DNA of 64,000 nt, from IMG/VR virus record IMGVR_UViG_3300020438_002794, positions 1 to 64,000 of that record; one strand, given 5' to 3'. Of the stretch, positions 1 to 64,000 are shown one piece after another. A program made the position numbers and the translations under genes. Every line of letters starts with the position of its first letter. Within the stretch, counting starts at the first letter, position 1. The DNA comes from a virus. A model generated the notes under the pieces. It was not told the DNA's origin. It worked only from the letters and a program-made list of their open reading frames with translations, and did not search any database.

Positions 1-33
1 GGTACACTAGAGTTAGTAACTGGATCTTAAAGG

Positions 34-61
34 TTGACACATACGTTTAAGATGCTACAAT
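34..61 (+). promoter_or_regulatory. Sigma70-type promoter upstream of MoxR gene
   Basis: TTGACA at 34-39 and TACAAT at 56-61 with a 16-base spacer, 35 bases before the start codon at 96, which has an AGGAG Shine-Dalgarno. The -35 box sits in the context AAAGGTTGACA, nearly repeated at the promoter near 1920. Seen by eye; transcription not tested. Confidence 0.75.
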
Positions 62-95
62 ATACATATAGTTAGAAACAACCCAGGAGATAACT

Positions 96-1193
96 ATGCA
101 AACTGAAACAAACACCCGTCAAGTAACACTTACTGAACTTAAAAAGTATGCTATGCATAACTTTAAAACTAAACGACCTATGTTCGTTTGGGGACCTCCA
201 GGTATTGGTAAGTCCGAAACGTTCGAGCAAATTAAAAATGCTTATATTGAGCAAGGTAAAACCTGTGCTTTGATTGATTGTCGTTTAGCACTATGGGATC
301 CAACCGACCTTAAAGGTTATCCTTACTTCGACCAATCTGCTAACAAGATGCGATTTAGTGCGCCTGACGAACTTCCAGATGAGGAGATGGCGGCACAGTA
401 TGATGTTATTATACTTTTCTTAGACGAACTTAACGGTGCTAGCCCTGCTACACAAGCGGCGGCATACCAGCTGGTTCTTAACCGTGCTATTGGTAAGTAC
501 CAGTTACCCGAAAATGTTGTGATTGCGGCGGCTGGTAACCGAGACACTGATAAAGGTGTTACATACCGTATGCCTAAGCCGTTAGCTAACCGTTTCCTAC
601 ACTACGAAGTTCGTGTAGACTTCAACACTTGGCAGGACTGGGCTATTAAAAACCAGATCCATCCTGATGTAGTTGGTTACCTTACTACGTTTAAAAATGA
701 CCTTTACAACTTCGATGCTAGTAGTGCAGAACGTTCGTTTGCTACTCCGCGAAGCTGGACTTTTGTAAGTGAAACTATCAGTGATGTAGAAGGTTTTACT
801 GAAGAAGAGGTAACTGATATGGTTGCCGCAGGTATTGGCGAAGGACTTGCACTCAAGTTCAAAGCACACCGAGAGGTTAGCGGACAACTTCCTAACCCAA
901 GTGATATTCTCAACGGTAAGGTAAAGGACCTTAATACAGACAACATCAGTGCAAAATACTCGTTGACTACTGCACTATGTTATGAGCTTAAAGAAGCTTT
1001 CGATAACGATGACGATGGTAACAAGAAGTTTGATAACTTCTTAGAGTTCATTCAAAAGAACTTCGAAAGCGAAATGGTTGTGATGGGTGCTACAGTTGCT
1101 CTTAGCAAATATGGTATCCGTCCAAAATTCAATCAGTTGAACAACTACAAACCGTTCATTGCACAATATGGCAAGCTGATTGAACAAGCATAG
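96..1193 (+). CDS. MoxR-type AAA+ ATPase
   Basis: 365 aa. Walker A GPPGIGKS at residues 33-40, Walker B ILFLDELN at 106-113 and a sensor-1-like AAGN ending at N147 show a AAA+ ATPase of the MoxR class. These ATPases act as chaperones that use ATP to insert metals or remodel partners, and they are typically encoded beside a VWA-domain protein, as here (1976-3328). AGGAG lies upstream of the ATG. A sigma70-like promoter precedes it and a GC-rich hairpin follows, so it may be a single-gene transcript. Such MoxR/VWA pairs are known in T4-like marine phages; the phage role is not established. Confidence 0.88.
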   Translation: MQTETNTRQVTLTELKKYAMHNFKTKRPMFVWGPPGIGKSETFEQIKNAYIEQGKTCALIDCRLALWDPTDLKGYPYFDQSANKMRFSAPDELPDEEMAAQYDVIILFLDELNGASPATQAAAYQLVLNRAIGKYQLPENVVIAAAGNRDTDKGVTYRMPKPLANRFLHYEVRVDFNTWQDWAIKNQIHPDVVGYLTTFKNDLYNFDASSAERSFATPRSWTFVSETISDVEGFTEEEVTDMVAAGIGEGLALKFKAHREVSGQLPNPSDILNGKVKDLNTDNISAKYSLTTALCYELKEAFDNDDDGNKKFDNFLEFIQKNFESEMVVMGATVALSKYGIRPKFNQLNNYKPFIAQYGKLIEQA

Positions 1194-1211
1194 GAAACTA
1201 TGCTCCTGGGA

Positions 1212-1240
1212 GATAGTAGGGGTGCAATGCCCCTACTATC
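1212..1240 (+). terminator. Hairpin, probable intrinsic terminator
   Basis: Perfect 11-bp stem GATAGTAGGGG (1212-1222) / CCCCTACTATC (1230-1240) with a 7-base loop, followed by ATTTT. It lies between the MoxR gene stop (1193) and the next start (1257). The T run is short, so it could attenuate rather than fully terminate. Confidence 0.7.
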
Positions 1241-1256
1241 ATTTTAAAGGAATGTA

Positions 1257-1934
1257 ATGCAAACTTTAAGATTAAAGAGTTTATTACCCAGAACATCATT
1301 TGCACCTCAATGGGATTCAACCATTGGGATTTTTCAGTTTAATGATACAGTAGCTCTTGATACTATTAGAAGCTTTTTAATACAAAAAGAACCAGATATA
1401 CTTAAATTAAAAAGTAGTGGTGATGCTGGAACAGGATTAGATGATTCAACTATAACTTCTAGATATGGTCACTATAATGTTTTTAATTTTACAGATGAAT
1501 GTCCACAACTAAACCAATTATTAGACTGGTTAAGGATTGAATTTTTAGAATTTTTACAACACGAAGCAAGTGAGCTTTTCGAAGTTGAAATTGTATGTTG
1601 GTATAACATACTCAGAGACGGCGAAACTATGAAAGAACATATTCATTCTAGTAATGAATCAAGCTATCTTAGTGGAAATATGCAATTAAGTACATTTGAT
1701 ACCCAAACAGATTATAGGCATCCTTTACAAACAGATAATAGTATGACGATATATAGTAAACCAGGACAGTTAGTAATATTTCCTAGTTATCTACCACATA
1801 ATGTGAATCAAGAATATGTTGGAGAACGTATTAGTTTGGCATTTGATTTATACCCTACACATATTAGAAAAGATTGGGGTAACAGTATAAGGTTTATGGA
1901 TCAAGATATCTTTAAAAGGTTGACAAATAAGTAA
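1257..1934 (+). CDS. 2OG-Fe(II) oxygenase-like protein
   Basis: 225 aa. The C-terminal half has the pattern of the small phage/marine 2OG-Fe(II) oxygenases: W/YN...G...HIH (H128, H130), a SGN-x-QL strand, PGQLVIFPSYLPH with H181, and ERISLAFDL with R191 as the likely 2-oxoglutarate-binding arginine. These enzymes hydroxylate or oxidise a substrate using O2, Fe(II) and 2-oxoglutarate; the substrate is unknown. Start supported by AAGGA upstream of ATG. Its 3' end contains the -35 box of the next gene's promoter. Family call is good, function inferred only at class level. Confidence 0.75.
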   Translation: MQTLRLKSLLPRTSFAPQWDSTIGIFQFNDTVALDTIRSFLIQKEPDILKLKSSGDAGTGLDDSTITSRYGHYNVFNFTDECPQLNQLLDWLRIEFLEFLQHEASELFEVEIVCWYNILRDGETMKEHIHSSNESSYLSGNMQLSTFDTQTDYRHPLQTDNSMTIYSKPGQLVIFPSYLPHNVNQEYVGERISLAFDLYPTHIRKDWGNSIRFMDQDIFKRLTNK

Positions 1935-1947
1935 GATGTGTTACTAT
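1920..1947 (+). promoter_or_regulatory. Sigma70-type promoter upstream of VWA gene
   Basis: TTGACA at 1920-1925, TACTAT at 1942-1947, spacer 16. Embedded at the end of the oxygenase gene and 28 bases before the ATG at 1976. Same AAAGGTTGACA context and the same spacer as the promoter at 34-61. Confidence 0.65.
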
Positions 1948-1975
1948 AAAGTATAGTAAAAATTTGGAGTGAGAC

Positions 1976-3328
1976 ATGGCAGTAGGCTACGCACAACAAG
2001 AAACAGATATGCAAAAAGAAATCATCGACCGTATGCTCAATGAAGATGCGGCAGTTGAAGCAGAAAAAACTCCGGAACAAAAGAAACAAGAGTCAGAAGA
2101 AGCTAAAGAAAAGCTGGTTACTGCTCGTGTTAAGATGTTGTTTAATCAACCGTTCTTTGGTAACATTGCATGTCGTTTACAGTTAAAAGATGTAACAGAT
2201 GAAGGTTGGTGTCCAACGGCGGCAACAGATGGTCGTCACTTCTTTTACAATAGAAACTTTGTAAACAGTTTGAGTGTTCAGCAGAACGTGTTTTTAGTAG
2301 GACATGAAATTGGACATTGCATATATGAACACTTTCTTCGTGTTGGTGACCGTAACAAACAATACTGGAACATGGCTGGTGACTACAAGATCAACGGCAT
2401 GTTGGTGCGAGAAAAGATTGGTGAAATAATTGACCAAGTAAAAATTTGTTTTGATCCTAAATACAATACTGATGAATGGTATACAGAAAATGTATATGAC
2501 GACTTAGAAGCTAATCAACCTCCAGTACAAATGACACTTGATGTCCATTTAGATGTTGAAGGCGAAGATGGTAAGCCTTGTAAAAGTGGCGGTGGTGATG
2601 AAAGCAAAGATGGAGAAGGTAAAGGCAAAGGCAAGAAGCCTACTATCTCAAAAGATGATGCTAAAGCTATCTCAGATGAATTGAAGAATGCAGTTATACA
2701 AGCGGCACAGAGTGTTGGTGCTGGTAATGTTCCTGCTGAAATTGCTAGAATGATTGGTGAACTTACAGATCCTAAAATGGATTGGAGAGCATTGATTCGT
2801 GTGTCACTTGAAAGTAATATGAAAAACGACTTTACATTTATGGTGCCCAATCGTAAGAGTCAGTTTAATAATGTAGTTCTTCCTGCAATGAACAAAGAAG
2901 AAATGATTGATATTTGTATTGCAATGGATGCTAGTGGATCAATAAACCAAAGTGATTGTACAGACTTTCTAAGCGAAGTAAAAGGTATTATGGATCAGTT
3001 CGGTAGCTACAGAATTCGTATTTGGAGTTTTGACACTGCGGTATATGCATATGATGAGTTTACACACGATGATGGACGTGACGTTACTGAATACAAAATT
3101 GTTGGCGGTGGTGGTACTGACTTTGTTTGTAATTGGGAATTTATGAAAAACAATGATATTGAACCTGATCAGTTTATTATGTTTACAGATGGCGAACCTT
3201 GGAGAAGTTGGGGAGACCCAGACTACTGTGATACATTGTTCTTAATTAAAAATCGTTATGCTAAACCTGAAGCACCGTTTGGTCAAACTGTTTACTATGA
3301 AGATTCAACTATGAAACAGGCGGCTTAA
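1976..3328 (+). CDS. Metallopeptidase-like and VWA-domain protein, MoxR partner
   Basis: 450 aa. The N-terminal half holds a zinc-peptidase motif HEIGH (H110, E111, H114) as in the DUF2201-type domain. A charged, glycine/lysine-rich linker (about 195-222) follows. The C-terminal half is a VWA domain with the MIDAS motif DASGS (D318, S320, S322), T381 and TDGE at 404-407. MoxR ATPases commonly act on VWA partners, so this and the gene at 96 likely form one complex. Start has GGAG six bases upstream. Whether the peptidase site is active is unknown. Confidence 0.85.
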   Translation: MAVGYAQQETDMQKEIIDRMLNEDAAVEAEKTPEQKKQESEEAKEKLVTARVKMLFNQPFFGNIACRLQLKDVTDEGWCPTAATDGRHFFYNRNFVNSLSVQQNVFLVGHEIGHCIYEHFLRVGDRNKQYWNMAGDYKINGMLVREKIGEIIDQVKICFDPKYNTDEWYTENVYDDLEANQPPVQMTLDVHLDVEGEDGKPCKSGGGDESKDGEGKGKGKKPTISKDDAKAISDELKNAVIQAAQSVGAGNVPAEIARMIGELTDPKMDWRALIRVSLESNMKNDFTFMVPNRKSQFNNVVLPAMNKEEMIDICIAMDASGSINQSDCTDFLSEVKGIMDQFGSYRIRIWSFDTAVYAYDEFTHDDGRDVTEYKIVGGGGTDFVCNWEFMKNNDIEPDQFIMFTDGEPWRSWGDPDYCDTLFLIKNRYAKPEAPFGQTVYYEDSTMKQAA

Positions 3329-3612
3329 TGAGAATTGTGGAACAAAGAAATAGTTTAAGCGAAGAGGATCTTGTACACTTGCAAGGTTCTCCTGTTATTA
3401 TTAAGATGCTCAAACAACGTTTGGTAGTCGAATTCGAACATCCCCCTAGTATCGAAGAGATTGATTTTAGTGGTACAAGAGGTTTTTATCTTGTAAAAAA
3501 TTTAGGGCACAAGATATATCAGTTCTGGTTTGAAGATCATAAGGATTATGATGACTTTAGAGCTAATATTTTAGCCTATAAAATGAGCAGTACTATCAAA
3601 GATGATAAATAA
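3328..3612 (+). CDS. Hypothetical protein, 94 aa
   Basis: Starts on the TAATG overlap with the VWA gene stop, so it is probably translationally coupled. No family recognised. The protein is mixed-charge, soluble, with aromatic residues (HKIYQFWFEDHKDYDD) near the C-terminus and no signal or membrane segment. The context suggests a MoxR/VWA accessory or an unrelated early gene. Confidence 0.7.
   Translation: MRIVEQRNSLSEEDLVHLQGSPVIIKMLKQRLVVEFEHPPSIEEIDFSGTRGFYLVKNLGHKIYQFWFEDHKDYDDFRANILAYKMSSTIKDDK
3604..3611 (+). promoter_or_regulatory. Possible T4-type late promoter
   Basis: GATAAATA, one base from the T4 late consensus TATAAATA, 33 bases ahead of the ATG at 3645 and overlapping the stop of the previous gene. 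An AAGGAG follows at suitable spacing. AT-rich DNA gives such matches by chance, so confidence is low. Confidence 0.35.
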
Positions 3613-3644
3613 CTGCGTAGTTAATTCGTTATAAGGAGTAATTC

Positions 3645-3887
3645 ATGGCGAAAAATAAAACAGAAACTGCGAAGGCACCAGCGGCTAATGCAGAAGCTGA
3701 AGCACCAAGTTTAGGTGTAGCTGACCTACAAAACTGTGCTCAAATCATTGATATTGCAATGAGCAGAGGTGCATTTAGAGCAAATGAAGCCGCTCAAGTA
3801 GGAGCAGTATACAATAAAATTGAAGCATTTATTAAAAGTGTAGCCGAACAAACAAACCAAACACCAGAAGCTACGGCTTCTCAGTAA
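3645..3887 (+). CDS. Small alanine-rich hypothetical protein, 80 aa
   Basis: ATG preceded by AAGGAG. The first 25 residues are Ala/Glu/Lys-rich and likely disordered; the rest reads as two amphipathic helices (DLQNCAQIIDIAMSRGAF...AAQVGAVYNKIEAFIKSV). No catalytic motif. Not recognised beyond resembling small helical proteins of marine T4-like phages. Confidence 0.7.
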   Translation: MAKNKTETAKAPAANAEAEAPSLGVADLQNCAQIIDIAMSRGAFRANEAAQVGAVYNKIEAFIKSVAEQTNQTPEATASQ

Positions 3888-3898
3888 GGAGGTAAAAA

Positions 3899-4552
3899 AT
3901 GGCTAATTTAAAACATATAGGACAGGTAGCTAATACTGGTCTCAAATGTATCGTTGTCTTTAGAGAGATTTACGATGAGAACGGTAATGTTACTGAACCA
4001 GATAACTGTTTGATAGTTGAAACTGAAAGACTACCAGACATGGAACACGACGATATGGTTCGTGTGGTTGAATCACCTGTTGCACAAGAAGCAACTGAAT
4101 TTTATACTGTAGCACATAGAAGTATGTTTGCTGACGGTATTAATATGTTGGTAAAATTAAACAACAGAGGTTACTTAAAAAAGTATCCAACAGATCAAAT
4201 TCTAATGACTCCAAATTCTCACACAAGTGTTAAACTAAGTGAGATCAATGAAGTTATTCGTAAACAAGCAACTGGAATGAGTCCACAGGATATTCAAAAT
4301 AGTATGCAGGATGATACTGATAAACCACCAAGAACTGCAACATCACTAAGTCCAAGTCAAACTATTGACCAGGCACTTCCAACAGGCGAGCAAGCAATAG
4401 ATGATAGTGCATTAGCTCAAACAATGTTGGATCAAGCGAATACATACGAAACAGAAGTAACACGTCTTCGCGAAGAAGCCTATGCCATGGCGCCGGATCT
4501 TAAACCCAAGCGTGGTCGCCCTAAAAAGGCTACCGCTGATGCCAATACATAA
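3899..4552 (+). CDS. Hypothetical protein with AT-hook-like C-terminus
   Basis: 217 aa; strong AAGGAGGT Shine-Dalgarno. The N-terminal 130 residues look globular (beta-rich IVVFREIYDENGN, NCLIVETERL). A polar linker follows, then a helix and a basic end PKRGRPKKA (about 203-211) matching the R-G-R-P core of AT-hook DNA-binding motifs. This suggests binding to AT-rich DNA, but a short basic tail is weak evidence. No family recognised. Its 3' end overlaps the next gene by 14 bases. Confidence 0.72.
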   Translation: MANLKHIGQVANTGLKCIVVFREIYDENGNVTEPDNCLIVETERLPDMEHDDMVRVVESPVAQEATEFYTVAHRSMFADGINMLVKLNNRGYLKKYPTDQILMTPNSHTSVKLSEINEVIRKQATGMSPQDIQNSMQDDTDKPPRTATSLSPSQTIDQALPTGEQAIDDSALAQTMLDQANTYETEVTRLREEAYAMAPDLKPKRGRPKKATADANT

Positions 4553-4841
4553 GCGGGATCGTAACTTTCAGAATATTGTCAGTGAGTTGGATATCAAAAG
4601 CATTCCAACTGAGTATATACAACTAATTGGATTGATTTGTGAAAACGGAGACAGAATACAATTCAAAGGTGAACAAATAAAAGAGTTCCCCGGCGAAGAT
4701 CTTGTTGAAGGTTTAATTAATTTCGTTGAAGATAACGGTAAACTACCCAGTCCTGTTATCGACGTTGAAATTATTATCGACTATGCGAAACTTGAAAAAG
4801 AAGTCAATGCAAAGACACAAGCATTACTAAAGGACAAATGA
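4539..4841 (+). CDS. Hypothetical protein, 100 aa
   Basis: The reading frame opens earlier (4482) but the first 19 residues would lie wholly inside the preceding gene; ATG at 4539 gives a usual 14-base overlap, so I chose it. Acidic globular protein (ICENGDRIQFKGEQIKEFPGEDLVEGLINFVED) ending in a charged helix. No family recognised. Its stop overlaps the next start as ATGA. Confidence 0.68.
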   Translation: MPIHKRDRNFQNIVSELDIKSIPTEYIQLIGLICENGDRIQFKGEQIKEFPGEDLVEGLINFVEDNGKLPSPVIDVEIIIDYAKLEKEVNAKTQALLKDK

Positions 4842-5008
4842 AAGATCATACAGATTTACTTGTAAAACTAATAGTGTTGGAAGAAGAAGTTGAACACTAT
4901 AAAACTTTGTTAATGCCATGCGACACTGGTCATATACACACTACAATAAATTTTTTACAATCAAGGATACAGGAGATACAAATTGAACGTGAAGCTCGTA
5001 AGCTATAG
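4838..5008 (+). CDS. Small ORF, 56 aa, probable gene
   Basis: ATG at 4838 overlaps the previous stop in an ATGA arrangement and the frame runs to TAG at 5006-5008, overlapping thyX by 26 bases. The product starts MKDHTDLLVKLIVLEEEVEHY and is mostly helical, with leucine/isoleucine spacing like a short coiled coil. It fills what would otherwise be a 140-base gap in very compact DNA. Unknown function. Confidence 0.5.
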   Translation: MKDHTDLLVKLIVLEEEVEHYKTLLMPCDTGHIHTTINFLQSRIQEIQIEREARKL

Positions 5009-5648
5009 TAAGCCCACCGAAGAATTTGAGAAGGAAGGGTTAGTAGACCTACAAGAACTAATTGCTTTTTGTGCCAAAGTAAGCAATCCAGCGGCACAAA
5101 TTAATAATGAAACTAGTGAACGTTTAATTAAGTATTTGATAAAACATCAACATTGGTCACCATTGGAAATGGTTAATGCAGTATTAGAAATCGAAACTAC
5201 CAGAGATATTGCACACCAAATTGTTAGACATCGCTCGTTTGCATTCCAAGAGTTTAGTCAACGTTATGCAGATCCTGCTGAAATGGGAGAACAGTTTGTT
5301 ACTCGTGAAGCTAGACTACAAGATCCTAAAAACAGACAAAACAGTGTAGAGATTGATAGTGAAGAAGATATACATCATGCATGGGCAAGTGTACAACAAG
5401 GTGTAATTGACAAAGCTAAAGAAGCATACGACTGGGCTATTCGTGCTGGCATAGCAAAAGAACAAGCTCGTGTAGTGCTACCAGAAGGCTGTACTAAAAC
5501 TAGACTGTACATGAATGGTACATTGCGTAGTTGGGTGCATTATATTGAATTGCGTGGTGCTAACGGTACACAAAAAGAGCATATGGATATTGCTCATGCT
5601 TGTGCTAAAGTTATTAGTGATATCTTTCCTCTTATGAATAAATTATAA
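4983..5648 (+). CDS. thyX: Flavin-dependent thymidylate synthase
   Basis: 221 aa. Converts dUMP to dTMP using methylene-tetrahydrofolate, NADPH and FAD. The diagnostic RHRx7S motif is complete: R82 H83 R84 ... S92 (RHRSFAFQEFS), followed by QRY. Length fits the family. The start is TTG at 4983, six bases after AGGAG; GTG at 4989 is an alternative that loses two residues. ThyX is common in marine phages and supplies dTMP for phage DNA synthesis. Confidence 0.95.
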   Translation: MNVKLVSYSKPTEEFEKEGLVDLQELIAFCAKVSNPAAQINNETSERLIKYLIKHQHWSPLEMVNAVLEIETTRDIAHQIVRHRSFAFQEFSQRYADPAEMGEQFVTREARLQDPKNRQNSVEIDSEEDIHHAWASVQQGVIDKAKEAYDWAIRAGIAKEQARVVLPEGCTKTRLYMNGTLRSWVHYIELRGANGTQKEHMDIAHACAKVISDIFPLMNKL

Positions 5649-5650
5649 GA

Positions 5651-5660
5651 TTAAATACAT
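5651..5660 (+). promoter_or_regulatory. Candidate late-promoter motif TTAAATACAT
   Basis: TTAAATACAT directly ahead of a gene with no visible Shine-Dalgarno (ATG 5663). The TAAATACAT core recurs at two other gene starts (22231-22240 and 53933-53943, minus strand). The T4 late consensus TATAAATA is similar. Speculative. Confidence 0.3.
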
Positions 5661-5662
5661 GC

Positions 5663-7144
5663 ATGAGTATCACCTTAGTAGCAAGCCCCCGAACTTCTAA
5701 CTCCATGCCTAGTCCTGCACTAGCGGCACTAAAGCCCTGTGTGGAAAATGCAGGTTTTAATTGTTACACAATAGATCTCAACATAGAATTTTACAATGAC
5801 TTAAAAGAACATTACAGTGTATACGGAGAAATAGATAATTATTTTCAAACAGACTTTCGTTATCTAAGTCAAGACATCTTAGACTTAGAACCTCTTACAA
5901 AAATGAAATATTCACTTAGTGATGATGCACTTGAACTTTATCAACAACATCTTAATAAATGGGCAGACCACATACTCAACCAAGACAACGAATGGATTGG
6001 TATTAGTTTGTTAAGTGTAAACAGTGTATTATATACTATTGACCTTACAGAAGTTCTTAAAGATAAATCTCCCGATTGTAAAATTGTACTAGGCGGTCCT
6101 GGTGTAAGCACATTCGGTATTATGGGAGCAAGTAACTTAGGTGAATTTATGATAGTTACTGGACTTGCAAATAGATATCTAACGGGAGAGGGAGAATATA
6201 GTTTAGTAGAATTATTAGATGGTAAAGAGAATACTGAACAAGAACAAATAGACAATTTAGATGTTTTACCTTTTCCAGACTACAGTGACTTTGACTTTAC
6301 AAAGTATGGGTCTCAACATAATGCAGTAGCAGTTACAGGGTCAAGAGGATGTGTTCGTAGTTGCACGTTTTGTGATATAAGAAGTGCATGGAAAAAATAT
6401 AGGTATAGAAGTGGTACAAGTATAGCAAATGAAATAATAAACCATCATCAAAAGTTCGGTAGTACAGAATTTAAATTTACTGACAGTTTGGTCAATGGTA
6501 GTTTAAAAGCATTTGAAGAGTTTCTTGATGCTATAATACTTGCTAAAAAACAAGGCTTGTTTACTAAAGATATAAAATGGAGTGGGCAGTTTATATGTAG
6601 ACCAATAAATCAATTCAAAGAAGAATGGTTTGAAAAGATGAGTCTTGCAGGTGCAAACATGTTACAGATAGGTGTAGAAAGCGGTAGTGAAGCTGTAATG
6701 CACAACATGGGTAAAAAATTAAGTAACGATGATATTGACTTTACCATTAGCATGTTAACCAAATATAAGATACAATGTGATTTATTAATGATAGTAGGTT
6801 ATCCAACTGAAACTGACGAAGACTTTGATATGACTCTTGACCTATTAGAAAGGTTAAGTCCTTATAGTGAACAAGGATGTATTGAAGGAATAAACTTAGG
6901 CAAGACAATGGTTGTATTACCAGGTAGTCCTGTAGGAGAAAATATGGCTCATTGGGGTATAGAATATGATGATAACAACAATTGGATCAGTACACTCAAC
7001 CCTGGACTAACATTTAAACAACGTGTAAAGCGTAGAGTACTGGCACAAGAAAAGTGCCAAGAACTAGGCTATATGATTAGATGGCCTTTAACCACACTAA
7101 GAACACTTAGTGAAAATCTAAAACTCAACAAAGAAACAGCTTAA
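5663..7144 (+). CDS. Radical SAM protein, B12-binding-like N-terminus
   Basis: 493 aa. Residues 1-200 read as a Rossmann-like domain of the cobalamin-binding type (CKIVLGGPGVST at 139-150, then LTGEGEYSLVELL). The classic DxHxxG cobalamin motif is not evident, so B12 binding is doubtful. The radical SAM core carries C230xxxC234xxC237 (GCVRSCTFCDIR), later an IGVESGSE motif and a LMIVGYPTETDED strand typical of B12-radical SAM (methylthiotransferase/BchE-like) proteins. It cleaves SAM to a 5'-deoxyadenosyl radical; the substrate is unknown. This is the only plus-strand radical SAM gene, and it lies apart from the main array. Confidence 0.85.
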   Translation: MSITLVASPRTSNSMPSPALAALKPCVENAGFNCYTIDLNIEFYNDLKEHYSVYGEIDNYFQTDFRYLSQDILDLEPLTKMKYSLSDDALELYQQHLNKWADHILNQDNEWIGISLLSVNSVLYTIDLTEVLKDKSPDCKIVLGGPGVSTFGIMGASNLGEFMIVTGLANRYLTGEGEYSLVELLDGKENTEQEQIDNLDVLPFPDYSDFDFTKYGSQHNAVAVTGSRGCVRSCTFCDIRSAWKKYRYRSGTSIANEIINHHQKFGSTEFKFTDSLVNGSLKAFEEFLDAIILAKKQGLFTKDIKWSGQFICRPINQFKEEWFEKMSLAGANMLQIGVESGSEAVMHNMGKKLSNDDIDFTISMLTKYKIQCDLLMIVGYPTETDEDFDMTLDLLERLSPYSEQGCIEGINLGKTMVVLPGSPVGENMAHWGIEYDDNNNWISTLNPGLTFKQRVKRRVLAQEKCQELGYMIRWPLTTLRTLSENLKLNKETA

Positions 7145-7145
7145 A

Positions 7146-7826
7146 ATGGAAATGATAAACATACTTGAGTCAGAAGATCGTACTCAACACATAGAAAACT
7201 TAAAACAAATTTGTGAATGGATAGAGCAAAACGAACGTCATCGAAATGCGAAAAACTATTACAAATTAGATCAAACAGTAAAAAAGTTTGATAGTTTTGA
7301 AATTATATACGATGACAAAAATATTGTAGCATTTAGTGGACTTTGGAACAACAAAAGTTATCCTAGTAATATGGCTCGTTGTTGTACAAGGACATATTAT
7401 CACCCAGACTATAGGAACAGTGGAATAACTCGTTGGGGAGACAGTACTAGAAAAGCCAACTATGTGGAAGATTGGTTTACGCCAGTTCAGGTTGCTAAAG
7501 CAAAAGAACTTGGATATGAATATGCTTTTATCACTATCGAATTACGGTTGCGTAGACGTAGTATGCAAAGTCTAGTGCAATCATTGAATAACTCAGAGTA
7601 TAATAAAAACATTTGGAGTATTCATAATGATATGTGTAACACTTGTAGACAACACAACGATGAAGGACACTATATAGGTGTAAACTCAGATATTGCTTGT
7701 TGGCAAAATATATGTTATACGTCACTCACTGACAATCCAAGTACATTTGATTTGCCAAATATGAGTATCGACGAGTACAACACAGTGTATGGTAGTGAAC
7801 AAAAAGAAAGACTTAAACTAGTTTAA
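7146..7826 (+). CDS. GNAT-like acetyltransferase, putative
   Basis: 226 aa, starts two bases after the previous stop. The segment KNIVAFSGLW...ARCCTRTYYHPDYRNSG resembles the beta4-alpha3 region of GNAT N-acyltransferases (a strand, then a positive/glycine loop after YHPDYR), though the R/QxxGxG/A acetyl-CoA loop is degenerate. Last gene of the plus-strand unit; its stop codon overlaps the minus-strand gene at 7818. Substrate unknown. Confidence 0.55.
   Translation: MEMINILESEDRTQHIENLKQICEWIEQNERHRNAKNYYKLDQTVKKFDSFEIIYDDKNIVAFSGLWNNKSYPSNMARCCTRTYYHPDYRNSGITRWGDSTRKANYVEDWFTPVQVAKAKELGYEYAFITIELRLRRRSMQSLVQSLNNSEYNKNIWSIHNDMCNTCRQHNDEGHYIGVNSDIACWQNICYTSLTDNPSTFDLPNMSIDEYNTVYGSEQKERLKLV
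7813..7826. other. Palindrome holding both convergent stop codons
   Basis: TTAAACTAGTTTAA is a 14-base perfect palindrome. It contains the TAA of the plus-strand gene (7824-7826) and the TAG of the minus-strand gene (7820-7818). The two coding regions overlap tail to tail by nine bases. It is too short to be an ordinary terminator stem, and no other terminator is visible at this convergence point. Confidence 0.7.
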
Positions 7827-8546
7827 CCATTGTGTAAACAATTTTTCTGTGTACAGTCTACTACGAATATTGTATTGTAATGTAATACCTCGTTCAAATT
7901 CTAAATGCATCCAGCTTTCGTCCCAAGGTACATCTAGTTTTTGATTTCTTAAACACATAATATGTGGTACAGTTTTACACTGTCTAGGATTTAAAAAACC
8001 ATGATATCCATCTACAACGTGTAAGTTACATTCTACATATTTTTTAAAACGCTCTGCTTGATCTAACGGTGTCCAGTCATCATCTCTGCCTGTTACAATA
8101 GTAATATCTTTACCTTGAAGCATGTTTGATGTTATTGCGATTAATGGTGGATAAACACAAAATGTCTTGTCGAAATGTTTACTACAACTTAGAGCCGCTG
8201 TAGCGCCAGCACTTATACCAAATACCAAACGTGTATCAGTTTCGTAGTCAGCAAGTACATCTAATATATCCTGTGCCCTATCTTCAAAAGTAGGGTTCCA
8301 ATTTTCTTCAGACATATCTCTTTCATCCCACAGTTGATACTCCAATCCTCTGTGAGTATAATGATCCATTAATGCACACTCATAACCATTTGCACAGGCT
8401 ATTTTAGCAAAGTCTAAATCTACATCACTCACCCCACCGCTTCCATGACTTAGTACTAATAGTGGAAGTCTCGATTTATTGAATCTATCATTTTTATCTG
8501 GACTTAGGTGTATATATTTGTTTCTTGCTTCTATTTTATCAAACAT
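7818..8546 (-). CDS. Alpha/beta hydrolase, dienelactone-hydrolase-like
   Basis: 242 aa. HGSGG (34-38) forms the oxyanion-hole region, GISAG holds nucleophile S112, GRDDDWTP provides the acid (D155-157 region) and GYHGF gives H182, so the catalytic triad looks complete. Likely hydrolyses an ester or thioester in the cytoplasm; no signal peptide seen. It is the last gene of the minus-strand operon and overlaps the upstream gene by 16 bases. It could remove acyl groups in the same pathway as its neighbours; that is inference. Confidence 0.8.
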   Translation of the reverse strand: MFDKIEARNKYIHLSPDKNDRFNKSRLPLLVLSHGSGGVSDVDLDFAKIACANGYECALMDHYTHRGLEYQLWDERDMSEENWNPTFEDRAQDILDVLADYETDTRLVFGISAGATAALSCSKHFDKTFCVYPPLIAITSNMLQGKDITIVTGRDDDWTPLDQAERFKKYVECNLHVVDGYHGFLNPRQCKTVPHIMCLRNQKLDVPWDESWMHLEFERGITLQYNIRSRLYTEKLFTQWLN

Positions 8547-8995
8547 TTCATTTCATCTATTAATTGTAATTGTATAAGGTATTGATCTATGTTTCCAACA
8601 AACTCTTTACTTTTTTGTTTATTATCTTTTAGTGCTAGATTGTACATACGCTTCAGCCAGACACGCTTGCTTATATCATCAGTTCTATCATTTATAAACC
8701 TAAAAAATAAATCAACACTTCTATAAAACTTAGTGTTTTCTAGTTCCTGATGATTGCCAAACACATTAACTTTTAAGCAGTTAAAACTAAATTTATAAAT
8801 GGTTGAATCTTCATGAGTAAATTCTAACTGCCAACCGTTGTCATAACGTTGTCGACTTTTATCTGTAAAATCACACACAGTTGGGTCATTGAATCTTGCT
8901 TGCACACATGCATTTATAAGCTCATTTAAAATACGAGTTTGATCAAACCCTGTTAAGTTATGTTTGACCTGTGGCCAATTATCAAATGTTATCAT
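8531..8995 (-). CDS. Hypothetical protein, 154 aa
   Basis: No family recognised. Mixed alpha/beta, soluble, aromatic-rich (RQRYDNGWQLEF, KFYRSVDLFFRFI), with a lysine-rich helical C-terminus. Overlaps the upstream gene by four bases (ATGA type) and the downstream hydrolase by 16. It sits between a dioxygenase-like gene and a hydrolase, so a role in the same modification pathway is possible but not shown. Confidence 0.68.
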   Translation of the reverse strand: MITFDNWPQVKHNLTGFDQTRILNELINACVQARFNDPTVCDFTDKSRQRYDNGWQLEFTHEDSTIYKFSFNCLKVNVFGNHQELENTKFYRSVDLFFRFINDRTDDISKRVWLKRMYNLALKDNKQKSKEFVGNIDQYLIQLQLIDEMKCLIK

Positions 8996-9513
8996 AGTCC
9001 ACTAATAACCAGATGTATCCTGTCTTCTCTGCTAGCATTTACTGCTGAGTGATATTCTTCTGTATTCATATAATAGCACATGCCGTTGTTTGGTATATGA
9101 TAATGTCCATGATCTCTATAGAGTATAAAACAATTTTCATTAGTTATTATTGCAAAATGATAACGAACCATACCTGGATCATTGTGCATCCACATTGCTT
9201 TTTTTGGAAGCATTTTCATTAATCGCATTCTGCCAATGGTGTGGGGGAAGTTTTCAAATATATATTCAAATACTGTGCCTTTAAAGTTAGGATTAAATTC
9301 TGTAAAGTCACGTTCCTCTAAACCATACATAGGACAATGGTCTAGTCTACTGTCTCCAGTTCCTTGATAAGGATCAGGTGGACTGTCTTTTGTATTTTGA
9401 AAGCATATTTGATTTTGCTTGTTAAAAGGATACATTTCAATTATACGATTTGTATCGTCAACTAATTGTTTATGGTCCACACTAAAATCTGTTGCTCGAA
9501 TTAATTCTGTCAT
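8992..9513 (-). CDS. Aspartyl/asparaginyl beta-hydroxylase-like dioxygenase
   Basis: 173 aa. The pattern WMHNDPG...RYHFAI...HSAVNASREDRIHLVIS gives the Fe(II) ligands H110, D112 and H155 plus R165 for 2-oxoglutarate, matching the Asp/Asn beta-hydroxylase cupin family. Members hydroxylate protein side chains or, in some bacterial pathways, peptide or lipid groups. Phage members are known. Neighbours are a sulfotransferase and a radical SAM gene, so it likely modifies the same product. Confidence 0.78.
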   Translation of the reverse strand: MTELIRATDFSVDHKQLVDDTNRIIEMYPFNKQNQICFQNTKDSPPDPYQGTGDSRLDHCPMYGLEERDFTEFNPNFKGTVFEYIFENFPHTIGRMRLMKMLPKKAMWMHNDPGMVRYHFAIITNENCFILYRDHGHYHIPNNGMCYYMNTEEYHSAVNASREDRIHLVISGL

Positions 9514-9521
9514 TTTATTTC

Positions 9522-10340
9522 CTATATAGTATATTTGTAATCAAATATATCGTCATCTGCCATCCACTCATATACTTGTTCTAAGTTATTTACAAGATTT
9601 CCTTTGTGTCCTTGTTTGTATTTTATCTTCTTATAAGTATCAACCGGTTGTGAGTCAAACCCCAACAGTGGAAGTATCTGTTCAACATCATGTTGCCAAT
9701 CTTCATAATGTATAACATTTTGTATTTGTCCACGCTGTTTAAAGTGTTCAAATAAACGATTTGTTTTTTTCAATGCTTGCACATAAAAATCGTAAATCTG
9801 GTAGTTTATATCAAATGATTCAACATCTACAGTCTGATCCTCAAAACCAATGTGCATAATGTTTGTATGCTTGCTTACCAAATTACTTAATATCTGTTCT
9901 CTTATATCTCGTCTTGCACAGAAAATAAAACTATATCCATCAAGCAAACTAGTATCTTCAAAATATTTCAAAAACGTTTCTGTTTGTATTTTAAAAAAAC
10001 TTTTGTCTTGGTTAGTAACATTTTGTCTAAGCAACTGACTTCTTTTTTTAACTTCTTTTAAGTATCTTTCAGTACCTATTTCGAACGGCTTAGGATTATT
10101 GAGGATAAAGGTACGCTGTACGGATCCATCTATTTGGTCATATGTTTTTATATATGTTCCGTCAGGTAATGGCAGTTTATAAGGTACATTTATATCTTTT
10201 CCGTTTTCGTCATATCTCATCAGATTTTCAGATATACTAGTAATCTCTCCAATATAGTCTTTGTTATGGGCTTGTGCTAAACATTGACCAACAACTGTAC
10301 TGCCGGTTCGATTAAAACTGAGTATTGCAAGTGTTTTCAT
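9522..10340 (-). CDS. Sulfotransferase family protein
   Basis: 272 aa. The N-terminal LSFNRTGSTVVGQ (8-19) is a 5'-phosphosulfate-binding loop like that of PAPS sulfotransferases (R-S/T-G-S/T pattern). A central region FIFCARRDIREQILS resembles the 3'-phosphate-binding segment with R and S residues. It transfers a sulfuryl group from PAPS to a hydroxyl or amine; the acceptor is unknown. Start codon overlaps the upstream radical SAM stop (ATGA). It is distinct from the pair at 40-42 kb. Confidence 0.75.
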   Translation of the reverse strand: MKTLAILSFNRTGSTVVGQCLAQAHNKDYIGEITSISENLMRYDENGKDINVPYKLPLPDGTYIKTYDQIDGSVQRTFILNNPKPFEIGTERYLKEVKKRSQLLRQNVTNQDKSFFKIQTETFLKYFEDTSLLDGYSFIFCARRDIREQILSNLVSKHTNIMHIGFEDQTVDVESFDINYQIYDFYVQALKKTNRLFEHFKQRGQIQNVIHYEDWQHDVEQILPLLGFDSQPVDTYKKIKYKQGHKGNLVNNLEQVYEWMADDDIFDYKYTI

Positions 10341-11458
10341 ACCTTTCTCTTAGGTATTTTACTATCAGCACTACTAACGCAACTAGGACTAATACAAGGC
10401 ATAGGCTGATCAAATAACTTAAATCCTGTCTCGATGTTGCCAAGAGGAACATCATAGCAACTGTAGCTACGTTTGATACTTCCGTCAGGTTCTCTAATGA
10501 TAATACCTTGATAGCCTGCATTGCAACTCCAGCCTTTAAACTTGTTAAAGTTAAATGCATTAAATCTCTCCGCTTGATCCATGTACCATTTTTTGCCTTT
10601 ACTATCTTGAAATTCAATTTGCATGTGCCAAGGTACACTAGCATCATTTTCGCCTATTGTGTAAGGCGGCAGTTCGAAACTAGGCCTTGGACGAGCATTC
10701 CACTTGCGTTTTGACTCTGTATACGCCATTTGCGGCATACCGTTCCACAATCGCTGTAGCATTTCGTCTGTATAACCGTCCACGACTCTACTTGCCGTTG
10801 GGTCCGATTGAGGTTTGAGGGTAACGTTGATTCCTTGGTTGTGGAAGAATAGGGCATTATCCCAATCTTTCTCAAACCAGTCTGGAACCATAACCATGTT
10901 GATTGTAATTTGTACATCATGTTCCTGACAGAAGATGAGTTTGTCGGCAAACTCTTGCATCTTCTCCTTTGTATTTAAGTGTTCTGTATGTAGGCTAGCT
11001 GTGATACTAGCTCTATGAAATGGCTTTGCATACTCGACATATTTCTCAAACCATTTCATATTGCGACTACAATTTGAGGTCATATGGATACTAGTATAAT
11101 TGGTATTAGGCACATCATTAGCAAGGTGTAAGAGGATTTCCAAATAGCCAGGATGAAAAGTAGGCTCACCGCCAGATAAGCTAAAATGAAAACTATTAAA
11201 TCCATTGTCTCGTGCCTGCCTTTTTATCTCATCGATTGTATGAATACAGAGCTGTGTGGGCCTGTGATCTTTGCGATCTGATCGGGCGTATGGCCAACAA
11301 TAACTGCACTTATAGTTGCAAAAGCGACCAAGAAGCCAACTAACAGTAAACAAATCTCTGTATAGTAGCGTCCTTTGTCCGACCGAAACCAAGTCATCAA
11401 ACGGTATTTTTGTAAAGTCATAATCACTCCACTTTAAATCTTCATTGGATTGTGCCAT
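10337..11458 (-). CDS. Radical SAM protein with C-terminal twitch domain
   Basis: 373 aa. Core motif C47xxxC51xxC54 (RFCNYKCSYC) and SGGEP near 95-99, the SAM-binding GGE motif. The C-terminus (about 310-365) has GWSCNAG, SYSCYD, GNIETGF and PCISPSC, a cysteine set of the twitch/SPASM type that would bind an auxiliary Fe-S cluster. It resembles the proteins at 18556 and 42374 (same W...C.G, G.IE, C...C ending). SPASM/twitch enzymes modify peptides, sugars or nucleosides; the substrate is unknown. Confidence 0.9.
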   Translation of the reverse strand: MAQSNEDLKWSDYDFTKIPFDDLVSVGQRTLLYRDLFTVSWLLGRFCNYKCSYCWPYARSDRKDHRPTQLCIHTIDEIKRQARDNGFNSFHFSLSGGEPTFHPGYLEILLHLANDVPNTNYTSIHMTSNCSRNMKWFEKYVEYAKPFHRASITASLHTEHLNTKEKMQEFADKLIFCQEHDVQITINMVMVPDWFEKDWDNALFFHNQGINVTLKPQSDPTASRVVDGYTDEMLQRLWNGMPQMAYTESKRKWNARPRPSFELPPYTIGENDASVPWHMQIEFQDSKGKKWYMDQAERFNAFNFNKFKGWSCNAGYQGIIIREPDGSIKRSYSCYDVPLGNIETGFKLFDQPMPCISPSCVSSADSKIPKRKV

Positions 11459-11612
11459 CTAATCGTTTCTCTAGGTATTCGATAACTGCTGGATAAAGAT
11501 CATTAGGCTTTTCTGCATGTAGCTCACGCACCGCATTCAGTTCATGTTCTAAGAATTCTCTAACAGTCCAACTTTCATAATCGCTGTTGGTTGCATGTAC
11601 TTTAAATTCCAT
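11442..11612 (-). CDS. Small ORF, 56 aa, probable gene
   Basis: ATG at 11612 to TGA at 11442. It overlaps the 3' end of the nucleosidase-like gene by 11 bases and the start of the radical SAM gene by 17, filling an otherwise empty 143 bases. The product is acidic and helical (starts MEFKVHATNSDYESW; contains REFLEHELNAVREL and ends EYLEKRLDGTIQ). Its position directly before a radical SAM gene makes a precursor peptide or accessory role worth testing; no leader or core motif recognised. Confidence 0.6.
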   Translation of the reverse strand: MEFKVHATNSDYESWTVREFLEHELNAVRELHAEKPNDLYPAVIEYLEKRLDGTIQ

Positions 11613-12150
11613 TTCTTACTTTCTCCGTAAAAATTTCTGCGCCATTGGCTACATTAGTAGTCCAGTCGTCCATAGCGTTTTCATCTGCCATATCACTAAT
11701 ATACTTAAAACTTCTAAATTTAATATTATATTCTCTGGCTACATAAGCCAATGCCCAACCTTCCATATCCACACAATCTATATTTTGTTGTTCAAACCAT
11801 GGGTCAGGTTCCATAACAAAACTATCACCTGTACCACAACGTATACCTTGTCCTGATGTTTGTATTTCACCTAACAATGGTTCAGTAAACGGAATACTAC
11901 CTCTGGGTGCTTGTGGCTCCGCCATCATATCACGCTGTAAAAATGAACCAACTTCATGTAGTCCACTAATACCACTTACACCACCTGCAGTACCGTAATT
12001 CCAAATTTCAACTGGTTTATAAACGTGACATAAACTTTTTGCAAGTGCAGTAGCCGCTTGTACTTTGCCTACTCCAGTATATATTACTGTGTATCCATTC
12101 ATTTTAAAATCAGGTAGTTCAGCTTCTAGAGCTACACATATTGTTATCAT
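11602..12150 (-). CDS. MTA/SAH-nucleosidase-like (nucleoside phosphorylase superfamily)
   Basis: 182 aa, short compared with about 230 for bacterial MTA/SAH nucleosidases. Motifs in order: VALEAEL with E9/E11, TGVGKVQAA (25-33), NYGTAGG (51-57), CGTGDSFV (105-112), DMEGWALA with E130, and ISDMAD with D153. These match the catalytic Glu and Asp of the family. Such enzymes hydrolyse MTA, SAH and 5'-deoxyadenosine. The last is the by-product and inhibitor of radical SAM reactions, so placement in a radical SAM operon is meaningful (inference). Confidence 0.82.
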   Translation of the reverse strand: MITICVALEAELPDFKMNGYTVIYTGVGKVQAATALAKSLCHVYKPVEIWNYGTAGGVSGISGLHEVGSFLQRDMMAEPQAPRGSIPFTEPLLGEIQTSGQGIRCGTGDSFVMEPDPWFEQQNIDCVDMEGWALAYVAREYNIKFRSFKYISDMADENAMDDWTTNVANGAEIFTEKVRNGI

Positions 12151-12695
12151 TGTTGCCTCGCCTGCATTGGATCAATGCTTATCTCATTTATATTAACATC
12201 TTTTGGCTGTTCTATCAACCACTTTACATATCTAGCGGCTTGATCAATACTCATACATACCCTGTCAGGGTGCTTGTGTTGATTGTTGCTGAGTGTACCA
12301 AAACTTATGTAGCTGGTCTTTGGTCCGCTGTGCCATACTCCTAATAAAGATAAGCTATTGCTGTAGTCACGCAATGCTTTCTTTTCAGCATTATACAACC
12401 AAGCTGATCCTTTCTTAGTTCTATCAGTAGTTGAGCCAATACATACAATATGTGCTTCGCTTTTGGCTGTTCTAAGCGCCTTGTATACTATATCCAGTAG
12501 GACAGTTTGATGAAAGCGCCATAATGCACTGTTTATTATAATTATGTCATGTTTAGTACATTCGTTTGCAAATGTAAACATATGATCTGTTTTAGTTAAA
12601 TCGTATCCTGATTCTCTGCTACAAAAAACAGCATTTGGATACAGTTTATGTAATGCTTGTGCAACACCTTCTTTGGGATTACCTGTTATAATCAT
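12147..12695 (-). CDS. Short-chain dehydrogenase/reductase, compact
   Basis: 182 aa, shorter than the usual 250. TGNPKEGVA at 4-12 stands for the TGxxxGxG nucleotide loop, NSA at 55-57 for NAG, S88 in CIGST, and Y101xxxK105 (YNAEKKAL). All three catalytic residues (S, Y, K) are present, so a reduced but probably active NAD(P)-dependent oxidoreductase. Overlaps the upstream radical SAM gene; its AGGAG (complement of 12702-12706) lies inside that gene's last codons. Substrate unknown. Confidence 0.72.
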   Translation of the reverse strand: MIITGNPKEGVAQALHKLYPNAVFCSRESGYDLTKTDHMFTFANECTKHDIIIINSALWRFHQTVLLDIVYKALRTAKSEAHIVCIGSTTDRTKKGSAWLYNAEKKALRDYSNSLSLLGVWHSGPKTSYISFGTLSNNQHKHPDRVCMSIDQAARYVKWLIEQPKDVNINEISIDPMQARQQ

Positions 12696-13836
12696 ATGTC
12701 TCTCCTCTTATTTTATCTAATTTTGTACTCCATTCTACAAAATATTTTTGATGTCGTTCAATACTATCATGTGTTAATTCTTTTATTATGTCTTTGAAAT
12801 ATTCATGGTCAGGATATCTTTGTTGTAATCGCAATACCTGTTGCATAGCTTGTTGTTTTTGTTCATCACTAGCATGTCTTGCCTGTAGTTGTTTTGGACC
12901 AGTTAATACTCTGTGTTCAATATAATCGATGCCTACATAACTTAAACACCAATTGTAAAACTCTTCTAAGTTACACATATTGTATACTTGATAAGTTCCG
13001 TTCAAACTCAGTGTATTATGCCATTCGTCTCTGCCTCCTTTTTGCCATTTATTGAGTTGCTGAATCTTAACATTTACTTCTTCCCATGTATAGTTATAGC
13101 CACGCATATATGGATACAAATCTCCAGTTGCGTCTATACTAACATGTATTTGAGTTCGCAAATAGTCTTTCAACTCTTCTAGTCTGGACACATCTAATTT
13201 GCTGGCATTTGTAGTAATTAACAATTTTACTTTTATCGGATCAACATATTGTTTTAGTTTATCCAAAAAGTCAAACACACTATTGTCCATAAATGGTTCA
13301 CCGCCTGTTATCCATATGCCATGTAGTTCTCCAAGCTCAGGGCCAAACTCTTGCAAAAACTTGTCTACATCTATTTGTTGTTTGGGATTACTTTGACTAG
13401 CGTCATATTTACCACCCATTTTTTTCCAGTCTGGTATCCACGCATTACTAAAATGTGGACCACACATTCTGCATTTAAAATTGCATATATTATTAAAGTT
13501 CATATATAAATGTTTTATTTTATTTCTGCGAACGTTTAAATTTTTTACATAAACATTCTCTTCACCCATATACTTTTTTTCGCCTTTTTGCGAAAACCAT
13601 TTGTTACGTCTACTGGTCTGTCCGTTTTGCTCTTTGTACCAACAACTATGACAACCATCTTCGTCCCATTTACCCGCAAGCATGTCAGTACGCAGAGTGG
13701 TAAACTTATCGTTACTCCATGCATCACGTTCGATTGGACCCATGTTGTAGTTACTCATCATGCATCTTGTTAGCCAATTGTTTGGATTAACTGCAAGTGT
13801 TACAAATGGCATTGGGCAATATGTATCTTTATGCAT
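12679..13836 (-). CDS. Radical SAM protein, N-terminal twitch type
   Basis: 385 aa. N-terminal cysteine domain YCPMPFVTL (C7), RCMMSN (C25, single rather than CC) and GCHSC (C62, C65); then the radical SAM motif C118xxxC122xxC125 (NICNFKCRMC) and WITGGEPF. The C-terminus ends LDKIRGETYDYNR, a shortened form of the LDxxR tail of its neighbours. It is the most divergent member of the tandem array. Likely a 5'-deoxyadenosyl-radical enzyme with an auxiliary Fe-S cluster; substrate unknown. Confidence 0.9.
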   Translation of the reverse strand: MHKDTYCPMPFVTLAVNPNNWLTRCMMSNYNMGPIERDAWSNDKFTTLRTDMLAGKWDEDGCHSCWYKEQNGQTSRRNKWFSQKGEKKYMGEENVYVKNLNVRRNKIKHLYMNFNNICNFKCRMCGPHFSNAWIPDWKKMGGKYDASQSNPKQQIDVDKFLQEFGPELGELHGIWITGGEPFMDNSVFDFLDKLKQYVDPIKVKLLITTNASKLDVSRLEELKDYLRTQIHVSIDATGDLYPYMRGYNYTWEEVNVKIQQLNKWQKGGRDEWHNTLSLNGTYQVYNMCNLEEFYNWCLSYVGIDYIEHRVLTGPKQLQARHASDEQKQQAMQQVLRLQQRYPDHEYFKDIIKELTHDSIERHQKYFVEWSTKLDKIRGETYDYNR

Positions 13837-15031
13837 AATGACTCCATTCAGGATAAGCTAGTGCGAAACTTTGTTTACGACTTGTATCTAGAAGACCTTG
13901 TACTCTTCTAAATTCATTGAGATCGATATCTTCTTTTGTGTTATCTAGTGCATAATCTATTGCACCTTTTATTTTATTTAAGTGCTTGATTACCAGAGGT
14001 TTTTGTGCAGATTGGATCCTATCACTATAAAAGTTGCTAGCCCTGTCTAAATCTTTTTTATAAAAATTCATAATACTCATTTCAAACGGATCTTGTACAA
14101 TATTAAAAACAAATTCTATATCTGAATAGTATTCAACCATGTCTGCCAAATGATACATGTTCATCCAGCTTATACCTGCATGAAAGTTTAAATGCCACTG
14201 TGGGCCTTGATTGCGGACAAACTCTGCATACTGTTTTACATTAGCGTCAACTATATGCCAATCATCTTTTGCACTTCTGGCCCAAGCATGACGTTGTCCC
14301 ATACCTTCAGCACTTATTTGTATTCTTTTATTTTTATTACCTTTAAAATGACTGAACTGTTCTAGTAGATCATATTTGCCATATTTTATTGTTGTACCAT
14401 TTGTTATCAAACTTAATGCTATATCAGTATTGCCTACTCTGATTATTTCTTCCAGCATCTGATAAGTTCCAGGCATAATAGTTGGCTCACCGCCTGCCAT
14501 TTTTATTTTCTTTACATAAGGTAAATGCGTTTTAAAGTCGTCCCATTTCATATCAAATTCTGCAATGCCAGTTTTTGGATTAACGTTTGACACTTCCATG
14601 CCCAGCATCTTAGCTTCTTTAAGCCAAAGATTACTGCTACTCAACCCACAGAATCTACATTTATAATTGCACAAGTTGCTCCAGCGTATATCCAAATACT
14701 CCAAGTGAAAGTTGTCCATACTCCCATCTGCATTAGTAACTGAACGGGCTTGTTCTTCATCCCACCAATGATATGTTTTCAAACTAAATGTTCGTACACT
14801 ATCGTCAGATAACTTTTCTCTGTTATTGCATTTCCAACACATGCTAGGCACAGTGTTAGGATCGAGTAGTTCTAATCTCAATTTTTTCATAATTGAATTG
14901 TTTGCTGTTTCAGCTATTGTGCTAGCCATTTCAAAAGGGTCTTTATACGTTTCACAACAGGCTTGTACTTGCCCGCCACTTCTGAACATCAAATGATTCC
15001 AAGGCAAAGGACAAAAGAAATCATTGCTCAT
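13829..15031 (-). CDS. Radical SAM protein, N-terminal twitch type (duplicate of neighbour)
   Basis: 400 aa. FFCPLPWNHL (C7), QACCET (C25, C26) and CWKC (C65, C68), then C121xxxC125xxC128 (NLCNYKCRFC) and MAGGEPTIMPG. The tail is LDTSRKQSFALAYPEWSHYA. Very similar along its length to the next upstream gene (15021), including IAETANN and LLDPNT, so a tandem duplication. Its last codons (TGG AGT) supply the GGAG Shine-Dalgarno of the following gene; its own GGAGG lies in the upstream gene, seven bases before the ATG. Confidence 0.92.
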   Translation of the reverse strand: MSNDFFCPLPWNHLMFRSGGQVQACCETYKDPFEMASTIAETANNSIMKKLRLELLDPNTVPSMCWKCNNREKLSDDSVRTFSLKTYHWWDEEQARSVTNADGSMDNFHLEYLDIRWSNLCNYKCRFCGLSSSNLWLKEAKMLGMEVSNVNPKTGIAEFDMKWDDFKTHLPYVKKIKMAGGEPTIMPGTYQMLEEIIRVGNTDIALSLITNGTTIKYGKYDLLEQFSHFKGNKNKRIQISAEGMGQRHAWARSAKDDWHIVDANVKQYAEFVRNQGPQWHLNFHAGISWMNMYHLADMVEYYSDIEFVFNIVQDPFEMSIMNFYKKDLDRASNFYSDRIQSAQKPLVIKHLNKIKGAIDYALDNTKEDIDLNEFRRVQGLLDTSRKQSFALAYPEWSHYA

Positions 15032-16238
15032 ATAAGTGCCTCCACTCTGGAAATATATCTATAAAACTTTGATTTCTGCTTGCATCTAATATGTTATGAA
15101 TAGATTTAAAGTATGCTATATCAAAATCATTACTGGTATTTCTAACACAATTTTCGATAGTTTGTTTAACCTGTTGTAAATGTTTAGTAACCCGAGGAGG
15201 TAATGGACAGTCTAATATCCTTTCGTAATGTTGTACACAACGTTCAAGTTCACTGCGGGTAAAAGCATTTATATTAAGTTCGGTTGGAAAAGTTACAAGA
15301 TTAAAGTCAAACTCCATATCGGGATAGGCTTGTATAAAACTGGGCAGATGCCATAGGTTTACCCAAGAAATACCTACATGGAAAAATGCGTTTCTGCGGA
15401 CGTTGTTTGGTGCTGTCACAGTGAAACTTTTGTATTTTTCAATATTTTTAGCAACATTATCCCAGTCTGTTTTCCCAGCTCGTTGCCAATCATGTCTAAT
15501 TCCCATACTTTCTGCACTAATATGTATTCTGACAGAGTTAAAATTTTCTAATAGACTTAATATATTATATTTTCCATATTCAACTTTAGATGCATTTGTT
15601 ACCAAAATTAGCTGTAAATCAAGATTGCCTATGTTAATAAGTTCTTCCAACAGTTGATAAGTGCCGGGCATAATAGTTGGTTCACCGCCAGCTAGTTTAA
15701 GTTTTTTTAGATAAGGCAAATGTGGTTTTAAATCTTCCCAGTCTATGTTGTATTCTTTGATGCCAGTTTTTGTATCATAACCTGTGTATTTTCCTCTTCC
15801 TAATTTATATCCTAATAGCTTATGATCTTTAAGCCAAAGGTTACTGCTACCTAAACTACAAAATCTACATTTGTAATTGCATAGATTACTTGACCTGATA
15901 TCTAGATACTCTAGGCGAAAGTTATCTGTTGTACCGTCGGGATAAGTTATTTCCTTTGCTGATTTAGGATTGATATGTGGAAATACTTTTAAATTATTTG
16001 TCCTCATACTAGGGACTGATGAATTTTCTTTTTTAACACAAATATGACACATTTTAGGAGTTGTGTTGGGATCTAATAGATCCAATCTAAGCTGACGTAA
16101 AACGGGATTATTTGCTGTTTCTGCTATAGTTTCACTAGGATCAAACTGATTCTCCCATGTTTCACAACAGGCTTGTACTTTGCCATTGGGTTTAAAAAAC
16201 AAATGATTCCAAGGTAAAGGACAAAAGAAATTATTCAT
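15021..16238 (-). CDS. Radical SAM protein, N-terminal twitch type
   Basis: 405 aa from ATG at 16238. A TTG three codons upstream also opens the frame, but this ATG aligns with the start of its duplicate at 13829 (M..FFCPLPWNH). Twitch cysteines FFC, QACCET, CHIC; radical SAM motif C120xxxC124xxC127; LAGGEPTIMPG for SAM binding; tail LDASRNQSFIDIFPEWRHLYEQ is cysteine-free. In this tail TGG AGG encodes the strong GGAGG site of the next gene. Function: a radical-dependent modification of unknown substrate. Confidence 0.92.
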   Translation of the reverse strand: MNNFFCPLPWNHLFFKPNGKVQACCETWENQFDPSETIAETANNPVLRQLRLDLLDPNTTPKMCHICVKKENSSVPSMRTNNLKVFPHINPKSAKEITYPDGTTDNFRLEYLDIRSSNLCNYKCRFCSLGSSNLWLKDHKLLGYKLGRGKYTGYDTKTGIKEYNIDWEDLKPHLPYLKKLKLAGGEPTIMPGTYQLLEELINIGNLDLQLILVTNASKVEYGKYNILSLLENFNSVRIHISAESMGIRHDWQRAGKTDWDNVAKNIEKYKSFTVTAPNNVRRNAFFHVGISWVNLWHLPSFIQAYPDMEFDFNLVTFPTELNINAFTRSELERCVQHYERILDCPLPPRVTKHLQQVKQTIENCVRNTSNDFDIAYFKSIHNILDASRNQSFIDIFPEWRHLYEQ

Positions 16239-17385
16239 AATGCTCAAACTCCGGAACTATACTGTGCAAGTTTTCACTTCTGCTAGCGTCTAGTGTGTGC
16301 GTATACTTGTAAAAAGCTGGTAGTTTTTCACTCCAATCCTCATGCCACATGTAGTCAATTATGCCTTGTACTTTGGGCAAATGCACATATGGTTTTAATT
16401 GTTCATGTGCTTGCTGTTTAAGTGCATTGGGCAACACTCTTATATTCAAATATTCAGGATGATTTAATATATTAAAATATATTTTATGCCCGTATGGCTT
16501 GGCCCATTCTATAAATTGGGGCATACGCAATATGTTATACATTTGCACTGTACAATGTATTTCTATATTTGCATTATCAAGTGTTTGTATACTTTCAAAG
16601 TTTTCTAACACTGTCTGCCAACGACTGGGATGTCTGATATAATGATCTAGTTCACCCACAGCATCTATTGAACAGTTGAGTTGTATGCGTTTAAAGTGTC
16701 TCCATCTATCTAATAACCAACTGGGCATTTTAACCAAGTTGGTATTATATTTTAATCTTATATCTTTTGCTGTGCCGTTGTCAATAAAATAATCTAATAA
16801 ACGCTGTTGTTTTTTAATTACAGTTGGTTCGCCACCTGTTAAGTATATTTCTTCAACAGTGTGTGCAATAGCAAACAAGTTTTGCCAAGTCTTTTCTTCT
16901 TCGGGCCAATCCATTCTGCTGAGACGTTTGTATTCACTTTCACTTAGTGCAGTTTCAACACTGGCCCACTCCTTTACCCACATGTTACTGGCATAGGGAT
17001 TACACATTCTACATTTTAAGTTGCACAAGTTGCTGAGCCTAAGATCCACATATTTGATATCAAATGGAGCATCTTCAGTATACTGTTTGTCTTCACTCCA
17101 TTTTTCATTCCATGCTTGTCTGGCACTGCGGATACCTGCGTCCTCTTCTCTAAAACAACGTGTACACATCTCTGGTCGTTCACTGTTTAACAGTTGCTTG
17201 CGGATCTCGGCATATGTTTCACTGTTCCATGCTTGTTGCATATCATCTCTGTACAGCTTATAAGGAGTTCCGTCGGGCTTGAGAATAAAGTTTTTGCCCG
17301 GTGTGCTATTACAACACACTCTCAAGTTACCACTTGCGTTTGTAGCTAGATGCATCCAAGGCAATATGCAAAACGTATCAGACAT
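16231..17385 (-). CDS. Radical SAM protein, N-terminal twitch type
   Basis: 384 aa from ATG 17385 (the upstream TTG is unlikely). TFCILPWMHL, RVCCNS, AWNSETYAEIRKQL, MCTRC form the N-terminal cysteine domain; core motif C121xxxC125xxC128 (NLCNLKCRMC), YLTGGEPTV; tail LDASRSENLHSIVPEFEHYE. The CCGGAG of the tail PE codons (CTCC at 16249-16252) is the likely Shine-Dalgarno for the next gene. It is a clear member of the array family and a useful consensus example. Confidence 0.92.
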   Translation of the reverse strand: MSDTFCILPWMHLATNASGNLRVCCNSTPGKNFILKPDGTPYKLYRDDMQQAWNSETYAEIRKQLLNSERPEMCTRCFREEDAGIRSARQAWNEKWSEDKQYTEDAPFDIKYVDLRLSNLCNLKCRMCNPYASNMWVKEWASVETALSESEYKRLSRMDWPEEEKTWQNLFAIAHTVEEIYLTGGEPTVIKKQQRLLDYFIDNGTAKDIRLKYNTNLVKMPSWLLDRWRHFKRIQLNCSIDAVGELDHYIRHPSRWQTVLENFESIQTLDNANIEIHCTVQMYNILRMPQFIEWAKPYGHKIYFNILNHPEYLNIRVLPNALKQQAHEQLKPYVHLPKVQGIIDYMWHEDWSEKLPAFYKYTHTLDASRSENLHSIVPEFEHYE

Positions 17386-18559
17386 ATGGTGCAAACTCCG
17401 GTACTACGTCAACAAGATTGGTGTTTCTTGTACTGTCTAATGTTTGTGTAAAACGTAAGAACTGTTTAAAATATTGACTTTCATCTTTAGCATTCATAAA
17501 TGCCATATTTTGATTAATAAATCTATGTATACGTTTATTGCGTTCACCTCTGGGCTCTACTGTATTTAAATATTTTTTATATTTTTCAGTGGCTTTTTGT
17601 TTTAATTCCTCGGGCAATACTTGTGGATTAATGAATATAGGATCCCATGCTATATTACCATGCACAGGAGTATCCAATATACGTTCAAAGTATTCATAGC
17701 TTTCAGGTAATCCAAACACATTCCAAGCACTGTAGCACAGTGCCGCTCTACCAATATATTTGTTGCCCAGTTCAGCTTTCACTAATTTTAAATTTTCTGC
17801 TAGTACATCAGTATCTGATTCAGTTCTTATATAATTGTTTAATTCAGGATGTCCGTCTATGCTTAAACTAAGATCAACAGCTTTGAACTTTGCCCAACTG
17901 GCTATAGTATCAAACTTTCCGAACTTGACTTTGCTGAGATTTGTGCTATACTTAACACTTATATTAGTGGCAAAGGGCTCTAATGCTTCCAACACTCTAT
18001 AGTGCAGTGGATCCATAAGTGGCTCACCTCCTGCAAATTCTACTATTTCAATGGTAGGTGCTAGTCTCAGTATGTCTTGTATAAATTGATCATTATCAAA
18101 ATTTGTTTGTCTTGCAGTATCATTGTGTAGTCCTAAACTTTTATACTCATGTTTAACTGCACTCCAGTCTTTCATCCATGTTGTACTCAGCTCAGGCTTG
18201 CAAGTTCTGCATCTGAAGTTACACAAGTTGCTCATTTTAAGTTCTAATACTGGTACTACAAACGGCATCTCTATGGTGCATGTATCGGGAATCATGTGTT
18301 GTCTGGTCTTGTTCATACTTTGTCGCATACTAACTGAACCTTGATCTTCCATATCCCAACACTGAAAACAGTGTTTGTTACGCACACCTGTTAATAAATC
18401 TTTTCTTAGTTGCTGTTGACGCTCACTGTTCCATGCTTGTTCGAAAGTCATGTCTTTTATATTGCCCAATGTATCTCTACTGCGACAACAAGGAGTTATA
18501 TCACCATTGGGTCTAGTGCTTAGGTGTGTAAATGGTAATACGCAAAATGTATCAGTCAT
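17378..18559 (-). CDS. Radical SAM protein, N-terminal twitch type
   Basis: 393 aa from ATG 18559, which overlaps the upstream TGA as ATGA. TFCVLPFTHL, TPCCRS, AWNSERQQQLRKDL and HCFQC form the N-terminal domain; core C113xxxC117xxC120 (NLCNFRCRTC); FAGGEPLMDP; tail LDSTRNTNLVDVVPEFAPYV. Same plan as its neighbours, with different substrate-region sequence, which suggests a different target rather than a mere copy. Confidence 0.92.
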   Translation of the reverse strand: MTDTFCVLPFTHLSTRPNGDITPCCRSRDTLGNIKDMTFEQAWNSERQQQLRKDLLTGVRNKHCFQCWDMEDQGSVSMRQSMNKTRQHMIPDTCTIEMPFVVPVLELKMSNLCNFRCRTCKPELSTTWMKDWSAVKHEYKSLGLHNDTARQTNFDNDQFIQDILRLAPTIEIVEFAGGEPLMDPLHYRVLEALEPFATNISVKYSTNLSKVKFGKFDTIASWAKFKAVDLSLSIDGHPELNNYIRTESDTDVLAENLKLVKAELGNKYIGRAALCYSAWNVFGLPESYEYFERILDTPVHGNIAWDPIFINPQVLPEELKQKATEKYKKYLNTVEPRGERNKRIHRFINQNMAFMNAKDESQYFKQFLRFTQTLDSTRNTNLVDVVPEFAPYV

Positions 18560-19530
18560 GCTGTTTCCAACCATTTAGTTGTATTGAGATCTGCCGCACA
18601 GTTGCACCACTGCTTCATACAAAGCACAGGATCTTCTTCTAGCGTAAATCCAGTTTCAATATTACCCAATACTCCGCCTTGCTTGCACGTTGCTCTATAC
18701 ACACTACCATCATTGTCTATCATCAGTGTTTCAATACCAGCCATGCACTTCCATTTTTTAAATGTATTCCATTTGTTTTTGGTTAGTGTATTAACATTGT
18801 CCATCCAACTTTCATCTTGTGTAAACAATTCACAATTTAGCTCTGCTGTACCTGCACGATTAAAACTTTCCATATAGTCTAGCTCAGCTTGATTGTAATA
18901 ATTCTCTGCTCCGGCGTATTGTATACCGGCAAACTTCATGCCACTGCTATAAGGCTTGTTCATTTCGCCTGTTTGTAAATTGGTCATTGGTCTAATACGT
19001 CTTATATTAAATTGAATTTCGTTTGCATTAAGCCATTCAACTACTGAACGTATCTCTTGTAATTTTCCAGGCAAGTACATTAGGTGTACTTTTACTTGCT
19101 TGCGATTTAAATTGCTGAGTACATGTTTCATATGATCCACACGCAAAAATTCAAAGTGCCAACTGAATATCAAACTGTCAATTAATTCTAATGCACGTTG
19201 ATATTTTTCCAATGGCAAACTGCCATTTGTTATAGTACTGCATTCTTCTACTCCGTAACGTGGAAATAATTCTAATATATCCAATATGCGTGGGTGTACA
19301 AACGGCTCACCTCCAGTTATACTCATGCGTATTTGTTTGTCCGCATAAAACTCACGCATGGTCTTCACAGCATATTCAAACTTTTCAAAAGGCAAGTGCT
19401 TGCTTTTGTTGTCGTGTAGGTCTGCACCGCAATAGCTACAATCAAAGTTACAGCGTCTACCCATGTTCCATTCAATGCGTACCCACTCTTTATACTTTTT
19501 ATTGCTGTGTTCTACTCTTACCAGTTGCAC
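18556..19530 (-). CDS. Radical SAM protein with C-terminal twitch domain
   Basis: 324 aa. Starts GTG at 19530 after AAGGTGAG; the start overlaps the upstream stop. Core C27xxxC31xxC34 (RRCNFDCSYC), SITGGEPFVHP. C-terminal cysteines in KCMAGIE, ATCKQG, LCMKQWCNC with GNIETGF. It breaks the run of N-twitch genes in the array with the opposite domain order, like 10337 and 42374. Related to SPASM/twitch enzymes; substrate unknown. Confidence 0.9.
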   Translation of the reverse strand: MQLVRVEHSNKKYKEWVRIEWNMGRRCNFDCSYCGADLHDNKSKHLPFEKFEYAVKTMREFYADKQIRMSITGGEPFVHPRILDILELFPRYGVEECSTITNGSLPLEKYQRALELIDSLIFSWHFEFLRVDHMKHVLSNLNRKQVKVHLMYLPGKLQEIRSVVEWLNANEIQFNIRRIRPMTNLQTGEMNKPYSSGMKFAGIQYAGAENYYNQAELDYMESFNRAGTAELNCELFTQDESWMDNVNTLTKNKWNTFKKWKCMAGIETLMIDNDGSVYRATCKQGGVLGNIETGFTLEEDPVLCMKQWCNCAADLNTTKWLETA

Positions 19531-20825
19531 TAAAACTCACCTTTCAGTTCAGGTATACAATCTAATACATTTGTTCCTCTTATACGATCTAATTCTCTAG
19601 TAAAATGTTTGAATAATTCCCATTCTTTTTCTTTATATTTGGGATTTTTCATTGCATCTCTTAGACGATCCAGAGCATGATAGTTTTTATCCCATTTATC
19701 TAAAACACGTTGTTTAATATGAGGTGGCATATTATTGATATCCAAGTAAGCAGGCTTTGATACTAGATCTGCAAAATTATTCGGTCTTTCATATCTAGTT
19801 GGACTGTCACTGGTTCTATCAGCTATCACATGCCACCAATGATCTAAATCTCCAGTAACTCGTTCTATCCAGTCAGATAAATTTTGTAAATCAAATATAT
19901 TATATATACTGATAGCAATGCTAAAGTATCCTCTTACATTATCAAATTGATCATACCATTTTAAGTTTTGTTCCAACTGTTCAATTGTTTGTACATTACT
20001 GCCTCTGATGTACTGATAAAGATCACCAGTTGCTTCAATGCTAACATTGAGTACAACACGTTTAAAATGAGGCCATAGCCTTTTAAGTTTTTCAGGTACT
20101 CTTGTTCCATTGGTGGTGTATCCTAACGTAACATTAGGCGCACTGCCATTTGCAACCAATATCTCCAGCACTTCGTACATTCCATCCTGCATCAAAGGTT
20201 CGCCGCCTTTGAAGTCGATGCGTTCCATTTGACTAAGTTTGTCTTCCATGTTTTTATATAAACTAGGATTTATGCTTCTTACTGTAGTATTTTCTAAATG
20301 TCTTTGAAATTGTGGATTTATTTGTTGTAATTTTTTATCTTCTTTGAACCAATGTGTGCTTCCCCAACTGCCACACATTCTACACTTTAGATTGCAAGTA
20401 TTACCAAAGTTTAAGTCCATGTGTTTTAAATTCATTGGAGGATTATTTAAGTAAGCGTCGGGTCTATTTTCTATTTTTTCCAACATCCATTGTCGTCTAC
20501 TAATACCTGCGGTGCTTTCATTTTTCCAACAATCTTGACAACCCTGAGGTTTTTCTTTTGCCAACATTTGTTGTCTCATCTTTTCCATACCTTCCCAAGC
20601 ATCTTGTAGTGTATGACCTTTATATATATTCAGATGTTCAGTTTCTGCCTTCCAATCAGGAGTTCTTCCAGCTTCTTTTGCTATTCTCTGATCGGAAGTA
20701 AACTTACAACAAGGTTTAATATCTCCATTGGCGCTTAGTGTAATACTAGTCCATGGCACTATACAAGTAGGAAGATCTCCGGGCCAAGCATCACCAATTC
20801 TATACTTTTTATCAATATAGGTCAT
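19530..20825 (-). CDS. Radical SAM protein, N-terminal twitch type
   Basis: 431 aa. TCIVPWTSI, KPCCKF, CQDCWKNE form the N-terminal cysteine domain (C21, C39, C40, C96, C99); core C144xxxC148xxC151 (NTCNLKCRMC); FKGGEPLM; tail LDRIRGTNVLDCIPELKGEF. The ATG overlaps the upstream TGA. It has a longer insert between the CC and CxxC pairs than its neighbours. One of eight consecutive radical SAM genes (12.7-22.2 kb). Confidence 0.92.
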   Translation of the reverse strand: MTYIDKKYRIGDAWPGDLPTCIVPWTSITLSANGDIKPCCKFTSDQRIAKEAGRTPDWKAETEHLNIYKGHTLQDAWEGMEKMRQQMLAKEKPQGCQDCWKNESTAGISRRQWMLEKIENRPDAYLNNPPMNLKHMDLNFGNTCNLKCRMCGSWGSTHWFKEDKKLQQINPQFQRHLENTTVRSINPSLYKNMEDKLSQMERIDFKGGEPLMQDGMYEVLEILVANGSAPNVTLGYTTNGTRVPEKLKRLWPHFKRVVLNVSIEATGDLYQYIRGSNVQTIEQLEQNLKWYDQFDNVRGYFSIAISIYNIFDLQNLSDWIERVTGDLDHWWHVIADRTSDSPTRYERPNNFADLVSKPAYLDINNMPPHIKQRVLDKWDKNYHALDRLRDAMKNPKYKEKEWELFKHFTRELDRIRGTNVLDCIPELKGEF

Positions 20826-22228
20826 AGTAATTCTGCTAATATAGGAAACACCTCAGGAAACTTGTTTCCCCAGTTGCGTTGTTTATTAATTAAATTTAAC
20901 CATTGTTTAGTTTCTGGAAGTCTAGCACTCCAGTCTTCTTGATTCATAAAGTTAATGATACCTTTATAACGTTTAATACCATATGGATTATTATCAAATG
21001 TTTCTTTATCAATGCCAGCTTCTTGAACACCTGTAAACCTATGCCAGTTTTCGTCTATCCAAGGATAAAATTCTTGTTCATATTTGTCTGTTACCTGTTG
21101 TTTGATATGTGCTGGTAATACTTTTAAGTTGAGTTGTGGTGGCCAATAAGCAAAGTGCATGTTAATTCCGCCTGCACCCAAGGGCCATTTGTTTATTTTC
21201 TTAAACCCTTGATCAACTTTCCACTTGACAAACTCTGGTATATAATGTACATTGAGAGCCATAATAGTAGTAGCTGTGGTAACTTCTACTTGTGGAGCAG
21301 TTTCATCCAACAACCAAAATACCTTTTCTTGGTGTTCCCATACACTGGGATAGCGTATATAATCATTGTGTTCACCGTGTGCATCTATGCTGTAGTGAAA
21401 ACGCACACGTTTAAACTCTGCCCATAGATCAAATAAATCGTCACGCCATTCAACAGCATTTGAGTTGTAGCGTAATTCAATATTTTTAGCATAACCTTGT
21501 TTAATACATTCTTCTAATAGATCGTAGTGTTGATTAATAATTAAACTTTCGCCACCAGCAAAGTACAGTTGATACATGTGCGGAACTTGTTCCATTAGTT
21601 CTTTCCAAAAGCGTGGATTGTTCATGTGCCAATTGTATGTTGCTCCGTGGTTTTTGCCTTTGTTGTGCCAGCCGCTGGTATTTTTTAATTTTTCATTGTC
21701 TATTTGTGGATAAATGCTGTTCCATTCTTTGACCCAGCCACTTGAATCATGTGGGCTACACATAACACAAGCCAGCTGACATTTTGTACCCATACGCAAA
21801 TCAATATAGCGTATTTTAGGTTCTACTCTACCGTCGGCTTCTGTAGCTTTAGCTAGATCAAATAGATCATATCTATTTCCCCAATACTCTGTCTCCCAGT
21901 TGCGTTTGCTTAAATGTCCAGCTTCTTCCTCTTTGTAGCATTTTAAACAGGGTGCTGGCTTCTCTCCACGCAACATCATTTTGCGAACATTACGCATGTA
22001 ATCCGAATTCCATGCATCAGTCAAACTGGTTGTATTAAAGTTAGCTGGAACACCGTCGTCATTTTTAACTACGCCAACTTCACCGCCGCCTACTTTTTTA
22101 TTACTGTCTGGGTCTTGAACACTGCTGGCATTTGATGTACAGCATGTTCGCATTTTGCCATCTGGTCTGCTTGATAAGTGTAACCAAGGTAACGCACAAA
22201 ATGTCGGGCTAATTTTGTCTGTTTTCAT
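20822..22228 (-). CDS. Radical SAM protein, N-terminal twitch type
   Basis: 468 aa, the longest of the array. TFCALPWLHL (C11), RTCCTS (C29, C30), CLKCYKEEEAG (C94, C97); core C150xxxC154xxC157 (TKCQLACVMC); FAGGESL replaces GGEP. The tail is KQRNWGNKFPEVFPILAELL, a diverged form of the family ending. A glycine-rich insert (KKVGGGEVGVV) follows the CC pair. It is the first of the eight-gene run, with a small gap upstream and no clear Shine-Dalgarno; TTAAATACAT lies just before the start. Confidence 0.9.
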   Translation of the reverse strand: MKTDKISPTFCALPWLHLSSRPDGKMRTCCTSNASSVQDPDSNKKVGGGEVGVVKNDDGVPANFNTTSLTDAWNSDYMRNVRKMMLRGEKPAPCLKCYKEEEAGHLSKRNWETEYWGNRYDLFDLAKATEADGRVEPKIRYIDLRMGTKCQLACVMCSPHDSSGWVKEWNSIYPQIDNEKLKNTSGWHNKGKNHGATYNWHMNNPRFWKELMEQVPHMYQLYFAGGESLIINQHYDLLEECIKQGYAKNIELRYNSNAVEWRDDLFDLWAEFKRVRFHYSIDAHGEHNDYIRYPSVWEHQEKVFWLLDETAPQVEVTTATTIMALNVHYIPEFVKWKVDQGFKKINKWPLGAGGINMHFAYWPPQLNLKVLPAHIKQQVTDKYEQEFYPWIDENWHRFTGVQEAGIDKETFDNNPYGIKRYKGIINFMNQEDWSARLPETKQWLNLINKQRNWGNKFPEVFPILAELL

Positions 22229-22230
22229 AT

Positions 22231-22240
22231 ATGTATTTAA
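22231..22240 (-). promoter_or_regulatory. Candidate late-promoter motif TTAAATACAT
   Basis: TTAAATACAT read on the minus strand, just before the ATG at 22228. This gene lacks a Shine-Dalgarno, as does the gene behind the same motif at 5651. The TAAATACAT core is also found before 53916. Low confidence in AT-rich sequence. Confidence 0.3.
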
Positions 22241-22243
22241 CTA

Positions 22244-23326
22244 CTATGTAAATTGTTCAGCAAAGGGATCAAATTCCGTTCCGCACTTCATAGCACATAC
22301 ACCTAATTTTCCTTGCTTTACACTGGGTAAATTCCAACTGTTTTCAATATTATTTAACAATGATCCTTGCATAACTGTGTGTAGATCATTGTTTATTACA
22401 TCAATTCCCTCTTTCCCACCAGCGAGATCAATGTGTTCCCACACTTGTTCTATACGATAATCTTTATGCCACCATTTGTACATACGACCAGCAACCCAAC
22501 AACAAGGCATTAACAATCCTTCTGCTGTAATAAAGATTGATTTTTCTTCAGCTACTTTGCATTTTATATCACAACTATCATAATAATCACGCATACTTCC
22601 ATATGTTTTTTCTATTTCTTTTTGTTTTAATAGTGCTAGATTTTGATTACTTAATTTTTTAGGCTTCTCTAATAGCTGTGTTTCAACACCTTTTCTATTT
22701 TGTGCTTGGTGTGTGTCTTTCCTCTGACTGTTGGCATTAAAGAATCTACCCGACTTTTTCTTTTGAAAGCGTTCTACTCCCCATTCTCGGGCAAGTGCTT
22801 CTGCTTCTTCAACTTGATGTTCGTTGTGTCCAAATATAATAAAGTCCCAACGAGCTCTTCCGCCTGCGTCACAAAATGCTCGCATGTTGCGTTCTACATT
22901 ATCCCATACAACATTTTGCCTATACAGATGATTAGTGTCGCTAAGACCGTCAACTGAGAATATAACGGCACCTTTCCGACCAATTGTTTTAGCAAGCGTC
23001 TGCCACCATTCAATATCTTTTGCTCCAGCATTTGTGTTCATACTTAGCCACATGTCGGCGTTGTGTTGTCTAAAATATTCAAATACTTCCAGTGTATCCT
23101 TGGCTACTATAGGATCACCCAAGTTGCCGCACATGTACATGGTGTGTAATTGTTGGATAAAGTCAGGTGTAAAGATACGTTGACAGTCGTGTAAACTTAG
23201 TTCACTATTATCTATATGGCGGTTGTCTACACCACCATTTTCATTTCTATCGCACATTGGACATGCCGCTTGACATTTTTGTGTAATTTCCAAATGTACT
23301 GTTCTAATATCTTCATAATTATACAT
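22244..23326 (-). CDS. Radical SAM protein with C-terminal SPASM/twitch-like domain
   Basis: 360 aa. HLEITQKCQAACPMCDR gives C18xxxC22xxC25, the form common in phage-type SPASM enzymes. C-terminal cysteines in CDIKC, MPCCWVAG and CAMKCG suggest auxiliary cluster binding. Overlaps the upstream small gene by eight bases. It differs from the N-twitch family and resembles 35075 in overall plan. Confidence 0.88.
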   Translation of the reverse strand: MYNYEDIRTVHLEITQKCQAACPMCDRNENGGVDNRHIDNSELSLHDCQRIFTPDFIQQLHTMYMCGNLGDPIVAKDTLEVFEYFRQHNADMWLSMNTNAGAKDIEWWQTLAKTIGRKGAVIFSVDGLSDTNHLYRQNVVWDNVERNMRAFCDAGGRARWDFIIFGHNEHQVEEAEALAREWGVERFQKKKSGRFFNANSQRKDTHQAQNRKGVETQLLEKPKKLSNQNLALLKQKEIEKTYGSMRDYYDSCDIKCKVAEEKSIFITAEGLLMPCCWVAGRMYKWWHKDYRIEQVWEHIDLAGGKEGIDVINNDLHTVMQGSLLNNIENSWNLPSVKQGKLGVCAMKCGTEFDPFAEQFT

Positions 23327-23543
23327 CTAATATTAGTTTCACATCCTTACCAGGACCTGTTTTGCTGGGCAGGTCTCCGTATGTATTTACATACCATTCG
23401 ATAACTGCACGGTACCATAGTTGACTGTTATGATGTGCTTGTTGATTGAATTGATGAATATTATTGTTGGTTGCCGCCATTGCACTCAATGCCCTAGCAC
23501 TTTCTATTTGTAGATCCCTAAGTTTCAGATCGTCTAGATTCAT
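23319..23543 (-). CDS. Small hypothetical protein, 74 aa
   Basis: Starts ATG 23543 overlapping the upstream TGA, with GGAAAG ahead of it. Helical, Ala/Gln/Asn/His-rich (RALSAMAATNNN, HQFNQQAHHNSQLW) with a C-terminal YGDLPSKTGPGKDV segment. No cysteine. Directly before a radical SAM gene, so a substrate peptide or accessory protein is possible, but no precursor signature is recognised. Confidence 0.65.
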   Translation of the reverse strand: MNLDDLKLRDLQIESARALSAMAATNNNIHQFNQQAHHNSQLWYRAVIEWYVNTYGDLPSKTGPGKDVKLILDV

Positions 23544-24571
23544 TTCTTTCCAATCAGCATAAACCTATTATAAAGTTGTGTGTCTAATTCACCTTCATAG
23601 TATATTGTACGCATCGGATATTTCTTTTTTGCTTCTTTAACGTTTTTTACACAATTAATATGTTGTGAATTACTAAAATAATCATTTGTTTGTAAACACA
23701 CAAAAGTATCCTTAGGTAAACGCTCAAACCAAGTTTCATCCATATGTTCACAACTGGTGTTTATAACCAGGTCAGGCTGAACCCAAATTTCCACGTTGTT
23801 GCCTTCCATATTTTTAGTTCCAACTATAAAACTAGCTTCATCGTCGTAGGTGATATCATCAACATCTTGCCATACACTTTTAAACTGCCATTGGTTATTA
23901 GTTTGTACATAGTTAAAATCATCTGCCATTTGTATGCACTGAACATCTTTTTCAAGACTTAAATATTTTTTAATATCAAAATTTTGAAAGAATAACTGTG
24001 CAACAGTAGCATACCAGCCTCCGTATTGTACTACTGTGCCTAACTTGGGAGGGTGTGCTATTCCTGTTTGTTCTGTTACAATTTTTTTAAGTTCATCTAC
24101 CATCCATAACTTGCTACACATTTGTCCTCTGCTGAAATGCTCATTGAGATTTGCCTGTGTTTCCCATTTAATGCACCAACTGCTGATTCTTCTGATATAT
24201 TCGTCGTCGATGCAGTGTGCAATATAACGAGCTATCTTTCTATGCGTGACATATTTCCAGCCTATATGATGTGACATTAGTATGTTAATAAATTCTTCAC
24301 TGAATTCGATTCGTCCTCTGTTTATTTCACCAACTATTAATCTTTTTATTTTCCAAACATTACCATGTAATACTGCTTTTTTAATATTCATAAACATATC
24401 AAGTTGAGGATGATCAATATGTGTAAGGTATTCTTCAATTCCGTGTATCCAAAAGAAGTCTAACGTGGGTTTGTATATTATTAATTGTTCCCCGTCTTCA
24501 CCTTTGATTACCTTTTCTTCACCTATTAGGAGTTTACCGTCTTCGTTTATTTCGTCAAGTTGCGGCATCAA
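23540..24571 (-). CDS. Hypothetical protein, possible SAM-methyltransferase fold
   Basis: 343 aa. The C-terminal half reads like a Rossmann-like methyltransferase: GTVVQYGGWYATVAQLFF (about 190-207) at the nucleotide-loop position, then CIQMADDF, VINTSCEHMDETWFERLP and VCLQTNDYF. The N-terminal half is helical and charged, with no recognised domain. If a methyltransferase, it would make SAH, a substrate of the nucleosidase-like neighbour. The classical GxGxG is absent, so the call is tentative. Confidence 0.55.
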   Translation of the reverse strand: MMPQLDEINEDGKLLIGEEKVIKGEDGEQLIIYKPTLDFFWIHGIEEYLTHIDHPQLDMFMNIKKAVLHGNVWKIKRLIVGEINRGRIEFSEEFINILMSHHIGWKYVTHRKIARYIAHCIDDEYIRRISSWCIKWETQANLNEHFSRGQMCSKLWMVDELKKIVTEQTGIAHPPKLGTVVQYGGWYATVAQLFFQNFDIKKYLSLEKDVQCIQMADDFNYVQTNNQWQFKSVWQDVDDITYDDEASFIVGTKNMEGNNVEIWVQPDLVINTSCEHMDETWFERLPKDTFVCLQTNDYFSNSQHINCVKNVKEAKKKYPMRTIYYEGELDTQLYNRFMLIGKK

Positions 24572-25259
24572 ATGTCTCCTTTAACCATTCAAAATCATTA
24601 ATTAAATTTAATGTTTTTGCATTATTTCTATATGTTCGACCAAAGTCAGTACCTTGTGTTGCACCTAGTATTGCGTATTCACCGTTCTGTCTATTAGCAC
24701 CTTTGCTTTGCCATACTTTTAATCTATACTCATTGTCAGTGTTGTCACCGTGTTCGATAATAGCACTGGCTAGTTTAGTACATTCTCTAAACGCACTGCG
24801 CCATGCATTAAAAGGATCTGTATTAAACGCTGTGATGTTACTGATTTGAAACTTGGGAACAAATGGACAACCTATACTTGTAGTCATATCCACATTCCAG
24901 TCTTTTGCATCTAATAGTGCTTTGCGTGGGAACAGCTTTGCACCACCATATCCGTACAATAGATCATTCACTGGATTTTGACTGCGCCATACAAACACAC
25001 AATCAGTTTCGTATACGCCGGGCCATTGTTCTTTGCGAGGTCCTGGTGTAAAATTAAAATTAAACTGTTCGTCTATAATAGCATCAGCATCAATAACATA
25101 AAAGTTTCTAGTTTCTGCTAGTTTTGCCGCGGCTTTGTGTGCCGCAAAAATACCTTCAACACCCTGTACACGCTTGGCGTGGGGTGCGAACAGTTGCAGT
25201 AATTCAAAATTGTCATCAGCATATGGCTCATGATAGCTAATCTGAATAACATCTAACAA
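24555..25259 (-). CDS. Glycosyltransferase-like protein (GT-A, DxD)
   Basis: 234 aa. Starts at TTG 25259 with GGAG nine bases upstream, the first gene behind a consensus promoter. IQISYHEPYADDN...AAHKAAAKLAETRNFYVIDADA: the IDADA (D57, D59) after a strand is the metal-binding DxD of GT-A nucleotide-sugar transferases. Closely parallels the protein at 47054 (same ISYxEP...AAHKAAA..AET..F..IDAD order), so the two are paralogs. Donor sugar unknown. Confidence 0.68.
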   Translation of the reverse strand: MLDVIQISYHEPYADDNFELLQLFAPHAKRVQGVEGIFAAHKAAAKLAETRNFYVIDADAIIDEQFNFNFTPGPRKEQWPGVYETDCVFVWRSQNPVNDLLYGYGGAKLFPRKALLDAKDWNVDMTTSIGCPFVPKFQISNITAFNTDPFNAWRSAFRECTKLASAIIEHGDNTDNEYRLKVWQSKGANRQNGEYAILGATQGTDFGRTYRNNAKTLNLINDFEWLKETFDAAT

Positions 25260-25283
25260 GTTTTATTTCTCCATATAACTTTT

Positions 25284-25311
25284 ATTATACATGTTAATTG
25301 TAAAATGTCAA
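25284..25311 (-). promoter_or_regulatory. Consensus sigma70-type promoter for the radical SAM operon
   Basis: Read on the minus strand: TTGACA (25311-25306), 16-base spacer, TATAAT (25289-25284), a perfect match in both boxes. It lies 25 bases before the start at 25259 and would drive the run of minus-strand genes down to 7818. Confidence 0.82.
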
Positions 25312-25425
25312 CTACTCATATATAAATGGATCTTTGTCCTTTAGTTCTTTCATTTTCTTTTTACGCCATTTGTACTCTTTGTATTTGGTCCAAGGTAAAA
25401 GAATAAAATCAATTATTGTTTGCAT
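25312..25425 (-). CDS. Very small basic protein, 37 aa
   Basis: ATG 25425 to TAG 25312, overlapping the 3' end of the epimerase gene by 13 bases. The protein starts MQTIIDFILLPWTKYKEY and ends in KKKMKELKDKDPFIYE. The short hydrophobic front and basic, then acidic/aromatic, end resemble the tiny conserved proteins with a KxKDPFIY ending that I recall from marine T4-like phages. Function unknown. Confidence 0.6.
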   Translation of the reverse strand: MQTIIDFILLPWTKYKEYKWRKKKMKELKDKDPFIYE

Positions 25426-26357
25426 AGTTGCTCCTTTATATATTCTATAGTATGCATTAATCCCGCCTGTCTGTCAACAGTGGGTTCCCACCCTAAACAG
25501 TCACGGGCAAGTTGAATATCCGGACAACGTTTGTTGGGATCATCTACTGCACTGGCTTGATGCACTATTTCACTAGTACTATCAGTAAGTTCAACAATCT
25601 CTTGTGCTAATTCAATTAAACTAACTTCGTCTGGATTCCCTATATTTACAGGACCTGCATGGTCACTGTTCATAAGTTTTATTAATCCTTGTACAGTATC
25701 AGTTACATAACAAAAACTTCTAGTCTGTAGTCCATCACCGTGTACAGTGATTGGTTTATTTTGCAATGCTTGTATTATAAAATTACTAACTGCTCTACCA
25801 TCATTCAGTGCCATGTGTGGTCCATATGTGTTGAATATTCTGGCAATAGTTGTATCAGCACTGCTGATAGTACACATGGTTTCTGCTACACGCTTGCCTT
25901 CATCATAACAAGCACGTGGTCCTAGTGTGTTTACGTTGCCCCAATATGTTTCTTTTTGTGGATGTTCAAGTGGATCACCATATACTTCGCTGGTGCTTGC
26001 TTGTAGCAATCTAGCGTCAGCTTGTTCAGCCACGCTCAACATGTTGATCACACCTTCCATGTTGGTCATCAGTGTGTTCCATGCATCGCTTTGATAGTGT
26101 ACAGGACTAGCAGGGCAAGCTAAGTTGTATATTTGTTTAAGCGGATCAAACTTTCCCATTAGTTGATAATCGTGCAAGGGAATTTTTATGTCCTGTTCAA
26201 TAAAATAATAATTATTTTTTCCTCTGAACTGTAGTAAGTTATCCGCTGATCCTGTGTAATAGTTGTCCACAGCAATTACAATCTCACCTTGTGCCAACAG
26301 TTGTTTACACAATTCAGTTCCTAATAATCCTGCGGCTCCTGTTACCAATATGGTCAT
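25413..26357 (-). CDS. UDP-glucuronate decarboxylase-like sugar epimerase/dehydratase
   Basis: 314 aa from ATG 26357 (ATGA overlap with the upstream gene; an in-frame start three codons earlier is less likely). GAAGLLG (7-13) NAD loop, STSEVYGDPLEHPQ (121-134) and GPRACYDEGKRVAET with Y151xxxK155. The SEVYGDP and GPRxCYDEGKR signatures are those of UDP-xylose synthase (UDP-glucuronate decarboxylase). It would provide UDP-xylose or a related activated pentose for the nearby glycosyltransferases. Cytoplasmic. Confidence 0.9.
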   Translation of the reverse strand: MTILVTGAAGLLGTELCKQLLAQGEIVIAVDNYYTGSADNLLQFRGKNNYYFIEQDIKIPLHDYQLMGKFDPLKQIYNLACPASPVHYQSDAWNTLMTNMEGVINMLSVAEQADARLLQASTSEVYGDPLEHPQKETYWGNVNTLGPRACYDEGKRVAETMCTISSADTTIARIFNTYGPHMALNDGRAVSNFIIQALQNKPITVHGDGLQTRSFCYVTDTVQGLIKLMNSDHAGPVNIGNPDEVSLIELAQEIVELTDSTSEIVHQASAVDDPNKRCPDIQLARDCLGWEPTVDRQAGLMHTIEYIKEQLCKQ

Positions 26358-27097
26358 ATATACCAATATCCCAATCGTTTTAAACTGTCGATTTTTGCTG
26401 TATCTCCTAAATACTCTTGTGTGTTATCCCAATCTTTGTATGCATATTTTCCAGTCACATGAAATATATGCCAATTTTCTGCACGTTCGTAGTTGTGTCC
26501 AGTGGGAAACAATGTAGGCTCTAATAAATCTATTCGTGTTTTTGTGTGTTTGATGTGGGTATTAACAAATAATTGACAGGTACTATCGTAACCGTTAGCA
26601 TACAAGTAATCTGTATCACACATACTTATGTTTATTGGAGTTGCCCTCATTCCGTACATGCCTGTACCACAGTTGTAATCACCGTGTGCTTTTATGGGGT
26701 CGCCCAGCCAAGCATACTGCTTGACACTTTGACATATTTGTTCTGCACCATTGTTAAACATTTGTCTTATGTGAACTGTGTAATCTTTTTGTGCAACACA
26801 ATCAACATCAGTATAAAACCAATTTAATCCACACTGCATAATTTGTTGACCTACAATAAATTTATATACAAACACATGATGATCACCTTGTGGTATGTAT
26901 ACTGTGGGAACACGGCTTTGCATTGCACTATAACTTAGTGAGTCCAATGCTACATACAATAAATCGATACCCAACTGTTTGCAGTTTTCAACCCAGTTCA
27001 TAGCCAATGGTAATACTGTTTGGTCTCCCATACACCAGAACACTGTGTCTGTACCATATTTTAATTGTGTGCAATATTCTTCAATTGACTTTGGCAT
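26354..27097 (-). CDS. Glycosyltransferase-like protein (DxD nucleotide-sugar fold)
   Basis: 247 aa from ATG 27097, which has AAGGAG; the frame opens 20 codons earlier inside the upstream gene. NWFYTDVDCV with D97/D99 resembles the DxD of nucleotide-diphospho-sugar transferases (PF03407 type), and YNCGTGMYGMRATP fits the acceptor-side region. Follows a sugar-nucleotide synthase, so it likely uses the sugar made there (inference). Confidence 0.7.
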   Translation of the reverse strand: MPKSIEEYCTQLKYGTDTVFWCMGDQTVLPLAMNWVENCKQLGIDLLYVALDSLSYSAMQSRVPTVYIPQGDHHVFVYKFIVGQQIMQCGLNWFYTDVDCVAQKDYTVHIRQMFNNGAEQICQSVKQYAWLGDPIKAHGDYNCGTGMYGMRATPINISMCDTDYLYANGYDSTCQLFVNTHIKHTKTRIDLLEPTLFPTGHNYERAENWHIFHVTGKYAYKDWDNTQEYLGDTAKIDSLKRLGYWYI

Positions 27098-29393
27098 TTC
27101 GATCTCCTTGATAAAATGCTTGCACACTAACAGTGTCTTGACTTTGTGCTTTAGCACGAATAGGACCCATGCCGTTGGGTATGCCTGCTTGTTGATCTGC
27201 TACAGTTTGATTTATTATTAAACTTATTATATGTTCATAACTGTCCATAAACTCTGTGTCACCCGCTTGTATATCAATGGGTTTGCCTTCTGTTATCCAT
27301 GTTTGCACAACTTGTTCAAGTGTTGTGCGTTCATCTACTTTGCCAATAATATATCTATCGTTGTTTGCTCTATCCAAAAAGCCTGCTTCTCTACACAAGT
27401 AAACCAATCCATATGCATCAACTACTAGGTCAACTTGTGGAAATCCTTTGGGTAGCATTTCTTTTTCTGTAATACAATGCATAGTGGGTGCATCTATTCC
27501 CTGACTTAATGCATTTAATGCATAGCCATAATCAATATGCAATTTATTCAACAGTTCGCCTTTGCGTCTTTGTTCTACTAGAGCAAACACTTGTTTAAGT
27601 TTTGTTCTATCTCCAAATGTTGAGGTATCAGTTGGCTCTCTGAAGTTCTCTCTCAGTGTAATAAAGTCAACTTGGTTACCACTGTCATGATTAATTTCTT
27701 CAATAAAATCTAGAACTTGTAGTAAATCTTCTTCTAGTCCTGGCAGTATAACATAATTAAATCCAAATCGCAATGTTTTATTATTCAATTTTTTATAACG
27801 CAAGAAGTCTGTTGCATTTTGTTTTATGCGTTCAAAGCCTTTCTTGTGTTTGGTCACTTGTTCATATACCGTCTGATTGCTTCCATACAAACTTATACGC
27901 AACACTTCAAGTTTAAACAAATCTGGGTTTGCATCAACAAACTTTTCAGTTAGCATGAATCCATTTGTATACAAGCTAAACTTGAATCCTCTTGCATGTC
28001 CAGCACTAATTAATTTCATTAAATCAGGATTGGTAAGTGTTTCTAACCCGCCACTCAAATAAAACTTGTAAGGGTCGTCGTTAGGTGCAGTGTTTAACAG
28101 GTTAACCAAATGAGGAGTAGCTTCCTTTAGTTGTGTCTTTTTGTATGCGGCATTTGTATCCATGTTACGACCACAAAACGTACACCAGAACATACAACTT
28201 TGTCCAATGTGTAGACCTATTCTATGTGGGTATCCGTATTGATTGTTTAATACTTTTTGTATAGTACCTGATTGATTTAAAGGTATTATTGTATTATTCC
28301 AATATTGACTGTTTCTAATATCATCAGTAATTACCTGTTGCACAAAGTCACTGTTTCTTAATATTCGATTAATTTCAATAATTTTAGGTTGACTTAGCTG
28401 TAACTTTTGTTGTATACTTGCCTGCTTTACAAATGGATCAGCACTGTAACAGTCAATTACACCCAAACATTTTTCTAATGTCCAGTCCAACTGTTGGTCA
28501 TATCTACTATGTGCTATCCCACTAGCAATTATATCACGACTCAAATAAAGTCCTAGTATCTGTTTACGGTCAAACTCCGTGTGATGTCTAATAATATCCA
28601 AATGTTGTTCGTGCAGTTGTTGTACACTTTTAACTATAGTTTCAGTTACCCAACGAGTGTTGTCTGCGGTATTCAATTGCACAATACCATTGACAAATGC
28701 TTCAAGTTGTCTATCTAAAGTTTTACCATCATCTTGGCTGAAGTCATACTCAACTCCATCTATGCTGATCGAACGTTTGTTCACACTGTCACGTTCAAAA
28801 CTAACATTGACTACAGTACCAGCAAAGTCTAATAACCAAAGTATACCCTGACTGGTTTGTTGTGTTTGTAAAACTGTGCAGGTTTGTTTGCTGATTATTT
28901 TTCTTAATATGGTCAATACATGCGGACCTATATCTTCTAATACACTGATAGTAGGATCACTTACATATGTGCTTCCGTGTCTTTGAACATTGTTTGCACT
29001 GTTCCATGTTATATCTATTGTTTTGGGTTGTTCAACTGTAGCGTCAGCTATCTCTTGTATGCGATTGCTGTATTCTAATTCTAACCCAACTACCAGTTTA
29101 CATTTGTTTTTGTGTGCTAGGTCAACCAATTGATCATGTTGCTCCACGGAGCGAACAAACGGTTTTTCAACCAGCAAGTGTCTACCATCTGCAAGTAATT
29201 CTACTGCACTAGCATAGTGATCATCTGGTAAGTTGGCAATCCACACATGTTTGCCTGTGAGATTGAGCAAGTTATCCACACTCGCTAGTTTTGTGTTATG
29301 AGTATAATACTCGGTTTGATATTGATTGTTTGTTGCAACACGATCTATTATTTGAGCCCAACGTCCACCGCCTACTATTCCGAGGGTACGCAC
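27081..29393 (-). CDS. Gfo/Idh/MocA oxidoreductase fused to radical SAM domain
   Basis: 770 aa from GTG 29393 (GGAG seven bases upstream); a TTG nine codons earlier is possible. The N-terminal part is a Gfo/Idh/MocA NAD(P) oxidoreductase: LGIVGGGRWAQ (4-14), then VWIANLPDDHYASA and LLVEKPF with the EKP motif (about 76-78). After roughly residue 340 comes a radical SAM domain, C400xxxC404xxC407 (SCMFWCTFCGR), YLSGGLETL in the GGE position, and further cysteines (MHCITEKE, VYLCREAG) near the end. Gfo/Idh enzymes oxidise sugar hydroxyls, so a two-step sugar conversion in one chain is plausible. Confidence 0.85.
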   Translation of the reverse strand: MRTLGIVGGGRWAQIIDRVATNNQYQTEYYTHNTKLASVDNLLNLTGKHVWIANLPDDHYASAVELLADGRHLLVEKPFVRSVEQHDQLVDLAHKNKCKLVVGLELEYSNRIQEIADATVEQPKTIDITWNSANNVQRHGSTYVSDPTISVLEDIGPHVLTILRKIISKQTCTVLQTQQTSQGILWLLDFAGTVVNVSFERDSVNKRSISIDGVEYDFSQDDGKTLDRQLEAFVNGIVQLNTADNTRWVTETIVKSVQQLHEQHLDIIRHHTEFDRKQILGLYLSRDIIASGIAHSRYDQQLDWTLEKCLGVIDCYSADPFVKQASIQQKLQLSQPKIIEINRILRNSDFVQQVITDDIRNSQYWNNTIIPLNQSGTIQKVLNNQYGYPHRIGLHIGQSCMFWCTFCGRNMDTNAAYKKTQLKEATPHLVNLLNTAPNDDPYKFYLSGGLETLTNPDLMKLISAGHARGFKFSLYTNGFMLTEKFVDANPDLFKLEVLRISLYGSNQTVYEQVTKHKKGFERIKQNATDFLRYKKLNNKTLRFGFNYVILPGLEEDLLQVLDFIEEINHDSGNQVDFITLRENFREPTDTSTFGDRTKLKQVFALVEQRRKGELLNKLHIDYGYALNALSQGIDAPTMHCITEKEMLPKGFPQVDLVVDAYGLVYLCREAGFLDRANNDRYIIGKVDERTTLEQVVQTWITEGKPIDIQAGDTEFMDSYEHIISLIINQTVADQQAGIPNGMGPIRAKAQSQDTVSVQAFYQGDRNAKVN

Positions 29394-30856
29394 ACTTCTA
29401 CTCCGTACTGCTTGGTCCAACGATCAGCATCTTCTCTTGTGTTAACTAAAGGTTCTCCCTTTATGTTTAAACTTGTATTCAATAACATAGGACAGCCTGT
29501 GTCTGCATACCAACGTTCTAGCAGTTTTCTGAATCCGCTATTATCAGTAGTAGATACTGTTTGAACTCTGCTGGTGTCATCGTAGTGGACGATTGCTGGA
29601 AATTTGTCAGGTCTTTTACACGTTGAAGTATATTGCATGTATGGGCCTGTGTAACCTGTGAAATAATCTCCGGCATGTTCAGCGAGTATGGCTGGGGCAA
29701 AGGGTCTGAAACTTTCTCTGTGTTTGATAGTGTTAACAAGGTCTTTGACATCATCTCCGCGGGGATCAGCAAGAATACTACGGTTGCCAAGAGCCCTAGG
29801 ACCAAACTCAGCACGACCACTGGCAACTGCTGTAATTTTCTTTGACTGTAAATTTTTGAGTATGTTTTCAACTGGATACTCTCCTTTAATATTATGTCCC
29901 AAATAAGGACCGGGCCATTCAATATGATGTCCCCAATGTGCTAGTACACAACCTACTGCACTGCCACTATCACCTGGGTTTGGCATAATCCAAACATCTT
30001 TAAAGTACTTATATGCAATACTGTTGGCACTACAATTTAATGCACAGCCTCCCATCAGTACTAGGTTTTCTTTTTGAGTTGCATATTTTGTATACATAAC
30101 TAAACCATCAAAAATTTCTTCGTATATACGCTGTACTGCGGCGGCAATGTCAGCATAGTCTTGTGGTGTGTTTAGATCAGGTCTCCAATCTAAACAACCT
30201 CTATGACAGTTGCGTTTGAATAGTGTATAAGGGCTCCAACGTGTAGGTGAAAATTCAATAAAATCATTCTTTATGTCCTGGTACAACCTATCTGGATCGC
30301 CCACAGCCGCCATGCCCATGAGTATGTATTCATGTTCTTGTGGCTTTAGTCCTATACGCTGTGTCATAGCACTGTACCATATACCTATACTGTGTGGATA
30401 ACGTTGACTCCAAGTTTTTTTAAGACTATCACCTTCGCCTGTCCATATACTAACAGTATCCCATTCACCTATACTATCTATATTCAATATAGCCGCATCA
30501 GTATAAGGTGATGTATAATATCCTGCGCCAGCATGGGCATGATGATGACTAGTTGTAGTGCATTTAGGCGCATCTTTTAGGAACTTGCGTACATATGTAG
30601 TAGGTGATTCTTTGCCTAGTAGTGCGTATTGCTTTGAATACAGTTGGCGTGTCTTTTTAAGTAATGGTTTCTCATAAAAATATATTTTGTATGGCTCGCC
30701 ATAATCAAGAGCTTCATCGATTAAGTCTTGATTTAAGTTTTTATCATTCTTAACTCTACTGTAGCGTTCTGCATGTGCCGCAAACACTAGTTTTTTATCT
30801 CCAAATACTGCTAGGCTGGCATCATGTGCCATGCCTGTCCAGCCCCATGTGATCAT
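29375..30856 (-). CDS. Carbamoyltransferase, NodU/TobZ type
   Basis: 493 aa against about 570 in typical members. TGMAHDASLAV (H11, D12), a HHHAHAGAGYYTSPY metal-binding segment near residue 100, and the C-terminal GRAEFGPRALGNRSILADPR (about 348-367) that binds carbamoyl phosphate/ATP intermediates. Such enzymes carbamoylate a hydroxyl of a sugar or antibiotic-like product with carbamoyl phosphate and ATP. Phage-encoded members are known in marine phages. Start overlaps the upstream stop (ATGA). Confidence 0.9.
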   Translation of the reverse strand: MITWGWTGMAHDASLAVFGDKKLVFAAHAERYSRVKNDKNLNQDLIDEALDYGEPYKIYFYEKPLLKKTRQLYSKQYALLGKESPTTYVRKFLKDAPKCTTTSHHHAHAGAGYYTSPYTDAAILNIDSIGEWDTVSIWTGEGDSLKKTWSQRYPHSIGIWYSAMTQRIGLKPQEHEYILMGMAAVGDPDRLYQDIKNDFIEFSPTRWSPYTLFKRNCHRGCLDWRPDLNTPQDYADIAAAVQRIYEEIFDGLVMYTKYATQKENLVLMGGCALNCSANSIAYKYFKDVWIMPNPGDSGSAVGCVLAHWGHHIEWPGPYLGHNIKGEYPVENILKNLQSKKITAVASGRAEFGPRALGNRSILADPRGDDVKDLVNTIKHRESFRPFAPAILAEHAGDYFTGYTGPYMQYTSTCKRPDKFPAIVHYDDTSRVQTVSTTDNSGFRKLLERWYADTGCPMLLNTSLNIKGEPLVNTREDADRWTKQYGVEVCVPSE

Positions 30857-31041
30857 AATTCGGTCTCATTCATATTAATACATATAGCCTGTTGTCCTGC
30901 TTTGAAGTATCCTGCACCTCTGCCTACTTCTTCACTGAGAGCTTCTCTTGCATAAAAACATTCGTTCATATCTCTATGTTGACTTACTTTTTCTACATAA
31001 GGAGTTGCATCATAAAAATATACAAATACCAATACCCACAT
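30853..31041 (-). CDS. Small hypothetical protein, 62 aa
   Basis: TAATG overlap with the upstream gene stop. The hydrophobic, aromatic N-terminus (MWVLVFVYFYD) may be a beta strand or short membrane-associated segment; then CFYAREALSEE...GAGYFKAGQQAICINMN. Two cysteines. I recall similar short proteins in marine phages but cannot name a function. Confidence 0.65.
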   Translation of the reverse strand: MWVLVFVYFYDATPYVEKVSQHRDMNECFYAREALSEEVGRGAGYFKAGQQAICINMNETEL

Positions 31042-31433
31042 TAAAGGTCGCCTCGCTCTCTCATTTCAGCACGAATTTTTGTAGCACTTATGTTGTGTAC
31101 ACGTTCGCCCAAGTCATGCTCAGTAAAAGTATAACCTACTCCTCTGCCATAACTGATATCCACAATATTAGGAACTAGCATTACTTCAAAGTCTTCGCCA
31201 ATAATATAACCTTTTGTATATAGACTACCAGCAATATCATTTTCTACTTGTTTAAAATCAAACGGATTATCTACGTTTCCCATTCCGGCATCAGCACCTT
31301 GTACATCACGAACCATAATTAATACTTGTCCTGTAATCCCTAGTGCCTTTTCAAAAAGTATTGTATGCCCTTCATGCCAAGGTTGCCATCTTCCTAGTAG
31401 TTGTACTGTTGGTTTTTTATAATCAAATACCAT
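31041..31433 (-). CDS. Nucleotidyltransferase (HxGH type)
   Basis: 130 aa. GRWQPWHEGHTILFEKAL contains the HxGH ATP/CTP-binding motif, and ISATKIRAEM gives the ISxTxxR motif of cytidylyl/adenylyltransferases. The size fits glycerol-3-phosphate or sugar-phosphate cytidylyltransferases, or an NMNAT-like enzyme. It probably activates a small phosphate compound with CTP or ATP. The GGAG for its start lies in the upstream gene. Not an ATP sulfurylase by motif. Confidence 0.82.
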   Translation of the reverse strand: MVFDYKKPTVQLLGRWQPWHEGHTILFEKALGITGQVLIMVRDVQGADAGMGNVDNPFDFKQVENDIAGSLYTKGYIIGEDFEVMLVPNIVDISYGRGVGYTFTEHDLGERVHNISATKIRAEMRERGDL

Positions 31434-31848
31434 TACGTTTTCTCCATCTTTCGACTACAGGTTTAAGTTGCTCAGCTGTGTCTGTAAACCATTGTGCTAC
31501 ATGGTAGTCACATGCAGGCGGTTTTTCAAACATAGCATTTGTATCCGCATAGCGTCCTTGTTCAATAGTATCCATCCACACTGTGTAGTCAGGTGCAAAT
31601 TCTTGTCTTGCACGTTCTGTTGGACAAACAAAGTCTGCCACAGCTATTCCACCTTTAGCAACAACACCATCTGCTAAGTCTCGCATACGTTTTGCTTGAC
31701 GCATTCTACCTTCGGGTGTAAAGTCCCAATCGTTAGCTTGTTCTCTTACTCGATCAGCATTGATCCATACTGCGCCAATTAACTCAGCAAAGGGTTCTGC
31801 TAGTGTGCTTTTACCACTACCTGGTAGTCCAAATATCAATATTTTCAT
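31423..31848 (-). CDS. APS-kinase-like P-loop kinase
   Basis: 141 aa from ATG 31848 (AAGGA eight bases upstream; an in-frame ATG three codons earlier is less likely). P-loop GLPGSGKST, then INADRVREQANDWDFTPEGRMRQAKRMRDLA, which follows the LDGD-x-R...N.DLGFS.EDR pattern of adenylylsulfate kinases, and DFVCPTERARQEF. It would convert APS to PAPS, the donor for the sulfotransferases in this window. Shorter than CysC (about 200 aa), so another small-molecule kinase is possible. Confidence 0.75.
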   Translation of the reverse strand: MKILIFGLPGSGKSTLAEPFAELIGAVWINADRVREQANDWDFTPEGRMRQAKRMRDLADGVVAKGGIAVADFVCPTERARQEFAPDYTVWMDTIEQGRYADTNAMFEKPPACDYHVAQWFTDTAEQLKPVVERWRKRNGI

Positions 31849-32362
31849 CTTGTACATCCTTTATTAGTTTGTATGGTATTCCAATACTTTCTAATAATCG
31901 TATGAGTCTTATCTCACTGCCTTTCATTATTGTATCTATAGAGTTATTATCTATAAATCTTTCTAAGTATTTTATTTGTCCATCGGTTAAATTCATATCC
32001 CATCTTTTTTGTATGTTATCACCTAGCTCAGTTTCAAATATGCCATTGGCCCATAACAAATCATCCTCTACTGCATGATTGCAGTAGTAGAATTCAAAAT
32101 TCTCTTGCTCAAGTCGCCACAAATGTTCTTTCCAGTCAAACTTGTAAAAACAAAGATCTTGGACATTTGCACCTTGTATAACAATATGTTCATACTTCTT
32201 TATTATATCATCTTTATGTAAATGTGTCAAGATATCATAATAGTTGATGTAGTTTCCGTAATCCAAAGTATACACAGTATATAGATGTTCATCAGACAAC
32301 TTTTCTAACCAAGTTGATCCTGGTTTGCTTGCACCGTCACCAATTATCAGTACATCTTTCAT
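31817..32362 (-). CDS. Hypothetical protein, 181 aa
   Basis: Starts MKDVLIIGDGASKPGSTW, a short strand and glycine loop as in SGNH or Rossmann proteins, then DYGNYINYYDIL and IVIQGANVQDLCFY. No clear catalytic triad or complete nucleotide motif. Overlaps genes on both sides. Location next to two SGNH-like genes suggests a related, diverged member; confidence in that is low. Confidence 0.6.
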   Translation of the reverse strand: MKDVLIIGDGASKPGSTWLEKLSDEHLYTVYTLDYGNYINYYDILTHLHKDDIIKKYEHIVIQGANVQDLCFYKFDWKEHLWRLEQENFEFYYCNHAVEDDLLWANGIFETELGDNIQKRWDMNLTDGQIKYLERFIDNNSIDTIMKGSEIRLIRLLESIGIPYKLIKDVQDENIDIWTTR

Positions 32363-33204
32363 CTCAGTTTTTCCAATGCTTTGCGTACAGCCTTTCCAAC
32401 TTTTTTATTACCTGCTTTATTAAAATGTCCAATAAAAGTATCTTTACCATCTCTGCTTATTTTAGGATCTATAGGAGCAAATATATGATACTTTTTATTG
32501 AGGAACATGTTCATACTACCTTTACCTACTCCCCAAGGATACGGAATATCTAAACATATACCGTGTTCAAATTGAGGTGTGACTTCTTCAGCTTCTTCTA
32601 CCCATTTAAAATAATACAGTGGTGTTTCAGTTTCTCTGCATCTTTCATCTATTAGTGTAGCACAACTTTGTATCACATGTTTATTGGTCATGCCATGAAA
32701 CATCATTTTTCGCCATTCAATAGCTTCGTTTATGTTTCCTCCAAAGTCACCTTTGCCGTTAGCACTAATAAAATTAAAGTATCTAGCAGTGCCTTTACCT
32801 TGATATAAATCAACGTTTTCTGCTTGCACTTCATACTCATGCCAAAATCTATCACCTATATGTCCTGGTTCATTCCATGTGAGTCTAGGTTCATATGTTA
32901 ATTGTACTAATACATAATCGAAATCTTTGAGACGATTTTTATTGTAATAGTGTTCGAGTACTGTAGCATGTTGTACTATGCCTCCACCACTAACTGCATA
33001 AAGTGTGTGATAGTTTTTTGGATCTAAACTCTCAACCCAACCGCCATTTACATCAAGTGTTTCTCTGCCTAGTCCGTTGTCTACTTTCTTTGTAGTGCCG
33101 TCAGGTTGTAGCACATCACTATACATAATATAGTTTGGATCATATGTATAGCTTCCTGCACTAAAACTACAGCCAAACACCAATACATTTTCATTGTAGT
33201 CCAT
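32359..33204 (-). CDS. SGNH/GDSL-like hydrolase or transferase
   Basis: 281 aa. VFGCSFSAGSYTYDP (9-23) matches the GxSxxxG block I of SGNH proteins, with S13 or S15 as nucleophile. VSGGG follows, and near the C-terminus FIGHFNKAGNKKVGKAV supplies a His in the block V position. These enzymes remove or transfer acyl groups on glycans. Paralogous to the next upstream gene. Confidence 0.68.
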   Translation of the reverse strand: MDYNENVLVFGCSFSAGSYTYDPNYIMYSDVLQPDGTTKKVDNGLGRETLDVNGGWVESLDPKNYHTLYAVSGGGIVQHATVLEHYYNKNRLKDFDYVLVQLTYEPRLTWNEPGHIGDRFWHEYEVQAENVDLYQGKGTARYFNFISANGKGDFGGNINEAIEWRKMMFHGMTNKHVIQSCATLIDERCRETETPLYYFKWVEEAEEVTPQFEHGICLDIPYPWGVGKGSMNMFLNKKYHIFAPIDPKISRDGKDTFIGHFNKAGNKKVGKAVRKALEKLR

Positions 33205-33850
33205 CGCCTAAACCTTTTTTAATCATCTGTCCTAAAACAGTGTTTCCTTTTTGTGTAAAGTGTAAATCCGGATTGTGTAAATCTTTTTTGTAAAACAGTT
33301 GTTCAGTTGCAGGCTTTACATCTAAGTATTTAATATATTTATATGGGTACTTAACTCCAGTAAAACTGTAGCTGTATGTGGGCAATCCTGTTTGTTGGGC
33401 TAGACGATCCAAGTGACTTGCACATGCTTTAGTTAGTATATTCCAACTGTTTTCCATTTGCCAAAACCAATCACTCATTCCTTGTTGCCATTTGAAATTA
33501 TATTGGTTAGCAATTTTGTTTTGCACTTTAGGTAATCCTCCTAGTCTATTATGAAATGCATTATCTATTGTCCATGCAAAAACATTGAGTCTAGATGTAT
33601 AATACTCAAGTTGTTTCTGTATTACAATTCTAGGTTCCCATGTCTCTTGTATAATTATAGCACTATATTTTTTTATGTCAATTGATTCTAAACATGCACA
33701 GTAGCTCATAATGCCACCTCCTGGATGTGCATAAACTTGATATGGCCGATCAAGTTCATCATACCAGCAATAGTCTGTGTGTAGTGTTTCTGTTGTATTG
33801 TCGTAGCTGTACCAGCCCATACTAAAACTACAACCTAATATTAATATCAT
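33191..33850 (-). CDS. SGNH/GDSL-like hydrolase or transferase
   Basis: 219 aa. ILGCSFSMGWYSYD (4-17) is the nucleophile block; PGGGI follows; the C-terminal NPDLHFTQKGNTVLGQMI contains the D-x-H catalytic pair. A clearer triad than its paralog at 32359. Likely a deacetylase or acyltransferase acting on a sugar; substrate unknown. Start overlaps the upstream TGA. Confidence 0.7.
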   Translation of the reverse strand: MILILGCSFSMGWYSYDNTTETLHTDYCWYDELDRPYQVYAHPGGGIMSYCACLESIDIKKYSAIIIQETWEPRIVIQKQLEYYTSRLNVFAWTIDNAFHNRLGGLPKVQNKIANQYNFKWQQGMSDWFWQMENSWNILTKACASHLDRLAQQTGLPTYSYSFTGVKYPYKYIKYLDVKPATEQLFYKKDLHNPDLHFTQKGNTVLGQMIKKGLGDGLQ

Positions 33851-35121
33851 GCGTTAGCCTGTTCAACCAGTGTTTTCATATTTCCAAAGTTTACACTTTT
33901 ATGATTTGCATTTGCTACTCTAGGATCACGTAGCACTTGTAAAAAGTTTTCGTATTCAGGATGATCGGGTTTCCAAATAGCTCTAATATTAAAGTCAATC
34001 ATGTGTCCCCAATCAACAATAAGTGTAAATGTTGCTCTACTATACTTTCCAGGTCCTGACCAACGATCTGTTACCATTTGTATAAAGTCTGGTATCTCTT
34101 TATAGTTACATGTTTGTACAACAAAGTTATGACTCATTGCTCCGCTGAGTAGATTACCTGTATTGTAACTATTTTTAGTTTTTGTAAAACTAGGTATTTG
34201 ACTGTAAACATAATCTACATTACTGACTAGTTGATCCCAGTGACCTCCTAGTCTTGTTTCTTTTTCATATGTTTCTTTTTTACCAGCATCAAAACTAAAA
34301 ACAATTTGTTTAATTTGTTTATGAACTTTGCTTATACTATCCCAAACCTTAGGAGTAAGCATTACACCGTTTGTTTGAAAGTTAAGCCATGTGTTTGGTC
34401 TGTCAGTAAGATCCATTTCTTGTAAACGTTCTCTAAATATTTTACTACCAAAAGGATCACCACCACCTGTTATCCATATATCAAATTGATAATCTTTAGG
34501 TGCCTTCATTATTTCATCAAATAACTTATCTGTAAGTGATTTTCTTTGATCATATTTTTCACCTTTAGAATGAATAATTTTACTATTTCTACAGCTAGGA
34601 CAATATAAGTTACAACTTTCATCTGTACCAACTTGTATATCGTGTGGCAAGTAACTGGCTTGCGTACTACGGTTTTTTAATGACTCAATAATAATTGGAT
34701 CTACATTATATTTTTTAGGATTATCTATTACATTAGTTATTAGTGGCAATGCTGTTTCTGCATACTGAATTTTAGGACAAGTGTTGTGTTTGCAATGGGG
34801 CCAGTTCGCTCCGTCATACAACTGGTTACGAATTTCCTGCGCCTTAGATCCATTCCATATCTCTTCCATTGTGTTTACATTTAGATCACCTATGACTACT
34901 GGTAGCCAAAAAGGACAACACATGAAAACCAAACCCATGTTATTGATTTCTGCTCTATTAAAAAAATAACTGCAATATCTTCCGTTAAGATCTTTTTTGG
35001 TACCCGCAATAAGACTATCGTCTTGGTGGAAACCTTTGGGCTTCCATCCCTTAGGTTTACCTTTTATTACAATGTCAGGCGTTGAAGACTGCACTGCATC
35101 TACTACAGAGGTCAATGTCAC
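33847..35121 (-). CDS. Radical SAM protein with N-terminal twitch-like cysteines
   Basis: 424 aa. GTG start at 35121 has AAGGA seven bases upstream. YCSYFFNRAEI (C50), FMCCPFW (C68, C69) and HCKHNTC (C110, C115) mirror the N-terminal cysteine domain of the array family, but diverged. Core C170xxxC174xxC177 (ESCNLYCPSC), WITGGGDPF in the GGE position. Ends in a TLVEQ helix without the LDxxR tail. Overlaps the upstream radical SAM gene by 47 bases. Confidence 0.88.
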   Translation of the reverse strand: MTLTSVVDAVQSSTPDIVIKGKPKGWKPKGFHQDDSLIAGTKKDLNGRYCSYFFNRAEINNMGLVFMCCPFWLPVVIGDLNVNTMEEIWNGSKAQEIRNQLYDGANWPHCKHNTCPKIQYAETALPLITNVIDNPKKYNVDPIIIESLKNRSTQASYLPHDIQVGTDESCNLYCPSCRNSKIIHSKGEKYDQRKSLTDKLFDEIMKAPKDYQFDIWITGGGDPFGSKIFRERLQEMDLTDRPNTWLNFQTNGVMLTPKVWDSISKVHKQIKQIVFSFDAGKKETYEKETRLGGHWDQLVSNVDYVYSQIPSFTKTKNSYNTGNLLSGAMSHNFVVQTCNYKEIPDFIQMVTDRWSGPGKYSRATFTLIVDWGHMIDFNIRAIWKPDHPEYENFLQVLRDPRVANANHKSVNFGNMKTLVEQANA

Positions 35122-35869
35122 AGCGTTTTCCTTTTGCTAATAATGATTTATAGTCATTGTACTTTTTGCTATTCCAAACGTCTACAGGACTTGTATTCAT
35201 GTCAACTTTGCCCACAGGATTGCGTTTACCAAAGTCCCATGGACACAAATACATTGTACCGTCGATATATATAAATGCTTCATTTTCAACTTTTTTACAA
35301 GGCAAGTTTAAACTTTCGGTCTGATCTTCCCAAGGATGAGAATACAGTTCAGTAATTTTAGCACATCCTGGTCTTACATTATTCCAATAATCTAAAAACA
35401 TTTCCTGTTCAGCTTCGGTATCTGGCAAGTTAATCATTCTCACCTCACAATCTATTTCAGGATGATTGTCTACAAATCTAGTTACGTTTTCATATACTCT
35501 ATCAAAGCTAATACCTCTTGTTTCATCAAAAGTTTTTTTAGTAAATCCATCAACACTAAAACGCATTATGTCAACAAACGGTGCAATCTTTCGTTCTGTT
35601 TTCAGCGTCATGGGTTCACCATTGCTGTTGAGTTCTACTTTGGCTGTAGGATCTTCTTTGATATATCTTGCTATGTCCGGAAGTCTTGTATCAACTAGCG
35701 GCTCGCCTAGTCCAAAAGGTCTATACGTTATGCCTAGGTCTCTTGTATCATCTATAATTTTATAGATCAATTCAGGTTCCATGTGTTCTTTAGGAACCAA
35801 ATGATTTGGACAAAACCAACAAGTTGCATTACAAAATGTAGTTGTTTCTATTTGGAGGTATTTAAACAT
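35075..35869 (-). CDS. Radical SAM/SPASM protein
   Basis: 264 aa, the smallest of the set. Core at the very N-terminus: C13xxxC17xxC20 (TTFCNATCWFC). GLGEPL replaces GGEP. The C-terminal SPASM region CKKVE...MYLCPWDFGKR...CDIDLCSRC has the usual cysteine spacing. Typical SPASM plan, unlike the N-twitch array members. Substrate unknown. Confidence 0.88.
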   Translation of the reverse strand: MFKYLQIETTTFCNATCWFCPNHLVPKEHMEPELIYKIIDDTRDLGITYRPFGLGEPLVDTRLPDIARYIKEDPTAKVELNSNGEPMTLKTERKIAPFVDIMRFSVDGFTKKTFDETRGISFDRVYENVTRFVDNHPEIDCEVRMINLPDTEAEQEMFLDYWNNVRPGCAKITELYSHPWEDQTESLNLPCKKVENEAFIYIDGTMYLCPWDFGKRNPVGKVDMNTSPVDVWNSKKYNDYKSLLAKGKRCDIDLCSRCSAVFNA

Positions 35870-36873
35870 ATTAGTTTCTCAAATTGATCCTTGGGCAATG
35901 TAGTTAATCTGATAGCTGTGCTACTAAATTCTGGTGCTTTGCCATACAGTATCTTTTGAGAATCTAATCTACTGATTATTTCGTCAGTTGGCTCAAACAC
36001 AACATGATTGATCGTTGGCTCGCTATATATTTTACAATTACTAAAATATTTATGTGCAAACTCAATACCTTCTCTATTGCGTTCCAAGCTCTTTTCTACT
36101 ATATAATGATGTTTGTGCAGGTATTCTGCAAGTCTAAGTGTAATACTGCTTACACTCATAATTGGTCTTATCTTTGTAATTTGACTAATTGTATTTGCAT
36201 GTCCTTGTAGTATGCCAAGTCTAGCACCTGCAAGTCCCCAACTTTTGCTATAACTAAATGCTAATAAACAATTTTCATAATTGCATAAGTCAAAATAATC
36301 TTCTGTACAAAAATGTCTGTATGTATTATCTATTAGCACAGTCATTTTTGGATATGCTCCACAGATATAATCTATAAACTTTGCACTGTAAACTCGACCA
36401 CTTGGATTATTTGGACTACAAATGTAAAATACATCTGGTCGATGCTGTTCTATACTAGCTGTGATACTATCTTCATCTTCGTTGCATTCAATTATATTTG
36501 TAGTAAGGTCTATTGCATTTGTAACACTGCCTCTGTATGTTGGTGCTATTGTTAAGAACGTTTTACTATTATCAAGTGTTGCTTCAAATGTTAAACGTAT
36601 TGCTTCGTCACAACCTCCAGTAATTAATATATTGTCCATTGTTGTGTTGTAGTAGTCGGCAAATATTTCATAGTACCTATAGTAATCTTCATACTTCATT
36701 GAACTTGACAAATCCAAAAAGTGTTTTATAGCTTTTTGTATATGACCACACAGTACTTCGTCTTGGTTTTCATTTCTATCTAAGTTTATGTAGCCAGCTT
36801 CGATCTTTTCTACTCTATTAAGTAAGCCACTCCAATGTGGTCTTTGTAGTTGTTTTATACTATCTCTAATCAC
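35848..36873 (-). CDS. PLP-dependent aminotransferase, HisC-like
   Basis: 341 aa from GTG 36873 (GAGG nine bases upstream, 8-base overlap); the frame opens further upstream inside the preceding gene. NLDRNENQDE, TGGCDEAIRL, SPNNPSG (about 153-159), VLIDNTY with D182, and SYSKSWGLAGARLG with the PLP lysine K210. Fold-type I aminotransferase resembling histidinol-phosphate aminotransferase. It probably makes an amino sugar or aminated intermediate here rather than histidine (inference from neighbours). Confidence 0.85.
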   Translation of the reverse strand: MIRDSIKQLQRPHWSGLLNRVEKIEAGYINLDRNENQDEVLCGHIQKAIKHFLDLSSSMKYEDYYRYYEIFADYYNTTMDNILITGGCDEAIRLTFEATLDNSKTFLTIAPTYRGSVTNAIDLTTNIIECNEDEDSITASIEQHRPDVFYICSPNNPSGRVYSAKFIDYICGAYPKMTVLIDNTYRHFCTEDYFDLCNYENCLLAFSYSKSWGLAGARLGILQGHANTISQITKIRPIMSVSSITLRLAEYLHKHHYIVEKSLERNREGIEFAHKYFSNCKIYSEPTINHVVFEPTDEIISRLDSQKILYGKAPEFSSTAIRLTTLPKDQFEKLICLNTSK

Positions 36874-38209
36874 TGAACACAACCTCAGCCTCAGCTTTTT
36901 GCTCTTCAGTTCTTTCAAAATAATATTTGTGTTCAATGTCTCTACCATAGATAGGATAGTAAAAAATATCTTTATCTTTGGGTATTATTTTTTGCACTTT
37001 TTCAGCAAAAGGTGTATCTTCAAAACTCATACACTTAACATTAATTTGATCTTGTGGATAGTCTGCAACTAAATTGCTAACTTTTTGTAACACTTTATCT
37101 ATTGTAAACTCTACATGAAAACTAAATTCTAAGAACACACCTTTGTCTAATAGATCTCTATATTTTTTCTCACTGCCTGTTCCGTTTGTGCTTATTCTAG
37201 TTTCATATCCTTTTTTAAACGCTATGTCTACTAGGTCTGCTATCTGTGGATTGAGTGTTGGTTCTCCTCCGGTAATATAAAGTCGTCGACTGGGTTTTTT
37301 AGGAACATAAGGATCAACTAAATTTAATCCATGTGTAAACTCATCTACAGTCATATGTGGGCTTGCGTTATCATGTACACCATTTATTAACTTGCCTGTA
37401 TCATCAAAAGTTGGTCCAGGACAATATGCACAATCATAATTGCAACGTAATCCAATATGAAAATGTACTTCAGCCATTGGCATTGCCATACCTCTACCCA
37501 TTGCTACAATGTTATCATCTGTTTTTGCAACTGGTAATTCTTCTAACTGCCAATGATTAAACTGTTTATTTGTAGTAAAATATTCTAACAATTCTTCTGT
37601 TTTTGCTTTTGGTTGTAGTAAGTCAGCATCACAAAAACATGCTTTGGTTTTACACAAAGTTTCTGTATTAAGATCTAACTTGTTATAATCTTTCCAATGT
37701 CCTTCGTGACTTGCAATATGTCTCACATTTGCACAAACACCACTACAAATTTCACCAACTGGATTAATACTAAAGTTAGTTTTATATATAGGACAATGCC
37801 AGCCTCGCATGTCCATTTGACGCATTTTTAAGTCTACCATGCTTATGCGTTTGTATTCCATTTTGTCTGTTAATACATAAACTGGATTCTCTACATACAC
37901 AGGCTTTTTATAACCAATAGTGCCATCATCTCGTATTAGTATGCCGGTATTACCTGTACCAATCCATACGTTACCATTCATATTTCTTGTTACAAGTTGT
38001 TCAACAATTTGTCCATCTTCGTAACGGTTAATATTACGAGTAACTTTGCTTACAGCATAACCATGTAACTTGTCGTCTTTATACTGTCCTGCATATGTTT
38101 TGTCAACACCCAATCCGTTGCGTTTACCGTCAGTATATTCAGCAACCGAATCTTCCATCTCGCCCGGACCCGAGTAACCATTTCTAAGCATTTTTTTAGT
38201 TACTTTCAT
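36866..38209 (-). CDS. MORN-repeat and radical SAM fusion with front-placed twitch domain
   Basis: 447 aa from ATG 38209; the frame opens 10 codons earlier. N-terminus: MORN-like repeats (GPGEMEDSVAEYTDGKRNGLG, then YAGQYKDDKLHGYA). Next GWHCPIYKTNF...EICSGVC...LCKTKACFC (about 137-193), which matches the C-terminal twitch of 42374 (WKCNAGIDG...CEKTSCFC) but lies in front of the core. Core C256xxxC260xxC263 (LRCNYDCAYC), YITGGEPTLNP. The C-terminus lacks cysteines. A rare domain order; function unknown. Confidence 0.85.
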   Translation of the reverse strand: MKVTKKMLRNGYSGPGEMEDSVAEYTDGKRNGLGVDKTYAGQYKDDKLHGYAVSKVTRNINRYEDGQIVEQLVTRNMNGNVWIGTGNTGILIRDDGTIGYKKPVYVENPVYVLTDKMEYKRISMVDLKMRQMDMRGWHCPIYKTNFSINPVGEICSGVCANVRHIASHEGHWKDYNKLDLNTETLCKTKACFCDADLLQPKAKTEELLEYFTTNKQFNHWQLEELPVAKTDDNIVAMGRGMAMPMAEVHFHIGLRCNYDCAYCPGPTFDDTGKLINGVHDNASPHMTVDEFTHGLNLVDPYVPKKPSRRLYITGGEPTLNPQIADLVDIAFKKGYETRISTNGTGSEKKYRDLLDKGVFLEFSFHVEFTIDKVLQKVSNLVADYPQDQINVKCMSFEDTPFAEKVQKIIPKDKDIFYYPIYGRDIEHKYYFERTEEQKAEAEVVFSD

Positions 38210-38840
38210 GGTACTCGCTTCCTTGTCTGAAGAAATCATATTCTGGGTATCCAGTAACTTCTTTTAGTATAAAGTTATCCTTTTTAAAAACCAGATCAAC
38301 CTGGTGCAGGTTTCCACGTTCATAATCCATGTTTACAATATCCCACAAGTGAAAACCTATATCTTCTAGTTCTATTTTTATAAAACCAATAGTGTCTAAT
38401 TGACTTTCTACTACTATCAGATTAAATTTAGCCAGTGTCTCTAATCCGCCAACTATTACATCTAATTCATAACCATCGACGTCAATTTTACACAAACTAT
38501 GCAAAGGTGGGTCAATACCTAAACTATCCAAAGTTTTTATGTTAGACTTTATATCAAAAGTTTCGCCTTCGTGTACGCACCTTAAACTTGCTTGTGTTTG
38601 ATTAGTGTTACCAACTGCTACATTTATAAGTTCATAACTGTAGTTTTTATAGTTTTCGTATATTACATTATTATGATTTGTATCTGGTTCAACTAAAACA
38701 TAATGTGCTTTAGGAAAACTATACTGTAACCACGGAGTTCCCGAATGTACTCCAATATCCAAACAATATTCAACGTGACAACCCGACTCTTTTAAAAATT
38801 GCAAGCTATCTTTTATTCTAGGAATACGATGTCTAATCAT
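38196..38840 (-). CDS. FkbM-family methyltransferase
   Basis: 214 aa from ATG 38840 (GAGG six bases upstream) rather than the ATG four codons before it. CLDIGVHSGTPWLQYSFP (SAM loop), YVLVEPDTN, then KTLDSLGIDPPLHSLCKIDVDGYELDVIVGG, the KxDVxGxE signature of FkbM methyltransferases. They O-methylate sugars or other small molecules with SAM and yield SAH. Sits between two MORN-fusion genes. Confidence 0.85.
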   Translation of the reverse strand: MIRHRIPRIKDSLQFLKESGCHVEYCLDIGVHSGTPWLQYSFPKAHYVLVEPDTNHNNVIYENYKNYSYELINVAVGNTNQTQASLRCVHEGETFDIKSNIKTLDSLGIDPPLHSLCKIDVDGYELDVIVGGLETLAKFNLIVVESQLDTIGFIKIELEDIGFHLWDIVNMDYERGNLHQVDLVFKKDNFILKEVTGYPEYDFFRQGSEYHESN

Positions 38841-40266
38841 TTCCGACCTCATATAATCCTAGTTCGTCAGCTTCAAAGTTTTCCGGCTTGGGAGACCATA
38901 TTCCTATTAGTGCATTTTTATATTGCCAATAGCTCTGAGGACGCATGTCCCATATTCTCCATTTACCCTTTCTTGCAAGATCCAGTTGTGGTTGATCTAA
39001 TGTTTCATGCGAGTATATGTCAGGAGTGCAACACATTTCTTCACTAACTAAAATTCCTCTTTGTGGATTCATTAGGTTCTTTACAGCATGTAATTTCTTC
39101 CATGCTGTGACTCCGTGTGTTGCATCATGTATTGCAAAATCTACCGGACCATACTTGTTCATTAACTGTTTACAAGTATTAGGTGAATAGCAATTTACAC
39201 CAAGCTCTAGTTTTACTCCTTCAATTTTACTAGCAATTTTTAAATCTTCTACTTGCTGTCTCTCTAGTGCATTTTCAGGTATACTAGTTGGTGTTAGTTT
39301 ATCAACTCCGATTATAGTTGCTTGTGGAAATAATTTTTGTAAAAACTGTAAATGTTCGCCTCTACCAATTCCAAGTTCAACAATAGTATAATTTTCATTT
39401 AATCCAAATATTTTATTTGTTCTTTTAAGATGTTTAACTATCAAATCATATACTGCACAGTATCTTCTTTGCATTCTGCGTTCAACACTTCTAGTAGTAT
39501 TGTCTACCATATCAAATGCAATGCTACTATATGTTTCAAAGTCTACCGGAGTGCCTAGTAAAAAGTTGCTCTCATAATCTCCTTGCCCTAACTGTTGAAC
39601 TTGTATTCTTCCATGGTGTCTCCCACTTAAGAAATGTCCTTTTGCAGTTCTAATCCAATCTCCGTAGTGTGTTGTATCTCTTTTTCCTTGTATAAAGTTA
39701 TATGGAGGTACATGTTTAGTTTCAGTAACAAAGTTTTTCTCTTCATGCCTAGTTACATCAAACTCTTGTTCATCTTTATAAGTTGTAGTTCTACCACCTA
39801 CTGCATTTACTATTGTGCCATCATCGAGTGTTCTACAACCTAAACCATCTATGTTGCATTCTTCTAATCCACATGGTACATCATTTAGATACCACTGTCC
39901 TTCTCTTGGTTCAGCAATCATTCCATCTACACGACCTATAAACTTTACACCTTCGTGTACTGTTTCAAGTACACCGTAGCCGCAAGGTTTGTTATTACTA
40001 AACTGTCCATAATATCTTGCACCAGTGGGCCATACATGCACACCATATCCTTGTTTTTTATCCAACAAGTATTGTCCTACATAAGTTTCACCATGATCCC
40101 ATTCTTTAGAGGCCATGCCAGTAACTTTACTGTGATCAAAATCAGCCGCACACTTGCCTGTCAATGGCAGATTATAAAATCCTAAGCCATGTTCAAACTG
40201 TGTTCCATGTCGGTCTTGCACGACTTGTCCTATGTATGTTCTAGATGGCTTATAGTAGTCCCTCAT
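38833..40266 (-). CDS. MORN-repeat protein fused to class I methyltransferase
   Basis: 477 aa from ATG 40266 (ATGA overlap with the upstream gene). The N-terminal 110 residues hold MORN repeats (GETYVGQYLLDKKQGYGVHVWPTG, RYYGQFSNNKPCGYG), further diverged copies to about 250, and a C-terminal class I methyltransferase: IVELGIGRGEHLQFL, IIGVDKLT, VDFAIHDATHG. This resembles cephalosporin-hydroxylase-type (CmcI-like) methyltransferases in its HDATH-like stretch; tentative. MORN repeats usually bind phospholipids or act as scaffolds and are rare in phages. Confidence 0.82.
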   Translation of the reverse strand: MRDYYKPSRTYIGQVVQDRHGTQFEHGLGFYNLPLTGKCAADFDHSKVTGMASKEWDHGETYVGQYLLDKKQGYGVHVWPTGARYYGQFSNNKPCGYGVLETVHEGVKFIGRVDGMIAEPREGQWYLNDVPCGLEECNIDGLGCRTLDDGTIVNAVGGRTTTYKDEQEFDVTRHEEKNFVTETKHVPPYNFIQGKRDTTHYGDWIRTAKGHFLSGRHHGRIQVQQLGQGDYESNFLLGTPVDFETYSSIAFDMVDNTTRSVERRMQRRYCAVYDLIVKHLKRTNKIFGLNENYTIVELGIGRGEHLQFLQKLFPQATIIGVDKLTPTSIPENALERQQVEDLKIASKIEGVKLELGVNCYSPNTCKQLMNKYGPVDFAIHDATHGVTAWKKLHAVKNLMNPQRGILVSEEMCCTPDIYSHETLDQPQLDLARKGKWRIWDMRPQSYWQYKNALIGIWSPKPENFEADELGLYEVGND

Positions 40267-41009
40267 GCAAAATGTTCCTTGCAATAATTGTAGAACTCTA
40301 TGTCCTTTGTTGTTGTTTCTTTCACTAGTTGTTTCTCAACGTCTGTTAGTTCCTCATAATTTACATAGTCAATACCATGTTGACTTAAATTAAACTTTGT
40401 ATTATGCTCATAGCTAATACTTAGATTGGGTTTCAGATCATACTGCTTGGCTACTTTATCAAACTGTTTTAAGTAATTATCCTCCATAAAGAACATATGA
40501 TCTAGTTTTTGTATATTCTCAATAGCTTGATCATATAGTTCTTGTTCATAAACGGTATCAATTTTCCTTCCGTAATCAATACGCAAACATTGTTCATTAC
40601 TGAACTTCTGATATTGTGCATATACAGGAGTTGGATGTAATCTACTACAATTAATAATCCAAGTTGTAAAGTCAATATCAGTAATACAACTATGCACGTT
40701 AATTATTTCTAACTTGAAATAATTGTATGCACTCATGATCCGTCTGACAGGATCTCTTAGTATAGTAGCATACTTTACAGGATTTTGCAAGTGTTTATCT
40801 AAATCAAAGCTAACGCCATGTCCAATTATCAAACTAACCTTTTGATCTTTGCAATCTTCTATTAGAACTTTATACTGATTGGGTTGTCTAAAATTAAACA
40901 CTAGTTCTTGAGCAACACGTTGATAAGCAAATGTACTATTTGTTCTATATCTGTTTACTAGAGTGGTTCCTCCATTTTTAAGTATATGAAATACTGCTAG
41001 TGTTTCCAT
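40263..41009 (-). CDS. Sulfotransferase
   Basis: 248 aa. FHILKNGGTTLVNRYR (7-22) is the 5'-phosphosulfate loop, with K11 and T15/T16; ILRDPVRRIMSAYNYF is the 3'-phosphate-binding motif with R and S. Same motif order as the neighbour at 40997, of which it is a paralog. Likely soluble, uses PAPS; acceptor unknown. Confidence 0.85.
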   Translation of the reverse strand: METLAVFHILKNGGTTLVNRYRTNSTFAYQRVAQELVFNFRQPNQYKVLIEDCKDQKVSLIIGHGVSFDLDKHLQNPVKYATILRDPVRRIMSAYNYFKLEIINVHSCITDIDFTTWIINCSRLHPTPVYAQYQKFSNEQCLRIDYGRKIDTVYEQELYDQAIENIQKLDHMFFMEDNYLKQFDKVAKQYDLKPNLSISYEHNTKFNLSQHGIDYVNYEELTDVEKQLVKETTTKDIEFYNYCKEHFA

Positions 41010-41833
41010 TTGTCTTCACACCTTTTGAAAAATTCTATGTCTGCTTGTAAATCTAATTCAACAAGATATTTTAAGTCTTCGTCTAGTTGATGATACTTAA
41101 CATATTCTAAATTGTGTTTGCTTAAATCATGGCTTGTTTCATTTGTATAAATCATTTCTTCCCATGCATCTAAATCTAATTTATAGTGTGCTAGTAAATC
41201 GTCAAACCTTTCAACTATGTCGTCTTCTTGGAAAAACACATGATCCATTTTACTCATTACTCTTTCCCAAGTGATATTCATATTGTGTGTTTCAATTTGA
41301 TTTTTTTCTTTTATCTTCTGCTGTATTTTTGCGTTGTCAACATAGCTTGTGTCTTTTTCAACGTCCCATGTAAGCACTGTGTTTAGATACATGTCGTTCA
41401 TTGTAAACGTATTTTTTAACGTTCCGGCGTCGAACCAATCAGTGTGTTCTACATGTTGATACAAATAGTATTCGTACTGTTTTGTAACTGGCATTGGACG
41501 TAGCACATCTTTGTTTATAAACCACATATAAAAATCAATGTCAGGACTGTCTGGGTTCATATACAGCATTTGTGTACGATAAAAATTGTACATGCTCATT
41601 ATTCTACTGATAGGATCTCTCACACAAGTTATATAAACTAAGTTGTTAGAAAGTTTTTCTTCGTAGTATCCTATTTGTACACTGTGTCCAAAAACTACAC
41701 TTGCTTGTTCTGTAACTTTATCACCAAGGTCAGTAATTCTAAAACTACTGTTGGTATTTCTGTATCTTTCTTTGAGTGTTGTTCCGCCTGTTTTAGGACA
41801 ATGAGGAAAGATGATAATATTACTTTGATTCAT
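40997..41833 (-). CDS. Sulfotransferase
   Basis: 278 aa. FPHCPKTGGTTLKERYR holds the P-loop-like PAPS motif (PKTGGTTL), and CVRDPISRIMSMYNFY the 3'-phosphate motif. C-terminal MIYTNETSHDLSKHNLEYVKYHQL parallels the same region in 40263, confirming paralogy. Acceptor specificity probably differs. Adjacent to a degenerate third copy at 41820. Confidence 0.86.
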   Translation of the reverse strand: MNQSNIIIFPHCPKTGGTTLKERYRNTNSSFRITDLGDKVTEQASVVFGHSVQIGYYEEKLSNNLVYITCVRDPISRIMSMYNFYRTQMLYMNPDSPDIDFYMWFINKDVLRPMPVTKQYEYYLYQHVEHTDWFDAGTLKNTFTMNDMYLNTVLTWDVEKDTSYVDNAKIQQKIKEKNQIETHNMNITWERVMSKMDHVFFQEDDIVERFDDLLAHYKLDLDAWEEMIYTNETSHDLSKHNLEYVKYHQLDEDLKYLVELDLQADIEFFKRCEDKWKH

Positions 41834-42377
41834 TGTACACTCCGGTTTGTATTTTTCTTTTACACTTTCTTAAAAAATTATAATCTATACTGTTAGCTAC
41901 TTGATAGTCTCCTCGTAGTGCAGTGTCGAGCTCATTACTTTCAAATCTAGTGTTAAAGTTCAAAAGTGGATAATCTGTTTTTAAATACTTGCTGAGTCTT
42001 TGTGAAAGAATTTCCAAAGTAAAATCATCATGATTCATAACTTGTTCTTTTGGATAAAGAGATCCTTTAGTAGGGTTCCATGTGATATAATTAATAAACC
42101 CTATAAATTTGTAATTTTTTTCTTCAATTTCTTTAGTTTCACTAGTGTGTATATCTAAACTTGTAGTAATTACATTTCTTTCTTGAAACACTAACTCTTC
42201 AAAAGTTTTACCCTTAGAATCTCCTCCACTGTCTAAAAAATCCATTGTTTGTTCTATAGCTCTATCAAACGGATCTCTGAATATTAAAATGTCAGCATTT
42301 TCTGTTACTAGCTCTAAGTTGTATATGTTTGCAATCTGTTCATGCCAGCAGTTTGGAATATAATGTAATTTATTCAT
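41820..42377 (-). CDS. Degenerate sulfotransferase-like protein
   Basis: 185 aa. NADILIFRDPFDRAIEQTMDFL (about 28-49) resembles the 3'-phosphate-binding motif (RDP..R) of the two sulfotransferases that follow, and the C-terminal LRKCKRKIQ end is similar, but the N-terminal PKTGGTT loop is missing. Either a decayed copy, a truncated but regulatory relative, or an independent protein. The frame is intact and overlaps both neighbours, so it is expressed if the operon is. Confidence 0.6.
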   Translation of the reverse strand: MNKLHYIPNCWHEQIANIYNLELVTENADILIFRDPFDRAIEQTMDFLDSGGDSKGKTFEELVFQERNVITTSLDIHTSETKEIEEKNYKFIGFINYITWNPTKGSLYPKEQVMNHDDFTLEILSQRLSKYLKTDYPLLNFNTRFESNELDTALRGDYQVANSIDYNFLRKCKRKIQTGVYNESK

Positions 42378-43411
42378 ACAGCTACCGCTTCTTTAAACTT
42401 GCTTAGTATCAAATCAGTATTGCAAAAACAACTTGTCTTTTCACATGTGTATGCATAAGCAGGCATTCTAAAAGTCCTAAGATTCTCTATATGTCCAAGC
42501 CACCTTATAGTACCATTTTCATCTTTACCTTCAGGTAAACATGCGGCTCCACTAATATATCCAAGTTCATTGACAAATAAACCATCTATACCAGCATTAC
42601 ACTTCCATCCTTTGAATTGATTTTTCTTTGAAGCATATAGTCCGTTTGTATCTAATATAGTTTCTTCTTTGTATCTGCCATCAGCCATTTTATAAACTGC
42701 TGTAGCATCAATTGGCATACTGTACTGTTCAAAACTAACATCTGGGTTACCAGTTTTTCTTTTGAATGCTAGTTTCTCATCAATCTTTGCTTGCTGTTCT
42801 TTTGTGTATACATGTGGTCTTTCTTTCTCTGTTAACCAATCAGCAACAATAGGAACTTTCTCTACAAAAAACTGTCCCATATATGGTTGTGTTTTTAGTA
42901 TTTCAAAAAACTCAATACACTTATCAAAGTATACTTGTTGTGGGTGCATCATAATACGCACTCCTAATAGTGTATAAGGCCAAAGTGTATCAATAACTTT
43001 AACACAATGTTTTAAACTTGTTTTCTCACTGTGAAAACTAAAACTTACCCAACGAAAACTTTCTTTGTGCTTTTCCCAAAATTTAAGACTTTTGCTTCCG
43101 TTTGTTGTCAATCCAATTTGTACCTTTTCTTCTACTAACCAGGTTAGGAAATCATCGAATACAGGCAATGCTGTAGGTTCACCGCCAGTAAAACTTATAA
43201 CAAGTTCTTCATCTTCATTGAGATAACTTTTAATTTTAGTTACAAATGCTTTGTATACTTCTAAGTCAAAAGCAGGACTACTACCTTCGTAATTGTAAGG
43301 GTGGCAGTATGCACAACTGAAATTACACTTGTTGGTCAAGTTCCAGTTTACATGAAAGTATTTGTTATACTTTTGTTTGATCTCAATAAGTTCTGCACTA
43401 TCCGACAGCAT
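42374..43411 (-). CDS. Radical SAM protein with C-terminal twitch domain
   Basis: 345 aa. Core C29xxxC33xxC36 (NKCNFSCAYC), SFTGGEPTALP. The C-terminus has GWKCNAGIDG, GAACLPEG, GHIENL and TCEKTSCFC, the auxiliary-cluster set. This terminal block is the one that reappears ahead of the core in 36866. Overall like 10337 and 18556. Substrate unknown. Confidence 0.9.
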   Translation of the reverse strand: MLSDSAELIEIKQKYNKYFHVNWNLTNKCNFSCAYCHPYNYEGSSPAFDLEVYKAFVTKIKSYLNEDEELVISFTGGEPTALPVFDDFLTWLVEEKVQIGLTTNGSKSLKFWEKHKESFRWVSFSFHSEKTSLKHCVKVIDTLWPYTLLGVRIMMHPQQVYFDKCIEFFEILKTQPYMGQFFVEKVPIVADWLTEKERPHVYTKEQQAKIDEKLAFKRKTGNPDVSFEQYSMPIDATAVYKMADGRYKEETILDTNGLYASKKNQFKGWKCNAGIDGLFVNELGYISGAACLPEGKDENGTIRWLGHIENLRTFRMPAYAYTCEKTSCFCNTDLILSKFKEAVAV

Positions 43412-44411
43412 CTACTTTTCCCTCGGTAAGTTTATAGCCGCTAACTTGATTAAAGTCTGGATCTGGAACTATATCAAAACTTCCAACTTTTAACATTCCC
43501 CAGGTTAGCATATCAAATTTGTTACGAGTATCAGTCTTTTTAATTTTATAACCACCCCAGTAGTTGTCTAAACTATAATTTAAATGATCTACTGCTTCTT
43601 CATGTGTTCTTGGATCGCCACACCAAAACATTAGTTGACTGGTGTAACAGCAACATTGTTCTAGTAAATCAAAACTACTACTGGTCATTTTGATAGCATT
43701 GTATTTGTCATCATCATACATTTCGATCATCACGTTATCATAATCGTACCCTATTTGTGTAGGATATAAAAATATCTCGCCTGGATTTCGTTCCATACTA
43801 AAACGATCAACCCATTCATCTTCTAAATAATGAAACTGTTCACCAAACTTCAATCCAAAATTTTGTAGATTTGTTTCTTGTGTAACAGTTGTTGTTACGT
43901 CTCTTAATACTTTGAGTGAATGGAAAATATCAACCAACTTTTCAATATGTCTCGTAAGTCCTTGGTCATTTAGAACACGATAGATTAGTATACATTGTGT
44001 TTGCATAGGATTAAGTATATCCTGGTGTACTATTAGCCCCCATTGGTGATCTATTTTTCCAGCATCCATTTTATACCATTCTTGTAATGGAATAAACTTT
44101 TGCAAAGTATTATCAATCTTAGTAAATGCTTGTCCACTACTCATTACGGTGTGTCCTAGTATGTCACTCAACGGTATGTTGTCAGTTTTGTATGCATCTG
44201 CAATTTCATTCCATTCTTCTATTTTATCATTGAGAGCAGGAATGATTTCGTATAATCTTTCTAATGCTTGATGAACCAGATACACATTCCAATGTGTTAT
44301 ATATGGTTTACCGATAATATCTAACTCCAACTCAAACCAGTCTGCAAAGATATCGCATTTGATTAGTTGTTTTTCTTTTTTATCGTTTTGTAATTCAAGC
44401 TCAAACTTCAT
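43398..44411 (-). CDS. Hypothetical protein, 337 aa
   Basis: ATG 44411 chosen because GGAG lies five bases upstream, inside the last codons of the radical SAM gene before it. The frame opens 10 codons earlier. Soluble alpha/beta protein (FADWFELELDIIGKP, WGLIVHQDILNPMQTQCILIYRVL); a CCCY cluster and GDPRTHEEAVDHLNYSLDNYWGG near the C-terminus. No family recognised. Coupled to radical SAM genes on both sides, so it may be a partner or substrate-handling protein. Confidence 0.68.
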   Translation of the reverse strand: MKFELELQNDKKEKQLIKCDIFADWFELELDIIGKPYITHWNVYLVHQALERLYEIIPALNDKIEEWNEIADAYKTDNIPLSDILGHTVMSSGQAFTKIDNTLQKFIPLQEWYKMDAGKIDHQWGLIVHQDILNPMQTQCILIYRVLNDQGLTRHIEKLVDIFHSLKVLRDVTTTVTQETNLQNFGLKFGEQFHYLEDEWVDRFSMERNPGEIFLYPTQIGYDYDNVMIEMYDDDKYNAIKMTSSSFDLLEQCCCYTSQLMFWCGDPRTHEEAVDHLNYSLDNYWGGYKIKKTDTRNKFDMLTWGMLKVGSFDIVPDPDFNQVSGYKLTEGKVDAVG

Positions 44412-45699
44412 ACTTGCTCCATAGTTTATAAAGCTCTGCAAAGTCAGAATTGAAGTCTGTTTTACGCATTGTATCTATACTGCGAATATATTTGTTGAGG
44501 GCGGGCCACTTGTCGCTCCAATCCTCGCTATTCATAAAGTTTGTCATATTCTTTAATTCTTGCACTTTATTCTTTTCTGGGTATTTCAGCATGAAGTTAT
44601 CAATTTTTTCTGTTATAATTTGTTTCATTTCCTTAGGTAATACTTTAGCACACATGTACTGTGGATAGTGTAACACGCCAGGATGAAACATTCCTTGGTG
44701 ATCATGTATTCCAATTTTTTTATAGTTTTGATCAAACAAAAACTGTGCAAAGTCTGGCAAATACCAAATGTTTAATGCACTTACAGTACACAATACTTTA
44801 CCAACAATATGGTCAGCCGCGTTTTCTACTTTGTCCAGTGTTTCGTGTACAGTTTTCCAATTAGTTGGATAGCGTAACCATTTGTTCATTTCGCCTATGC
44901 CATCTATACTAAGCATAAGTTCTACAAACTTAAAGTGACCCCAAAGTTCTAATATATCATCTGGCATAATAGTACCATTGGTATGATAGCGTAGTTCTAT
45001 ATGTTCAGCATGTCCACTTTCGACACATTTCTTTAAGAAACGTCTGTGGTTCTTTAAATATAAAGGCTCGCCGCCTGCAAATATAAAGTGACGCATTCCG
45101 GCTAACAATGGATCTATCTCTTGTTCCCAAAACTCATCATCAGCGGCCCAGTCATATTTGTTGTTGCAATGGTCTTGTATTTTCCAATCCCAGTCACCTT
45201 TTACTTCAGGATTGTCGTGACTTAGATCTCTAATCTTTTCTGCATCTTTGACCCATTTACTAGAGTCAGTTGGTCTACACATAACACATTGTACATTACA
45301 AGTATTACCTAACCGTAAATCTAATGTAATAACATCTTGATCCAAACTGCCATCTTCGTTAGTGCTGGCTATTAGTTCGTCAACATATTCTCTTGTTAAT
45401 TTCTTTACCCATAGATTGTTTTCATTCATTCTATGACTACGAATACCTGCCGCTTCTTCTTTCCAGCAATGCATACATGCTTTTAGTGCTTTGCCGTTGA
45501 GCATATCTTTTCTAGCATTTTTCCAATAGTAACTGTTCCATACTGCATTTATATCAGCATTGTTTAAGTTAATACGTTGGTCTTGTGTAGGCTGAGCTAG
45601 ACAGCAAAGCAAAGCTGTGCCGTCTGTATAAGTTGCCATGTGCATCCATGGAAGAATACAAAATTTCTTTCCATAGTCTTCCAAAAAATCTTGTGCCAT
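44401..45699 (-). CDS. Radical SAM protein, N-terminal twitch type
   Basis: 432 aa. KFCILPWMHM (C14), LLCCLA (C32, C33), CMHCWKEEAAG (C75, C78); core C134xxxC138xxC141 (NTCNVQCVMC); FAGGEPLYL; tail IDTMRKTDFNSDFAELYKLW. Member of the array family although 22 kb away from the main run; most like 20822 in length and FAGGE form. Its final TGG AGC codons carry the Shine-Dalgarno of the next gene. Confidence 0.92.
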   Translation of the reverse strand: MAQDFLEDYGKKFCILPWMHMATYTDGTALLCCLAQPTQDQRINLNNADINAVWNSYYWKNARKDMLNGKALKACMHCWKEEAAGIRSHRMNENNLWVKKLTREYVDELIASTNEDGSLDQDVITLDLRLGNTCNVQCVMCRPTDSSKWVKDAEKIRDLSHDNPEVKGDWDWKIQDHCNNKYDWAADDEFWEQEIDPLLAGMRHFIFAGGEPLYLKNHRRFLKKCVESGHAEHIELRYHTNGTIMPDDILELWGHFKFVELMLSIDGIGEMNKWLRYPTNWKTVHETLDKVENAADHIVGKVLCTVSALNIWYLPDFAQFLFDQNYKKIGIHDHQGMFHPGVLHYPQYMCAKVLPKEMKQIITEKIDNFMLKYPEKNKVQELKNMTNFMNSEDWSDKWPALNKYIRSIDTMRKTDFNSDFAELYKLWSKYEV

Positions 45700-47051
45700 T
45701 ATTCTACCAACTTTCTAACATTTTGATACAAGTCATCATCAACAATACTAAAGTTGGTATTACGCTGTCTGTCCCATACTTCTGTCATCTTCACAAAGTC
45801 TTGTAATTGTTCTTTCCAATTATCTAACTGTGGTTGTTCCAAATATCCTACGATACCATCTACACTATTCTTAATTAACCAGTTCTTCTCATATAATATA
45901 TTACACTGTTCTTTAAATTCAAGCAATCTATTTTTTGCATTCTGTCTCATTTCAACAGGAAGATTTCTCACATCTAAATACGGAGGATGTGTATTAATTA
46001 ATATGTCAACACCAATACTTTTCCATTCTATTTCTGGCTTTCCTGCATAAAATTCTTCGCCTAACTCGTGTGCAAGCCATAGTATTTCGTGTATTCGATT
46101 TATGTTGTAGATTTGTAGTACAGGACTTATATTGCTAGAAACGTTTGGTAAACTTAATATGCTTCTATAGTTTCTAAGTATAATGTCCCAACTCTTAGTG
46201 CCTCGTATAAATTCATTTACAACGCCTACACCATCTAAACTAGCATTGATGTCTACACTTTCAAATTTACCAATACTATCCAAAAACTTTTGATTAGCAT
46301 TTGTACAGTTGGTATTCATAAACACATTAATATGTTTACTATGACCTTGTTCAGCGGCATAGTTTAAAAACTGCATGTTGTTTTGAATCATAGTTGGCTC
46401 ACCACCTGTCATGTAAACTTTTCTTAGTTTAGGCATCCATTCGTATATGTCTTTCCAAAAATCATCAGCATCAAACTTTTCTCTGTATTCTTTGCTGTTG
46501 ATCCAGTCTGGACGTTTGCCGTATGTTTTCTCTTGTATTCTGGTATAGTCCTCTTCAACATCTGTGAGCTTGGCATCTTCTTTAGCAATAGTACTACTGT
46601 TAAAACTGTTGCACATTCTACAACTAAGATTACACAAGTTACCCAAACGCAGGTCCAAGTAAAGAGGATCGTGTTCTGGTAATGCAAAGTCATTATTATA
46701 GCTTGCTTCAATGCGTTCATGAATAGCTTCTTCGCCTATACGGCGTTCCCATTCCTCATTGTGCATTTGTCTGAAACTTTTTTTACCTACTTCTTCTTGC
46801 AGGTAACAGTGTTTACAACTACTAACTTGTTCTCCTTGAATCATAGTCATGCGTATATCACGCATGTCTTTATCATTCCATGCTTGCTTTAGTGTTGTAC
46901 TATTGATATCTAAAATTTTGCCATCATCGCCACGTAGTACACTGGGTTTGGCAATACAGCAAAAGTCAATACTTCCACTGGTATTCACCATCATGCTTAA
47001 CCAAGGGTAAACACAAAATGTTTCCCCGTACAATTCATCCCAGTCTGCCAT
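45699..47051 (-). CDS. Radical SAM protein, N-terminal twitch type
   Basis: 450 aa. TFCVYPWLSM (C13), FCCIA (C31, C32), CKHCYLQEE (C79, C82); core C140xxxC144xxC147 (NLCNLSCRMC); YMTGGEPTM; tail WDRQRNTNFSIVDDDLYQNV. Its stop overlaps the next start as TAATG. Paired with 44401 as a second cluster of N-twitch genes. Substrate unknown. Confidence 0.92.
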   Translation of the reverse strand: MADWDELYGETFCVYPWLSMMVNTSGSIDFCCIAKPSVLRGDDGKILDINSTTLKQAWNDKDMRDIRMTMIQGEQVSSCKHCYLQEEVGKKSFRQMHNEEWERRIGEEAIHERIEASYNNDFALPEHDPLYLDLRLGNLCNLSCRMCNSFNSSTIAKEDAKLTDVEEDYTRIQEKTYGKRPDWINSKEYREKFDADDFWKDIYEWMPKLRKVYMTGGEPTMIQNNMQFLNYAAEQGHSKHINVFMNTNCTNANQKFLDSIGKFESVDINASLDGVGVVNEFIRGTKSWDIILRNYRSILSLPNVSSNISPVLQIYNINRIHEILWLAHELGEEFYAGKPEIEWKSIGVDILINTHPPYLDVRNLPVEMRQNAKNRLLEFKEQCNILYEKNWLIKNSVDGIVGYLEQPQLDNWKEQLQDFVKMTEVWDRQRNTNFSIVDDDLYQNVRKLVE

Positions 47052-47053
47052 GC

Positions 47054-48031
47054 TTACTCAATACTATCATCGACTTGATCTTCTCTTACCATAGCACCTA
47101 GTCTGTGTGGATTTTTATAAACAGTTTTAAAGAATCTACTTCCGATATGATCCATATCTGTAATTTCAAAATCTAACACACTCCTAAGTTCGTCACCTAG
47201 TTCTATAGTTTTAGCTTTGAGTTTATTCCAATCCCAACTTACACCAGTATTCACGCACATTTCTTTGCCGCCTTCAAATTGAGGGAACAGTTCTTCATTA
47301 AACATTTTGCTTAACCAATCAAAGTCTCTCACATTACGCCAATCCCATTTGCGTCTTTCTATGTTAGTCATGTGACAACCTAATCTAGCACCATATATTG
47401 CCCATAAACCATTTGTAGCATCTTCACCTACTGTCATCCACACCAACAGTCTTTTATAGTTCTCGTAATGTATTCTTTTGATATCAGCAGGATCAACTAC
47501 ATCACCGCCTTCTAATCCCATTTTTACACCTTCACGGAAACCTGCTCTCCATGCCTGTAGTGGGCTACCATTATTAGCTACATCACAATAAACATTGTTC
47601 ATCTGTATATAACGTATATTCCAACAAAAGTCAACTTGTGCCGCTTTGTCACTTTCAGGAGCCGCTTCATGTGTACGCATTTTATTAACAACGTCTACGG
47701 GCCAGCACTTAATACCGCCATTTCCATATACCAATCCGTTTACTGCATTTTTTCCTGCCCAGCTAATTACATCAGTCGGAGTAACTCTATCCATGTTTAG
47801 TTCAGCATTAAAAAATTCTTCTCTTACAATATTATCTGCATCAATTGTAATAAATCTATCCGTTTCAGCTATTGCCGCGGCGGCTTTGTGTGCGGCATCA
47901 CTACCCCATACTCCGTGACTGCGTTTTGCCCACGGACATTTATCTTGTAAGTCTGCCCAATTTTGTTCTGCGTTAGGCTCGTCATAGCTGATATATATTA
48001 TATCGAACTCTGTAACTGGCGTTAGTGTCAT
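47054..48031 (-). CDS. Glycosyltransferase-like protein (GT-A, DxD)
   Basis: 325 aa. FDIIYISYDEPNAEQN...AAHKAAAAIAETDRFITIDADN: D64/D66 form the DxD metal site. Paralog of the 234-aa protein at 24555 with a longer C-terminus. The pair lies on either side of the middle gene block. Predicted nucleotide-sugar transferase; donor and acceptor unknown. Confidence 0.68.
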   Translation of the reverse strand: MTLTPVTEFDIIYISYDEPNAEQNWADLQDKCPWAKRSHGVWGSDAAHKAAAAIAETDRFITIDADNIVREEFFNAELNMDRVTPTDVISWAGKNAVNGLVYGNGGIKCWPVDVVNKMRTHEAAPESDKAAQVDFCWNIRYIQMNNVYCDVANNGSPLQAWRAGFREGVKMGLEGGDVVDPADIKRIHYENYKRLLVWMTVGEDATNGLWAIYGARLGCHMTNIERRKWDWRNVRDFDWLSKMFNEELFPQFEGGKEMCVNTGVSWDWNKLKAKTIELGDELRSVLDFEITDMDHIGSRFFKTVYKNPHRLGAMVREDQVDDSIE

Positions 48032-48034
48032 AGT

Positions 48035-49042
48035 TTACTCCGGTTGGTTAATGTAGTCGAATGTTAAGTCAACATTACTTTCTCTGCATAAAATTCCACA
48101 TTTAGTTAAGTCTAAACCTGGGGTTGGTATTTCTAAAGTTCTATCCCATCCTATGCTATTTAATGGAAGAACAATATGATCTAGTAACTGACTTGGATTA
48201 CGTGGATCTGTTATATACAGTCCTATATCAGTATATATTTTACTGTCCTGTGGATTTTGGAAATTACTTTTAATTTGTGTGACATCGCCTTTCTTAATTA
48301 TTGTAAAGTCTGTTGCAACGTCTTGAGTTGGTTGAGTAGGTTTAGCAAATGATCTTCTCCTACTGTATCTTGTTCTATAATCTATTCCTGTGAAGTTTGC
48401 TTTTCTCTGTAGTCTATAACTTTGAAATATTTTCTTAGTCATAACACTCATTTCTCCTAGCCCACATATTCTTCGCAATGGCGCCATATCGAAAATCATA
48501 TAACCTTCTTCGATCAGTTCTCCAGGATCAATCTCAATAGTTTTTACTAGAAAGTTTGGATCATTGTCTTTAATTAAAAAAAGTGTAATCGGATCGTATA
48601 CTCCGTCTTGTTCAGGATTCAAACTTATATTTCTAAAAAAACGTTTACCTGTCATTCTATACAGTGTGTCTTGATTAAAGTTTACTTCCATTTTCCAACT
48701 GTTGATGTACAGTATAATATTGATATCAGCTTTAGTTTTTTGATTAAGTGGAACTACACTTAATCGTCTCTCAGCTTCTTTGATTCTCAAAACTGCTGAC
48801 TTCTCAACTAGTTTTAGTTCATGATTAACATCGACTACTGCAAATTTTTTAGGGTCAACATGACCCATTAGTATTTGTCTAGCGTCATCACTATCTGTTA
48901 CAATAAAAGGATTTTTTATTTGATCCTTTTCTCTATTTGTAACCGTGACTACATCACCATTTTCGTCGTCATAATAAACACACCATTTAGGTGCAGGTTT
49001 ATCGCTCTTGTAATCTCTGAGTAAGGTTGGTTCTGAAGACAT
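48035..49042 (-). CDS. Hypothetical protein, possible virion component
   Basis: 335 aa. Beta-rich with an Arg-rich middle (FTGIDYRTRYSRRRSFAKPTQ) and no transmembrane segment. Located between glycosyltransferase-like genes and close to virion genes. Its start overlaps the upstream gene by 44 bases with only a weak Shine-Dalgarno, so the true start is uncertain. No family recognised. Confidence 0.62.
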   Translation of the reverse strand: MSSEPTLLRDYKSDKPAPKWCVYYDDENGDVVTVTNREKDQIKNPFIVTDSDDARQILMGHVDPKKFAVVDVNHELKLVEKSAVLRIKEAERRLSVVPLNQKTKADINIILYINSWKMEVNFNQDTLYRMTGKRFFRNISLNPEQDGVYDPITLFLIKDNDPNFLVKTIEIDPGELIEEGYMIFDMAPLRRICGLGEMSVMTKKIFQSYRLQRKANFTGIDYRTRYSRRRSFAKPTQPTQDVATDFTIIKKGDVTQIKSNFQNPQDSKIYTDIGLYITDPRNPSQLLDHIVLPLNSIGWDRTLEIPTPGLDLTKCGILCRESNVDLTFDYINQPE

Positions 49043-49913
49043 CTACTATTTCATCTGTTAAAAACGTTTCATCACTATAATGAATAATTCCACTGCTGAT
49101 AACGCTATTTTCTATTTGTATTTTCTTATTATTAGTTACCCAATAGTTTAACATATCAGTCCAGTTACCCGGAGCTTCTTCTGGATTGTTAAACACACCA
49201 TGTGATAATGTATGTAAGTCATAATGATTACTAAGTTTTACACCAATGTCGTCTGTGTGATCAACAAAGTGTGTAATTACATTACCTAAAACATTTTTTT
49301 GAAAATACTCTGGTTTCTTATTTGGAAACACATGATTGTATACGTCTCTCCAGTTTTGCAATACAGGGTCAGCCATTTTAAACCATTCTGCAACTGTTTC
49401 ATCTTTTTTATCAAAATACATCAAGTTATAAAAATATTTAGGTAACTTGTATTGTATTTCGTATTCGAATCGATTAACTCTTGGAATAGGAAAGTTTCTA
49501 TAAGCAAGTGCGTCATTCGGAACACTAATGCCGTTCTTAGATGACATTACCGCCCAAAGATCATTTATATCAACATTTACAAATAGTGTATCATAATCAA
49601 CATATATTGTTTCTTCGTAAGGAGTTGCGTGATAAACTTGCCATAAGTTCATGCCATGAAATCCGTCTTTGTGAGCACTGTTTCCGTATGGTAATTCTAT
49701 CATATAGTCAAAAGCATGTTCATAAAAACTTTGAACATTACCTAATTGACCTTTATCTACAATCAGTGTAATACTTGCATCTGGGTCGCATACTTTTATA
49801 CTACATGCAAGTGCATAACAATATCGAATATTGTCTTCGCCTGTATTAATACCTAAGGTTACAAAACCTCTATTAGGTGCATCATTGTTTTCAATTTCAA
49901 TTTCTTCAGACAC
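48999..49913 (-). CDS. Glycosyltransferase-like protein, GT8-like
   Basis: 304 aa. GFVTLGINTGEDNIRYCYALACSI, then HATPYEETIYVDYDTLFVN with DYD (D106, D108), the metal site of GT8-type retaining transferases. It shares the TPYE...D.D.L element with 49906, so the two are paralogs. Candidate enzyme for sugar addition to the nearby virion proteins or to the glycan made upstream. Confidence 0.7.
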   Translation of the reverse strand: MSEEIEIENNDAPNRGFVTLGINTGEDNIRYCYALACSIKVCDPDASITLIVDKGQLGNVQSFYEHAFDYMIELPYGNSAHKDGFHGMNLWQVYHATPYEETIYVDYDTLFVNVDINDLWAVMSSKNGISVPNDALAYRNFPIPRVNRFEYEIQYKLPKYFYNLMYFDKKDETVAEWFKMADPVLQNWRDVYNHVFPNKKPEYFQKNVLGNVITHFVDHTDDIGVKLSNHYDLHTLSHGVFNNPEEAPGNWTDMLNYWVTNNKKIQIENSVISSGIIHYSDETFLTDEIVDVFRTNLTQRLQER

Positions 49914-50817
49914 TGGTTTCTTCTTTCGCTAAATTTAACAAAGTTTGATAGTGCCTATCTAATGCACGTTTGTTCATAATATGTAAGTTTTGATCTGTAT
50001 GTCTACACAATATATTTTTCCATTGCTCTGCTCTATTGTGTTTTAAAAACACAACATCATTCAATCCATTTACTTGTGCAATATCATCTTTTTGATCCAT
50101 GTTTAGCAACGGCTGTCCCATAAAATCATGTATAAAGTCATCATTGTTCATACCATTCATTAGGTGTGTTGCAATGCTAACACAAAAGTCTGTTCTAAAT
50201 AACATTTTAGGAAATTGGTAAAGCAGGCTATAATATTCCCAATTCTCTTTTACATGAGCCCATATATCAAAAAATAACTTGCTTTCTTCACTTTGATCAA
50301 AATAAACTATTGTACTCCACCAATGATGTATTCCTGCTTCATTCAAAGTAATTTCGTTTGTGTAAGGCATTTCTCCACCCACATACTGTGCGTATCTATG
50401 CATTGCAATAGGTAAATCAGTTTCAAAAATATAATTGTAAAAGTCGTTCATTAACAAATAGTCAGTGTCTAGTAACAGTGTACGCTCGTAAGGCGTATGA
50501 TTGAAAACTGTGTGTTTGTTACTATTCCAAAAAGGTGCATTAAATTCACTCCACGGACTATCCATGTGCCTTCTTATATTAGTTCTCTTTTCTGTTACAC
50601 TACCGTCGATAACAACGTTATCAAATGAATCATTGACTAAACCTTTATCATGGCTTTGATTCATCCATTCCATTGTGCCTTCGTCAGTAATAAGTGTAAC
50701 AGGCATGTTTAGTTGCTTTTTTGCATAATGCGATGCTAGTATAGCAAACTTAGCATAATCTAGTTCTTCATTGTTATAGCAAAATAAACAAATGCCATTT
50801 CCTTGTTTTTCTGACAT
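49906..50817 (-). CDS. Glycosyltransferase-like protein, GT8-like
   Basis: 303 aa. GICLFCYNNEELDYAKFAILASHY, then HTPYERTLLLDTDYLLM with DTD (D117, D119). Paralog of 48999 with a more distant C-terminus (HHWWSTIVYFDQSEESKLFFDIWAHV). Overlaps it by eight bases. Predicted nucleotide-sugar transferase. Confidence 0.7.
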   Translation of the reverse strand: MSEKQGNGICLFCYNNEELDYAKFAILASHYAKKQLNMPVTLITDEGTMEWMNQSHDKGLVNDSFDNVVIDGSVTEKRTNIRRHMDSPWSEFNAPFWNSNKHTVFNHTPYERTLLLDTDYLLMNDFYNYIFETDLPIAMHRYAQYVGGEMPYTNEITLNEAGIHHWWSTIVYFDQSEESKLFFDIWAHVKENWEYYSLLYQFPKMLFRTDFCVSIATHLMNGMNNDDFIHDFMGQPLLNMDQKDDIAQVNGLNDVVFLKHNRAEQWKNILCRHTDQNLHIMNKRALDRHYQTLLNLAKEETSV

Positions 50818-50820
50818 TCA

Positions 50821-51168
50821 CTACCAATCCATTAAACTTTTAATATTTCGAGCTTTCTTAATTTTTTCTGCTTGTACTTTGTAGGCATTACTTGCCTCGG
50901 TATACGCACTTACCATTGTTTCTAAAAATTCACTAAGATTATCTATTAATATTGGATTCTCTTTGGTGTCTATTAGAATAGCTTCTTTCCTGTCCATATC
51001 AAGTAAAGTCTTTACGAAGCTAATGGTAACTGCATCAGCGAAAAATACGCCCTTTGCATAATGCACGGTTTGCAAAACTTGAGTTCGTTGTTTTAGAGTG
51101 CGTTTTTGATTACCTAATGTAATTCGATAATTTGCAAACTCTAACGCTTTTTCGAGTCTCTCGTCCAT
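50821..51168 (-). CDS. Small helical hypothetical protein, 115 aa
   Basis: First gene behind the promoter at 51.2 kb with GGAG upstream. Helical, charged, Lys/Glu-rich (ERLEKALEFANYRITLGNQKRTLKQRTQVLQ). No enzyme motif. Position between virion and glycosyltransferase genes suggests a phage-specific assembly or chaperone protein, but this is not shown. Confidence 0.65.
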   Translation of the reverse strand: MDERLEKALEFANYRITLGNQKRTLKQRTQVLQTVHYAKGVFFADAVTISFVKTLLDMDRKEAILIDTKENPILIDNLSEFLETMVSAYTEASNAYKVQAEKIKKARNIKSLMDW

Positions 51169-51195
51169 ACTGAGTTTCTCCTTTAGTTATATACT

Positions 51196-51225
51196 ACTAT
51201 AACTTATTTATGTGAGTTTTGTCAA
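51196..51225 (-). promoter_or_regulatory. Sigma70-type promoter for 25-51 kb genes
   Basis: Minus-strand TTGACA (51225-51220) and TATAGT (51201-51196), spacer 18. A CATAAATA (51212-51205) inside the spacer resembles a T4-type late promoter, so early and late starts may overlap here. It lies between the end of the virion genes and the 115-aa gene. Confidence 0.62.
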
Positions 51226-51232
51226 CAGTTTT

Positions 51233-52390
51233 TTAGTAATCATCTATACTTGTGAAATCATTTACAATAGCAAATGTCGGAGCAGGTGTTACATCAAAAC
51301 TAGTTGTGCCAATGGTAAGTGTATCAGGCATCAAATAACTTACAGTAGGTGTTATTGTACCGTCAACAAAGTTGTTGTGTGTAGTGTCATCTAGTACCAT
51401 TTTAAATTGAACACCAGCTCCGTTATTAATATACTTTCCGTATATTTTAAATTTTAACTGTTGATAGGTGCTATAAGCACTGTATGCACTAACATATATT
51501 GTGCTACTGTATGATCCGCCGATAATTGCAGGATCTGCCCAACCAGGATAGTTTCCAGGTCCAGTAATATATCCGTAGCCATATCCATAAGATCCATATC
51601 CATATGTACCAACTTTTCTACCTAGTGTAACGCCACTAGATGTAAACAATAGTCCTTCGTTAGTGTTTGTGTCTGATCCATCACCGTAATTTGCAGTGAG
51701 ATCATAAAAGCCTTTGCCTTCACTAGTTCCACTTGTTGTTGCGGCACTTTGCGTCATAGTGTCCCAATTAAAGTTTAGTACACCCATTTCGTTAATGACA
51801 TCACTCCAGTTGTAGTAACCAGCAGTCGAACCGCTTGTCATGTTTAGTGCTACTCGTAATTGCCCACCGCCATTGAAAAAATACCTAGCTGAGTTATAAT
51901 CAGCCCATTCAAATTTATGTTCACCATTCAGCTGATTATTCCAAGTTGTTGTTCTTTCATATCCTGTAGAAGTGGCGTTAAAAGCACTTGCATTGGTCGC
52001 ATCTATTGTTAAATGTTTGTTGTTTAGTATAACAGTGTTAAACTTTGTTCTAACTAAGTTTAAATCTTCAGCTCTAATAGCTGTACCTGCAGAAATAGTA
52101 GTTCTATTAGCTGGTATTGCAAAAACTAAAACGTTGTCTGTCAGATCTGTGTGATTAATACTAATATTTGTTCTAGATACTAGTTCTTGTAGTCTTTCTG
52201 CTGTAATAAGAGTACCGTCAACTAGTGCATCAGCTATATTAACTGCACCCCAGCCAAATTTATGTGTTGCTATTCTATTAGCATCAGTAACAGCCGCAGT
52301 CGGATACTTGTCGCCAAAAACTTTGTTTACATCAACGGCTACAAGATTGTATTCTTCGTTTGTTACTAAATCACCAACAGCACCAACCAT
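51233..52390 (-). CDS. Virion protein, putative tail fibre-associated
   Basis: 385 aa. Starts MVGAVGDLVTNEEYNLV, a front domain I recall from marine T4-like phage structural proteins. The rest is Ser/Thr/Gly/Tyr-rich and beta in character with a TYGYGSYGYGYGY stretch (about 51560-51612). No enzyme motif. Likely a tail or fibre component; exact role unknown. Confidence 0.65.
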   Translation of the reverse strand: MVGAVGDLVTNEEYNLVAVDVNKVFGDKYPTAAVTDANRIATHKFGWGAVNIADALVDGTLITAERLQELVSRTNISINHTDLTDNVLVFAIPANRTTISAGTAIRAEDLNLVRTKFNTVILNNKHLTIDATNASAFNATSTGYERTTTWNNQLNGEHKFEWADYNSARYFFNGGGQLRVALNMTSGSTAGYYNWSDVINEMGVLNFNWDTMTQSAATTSGTSEGKGFYDLTANYGDGSDTNTNEGLLFTSSGVTLGRKVGTYGYGSYGYGYGYITGPGNYPGWADPAIIGGSYSSTIYVSAYSAYSTYQQLKFKIYGKYINNGAGVQFKMVLDDTTHNNFVDGTITPTVSYLMPDTLTIGTTSFDVTPAPTFAIVNDFTSIDDY

Positions 52391-52391
52391 C

Positions 52392-53303
52392 TTACTTCGA
52401 TCCTACTACTACTTCTATTGTACCTACTTCTTCGGTAGCTTTTTCTTCTAAGGATCTACCTACTACTTCTTTCCAACTGTAGTCGTCTGGTGCAACCATT
52501 CCAACTCCGTCTGTGCCACTAGATACTACTCTATCGCCTTTACCAATTTTTCCAATAATTTTACATGGAACTCTACCTGATAGTGCTACAAATGGATGTG
52601 TAGCGTCTGTACCTGCGGAAGCATTCATTTCAAAGCCTGGTGCTGTACTAATAATTCCAAAAACTTTGATATCGCTTGCTTCTGTTGTTTGTGTAATTTC
52701 TTTTGTGCCGCCAATTTTTACTATTGTTCCAGCCTCATATTCTGCATCTGCTTCATAACGCTCTGCAAGGTCAGCATATTCTGCACTTGTAGCAATACCT
52801 CTAAATTTATAATGTGTTGTATTGTTCATTGTTACACCGGATTGAATAGTGGGAAACTGTGTACTGAGTGCAGTAGTACCATCTTCTAGTTTTTCATCTA
52901 TATGAGGTGTCCAAGCTGTTGTATCATCGCATGTGATTGTTACAATATTGCTATCAACAATCATTTCTATTGTTTTATGGAAATTTCCGCCAGTGTCTTT
53001 TCTGTTGCGGAATTCAATTTTTGTTGTACCTGCGCCACTTAACAATACACTCCAAACACCATTGTCGTAAACTTTCATTTGACTATTAGCTGTATCGTAC
53101 CAAAGTTGACCTTCAGTTGGATTGCTTGGAGCAGTTCCATTGGCAAAATGTTCTAATAGGTGCAACATATTTTCGTTTAATGTTTCTCCAAAGCGTGTGT
53201 AGTTTTTACCAATCAATCCAATACTAGTACTGGTATCAATTGTTCCGTCGTTTACAACTATTGCTGTTTTACTACTTTGACTATAATCTATTGTATATGG
53301 CAT
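52392..53303 (-). CDS. Virion protein, putative tail fibre
   Basis: 303 aa. N-terminal PYTIDYSQSSKTAIVVNDGTIDTSTS..., then NPTEGQLWYDTANSQMKVYD, seen in marine phage fibre proteins; C-terminal DLAERYEADAEYEAGTIVKIGG...GKIGKGDRVVSSG, another module I recall from cyanophage fibres. Gene spacing and codon use match the neighbours. GGAA ahead of the ATG. Predicted structural. Confidence 0.72.
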   Translation of the reverse strand: MPYTIDYSQSSKTAIVVNDGTIDTSTSIGLIGKNYTRFGETLNENMLHLLEHFANGTAPSNPTEGQLWYDTANSQMKVYDNGVWSVLLSGAGTTKIEFRNRKDTGGNFHKTIEMIVDSNIVTITCDDTTAWTPHIDEKLEDGTTALSTQFPTIQSGVTMNNTTHYKFRGIATSAEYADLAERYEADAEYEAGTIVKIGGTKEITQTTEASDIKVFGIISTAPGFEMNASAGTDATHPFVALSGRVPCKIIGKIGKGDRVVSSGTDGVGMVAPDDYSWKEVVGRSLEEKATEEVGTIEVVVGSK

Positions 53304-53313
53304 ATCTTATTCC

Positions 53314-53916
53314 TTACAAGTCTGCAAAACTTGATCTAATTCTTAATGTATAAATTACCTGTATCTTTCTATTTGCACTTTTTTGTACAGGATGAAATAC
53401 TACATGAGTTAACAAATCGTTGTTACCACTGTAAATTCCAAGTTCGTCAAAAACGTAATCACCGTTCATACTTGTAGCTGTATCTGTTGAATCTTGTCCA
53501 GTTACGCTACCATAATCTAATGTGCATGTTGTAACTACATCACTGAAAGTGTTAGGCGCTGTGTGAGCGATCTCTGTGCCATTTGTAGCACTTCCGCTTA
53601 CAGATTCGTCAACTGCTTGACTAAATGTTTGATTGTATAAAACACCGCTAGCAGTATTAGTATTGGTTGCTTTATATGTTACTGTTCCTAATCCGTCAAT
53701 GGTTGTACCGCCATTGCCAAATCGCATTGTAGCGATGTGATGTGTTCCGGAGTTACCCGCTTCGTTTGCAAGCAAACTAGCAATAGCAATACTCATATTT
53801 TCATAATTAATTGCATTTCTTCTGCGTACTAATACTTCGCCAGATTCGGGATCCCATATTTTAATATGTCCCTCGATTCCTATTAGTGATGTATCATTTA
53901 AATTATCTAGACTCAT
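53314..53916 (-). CDS. Virion structural protein
   Basis: 200 aa from ATG 53916. An in-frame ATG four codons upstream would sit almost at a late transcription start (TATAAATA at 53943-53936), so the downstream ATG is preferred. Beta-rich (HIKIWDPESGEVLVRRRN, TMRFGNGGTTIDG) with conserved YVFDELGIYSG. Resembles small tail proteins of marine T4-like phages; no enzyme motif. Confidence 0.65.
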   Translation of the reverse strand: MSLDNLNDTSLIGIEGHIKIWDPESGEVLVRRRNAINYENMSIAIASLLANEAGNSGTHHIATMRFGNGGTTIDGLGTVTYKATNTNTASGVLYNQTFSQAVDESVSGSATNGTEIAHTAPNTFSDVVTTCTLDYGSVTGQDSTDTATSMNGDYVFDELGIYSGNNDLLTHVVFHPVQKSANRKIQVIYTLRIRSSFADL

Positions 53917-53932
53917 TGTTCTTTCCATTATA

Positions 53933-53943
53933 ATGTATTTATA
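53933..53943 (-). promoter_or_regulatory. T4-type late promoter, TATAAATACAT
   Basis: Minus-strand TATAAATACAT, an exact match to the T4 late core TATAAATA, overlapping the stop codon of the giant gene and placed 17 bases before the start at 53916. Fits late expression of the virion genes. Confidence 0.6.
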
Positions 53944-56900
53944 TCGTTCCTTTGCCTACATTTCTAATGAAAGCATGTTCTGGCGTAGTTCCTGTTGCTG
54001 ATAGGCTTATGCCACTATCATTATATGCTAGGCGTAGTCCATCACCATAATGTGAGAACTTATCTACTGTTGGAATTTTTGTTGTTTGTCCACTGTTGAT
54101 AACACTTGCACCGCTAGTGTGTTCTACTGCACTTGTGCCTAATGTGCCTCTTGTACAGAATAACAAGTTATTTCCGTCTACTGCATTGTATTCGATTCTT
54201 TCATTTCCAATATATACTACTCCGGGATTTGCACCTAAGGTAATATTTGGATCATCTAGTACAGTTGCATCTGTCACTGGTATTGTTGTATCGGTTGTAT
54301 TAATATCAGCAGTAGTTGTTGTTTTTTGTGCATCTACAATAGCATTACTTTCTTGTATGTTTGTTGGCATATAGTAAGCCATTCTAAACGCTCTACTATC
54401 AGATGTCACTGTACTACCACTAGCATTTGTTTGTACTAGTATGTTGATATTCTCTGTGAAATCTGTAGCTACTAGTTCTTCGCCAAAGCCTTCTAATACA
54501 GCTTGTTGGAATACATTACCGTTGTAATCATCTGAGAAACTTGCATTTGCAGTTGTAAATTCTGATTGATCAATATCACCGGTCGGTGTGCTGGTAAAGT
54601 CACCGCCAAGTAGTATAGTGTCACCTTCCCAACTTCTAATACTGTGATCTTCATAGTTGAGTGTAATAACACTGTTTCGTTCAATATCTTCTATTTCAAT
54701 ATTTGTAGATTCGCCATGTGTATTGCTTTCCATACTGCTTAATAATTTAGTGTGGAAAGGTTTGATACTGTTTACATATTCTTCTACAACATTTATATCG
54801 TATGATTGATACTTGTCTTTGTTTATTAGCAATGGTCTCTTAATTCCTAAATGTGCAAATGTAGTTTTGAAAGCAAAATCGTCTGCTGTATTTTGTAATA
54901 TTGCTGTAAATAATAACTTAAACCACATCTGATTATACTTAACATGATGTGTTCCAATAAAGATTTCACTTCTAAGTAGATCCATTAGTCTGCTTATAAC
55001 GTTGTCGCTACATGCATCAAATGGTGTTACATCTAATCCAATAGCATCAAATCCGTTGCCAAACTTTGACTGATTCCATATCTCTTCACTTAGTTGTACA
55101 GTTGCTTTTTCTTTAAACACAAGTTTGTCTTCACCATTGATATAATAATACATTTCACTTCTGTCTATGTCTGCTCCTGGGCTTGTACTTTTAACTAAAA
55201 TATAACTACCATCAACTGGATCTCCAGCATTGACATAGTCTGTTCTAGTATTGTACACAATATCAGCTACTGTGTTTGGATTAAATCTAAATGTTTCGTT
55301 TCCGTCTGTATCTGTTTCGACCAAGTGCCAGTCTACTAAGTTAGTATAATCTTTAATTTTATAGGTTACTACTCCTTCTGTAAATGCGTCGGTAAATGCA
55401 TTTTCCCAATTATTAATCTCGTCAATAACATTTACAGTACTCAATAATGAGTTTACACTATGTACAAAGTTTTGTCTAGCCTCTTTTACATCTCTGAACA
55501 AACTTTGTCTTGGACGAGTTTGAAATCCATATCTGTTGTATTTGTGCAGTTTAAGATCAGGTACTGGTTGACCTCTCCAAACACTGATGTCATCAGCTTG
55601 TGTATCTTCTATAAAGTTATAATCATATACTCTACTCCAGTGACTCATATCTGTGTCTAAACTAGGTTGATTGCCTTGGTTGTTTGCTTGTAGACTTATG
55701 TAAAAGTCTGTGCCTTCTTTTACTACTTGATCATCAGCATAAACTGTTGTATTGTTCCAAGTTGTATAAGGTTTATCGACACTAAATCTATTAAATCCAG
55801 CTAAACTATCTCTAATCTTTACATGCAAATATTCGGGTATAGTTATGTTAGGATCTTTTTCAGCAAGCATTACCCAGTCTTGCATTGGTAATGCAAGGTC
55901 AACATTTTTCTGATTAAGTTGTGCTACTGTATCTTTGTTAACGAAATTTCTAATGTTTGCCAATAATAAAGTATCATCGCCTGCTTGTGCCGACCAACTT
56001 AGGTCAAATGCATTTGGATTAAGCATTATTTGTGCTAGTTGGAAAACATTGTAATTGCTATTTCTAATACTGTTAGTTTTGTTTTTAATCCAGAAATAGT
56101 AAACAGTTTCAGTTTGTTTACTTGCTTCGTTGTAATAATTTTCTTCAGTCCAGTTGTATACGGTTTGTCCGTTTATTGTAACACTATATGCTTCACCGCT
56201 AGCTTCTTTATTATCAACTATCGCTTTTTGTGTTACTAACTCGCTCCACTGTTCTGGAGGTACAGGACTTGCTGTCCATTCGTAAATGTCTATACTTGAT
56301 CCATCAAACAGTTTTCCCCAGTTATTTTGTTGATAATCTACTGTACTTTGCTCGTAGTCTAAATACACTGCGGTGCTGGTATTCCACCATCTTGCACCCA
56401 AGTATTCTCTTCCCCACTGCTCGTCATTTGTAATACTACCATCTATGTTATTAAAATTATAGTTTGCAATATCGTTTGTAATTTTATAGTCAATCTCTTT
56501 GTCAACAAAACCAAATATAATTCCTTTAGCTGGATCGAAAACTTCTAATGTTGTGATAGTGCTTTGTTTCTCTGCATCATATAATTTAATATTTTCTATT
56601 AGATCATTTCTCGCTTGTGCAATACCTGTTCTCACTTGCTTCCAAGAACCAATGTGACCATTGGTATCACTCCAAGTACCAGTCCAACTGTATACTGCAC
56701 TTTGTCCGGTTCCATCATCATCTACATAAGCATAAATTGGATTTGCTGATAATGCTTGCCTAACTCCTGCAAAATTGTATTTGTAAACATCATTTATTTT
56801 AATTTGTCTATCAGCTTCTAGTGCGGCATAAGTTGGGAAACGCATTTTTCTTAAAGGATAAATGTTACCAGTACTGCCGTTCTGTTCAATAAATTCATCA

Positions 56901-59900
56901 ATGTAAAACTTGTTAGTTTGATTTGATACTTTGGTTACTTTGTGTATTCCGTCAATATTAGGAACGCTGTTACTTCCTCTTATTAAAATATAATCTCCAA
57001 CACTCAAGTTATGTGCTTGCACATCACCTGTTTGTCTATTAACTTTTATCTCTGCATCATCTCCAGCGTCTGGACCTGCACAAATATCAAATGTGTATAT
57101 ACCAAAGTCCATTGTTTGATAAACTTGATATCCTAAGTTATAACTGCCAAATTCACTGTCATCTGCAACCCATATCGCAAAAATATTTGGATCATTTGTG
57201 TCTTTTGTAAACACTGGATTGCCATTTGAATCTACTATTGCCTCAAATACTGCACTAGTTGCACTTTGCGTTGCACTCAGCGTTTGTGCAGTTATACCCA
57301 CAGTTGTGTTTGCTGTACCTGCACCAATTACCATTGTACTATTTGTACTTGTAAGTCTTAGTTTGTTGCTGGCATTTGTTGCACTTACTCCGATAATGTT
57401 TGCATTATTAATTTTCTCTACAATATCAATAATATTCAACCCTACATTACTTGTAGCAGTTGTTGTACTGGCTGGTACAAGTCCACTTGGTAAACCTATT
57501 GGACTATTTGCTGTTCCTATGCCAATGAACAAGTTAGCCAGCGTTGAATTAATTTGTAGTACGTTAGTATTACTTGTTCCCGCCGATGCAGTAATACCTG
57601 ATATGCCTGCATCATTGATTTGATCTATTGTTTGTTGTAGTGATAAAGGTAGTTCTAAGTTTTGTGTATTTGATGATGAACTTATACTTTCAGTTGCTGT
57701 GCTAAATCCAACATTTGCATTTTCAGTTCCAACACTTATTGTTAATGTAAACGTTACTGCTGGAGTGTTTGTTGTTTTAGTAATTTTTAGTCTACTACTA
57801 GCATCAGCACTTGCTGTTACATTACTAATTCCTGCATCATTTATTTCTTGTACTATATCAGTTAGTGTATACAATTTAAAGCCGGGTGTAGTTATACTTA
57901 CTACTACTGTGCTTGGTGCAAATGTAGTTGATGCATTTGCACTATCTTTGAGATATGTTGCAATATCATCAGTATATGTACCGTTGTTCATTGCGCCTTG
58001 TGAATCAGTAATATCACTGGATCCAACAATTTGAGCTCCTGATATAACTTGTGTACCTACATAGCTCGTACCTTTTATATTATTAATAATAACTAAGTCC
58101 TGGTCTAACAAAAACTCTGCAGGTTGTTGTGTACTACCGCCACCTTGAATAAGTGTAAGTAAATGACTTATATTCAATCCTGCATTATTTGTATAGTATG
58201 TTGTAATCCAAGTTGTCCATGCCGCCGCACTATTAGATGCAATGTATGCCGCTCTTAAGCCTTCTATTCTTTGTATTCTAGTTGTAGCTGAACTTGATAT
58301 AGATGATTGATTTTGTATCCAACTAGTATTAAAACTATTTTCGTATGCCTGCTGGGCCGTAATGTTTGTATTTGCACTCTGTGGATCATTGAAGTTAACT
58401 GTAGTACCATCAATAATTAGTGTAGCAGTTGCACTACCTTGTATAGTTGGATTAATAGTTGACCCTATTTTTTCAATGTCTACAAAAGTAGTTGTAGAGA
58501 CAATATTAGAAAAAGTAACTGTAGTATTGATAGTAGAACTAGAACCTAGTATTAATGTTGAACCGTGTGGCACCACATTGGTACTAGCAATGTTTACTGT
58601 ACCTGGCACTTGTATAACATTTGTAGTTGTACTGGTAGCACTCTTGCTTAATGTTATAGTGTTACCATCAATAACTAAAGTTTGCCCTGTACTTGGAATT
58701 ACCGGTAATTGCACTGTACCTTTCAGTTCAATAGGATCACTAGCAGTTGCTATTCCACTGGCGCCATCTTCATCTATCATTGACCAAGTCTTACCTTTAT
58801 GTAAAACTTTTTCGTTAAACTTGTAACTTACATTACTATCCCATATACCAATGTCCTGCCAGTCACCACTGTGGTCATATGATTCTTTTACTTCCTCTGG
58901 AAACTGTTCAAAATCTTCTTTGTTTATAACTTTGTAGTCTGCTTCACTCAGCAACGGTAAACCAGCAGTTGTATAATCTTGTGCAAATAGTTCGTCACTT
59001 GAATCTTTAAAAGTGTTTACTGGTCTTGTTAAGAAGTTATTTTCAGTACTATCATGTACTTTAAGAGGACTAGTTGCATCAATATCAATTACGATATCAC
59101 TGAGTACATCAAACTTTTGTCCTGCACTAATCCTGACAGGCTGTGGACTTGTTTTTAGTAAATCAGGAGTAATTTGAAATTCTAGTGTGCCTCTAGTAGA
59201 TGTGTCTCCAAAGTCAGCAGTTCTGATTGCCCATTGCTCTAGTAGCTCTGCACTTGCTTGACCGTCAAATAATTCTTGGTTACGCATAAATGCAGTAAGT
59301 GCATGATCTGTACCTCTGTATTTGTAACTGCCTTTGACAAATTCGTAAAGAGTGTCATCGTCAAAGTCTAAATTTTTGCTCCAGTCTGGTTTGTTATATC
59401 CTGCATTGAATCTTGCAATATCACTTAATTGTTTATTGCTTAGTGTATTTGTTCTACCTAAGTATTGATCCACTTCTCTAGCAACGGTATCATAGTTTGG
59501 TATTACAGTATTCTCATCGACAATATAACCCGGTGAATATAATTTACCATTCCAATCTTTAGTTCTACTACCTCTCCAAACTATTCTGTTGTGTCTTTGT
59601 GCAATACTAGAATCGTATATTACATCATCAAAGTTAGTAATATTATCAAATACAAATGCATGTTCTAGTTGTACTTTGTACAATCTTATTCCGTATAATC
59701 TAACACTGTCGGCGTCTTTAACTTGAAATACAGTTTCGCTATCAGGCTCCATGCTTTTACGATCAATTATTAAATCTGTGCTAGATATTTGCTTGCCTTT
59801 TTCGTTAATAATATTATACACACCGTCATATTTCTTGTTAATATTATCAAAGTATCCGTCTGCTCCGTCGTTAACTATTATTTTAGTATCGTTTGGAATA

Positions 59901-62900
59901 AGTGTGATATCAGTTGTACTGTTTCCTATTGCCCAAGTTACAAAGTTAGCCGCTGAACTTCTCCATTGCTGTGTGAAGCCTAAGTTGTTTAAATAATGAC
60001 CATACCCGCTTATAAAGTTATAAACTTCTTGAATTGATCTAAGTTCTGTATTGTAATCCAACTGAGTTGTAATTTCTTCAAACGTCCTATAACGTAAAAC
60101 TGTTATTTTATTAGTTCCCTGAAACTGTACACTAATACCTGGTGTTGCTGTTTTTGGTTTGTTATATACAAAATACGATAAACTATTATCAAATCCATTT
60201 AAGGTATAACCGTTTGCTGTTTTGCTAATTTTAATGCCGCCAAAGAAAAACTCTACATCTGGTTTGCTAGTGTACATAACAGTTGAAATATTTTCCTCAG
60301 GAACAAATACTCGACCTTTGTCCTGACTGCTTTCTAATATAAACTGATTGTTTCTGTTTACAAAGCCGCCTGCTTTGATCATTGGTTGAAAACTTAAATT
60401 TTCTAATCTATTTCTTAAAGTATCTGCACCAGTTCCATACAAATTACTAAATTCAATAACTGCATTGCTAAGTCCATTATAATAGTGTGTGGCATTTTCA
60501 GCAAGTATAGGATCTAGTTCTGCACCACCTGTTGCAATGCCTAGTAATGGTCTGTTAAAATACTGTTCTCCTTGCTTAGTTACACTAGCACTGCGAATAC
60601 TACCATTTTCTACAAATACTGTTACTTCACCATTAATTCCAAAGTTATCATTTACTGTAACATCAGGTGCAATGGTATAACCACTACCAGGATTAATAAT
60701 TTTAATGCTTTCAATAATCTTTCCTGTAATTGAGCTTCCGCTAAGATTAGTGTTTTTCCAACTATCTAATTTAAGTTTATCTGTATCAATTTCTTGTGGA
60801 TGATCATATCCTGCTAGATTTTTTACTTGTCTTCTAGCTGTTCTAAAATAGTTGTTCAGCACAATTAGTGGTCTTGTTCTTAAAAATGCAAGTACAAGTG
60901 CAAGTTTACCTGCACTTGATCTGCGCCATTCAGCTTCTACTGGTCCGAAGTCACCATAAACAAAATCTTCAGATGCCTTATCTGAACTAGGCGTTGGCAC
61001 AACATTTGCTGTGTCTGGATCGTTCATTACACCACCAGTTGTTACAAGTGTATTGTTATTCCAATCATAGTTTTTATATGCGTAATTGATATCATAAGTT
61101 TGATTGTTAGCACCCAATGCAGGATCACTTGTTTGTCCATCTTGTAGCGCCAATAACAGTGCCGCACGTTTTGTTAAGTCTATCCAGCTGTAGTTTGCGT
61201 CCCACCATGTAGGTTTTGAGTTGTGACCTAACATTTCCCATGGATGGGTATGTGGTCTTTCTGTATTAAAGTAATAGGTGTATATTCCTCTCCAGCCGCC
61301 AATGCCAGGACCTACACTGCTATAATTCCAAGTCCATTTGTCATTGATGTCATAATATGTGCTACTGTTCAACACTGTAATATTGTTTTCAGACTTATAT
61401 TTGTTGAACTCACTTCTAATAGAATTGTTTAGTTCATCCCATGTGTACACTGCTGGTCTGTGTGCATTAGGAAAGTATGTGCTAACATTAACAGTTTGAG
61501 ATAGATCTGCTCCTAAATTATTATAGATCCTATTCTCAAGATCCCATATTCCTGCATCGACAGGATTAAATCCTGCTTGCTGTCTATTATACATTTCTGT
61601 ACCTTGTCTGACATACACACTTCCGTCATGTCCTAAGACTACATTACCAGTAAATGATCCGTCGCTATCAACGCTGTAGTCTGCTCTAAGTTCTGGTACA
61701 TATGGTTTAATCAATCCTAATTTAACTGCACTAGGAGGAACAAAGCTAACACTATTTCTCTTGTACCATCTTATGTGTGCATTATTCAAACCTGTGCCTG
61801 GAAAACTATTAATGCCTGGTGCAATAATAGTAACTCTATTTTGATTGATAAGATAATCTAAACCTTTAACAAGTGACTTCCAGGAGTGATTACCATTACT
61901 GTCTGGAATTTGAATCCAAACTTGTACATGATTAAATGTGTCATCATAATTATTAACTGCTTCTGGTAAATCAAAAACTGGTGTTTGATCTAGTATCCAG
62001 CTAACATCTATACTTTTATAATCTCTATACATAGCCATTTCACTGTGTGCAAATGAACTGTCTGCATTTTTACCTAAGTTTAGTGCTTCTAGTGTTTTAT
62101 CAACTAGAGTATAAATTGGTAGTGTTTGATCTAAACTTTCATGTAGTTGTACAATTTTACGTTTAAATTTTTCTTTGAATTGTTCATAGTTCGAACTTGC
62201 AAATTGTAATGCACTGTATGGATTGGTTGACACATCTACTAGTAACTGATTTAACAATTCAGTACTGTAAGGTTGTTGTCTAATTGTACCGCCTATATCA
62301 TTTACTTGTACTATGTTTCTATAGTTGTTTGTTCCATACCAATTACCAGTAAACAATGGATTACTAGTCATCTGATTACTAAAGTGTTGAATTAAATCTC
62401 CGTAACTTATTTTGCTAAAATCTAAATTTTGTGCATTATGTACTTGTGTATGTGCTGGTTCAAAATCGCCTTCACCTGTTGTTCTGTAATTTTTCTTTGA
62501 AAAGAAACTAAATTCGTATATGTCATCTTTAGTTAACCCACTAGTAATACTGATAATGTCTCCAGTATGACTGAAGTTTGTAAATGGCTCACCATTTTTT
62601 AGTACAGTAACGTTTGTCTCACTTGGATTATCATTTAAAAATATTACACCAAAGTTTGTTGGGTCAGCGACAAGTCTATACTTGATACTGTTAACTGTAG
62701 GAGTTCCTACTTGTATTTCAAATTTATTATTAGTTCCAGCTGTCCTAGTAAGTCCTGTGCTGATCGCTGTACCGTCCATGTTTACAAATTCTATTTCAGC
62801 TTGCGGAAATAGTGTGTTTATTGTGTAGGTGTTGCTGTAGTGAAAGAATAGTGTAGGTAATTTACCACCAATTCTTTGTACTCTGCCAGACAACACAGAC

Positions 62901-64000
62901 GAACTTGGTTGACTGCTTACTCCTAACAATCCAAATTCTTTGAATATATTATAGTATCTATCACCAACAAAACTTTCATGTCCAACATCTACCCTCAGAG
63001 GTACGCTAGAATCACTAATTACTTTTCTAATTTGTTTGCTTATTTGTTGTCCATTTCTCAGAGGTGTCCAACCATTATGATAACGACTATTTGTAAAGTA
63101 TTTGTAATAGTAATAGCCTTTAATTTCTTCTTGGTTACTCTTAGATAAGTCTGTGCTTTGATTTACATATGTAAATCTTTTGTTTAGTAAATCTGCATCA
63201 AAGTTAAGTCCTGGATTATTTCCATAGTCAACATATTCTGGAACAAAACCCAATGCATCATCATAGCTTCCAGTATCACTGTGTACAAAGTCAAATATAG
63301 TACTACCAAAAAAGTCACTGTTTGGATATGTGTTATCATCATCTAGTTTAACTAGATTAGTATCATATAGCTGTACTTTCATACCTTGACTTCTATGTTG
63401 TTTTTGTTGACCGTAAATCCATGTTGTGCCATTCCAAAATATTTCAGAGCCGCTAAACGGAAAAGTTCGATCACTTATACCACCGTCAGTGTCTTCGTAA
63501 TTATATCCGTTTAATATTACAATTTTATCTCCACTGAGTAACTGTGTTGCACTGTTAGTTCCATCATCATTATATCTTTCAGTGAGAACAATACTTGTTC
63601 CTACACCAGATACTTCAAATATTTTGTCTTTGTATGCGTTGTTTGTGGATTCTAAGAACAATATAAAATCGCCATCTTCTAATTCAACTGGAACAATTTG
63701 TTCCCAAAATTGTCTGTTTTCTCCATGTATTGGATTGCGTAATTCACCATGTGCTTGTACACATTCCCAGAATGTAATTACTAAGTTAGGTGCTACACCA
63801 CTAGTAACTTTAACTTTGTCTCTGAAACTATAACCTTTGTTGGACCATTCTTCAGTAAATGATCCGGGTTTTAAATTGTATGATGTTTTTCCTACTATAA
63901 GTGTTGCAGGATCAATGTCGTCATTTAGTACATGATCTACATTTAAAATATGCCTTGTACCTGTATTATATTTTTCTAATCCAGCTTTGTATTCAATAAT
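53939..64000 (-). CDS. Giant virion protein, 5' end beyond window
   Basis: The frame is open from TAA at 53939 to the window edge, at least 3,353 codons. No stop interrupts the 113 codons upstream of the TTG at 63661, so that is not a true start. The protein is rich in Asn, Ser, Thr, Asp and Tyr. Recognised modules include a VYIGNERIEYNAVDG...CTRGT...H...GA segment near the C-terminus and an INPGSGYTIAPDVTV segment, both seen in marine phage tail proteins, plus a Thr/Ser-rich repeat block (57270-57885). Role: probably a tail or baseplate-associated structural protein. Confidence 0.82.
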   Translation of the reverse strand: MIEYKAGLEKYNTGTRHILNVDHVLNDDIDPATLIVGKTSYNLKPGSFTEEWSNKGYSFRDKVKVTSGVAPNLVITFWECVQAHGELRNPIHGENRQFWEQIVPVELEDGDFILFLESTNNAYKDKIFEVSGVGTSIVLTERYNDDGTNSATQLLSGDKIVILNGYNYEDTDGGISDRTFPFSGSEIFWNGTTWIYGQQKQHRSQGMKVQLYDTNLVKLDDDNTYPNSDFFGSTIFDFVHSDTGSYDDALGFVPEYVDYGNNPGLNFDADLLNKRFTYVNQSTDLSKSNQEEIKGYYYYKYFTNSRYHNGWTPLRNGQQISKQIRKVISDSSVPLRVDVGHESFVGDRYYNIFKEFGLLGVSSQPSSSVLSGRVQRIGGKLPTLFFHYSNTYTINTLFPQAEIEFVNMDGTAISTGLTRTAGTNNKFEIQVGTPTVNSIKYRLVADPTNFGVIFLNDNPSETNVTVLKNGEPFTNFSHTGDIISITSGLTKDDIYEFSFFSKKNYRTTGEGDFEPAHTQVHNAQNLDFSKISYGDLIQHFSNQMTSNPLFTGNWYGTNNYRNIVQVNDIGGTIRQQPYSTELLNQLLVDVSTNPYSALQFASSNYEQFKEKFKRKIVQLHESLDQTLPIYTLVDKTLEALNLGKNADSSFAHSEMAMYRDYKSIDVSWILDQTPVFDLPEAVNNYDDTFNHVQVWIQIPDSNGNHSWKSLVKGLDYLINQNRVTIIAPGINSFPGTGLNNAHIRWYKRNSVSFVPPSAVKLGLIKPYVPELRADYSVDSDGSFTGNVVLGHDGSVYVRQGTEMYNRQQAGFNPVDAGIWDLENRIYNNLGADLSQTVNVSTYFPNAHRPAVYTWDELNNSIRSEFNKYKSENNITVLNSSTYYDINDKWTWNYSSVGPGIGGWRGIYTYYFNTERPHTHPWEMLGHNSKPTWWDANYSWIDLTKRAALLLALQDGQTSDPALGANNQTYDINYAYKNYDWNNNTLVTTGGVMNDPDTANVVPTPSSDKASEDFVYGDFGPVEAEWRRSSAGKLALVLAFLRTRPLIVLNNYFRTARRQVKNLAGYDHPQEIDTDKLKLDSWKNTNLSGSSITGKIIESIKIINPGSGYTIAPDVTVNDNFGINGEVTVFVENGSIRSASVTKQGEQYFNRPLLGIATGGAELDPILAENATHYYNGLSNAVIEFSNLYGTGADTLRNRLENLSFQPMIKAGGFVNRNNQFILESSQDKGRVFVPEENISTVMYTSKPDVEFFFGGIKISKTANGYTLNGFDNSLSYFVYNKPKTATPGISVQFQGTNKITVLRYRTFEEITTQLDYNTELRSIQEVYNFISGYGHYLNNLGFTQQWRSSAANFVTWAIGNSTTDITLIPNDTKIIVNDGADGYFDNINKKYDGVYNIINEKGKQISSTDLIIDRKSMEPDSETVFQVKDADSVRLYGIRLYKVQLEHAFVFDNITNFDDVIYDSSIAQRHNRIVWRGSRTKDWNGKLYSPGYIVDENTVIPNYDTVAREVDQYLGRTNTLSNKQLSDIARFNAGYNKPDWSKNLDFDDDTLYEFVKGSYKYRGTDHALTAFMRNQELFDGQASAELLEQWAIRTADFGDTSTRGTLEFQITPDLLKTSPQPVRISAGQKFDVLSDIVIDIDATSPLKVHDSTENNFLTRPVNTFKDSSDELFAQDYTTAGLPLLSEADYKVINKEDFEQFPEEVKESYDHSGDWQDIGIWDSNVSYKFNEKVLHKGKTWSMIDEDGASGIATASDPIELKGTVQLPVIPSTGQTLVIDGNTITLSKSATSTTTNVIQVPGTVNIASTNVVPHGSTLILGSSSTINTTVTFSNIVSTTTFVDIEKIGSTINPTIQGSATATLIIDGTTVNFNDPQSANTNITAQQAYENSFNTSWIQNQSSISSSATTRIQRIEGLRAAYIASNSAAAWTTWITTYYTNNAGLNISHLLTLIQGGGSTQQPAEFLLDQDLVIINNIKGTSYVGTQVISGAQIVGSSDITDSQGAMNNGTYTDDIATYLKDSANASTTFAPSTVVVSITTPGFKLYTLTDIVQEINDAGISNVTASADASSRLKITKTTNTPAVTFTLTISVGTENANVGFSTATESISSSSNTQNLELPLSLQQTIDQINDAGISGITASAGTSNTNVLQINSTLANLFIGIGTANSPIGLPSGLVPASTTTATSNVGLNIIDIVEKINNANIIGVSATNASNKLRLTSTNSTMVIGAGTANTTVGITAQTLSATQSATSAVFEAIVDSNGNPVFTKDTNDPNIFAIWVADDSEFGSYNLGYQVYQTMDFGIYTFDICAGPDAGDDAEIKVNRQTGDVQAHNLSVGDYILIRGSNSVPNIDGIHKVTKVSNQTNKFYIDEFIEQNGSTGNIYPLRKMRFPTYAALEADRQIKINDVYKYNFAGVRQALSANPIYAYVDDDGTGQSAVYSWTGTWSDTNGHIGSWKQVRTGIAQARNDLIENIKLYDAEKQSTITTLEVFDPAKGIIFGFVDKEIDYKITNDIANYNFNNIDGSITNDEQWGREYLGARWWNTSTAVYLDYEQSTVDYQQNNWGKLFDGSSIDIYEWTASPVPPEQWSELVTQKAIVDNKEASGEAYSVTINGQTVYNWTEENYYNEASKQTETVYYFWIKNKTNSIRNSNYNVFQLAQIMLNPNAFDLSWSAQAGDDTLLLANIRNFVNKDTVAQLNQKNVDLALPMQDWVMLAEKDPNITIPEYLHVKIRDSLAGFNRFSVDKPYTTWNNTTVYADDQVVKEGTDFYISLQANNQGNQPSLDTDMSHWSRVYDYNFIEDTQADDISVWRGQPVPDLKLHKYNRYGFQTRPRQSLFRDVKEARQNFVHSVNSLLSTVNVIDEINNWENAFTDAFTEGVVTYKIKDYTNLVDWHLVETDTDGNETFRFNPNTVADIVYNTRTDYVNAGDPVDGSYILVKSTSPGADIDRSEMYYYINGEDKLVFKEKATVQLSEEIWNQSKFGNGFDAIGLDVTPFDACSDNVISRLMDLLRSEIFIGTHHVKYNQMWFKLLFTAILQNTADDFAFKTTFAHLGIKRPLLINKDKYQSYDINVVEEYVNSIKPFHTKLLSSMESNTHGESTNIEIEDIERNSVITLNYEDHSIRSWEGDTILLGGDFTSTPTGDIDQSEFTTANASFSDDYNGNVFQQAVLEGFGEELVATDFTENINILVQTNASGSTVTSDSRAFRMAYYMPTNIQESNAIVDAQKTTTTADINTTDTTIPVTDATVLDDPNITLGANPGVVYIGNERIEYNAVDGNNLLFCTRGTLGTSAVEHTSGASVINSGQTTKIPTVDKFSHYGDGLRLAYNDSGISLSATGTTPEHAFIRNVGKGTI
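57270..57885 (-). repeat. Three diverged repeats inside the giant protein
   Basis: Three units of about 60-70 residues, each with an I..IN.A.I..V/ITA core followed by a short Ser/Asn spacer, an L.I..T/S strand and an IG.GTAN..VG or ISVGTENANVG ending. Cores are NDAGISNVTA, NDAGISGITA and NNANIIGVSA. Likely stalk or adhesin-like domains created by duplication. Boundaries are approximate. Confidence 0.7.

Follow-up and report, generated by a model that had tools for sequence, protein, structure and literature searches.

An array of eighteen predicted radical SAM genes with a conserved core operon in a T4-related marine phage

Eighteen radical SAM genes on a phage contig

The window analysed here comprises 64,000 nucleotides (positions 1 to 64,000) of the 87,129-b viral record IMGVR_UViG_3300020438_002794, and its radical SAM genes are listed in Table 1 together with the associated features. 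A PF04055 profile search of the whole record resulted in exactly 18 matches, all of them within the window and each corresponding to an ORF with one CxxxCxxC motif. Every gene start given in a preliminary description, which had counted 18 radical SAM proteins, maps to one of these ORFs. The curated PF04055 cut-off was passed by 17 of the 18 proteins; the exception, R10 (25.9 bits), exceeded the 170-bit cut-off of the N_Twi_rSAM model (NF033640). On the basis of HMM searches with PF04055 and SPASM/twitch-type models, all 18 proteins are classified as radical SAM. The partial-barrel fold was checked on the AlphaFold2 model of R10 (pLDDT 88): the 19 PDB entries that it matched at E <= 0.001 were without exception radical SAM enzymes. 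Nine of the genes run consecutively, from 12679 to 23326, and not eight as initially described.

Table 1. Positions of the radical SAM genes, core operon and accessory genes in the window
Feature	Coordinates	Strand	Assignment and evidence
R01	5663..7144	+	B12-binding-type radical SAM, apart from array; PF04055 64 bits; top NCBIfam matches B12-dependent methyltransferases, all under cut-off
R02	10337..11458	-	Radical SAM; PF04055 55.8 bits
MTA/SAH nucleosidase-like	11602..12150	-	PF01048 64 bits; PDB MTAN matches, catalytic Glu/Asp motifs aligned
R03	12679..13836	-	N_Twi radical SAM; NF033640 234.6 bits
R04	13829..15031	-	N_Twi radical SAM; NF033640 282 bits
R05	15021..16247	-	N_Twi radical SAM; NF033640 275.2 bits; 49% identity to R04
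R06	16231..17394	-	N_Twi radical SAM; NF033640 396.7 bits
R07	17378..18574	-	N_Twi radical SAM; NF033640 343.1 bits
R08	18556..19530	-	Radical SAM; PF04055 48.3 bits
R09	19530..20825	-	N_Twi radical SAM; NF033640 297.8 bits
R10	20822..22228	-	Core operon N_Twi radical SAM; NF033640 418.9 bits
R11	22244..23326	-	Core operon radical SAM, C-terminal SPASM-like cysteines
SP, core gene 3	23319..23543	-	Three-helix protein of 74 aa; possible docking protein or substrate
w27, core gene 2	23540..24571	-	Methyltransferase-like (putative)
w28, core gene 1	24555..25259	-	Glycosyltransferase-like (putative)
Sigma-70 promoter (predicted)	25284..25311	-	TTGACA-16-TATAAT, 12/12 consensus matches, ahead of core operon
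Sugar-nucleotide epimerase/dehydratase, NAD-dependent	25413..26366	-	PF01370 142 bits
Nucleotide-diphospho-sugar transferase	26354..27157	-	PF03407 23.3 bits (cut-off 22)
R12	27081..29420	-	Gfo/Idh/MocA oxidoreductase + DesII-like radical SAM fusion; PF01408, TIGR04426 352 bits (cut-off 450)
NodU-type carbamoyltransferase	29375..30856	-	PF16861 177.6 bits, PF02543 135.8 bits
APS kinase-like P-loop kinase	31423..31857	-	PF01583 31 bits
R13	33847..35121	-	Radical SAM; PF04055 42.3 bits
R14	35075..35869	-	Radical SAM, C-terminus SPASM-like; PF04055 57 bits, TIGR04085 weak
R15	36866..38239	-	Radical SAM; PF04055 48.9 bits
FkbM-type methyltransferase	38196..38852	-	PF05050 38.5 bits
Sulfotransferase-like protein	40997..41833	-	PF03567 20.6 bits, slightly below cut-off 22
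R16	42374..43411	-	Radical SAM; PF04055 43.4 bits
R17	44401..45699	-	N_Twi radical SAM; NF033640 384.5 bits
R18	45699..47051	-	N_Twi radical SAM; NF033640 356.4 bits

N_Twi_rSAM is an NCBIfam subfamily model without an assigned reaction, whose members have an N-terminal auxiliary Fe-S cluster, predicted here from sequence. Its cut-off was exceeded by nine of the 18 proteins (R03-R07, R09, R10, R17 and R18), the other nine falling below it, and the subfamily is here expanded within a virus. The N-terminal and core cysteines are invariant in these nine proteins; the auxiliary-cluster residues C11, C29, C94 and C97, unchanged across 42 aligned members, are assigned by alignment to a predicted relocated SPASM-like site. 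The Fe-S enzymes of the array were rare in the cellular genomes sampled, which for N_Twi were 321 gammaproteobacterial genomes.

The 87-kb contig belongs to a true marine myophage, jumbo-like and related to T4. Farther downstream, it encodes T4-type gp46/47 and baseplate proteins; the record also harbors gp6 and tail genes, and gp6 is 35-40% identical to that of jumbo myoviruses. These baseplate, tail and recombination genes rule out a bacterial contig, an origin that the preliminary description had considered. The single collinear contig labelled as bacterial, NZGL01000008.1 (MAG MED685), was discarded as such, since it has gp6 and a 3240-aa virion protein beside the array.

A conserved core operon and an exchangeable periphery

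Analysis of the array revealed a core operon, missed in the preliminary description, with the conserved gene order w28, w27, SP, R11 and R10. The gap containing its predicted promoter is one of just three longer than 20 nt within a 51-gene run, and promoters with 11-12 of 12 consensus matches were found upstream of w28 in 19 of 99 relatives, 1.4 being expected. Relatives of w28 (at least 40% identity) were found in 69 of 80 loci, and the w27 family is conserved and adjoins R11 in most loci. Neither protein matched Pfam or PDB, including in profile searches; a single feature, a DxD-type motif, suggests a glycosyltransferase-like role for w28, and sequence motifs suggest a methyltransferase-like role for w27. 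R11 was present in 79 of 80 R10 loci and shows two sets of invariant cysteines (C18, C22, C25; and C256, C275, C276, C344, C348).

SP, a small protein not described before, may serve the enzymes as substrate or docking site. In loci collected without using radical SAM genes, R11 was located no more than 4 kb downstream of SP in 64 of the 66 that could be assessed, and the two genes touch in 33 of 75 loci, mostly through a 4-nt overlap. Such a pairing corresponds to the small ORF co-conserved with a maturase that is used as a criterion for RiPPs, although no recognised RiPP precursor family matched SP. The protein is under purifying selection (pN/pS 0.23), its invariant residues being R9, Q12, E14, W43, Y44 and P59, and is predicted to be stably folded over its full length (AF2 model, pLDDT 93), with no leader/core division in the folded model. 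No homologs were found in 50,697 phage records, none of the matches being to a cultured phage, and no fold relatives among solved structures; SP had no match in PHROG, where its relatives gave weak chance matches only, and a PDB search with its profile brought up nothing beyond chance matches to low-complexity helices and antibodies. A role as Fe-S or electron carrier was ruled out, 23 of 27 members having no cysteine. In loci without SP, a search ahead of R11 for a diverged version of the protein found none; the methyltransferase-like gene usually occupies that place.

Among relatives, R10 and R11 alone are near-universal and the remaining sixteen radical SAM genes are variable, constituting an exchangeable periphery amid glycan-tailoring genes. 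Pairwise identity among the 18 proteins does not exceed 33%, with the sole exception of R04/R05, and when 67 N_Twi proteins of 14 viruses were placed in a tree, the genome label changed 54 times, indicating that paralogs cluster with orthologs from other viruses. These data rule out recent amplification, in agreement with the initial proposal that amplification alone does not account for the array. That proposal also envisaged a multi-step or multi-target pathway; the variability of sixteen genes does not favor a single pathway using all 18, and many separate tailoring steps fit better than one fixed pathway.

The search for similar arrays showed that they are common in related, uncultured marine viruses, with 5-25 radical SAM genes in 35 related viral contigs. 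Among named phages, the numbers were 11 in CP220, 6 in Vibrio K566, 5 in KVP40, 4 in Atu_ph07, 2 in Mosig, 1 in RaK2 and 0 in SCTP-2. The statement that the majority of sequenced phages have at most one such gene is therefore only roughly right, and the rarity was overstated. The multi-gene phage array is not unique and its type was already known, since arrays of 11-12 genes were in print in 2010 (PMC2853527) and 2017 (PMC5332604).

Known systems and candidate functions

The T4-related Campylobacter phages CP220 and CPt10, with 11 and 12 radical SAM genes, have an interchangeable radical SAM cluster of five genes, accompanied by sugar transferases and by an amidinotransferase (PMC2853527); they differ in being gut, not marine, phages with smaller arrays, and neither SP nor the N_Twi core operon was detected there. 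The marine T4-like TARA_ERS488813_N000010 has 12 radical SAM genes and, in contrast to the present record, an Fe-S A-type carrier; the section of the paper dealing with it contains no description of the core operon (PMC5332604). Pelagimyophage host-recognition cassettes resemble our region in being variable and tail-fibre-linked, with glycosyltransferases, LPS genes and exchangeable radical SAM cassettes (PMC7029224), but gp6 places them in a different lineage from the present phage, whose nearest cultured relatives are jumbo phages. The C-terminal half of R12 aligned with DesII (PDB 8hzv) over 384 residues (E 5.7e-73), and it is on this alignment that the likeness rests, the equivalog score being under cut-off; R12 is additionally fused to a Gfo/Idh oxidoreductase. 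The MTA/SAH nucleosidase-like protein could clear 5'-deoxyadenosine, but as a general partner it was ruled out (3 of 36 array-bearing viruses), as was phage Fe-S assembly (A-type carrier in 4/22, absent from this record).

We tentatively favor, with a probability of about 0.4, that the array, situated in the tail-fibre/host-recognition region of this jumbo-type phage, is an exchangeable island for tailoring a glycoconjugate of the host surface or the virion. Epimerase, glycosyltransferase, DesII-Gfo/Idh fusion, NodU carbamoyltransferase, APS kinase, sulfotransferase and FkbM genes share the unbroken 51-gene run with the array, and the run continues into the tail-fibre region. Similar company is found in CP220 and in Mosig, where radical SAM genes are accompanied by a carbamoyltransferase and a sugar aminotransferase. 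The Pelagimyophage cassettes, the turnover of the periphery around near-universal R10 and R11, and the enrichment of sigma-70 promoters ahead of the core point in the same direction. On the other hand, one of the core genes encodes a small protein unconnected with sugars, the w28 and w27 assignments are motif-based, and the solved folds nearest to the R10 model in Foldseek searches are the peptide/protein maturases CteB, SkfB, anSME and SuiB, from which R10 differs in having its auxiliary-cluster cysteines at the N-terminus. This nearness of folds argues for the main rival explanation, possible in our view, of a peptide/protein-modification pathway in which SP is the ribosomally synthesized substrate or docking protein of R11/R10, the remaining N_Twi enzymes act on additional proteins of the phage or its host, and the sugar genes are separate passengers. 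The SP-R11 linkage, the purifying selection on SP and its lack of phage homologs, as well as the putative SPASM-like site of the N_Twi paralogs, are consistent with this explanation. However, about 14 of the 80 loci have R11 and R10 but lack SP, the predicted stable fold of SP has no leader/core division and a leader-bearing precursor peptide is not evident, and the TM-scores of R10 are low (0.3-0.4), with BlsE, viperin and MoaA close behind.

The low identity among paralogs and their high turnover between phages would also be expected from a loose set of independent auxiliary metabolic genes, each radical SAM enzyme aiding another host cofactor or metabolite pathway, and the TARA virus has Fe-S metabolism genes besides its 12 radical SAM genes (PMC5332604). 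We consider this improbable, as no array protein matched a cofactor equivalog model above cut-off, the core operon order is fixed, and of 321 gammaproteobacterial genomes just two had N_Twi matches above cut-off, including a phage contig, which indicates that the array genes do not belong to host metabolism. It is very improbable that the array is a decoy or anti-defence set akin to prokaryotic viperins: the viperin_w_prok model (NF038283) was among the best weak matches of several members, but the highest score (R08, 51.6 bits) was far under the 180-bit cut-off, ruling out viperin identity, and MoaA and maturase families scored comparably.

According to the glycoconjugate reading, host RNA polymerase would transcribe the core early from the predicted sigma-70 promoter, and core and peripheral enzymes would then build a glycoconjugate of the cell surface or the virion and decorate it. 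The DesII/Gfo-Idh fusion would carry out deoxygenation, N_Twi enzymes might perform radical dehydrogenation, epimerisation or cross-linking, and carbamoylation, sulfation and methylation would be further tailoring steps. With its own set of tailoring enzymes in each phage, the product would differ between phages, and the likely benefits would be blocked superinfection or altered receptor recognition.

Significance of the core operon

Phages rich in radical SAM genes have been on record since 2010 with no function assigned to these genes. The conserved core narrows the puzzle of 18 enzymes to a five-gene operon with a named candidate partner, SP, and is amenable to synthesis and expression. It is an unlikely proposal, albeit one worth stating, that SP is the first member of a new family of protein substrates, or carrier/docking proteins, encoded by phages and modified first by R11/R10 and then diversified by swappable N_Twi enzymes; if true, the virus would run a combinatorial radical tailoring line. 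Solving the core operon would show why ocean viruses devote this much coding space and host iron to Fe-S enzymes.

The radical SAM array and its viral carrier

A PF04055 search of the whole IMG/VR virus record (G000, 87,129 b) revealed 18 matches, all inside the window, bearing out the 18 radical SAM genes (R01-R18, numbered along it) of the preliminary description; the array is far beyond chance. Each protein carries one CxxxCxxC motif, as claimed, but the consecutive run put at eight genes comprises nine. The NCBIfam cut-off for N_Twi_rSAM was exceeded by nine proteins (R03-R07, R09, R10, R17 and R18), whereas R12 was DesII-like (352 bits vs a cut-off of 450), R01 resembled B12-dependent methyltransferases, and the remaining proteins gave only weak NCBIfam matches. 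Exact GGEP was found in 12 of the 18, with GGES in R10 and GGDP in R13. In the N_Twi paralogs, C11, C29, C94 and C97 are invariant and N-terminal to the core C150, C154, C157 and GGE, and are a SPASM-like auxiliary-cluster site in N-terminal position; the extra cysteines of R11 are C-terminal. All 19 PDB matches (E <= 0.001) of an R10 model built with 42 relatives (pLDDT 88, pTM 0.88) were radical SAM enzymes, in agreement with the fold proposed behind the motif.

That the array is not a product of recent gene amplification was supported by the low pairwise identity of the paralogs (at most 33%, except 49% for R04/R05) and by 54 changes of genome label in an N_Twi tree of 67 proteins from 14 viruses, which was read for its overall pattern only because the method was quick and some long branches meet. 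In this tree, window members pair with proteins of other viruses (e.g. R03 and R06 with L014, at 72% and 87%).

The record belongs to a phage, and the doubt as to a bacterial origin was settled by T4-type gp46/47, gp6 and further baseplate genes downstream and by tail-fibre-type proteins inside the window. The closest cultured gp6 homologs (35-40% identity) are in jumbo myoviruses (among them Agrobacterium Atu_ph07, Salicola SCTP-2, RaK2 and CBB). Some relatives with arrays are on contigs as long as 330 and 307 kb, so the 87-kb record probably represents part of a jumbo genome. Two independent contigs confirm the array: G036 (gp6 identical) shows six matches up to its end, with scores the same or nearly the same as R13-R18, and G037 (gp6 93%) shows 14. 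A further relative, the 108-kb contig L246 (NZGL01000008.1; gp6 83%, a 3240-aa protein 73%, array collinear), is binned as Gammaproteobacteria in MAG MED685 and represents contamination; this bin has N_Twi genes on one further contig.

Using R10 as query, 80 viral loci were retrieved at 67-97% identity, with 5 to 25 PF04055 matches per record in 35 records. The gp6 of the same phages, where detected, is 37-70% identical to that of G000, which argues that R10 is strongly conserved or exchanged. The 76.8-kb viral contig G012 (locus L052) has 25 matches, a larger number than the window. Radical SAM genes were present in 13 of 18 relatives retrieved through gp6 irrespective of such genes; named comparison phages carried 11 (CP220), 6 (K566), 5 (KVP40), 4 (Atu_ph07), 2 (Mosig), 1 (RaK2) and 0 (SCTP-2). 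Only 2 of 321 gammaproteobacterial genomes had N_Twi proteins over the cut-off, and in one of these the source is a phage contig assigned to a MAG. The sole clearly bacterial protein (L285, 8203-9591; genome G070, 65% GC) is encoded by a single gene adjoining a methyltransferase.

Multi-radical-SAM phages as such are already known, with 11 and 12 genes (PMC2853527), with 12 (PMC5332604) and in cassettes (PMC7029224). For SP, the five-gene core and arrays of 18-25, no description was found in the open-access literature, the scope of the search.

The core operon and the small protein SP

Coordinates of features in the window
Feature	Position	Strand
Minus-strand gene run	64000 to 7818	-
Nine consecutive radical SAM genes	12679-23326	
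R10	20822-22228	-
R11	22244-23326	-
SP (74 aa)	23319-23543	-
R12, Gfo/Idh/MocA oxidoreductase fused to DesII-like radical SAM domain	27081-29420	
MTA/SAH nucleosidase-like gene, inside array	11602-12150	
Nucleotidyltransferase-like and APS kinase-like pair	31041-31857	
Sulfotransferase-like genes (several)	9522-10340, 40263-41833	
MORN-repeat protein, within tailoring run	38833-40284	
Unannotated DxD-containing family (two members)	24555-25259, 47054-48031	

Of the 80 R10 loci, 79 contain R11 and 64-66, depending on the method, contain SP; upstream lie w27, of a methyltransferase-like family, and the glycosyltransferase-like w28. SP alone as query yielded 75 newly fetched loci, some from contigs already represented. 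R11 followed within 4 kb downstream in 64 (33 junctions touching, mostly by a 4-nt overlap), was lacking in 2, and 9 loci ended too early to judge. The link is asymmetric, as loci without SP mostly keep w27 immediately before R11: SP depends on R11 and not the reverse. Loci were retrieved by short exact patterns, which bias the set toward close relatives.

Purifying selection acts on SP (pN/pS 0.23), which is single-copy in every carrier (39 records checked). Its model comprises three helices (pLDDT 93), with no significant match in PDB or BFVD, and its sequence had no match among 50,697 phage records. SP was not found in CP220, Mosig or K566, nor in gp6-retrieved records except G037, which has the core.

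The minus-strand run contains 51 genes, with 39 overlapping junctions and only three gaps above 20 nt, one of which precedes w28 and contains a perfect sigma-70 promoter. When 99 distinct regions upstream of w28 homologs were scanned, 19 contained a promoter matching at 11 or 12 of 12 positions, whereas random pieces drawn from these loci would be expected to give 1.4. If T4-type early genes are a guide, the core may be transcribed early by the host polymerase.

Sugar-tailoring neighbours and possible function

The island is rich in sugar-tailoring genes. The R12 fusion has no match in INPHARED; two SP loci encode orthologs of about 80% identity, and L246 contains a collinear copy. Judged by its DesII and Gfo/Idh parts, R12 appears to combine deoxygenase and ketoreductase activities on a sugar nucleotide in one polypeptide. 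The nucleosidase-like protein, limited to 3 of 36 viruses with arrays, could clear inhibitory 5'-deoxyadenosine. The nucleotidyltransferase-like/APS kinase-like pair, together with the sulfotransferase-like genes, suggests a phage-encoded sulfation branch. Relatives of both members of the DxD family, which no Pfam model covers, occur in nearly all array loci.

This gene content, R12 and the recurrence of the same mixture of radical SAM and sugar-tailoring genes in CP220, Mosig and pelagimyophage host-recognition cassettes (PMC7029224) lead us to favour, tentatively (probability about 0.4), glycoconjugate tailoring as the function of the island. The closest folds of R10 (CteB, SkfB, anSME and SuiB) and the presence of SP, a candidate substrate or docking protein, point to a peptide or protein modification route for the core, which we place a close second, as a slightly less probable reading. 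Glycoconjugate tailoring by the island and a peptide or protein route in the core could be compatible.

Follow-up and report, generated by a model that had tools for sequence, protein, structure and literature searches.

A dense array of radical SAM genes with an N-terminal twitch module in a marine T4-like virus, and related gene islands in Bdellovibrionota

Gene content of the locus

The window analyzed here, a stretch of 64,000 nucleotides, is part of an 87,129-base IMG/VR virus record and belongs to a marine T4-like virus. T4-like baseplate, portal and replication genes were named by eye from their translations at the right end of the record; the portal is ~52% identical to portals of cultured phages with large T4-like genomes, and the tail-type genes at the right are flanked by a 3240-aa ORF. 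All genes between positions 12679 and 22228 are minus-strand genes, with overlaps of 1-19 nt from one to the next (Table 1). The surrounding window contains carbamoyltransferase, NAD-epimerase, FkbM, sulfotransferase-like and GT8-like genes.

Table 1. Features of the locus, with positions in the window
Feature	Position	Strand	Remarks
B12-binding-type radical SAM	5663..7144	+	family also present in bacterial islands
R373, radical SAM	10337..11458	-	common to Bdellovibrionota islands, 59-67% identity
U182, small conserved protein after array	12147..12695	-	homolog in bacterial island
N7, N-terminal-twitch radical SAM, 385 aa	12679..13836	-	NF033640 235 bits; CMM replaces CC
N6, N-terminal-twitch radical SAM, 400 aa	13829..15031	-	NF033640 282 bits
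N5, N-terminal-twitch radical SAM	15021..16247	-	NF033640 275 bits; probable ATG at 16235
N2, N-terminal-twitch radical SAM, 384 aa with the start codon ATG at 17385	16231..17394	-	NF033640 397 bits
N3, N-terminal-twitch radical SAM, 398 aa	17378..18574	-	NF033640 343 bits
R324, eighth array gene, radical SAM without front twitch	18556..19530	-	PF04055; NF033640 29 bits, core only
N4, N-terminal-twitch radical SAM, 431 aa	19530..20825	-	NF033640 298 bits
N1, N-terminal-twitch radical SAM, 468 aa	20822..22228	-	NF033640 419 bits
R360, conventional radical SAM with C-terminal twitch	22244..23326	-	invariant C256, C275, C344, C348
S74, conserved small ORF, 74 aa	23319..23543	-	overlaps U343 end and R360 start
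U343, class I SAM-methyltransferase-like fold	23540..24571	-	AF2 pLDDT 90; Foldseek PDB methyltransferases E 4e-7
U234, conserved partner, relative of U325	24555..25259	-	133 loci for joint U234/U325 cluster
NodU/CmcH-type carbamoyltransferase, recurrent neighbour	29375..30856	-	PF16861/PF02543; 52 loci
Divergent tenth relative	33847..35121	-	SPASM/twitch match at residues 50-115, before radical SAM core; NF033640 70 bits
N8, N-terminal-twitch radical SAM, second of N9-N8 pair	44401..45699	-	NF033640 385 bits
N9, N-terminal-twitch radical SAM, first of N9-N8 pair	45699..47051	-	NF033640 356 bits
U325, relative of U234, directly upstream of N9-N8	47054..48031	-	joint cluster with U234
GT8-like glycosyltransferase	48999..49913	-	profile match to glycogenin, E 1e-5
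GT8-like glycosyltransferase	49906..50817	-	same cluster and profile as 48999..49913

Radical SAM genes are not new to such phages. A T4-like genome with 12 of them has been reported (PMC5332604), and radical SAM cassettes occur in pelagimyophages (PMC7029224), where the host-recognition cluster, placed between VrlC and gp14, is likewise a variable island near tail genes, with GT8 and radical SAM cassettes; we found no mention there of the twitch order, the pairs or the bacterial counterparts described below. Distant relatives (20-24% identity, same overall fold) are the MoaA/NifB/PqqE-family proteins of KVP40-type Vibrio phages. Records of these cultured T4-like phages contain one to five matching places each, annotated as radical SAM or MoaA/NifB/PqqE family.

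Recent tandem duplication as the origin of the array is ruled out by the low identity of the window members to each other (19-34%, except for 51% between N5 and N6). Each of them has relatives in other phages at 54-100% identity, and N1 and N2 have bacterial relatives at 50-59%. Judged by their sequences the array members are old, distinct subfamilies, which points to a multi-step pathway and not to an amplified enzyme.

A twitch module ahead of the radical SAM core

The NCBIfam model NF033640 (N_Twi_rSAM, twitch domain-containing radical SAM protein) has the same domain order and length as nine window proteins. All nine match it over nearly their full length with 235-419 bits, above the curated cut-off of 170 bits. 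This agrees with the original prediction, in which seven of the eight array genes and the two genes of the N9-N8 pair shared an order with a cysteine-rich module at the front, and R324, the exception in the array, is indeed a radical SAM protein without the front domain. The family has already been named by NCBI, so that its kind is known; the name carries no function, and nothing on the function or the twitch order of this family was found in the open papers searched. The prediction had also mentioned an NCBI family in phages: it exists, but is not limited to phages, being also found on chromosomes of Bdellovibrionota. Seven of the nine members match the Pfam SPASM family PF13186 within their ~100 N-terminal residues (one slightly below its cut-off); N6 and N7 lack this match. 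A tenth, divergent relative in the window had been overlooked; its score lies below the NF033640 cut-off and it is not counted as a member.

The cysteine pattern was examined in an alignment of 294 distinct full-length viral relatives, taken from viral loci. Four front cysteines (C9, C27, C77 and C80) and the core cysteines C124, C128 and C131 are 100% conserved; after these and the CC motif, the next commonest cysteine column reaches 21%. The pattern C-x17-C...CxxC...CxxxCxxC is present in 267 of the 294 relatives and in none of 14,700 shuffled sequences, the offset from first to second cysteine being 18 in 251 relatives. With a looser spacing, only the nine members carry it within the window. 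The proteins thus combine the cysteine ligands of a twitch module (C-x17-C...CxxC) with the CxxxCxxC and partial (beta/alpha)6 barrel of radical SAM enzymes; the module occupies residues 1-90 and the core ~110-310, whereas classical SPASM/twitch enzymes carry the module at the C-terminus. The motifs first proposed for the family hold in part. In the front CC the first cysteine is universal, but the second is found in only 81% of relatives. FCxLPWxH is a consensus only, read as LPFTH in N3, YPWLS in N9, VPWTS in N4 and MPFVT in N7. The tail had been described as cysteine-free, with an LDxxR...PE motif: cysteines do occur after the core but none is conserved there, and the motif is that of a majority (D369 76%, R372 81%, P381 85%).

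The homology of the front module was examined with profiles. Against the PDB, the profile of the front ~90 residues ranks first the C-terminal twitch of BtrN (2-deoxy-scyllo-inosamine dehydrogenase; 4m7s and 4m7t, E 8e-5 and 1e-4), with all four cysteines in register, and BtrN is the sole solved protein that it matches meaningfully. Matches to prion protein were weak (E>0.1) and taken as chance. With the full-length family profile, positions 5-76 align with BtrN 184-257, again its C-terminal twitch (E 8e-8). The adjacent R360, too, has a C-terminal twitch to which the front domain aligns (hhalign 90%, E 2e-6), and the cores of both match across 190 columns. N2 was modelled with AF2 (pLDDT 96, pTM 0.92), and the model aligns to solved radical SAM barrels, with VIA Z 12-14 for AnSME, SkfB and CteB; since core matches dominate the Foldseek and VIA lists, these give no test of the front domain. 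The BtrN and R360 matches indicate that the front module is a real twitch at the opposite end of the protein, as judged by profile comparison, and the N-terminal-twitch reading of the original prediction is upheld. A zinc site, or a structural module without redox role, is the other reading of the four front cysteines, beside a formally conceivable disulphide. Zinc binding is possible in general at four-cysteine sites, but the direct homology to the [4Fe-4S] twitch of BtrN, with the same spacing and ligand positions, makes this very improbable.

BtrN, like the window family, has a four-cysteine twitch (C-x17-C, CxxC) and a radical SAM core. In BtrN the twitch is C-terminal and the substrate is known, whereas here the twitch precedes the core and the proteins end in a C-terminal helical extension. 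What is shared is the auxiliary module and the radical SAM superfamily, and BtrN is not used as a label. SkfB, CteB, AnSME and PqqE also have a core fold and an auxiliary-cluster module as here; their SPASM/twitch is C-terminal, with an RRE in the peptide enzymes, and neither feature applies to the window family.

The placement of the module against the core was approached by mean-field coevolution (558 sequences, Neff 291 for 377 columns), a moderate depth at which the couplings of the invariant cysteines are uninformative. Within the core, plausible strand pairs were recovered (K111-E178, R116-Y181, Y181-N214, T279-L307). Between module and core, C25/N26/A88 couple with D114 and L44/W53 with I110, D114 and I110 being on or beside beta1; front positions C24 and G84 come near D241. 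These couplings suggest that the front module packs beside core beta1, as C-terminal twitch domains do; in SkfB the twitch packs against beta1. For a place of the front cysteines over the active site, raised in the original prediction, the couplings and the confident N2 model give indirect support only. The order twitch-core would then be a circular-permutation-like rearrangement, able to keep the module at the same site.

Low-potential, fully ligated auxiliary clusters accompany two-electron oxidations in BtrN, PqqE and SuiB, and an open-site cluster accompanies the redox-neutral reaction of MoaA (PMC9012708). By this analogy the four invariant cysteines favour oxidative chemistry. The front module would hold a fully Cys-ligated auxiliary [4Fe-4S] cluster, which may accept an electron from the substrate radical, and the enzymes would carry out two-electron oxidations in the manner of BtrN, either dehydrogenations or the formation of bonds. 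We consider the fold and ligation highly probable, and give the oxidative chemistry slightly better than an even chance. The authors of the SkfB study cautioned that within this subfamily neither fold nor function is easily predicted from similarity; sequence similarity does not foretell the reaction (PMC6231123).

Gene pairs and partners in phages and Bdellovibrionota

No stretch of the whole-family alignment (A1) is conserved enough for a scan of sequence collections, and single proteins were therefore used as queries. N1 is the member most conserved across phages: 98 viral stretches were matched, and the best 80 loci are 67-97% identical; its Bdellovibrionota relatives are at 58-59%. R360, 15 nt upstream of N1, matched 384 viral stretches. 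N1 lies at most four genes downstream in 84 of the 118 distinct R360 genes, many of the others being near contig ends. The gene order U234/U325-U343-S74-R360-N1 recurs, with cassettes inserted in between. R360 and N1 form a pair of one C-terminal and one N-terminal twitch, which is found in phages and in Bdellovibrionota. The genes of the second pair, N9-N8, are also adjacent in bacteria, where five loci keep the order seen in phages and two more have it reversed; these bacterial loci are titled as MAGs of Bdellovibrionota or of an unnamed bacterium. Fused double members also exist, as an 876-aa ORF (L206) and a 1004-aa frame (G080). The partners of each pair may act on consecutive steps or form complexes.

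The most constant partners of the family are the methyltransferase fold, U234/U325, S74 and other radical SAM enzymes. U343 was found in 145 loci. The U234 and U343 profiles gave no solved relative by sequence in the PDB, and the methyltransferase fold of U343 was assigned from its AF2 model and Foldseek. Neither S74 nor U234/U325 is represented in PHROGs, where the array matches only radical SAM entries without a name. S74 has matches in 142 loci. Its position directly upstream of R360, kept in 138 of 164 R360 loci, would suit a RiPP-like system in which the array modifies a ribosomal peptide, with S74 as precursor or leader and R360, N1 and others as maturases; the RiPP maturases SkfB and CteB are also among the best matches of the core by sequence and fold. 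S74 is, however, strongly conserved from end to end; it lacks a variable core, and most copies have no cysteine. In the bacterial loci L211 and L220-L223, no S74 was found next to R360. The front domain is moreover a twitch and not an RRE. A precursor peptide inside the array is ruled out, because its genes overlap or nearly touch and the 15 nt between N1 and R360 leave no space for one. A RiPP-like system is consequently unlikely.

A scan of 84,980 species genomes gave 32 loci, mostly from Bdellovibrionota. In this phylum the family is present in 41 of 144 genomes (E<=1e-50), several of which have about ten copies, compared to 3 of 149 genomes in the phylum to which an Acidobacteria MAG belongs and none of 14 controls. 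R360 relatives occur in nine of the ten copy-rich genomes tested, in eight of them at full length with 42-48% identity. Islands of five genomes hold varying sets of the R373 (59-67%), R360, N1, U234, U343 and U182 families, as well as B12-radical-SAM, PP-loop and aminotransferase-like families; a sixth genome has fewer of the phage-shared ones. About ten gene families are common to phage and Bdellovibrionota islands, and a best-reciprocal comparison pairs 22 genes of the window with genes in bacterial loci. The loci were selected for the family or for R360, so that R373, U182, U343, U234 and the B12 enzyme are unselected. Many of them are MAGs, in which mis-binning of single contigs is possible. 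The islands look chromosomal, as serS, secE/nusG/ribosomal protein and htpG genes were recognized by eye beside them. In a tree of R360 most phage orthologs fall in one clade of 119, separate from the bacterial ones, and the sharing between phage and bacteria thus does not look recent. The assignment of pairs of bacterial membrane proteins to HTTM (PF05090) was not confirmed. That these enzymes recur in Bdellovibrio-type clusters, some of them paired as in the phage, points to a shared multi-step pathway, which would be common to phage and Bdellovibrionota chromosomes.

A possible glycan-tailoring pathway

Neighbours of the family in bacteria include GT2, GT1, Asp/Arg-hydroxylase, carbamoyltransferase and GDSL-lipase families, and farther genes of the same loci include no glycosyltransferase among families with at least two members. 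Six Bdellovibrionota genomes together contain 71 family genes and 82 GT2 genes. Of the latter, 13 have a family gene within 5 kb, compared to 1.7 expected; the corresponding P value (2e-8) is optimistic, because glycosyltransferase genes cluster among themselves. For ABC transporters, used as a control, 2 of 89 lie within 5 kb (about 1.9 expected). The GT2 enrichment, the glycan genes of window and bacteria and the U343 fold together favour the oxidative tailoring of a glycan-type building block. The most likely substrate would be a precursor, sugar or glycan, from which a polysaccharide of the surface or a secreted one is made. Glycosyltransferases, methyltransferases, sulfotransferases and the carbamoyltransferase would share in its tailoring, and during infection the phage may thereby alter the surface of its host or some surface product. 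A sugar-specific enzyme common to all loci is lacking, and we propose the glycan-type substrate tentatively, at a little less than an even chance.

The constant partners would suit a small-molecule or peptide pathway equally. A diffusible small molecule (a specialised metabolite or a modified amino acid or nucleoside) could serve phage and bacteria alike, the glycosyltransferases being mere tailoring enzymes. Aminotransferase-like, PP-loop ATPase, hydroxylase, methyltransferase, B12-radical-SAM and carbamoyltransferase genes recur near the family, in line with such a product, but the Pfam lists of the loci include no NRPS/PKS-type assembly enzyme, and the GT2 enrichment is strong; we regard this product as rather doubtful. 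It ranks next after the glycan-type one, the RiPP route through S74 being weak. A target in phage or host nucleic acid, or in a virion protein such as the tail fibre, would agree with the tail-type genes adjoining the island and with a recurrent QueC-like PP-loop family. No other queuosine-type genes were seen, however, and by eye the same families occur on bacterial chromosomes at places apart from structural genes of phages, which leaves this target quite unlikely.

Taken as a whole, our best explanation is that permuted-twitch oxidases act in a multi-step glycan-tailoring pathway shared with Bdellovibrionota, and we give it an even chance. A broader proposal, which we hold with some reserve as the less probable of the two, is that marine T4-like phages and Bdellovibrionota have in common a transferable island, mainly of permuted-twitch radical SAM enzymes in obligate pairs, which makes a heavily radical-modified surface or signalling product of a new chemical class. 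The pairs would consist of one C-terminal and one N-terminal twitch or of two N-terminal twitches. In the open papers searched, we found no description of the BtrN match, the dense array, the R360-N1 and N9-N8 pairs, the tenth relative, S74 or the Bdellovibrionota islands.

The family indicates that an auxiliary-cluster module can occupy the other end of a protein with all its ligands invariant. The role of the auxiliary cluster is open to experiment, as both orders can be compared in the adjacent partners R360 and N1. Many functionally dark genes of viruses are linked in this way to islands on the chromosomes of Bdellovibrionota, a phylum in which predatory members are numerous, and this offers a bacterial system for the genetics of the pathway.

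Small ORFs and domain fusions beside radical-SAM genes

S74 is strongly conserved and present in 142 loci, with no match in PHROG or among cultured phages. The overlap of a 56-aa ORF with the start of the radical-SAM gene R373 has a layout like that of S74 and R360, a radical-SAM gene with a C-terminal twitch. The nucleoside phosphorylase-family gene is retained in two related loci (93% identity). Pfam matches in the oxidoreductase fusion lie at 33-112 and 405-573.

Features of the window and fused enzymes of other loci
Feature	Location	Strand	Remark
S74, 74-aa ORF	window 23319-23543	-	unannotated; immediately following U343 (methyltransferase-like fold)
56-aa ORF	window 11442-11612	-	begins MEFKVHATNSDYESWTVREFLEHEL...; overlaps R373 start
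Nucleoside phosphorylase-family gene	window 11602-12150	-	flanked by R373 and U182 (small conserved protein)
GFO/IDH/MocA oxidoreductase + radical-SAM domain	window 27081-29420	-	one ORF; Pfam
MORN-repeat fusions	window 36866-38239, 38833-40284	-	partners: radical-SAM domain; methyltransferase-like domain
Double N-terminal-twitch enzyme, 876 aa	L206:13465-16095		single reading frame
Double N-terminal-twitch enzyme, 1004 aa	G080:C28:4820-7672		single reading frame

Bacterial islands

The bacterial islands L225, L228, L230 and L231 contain repeated two-gene pairs, in which a protein of 157-168 aa is coupled with a multi-span membrane protein of 279-329 aa; none was found in the phage window, and HTTM was not confirmed as the family of these membrane-protein pairs. 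In a Bdellovibrionota genome (G005:C1:745-775 kb), about 12 N-terminal-twitch genes lie within 30 kb, a higher density than in the phage array.
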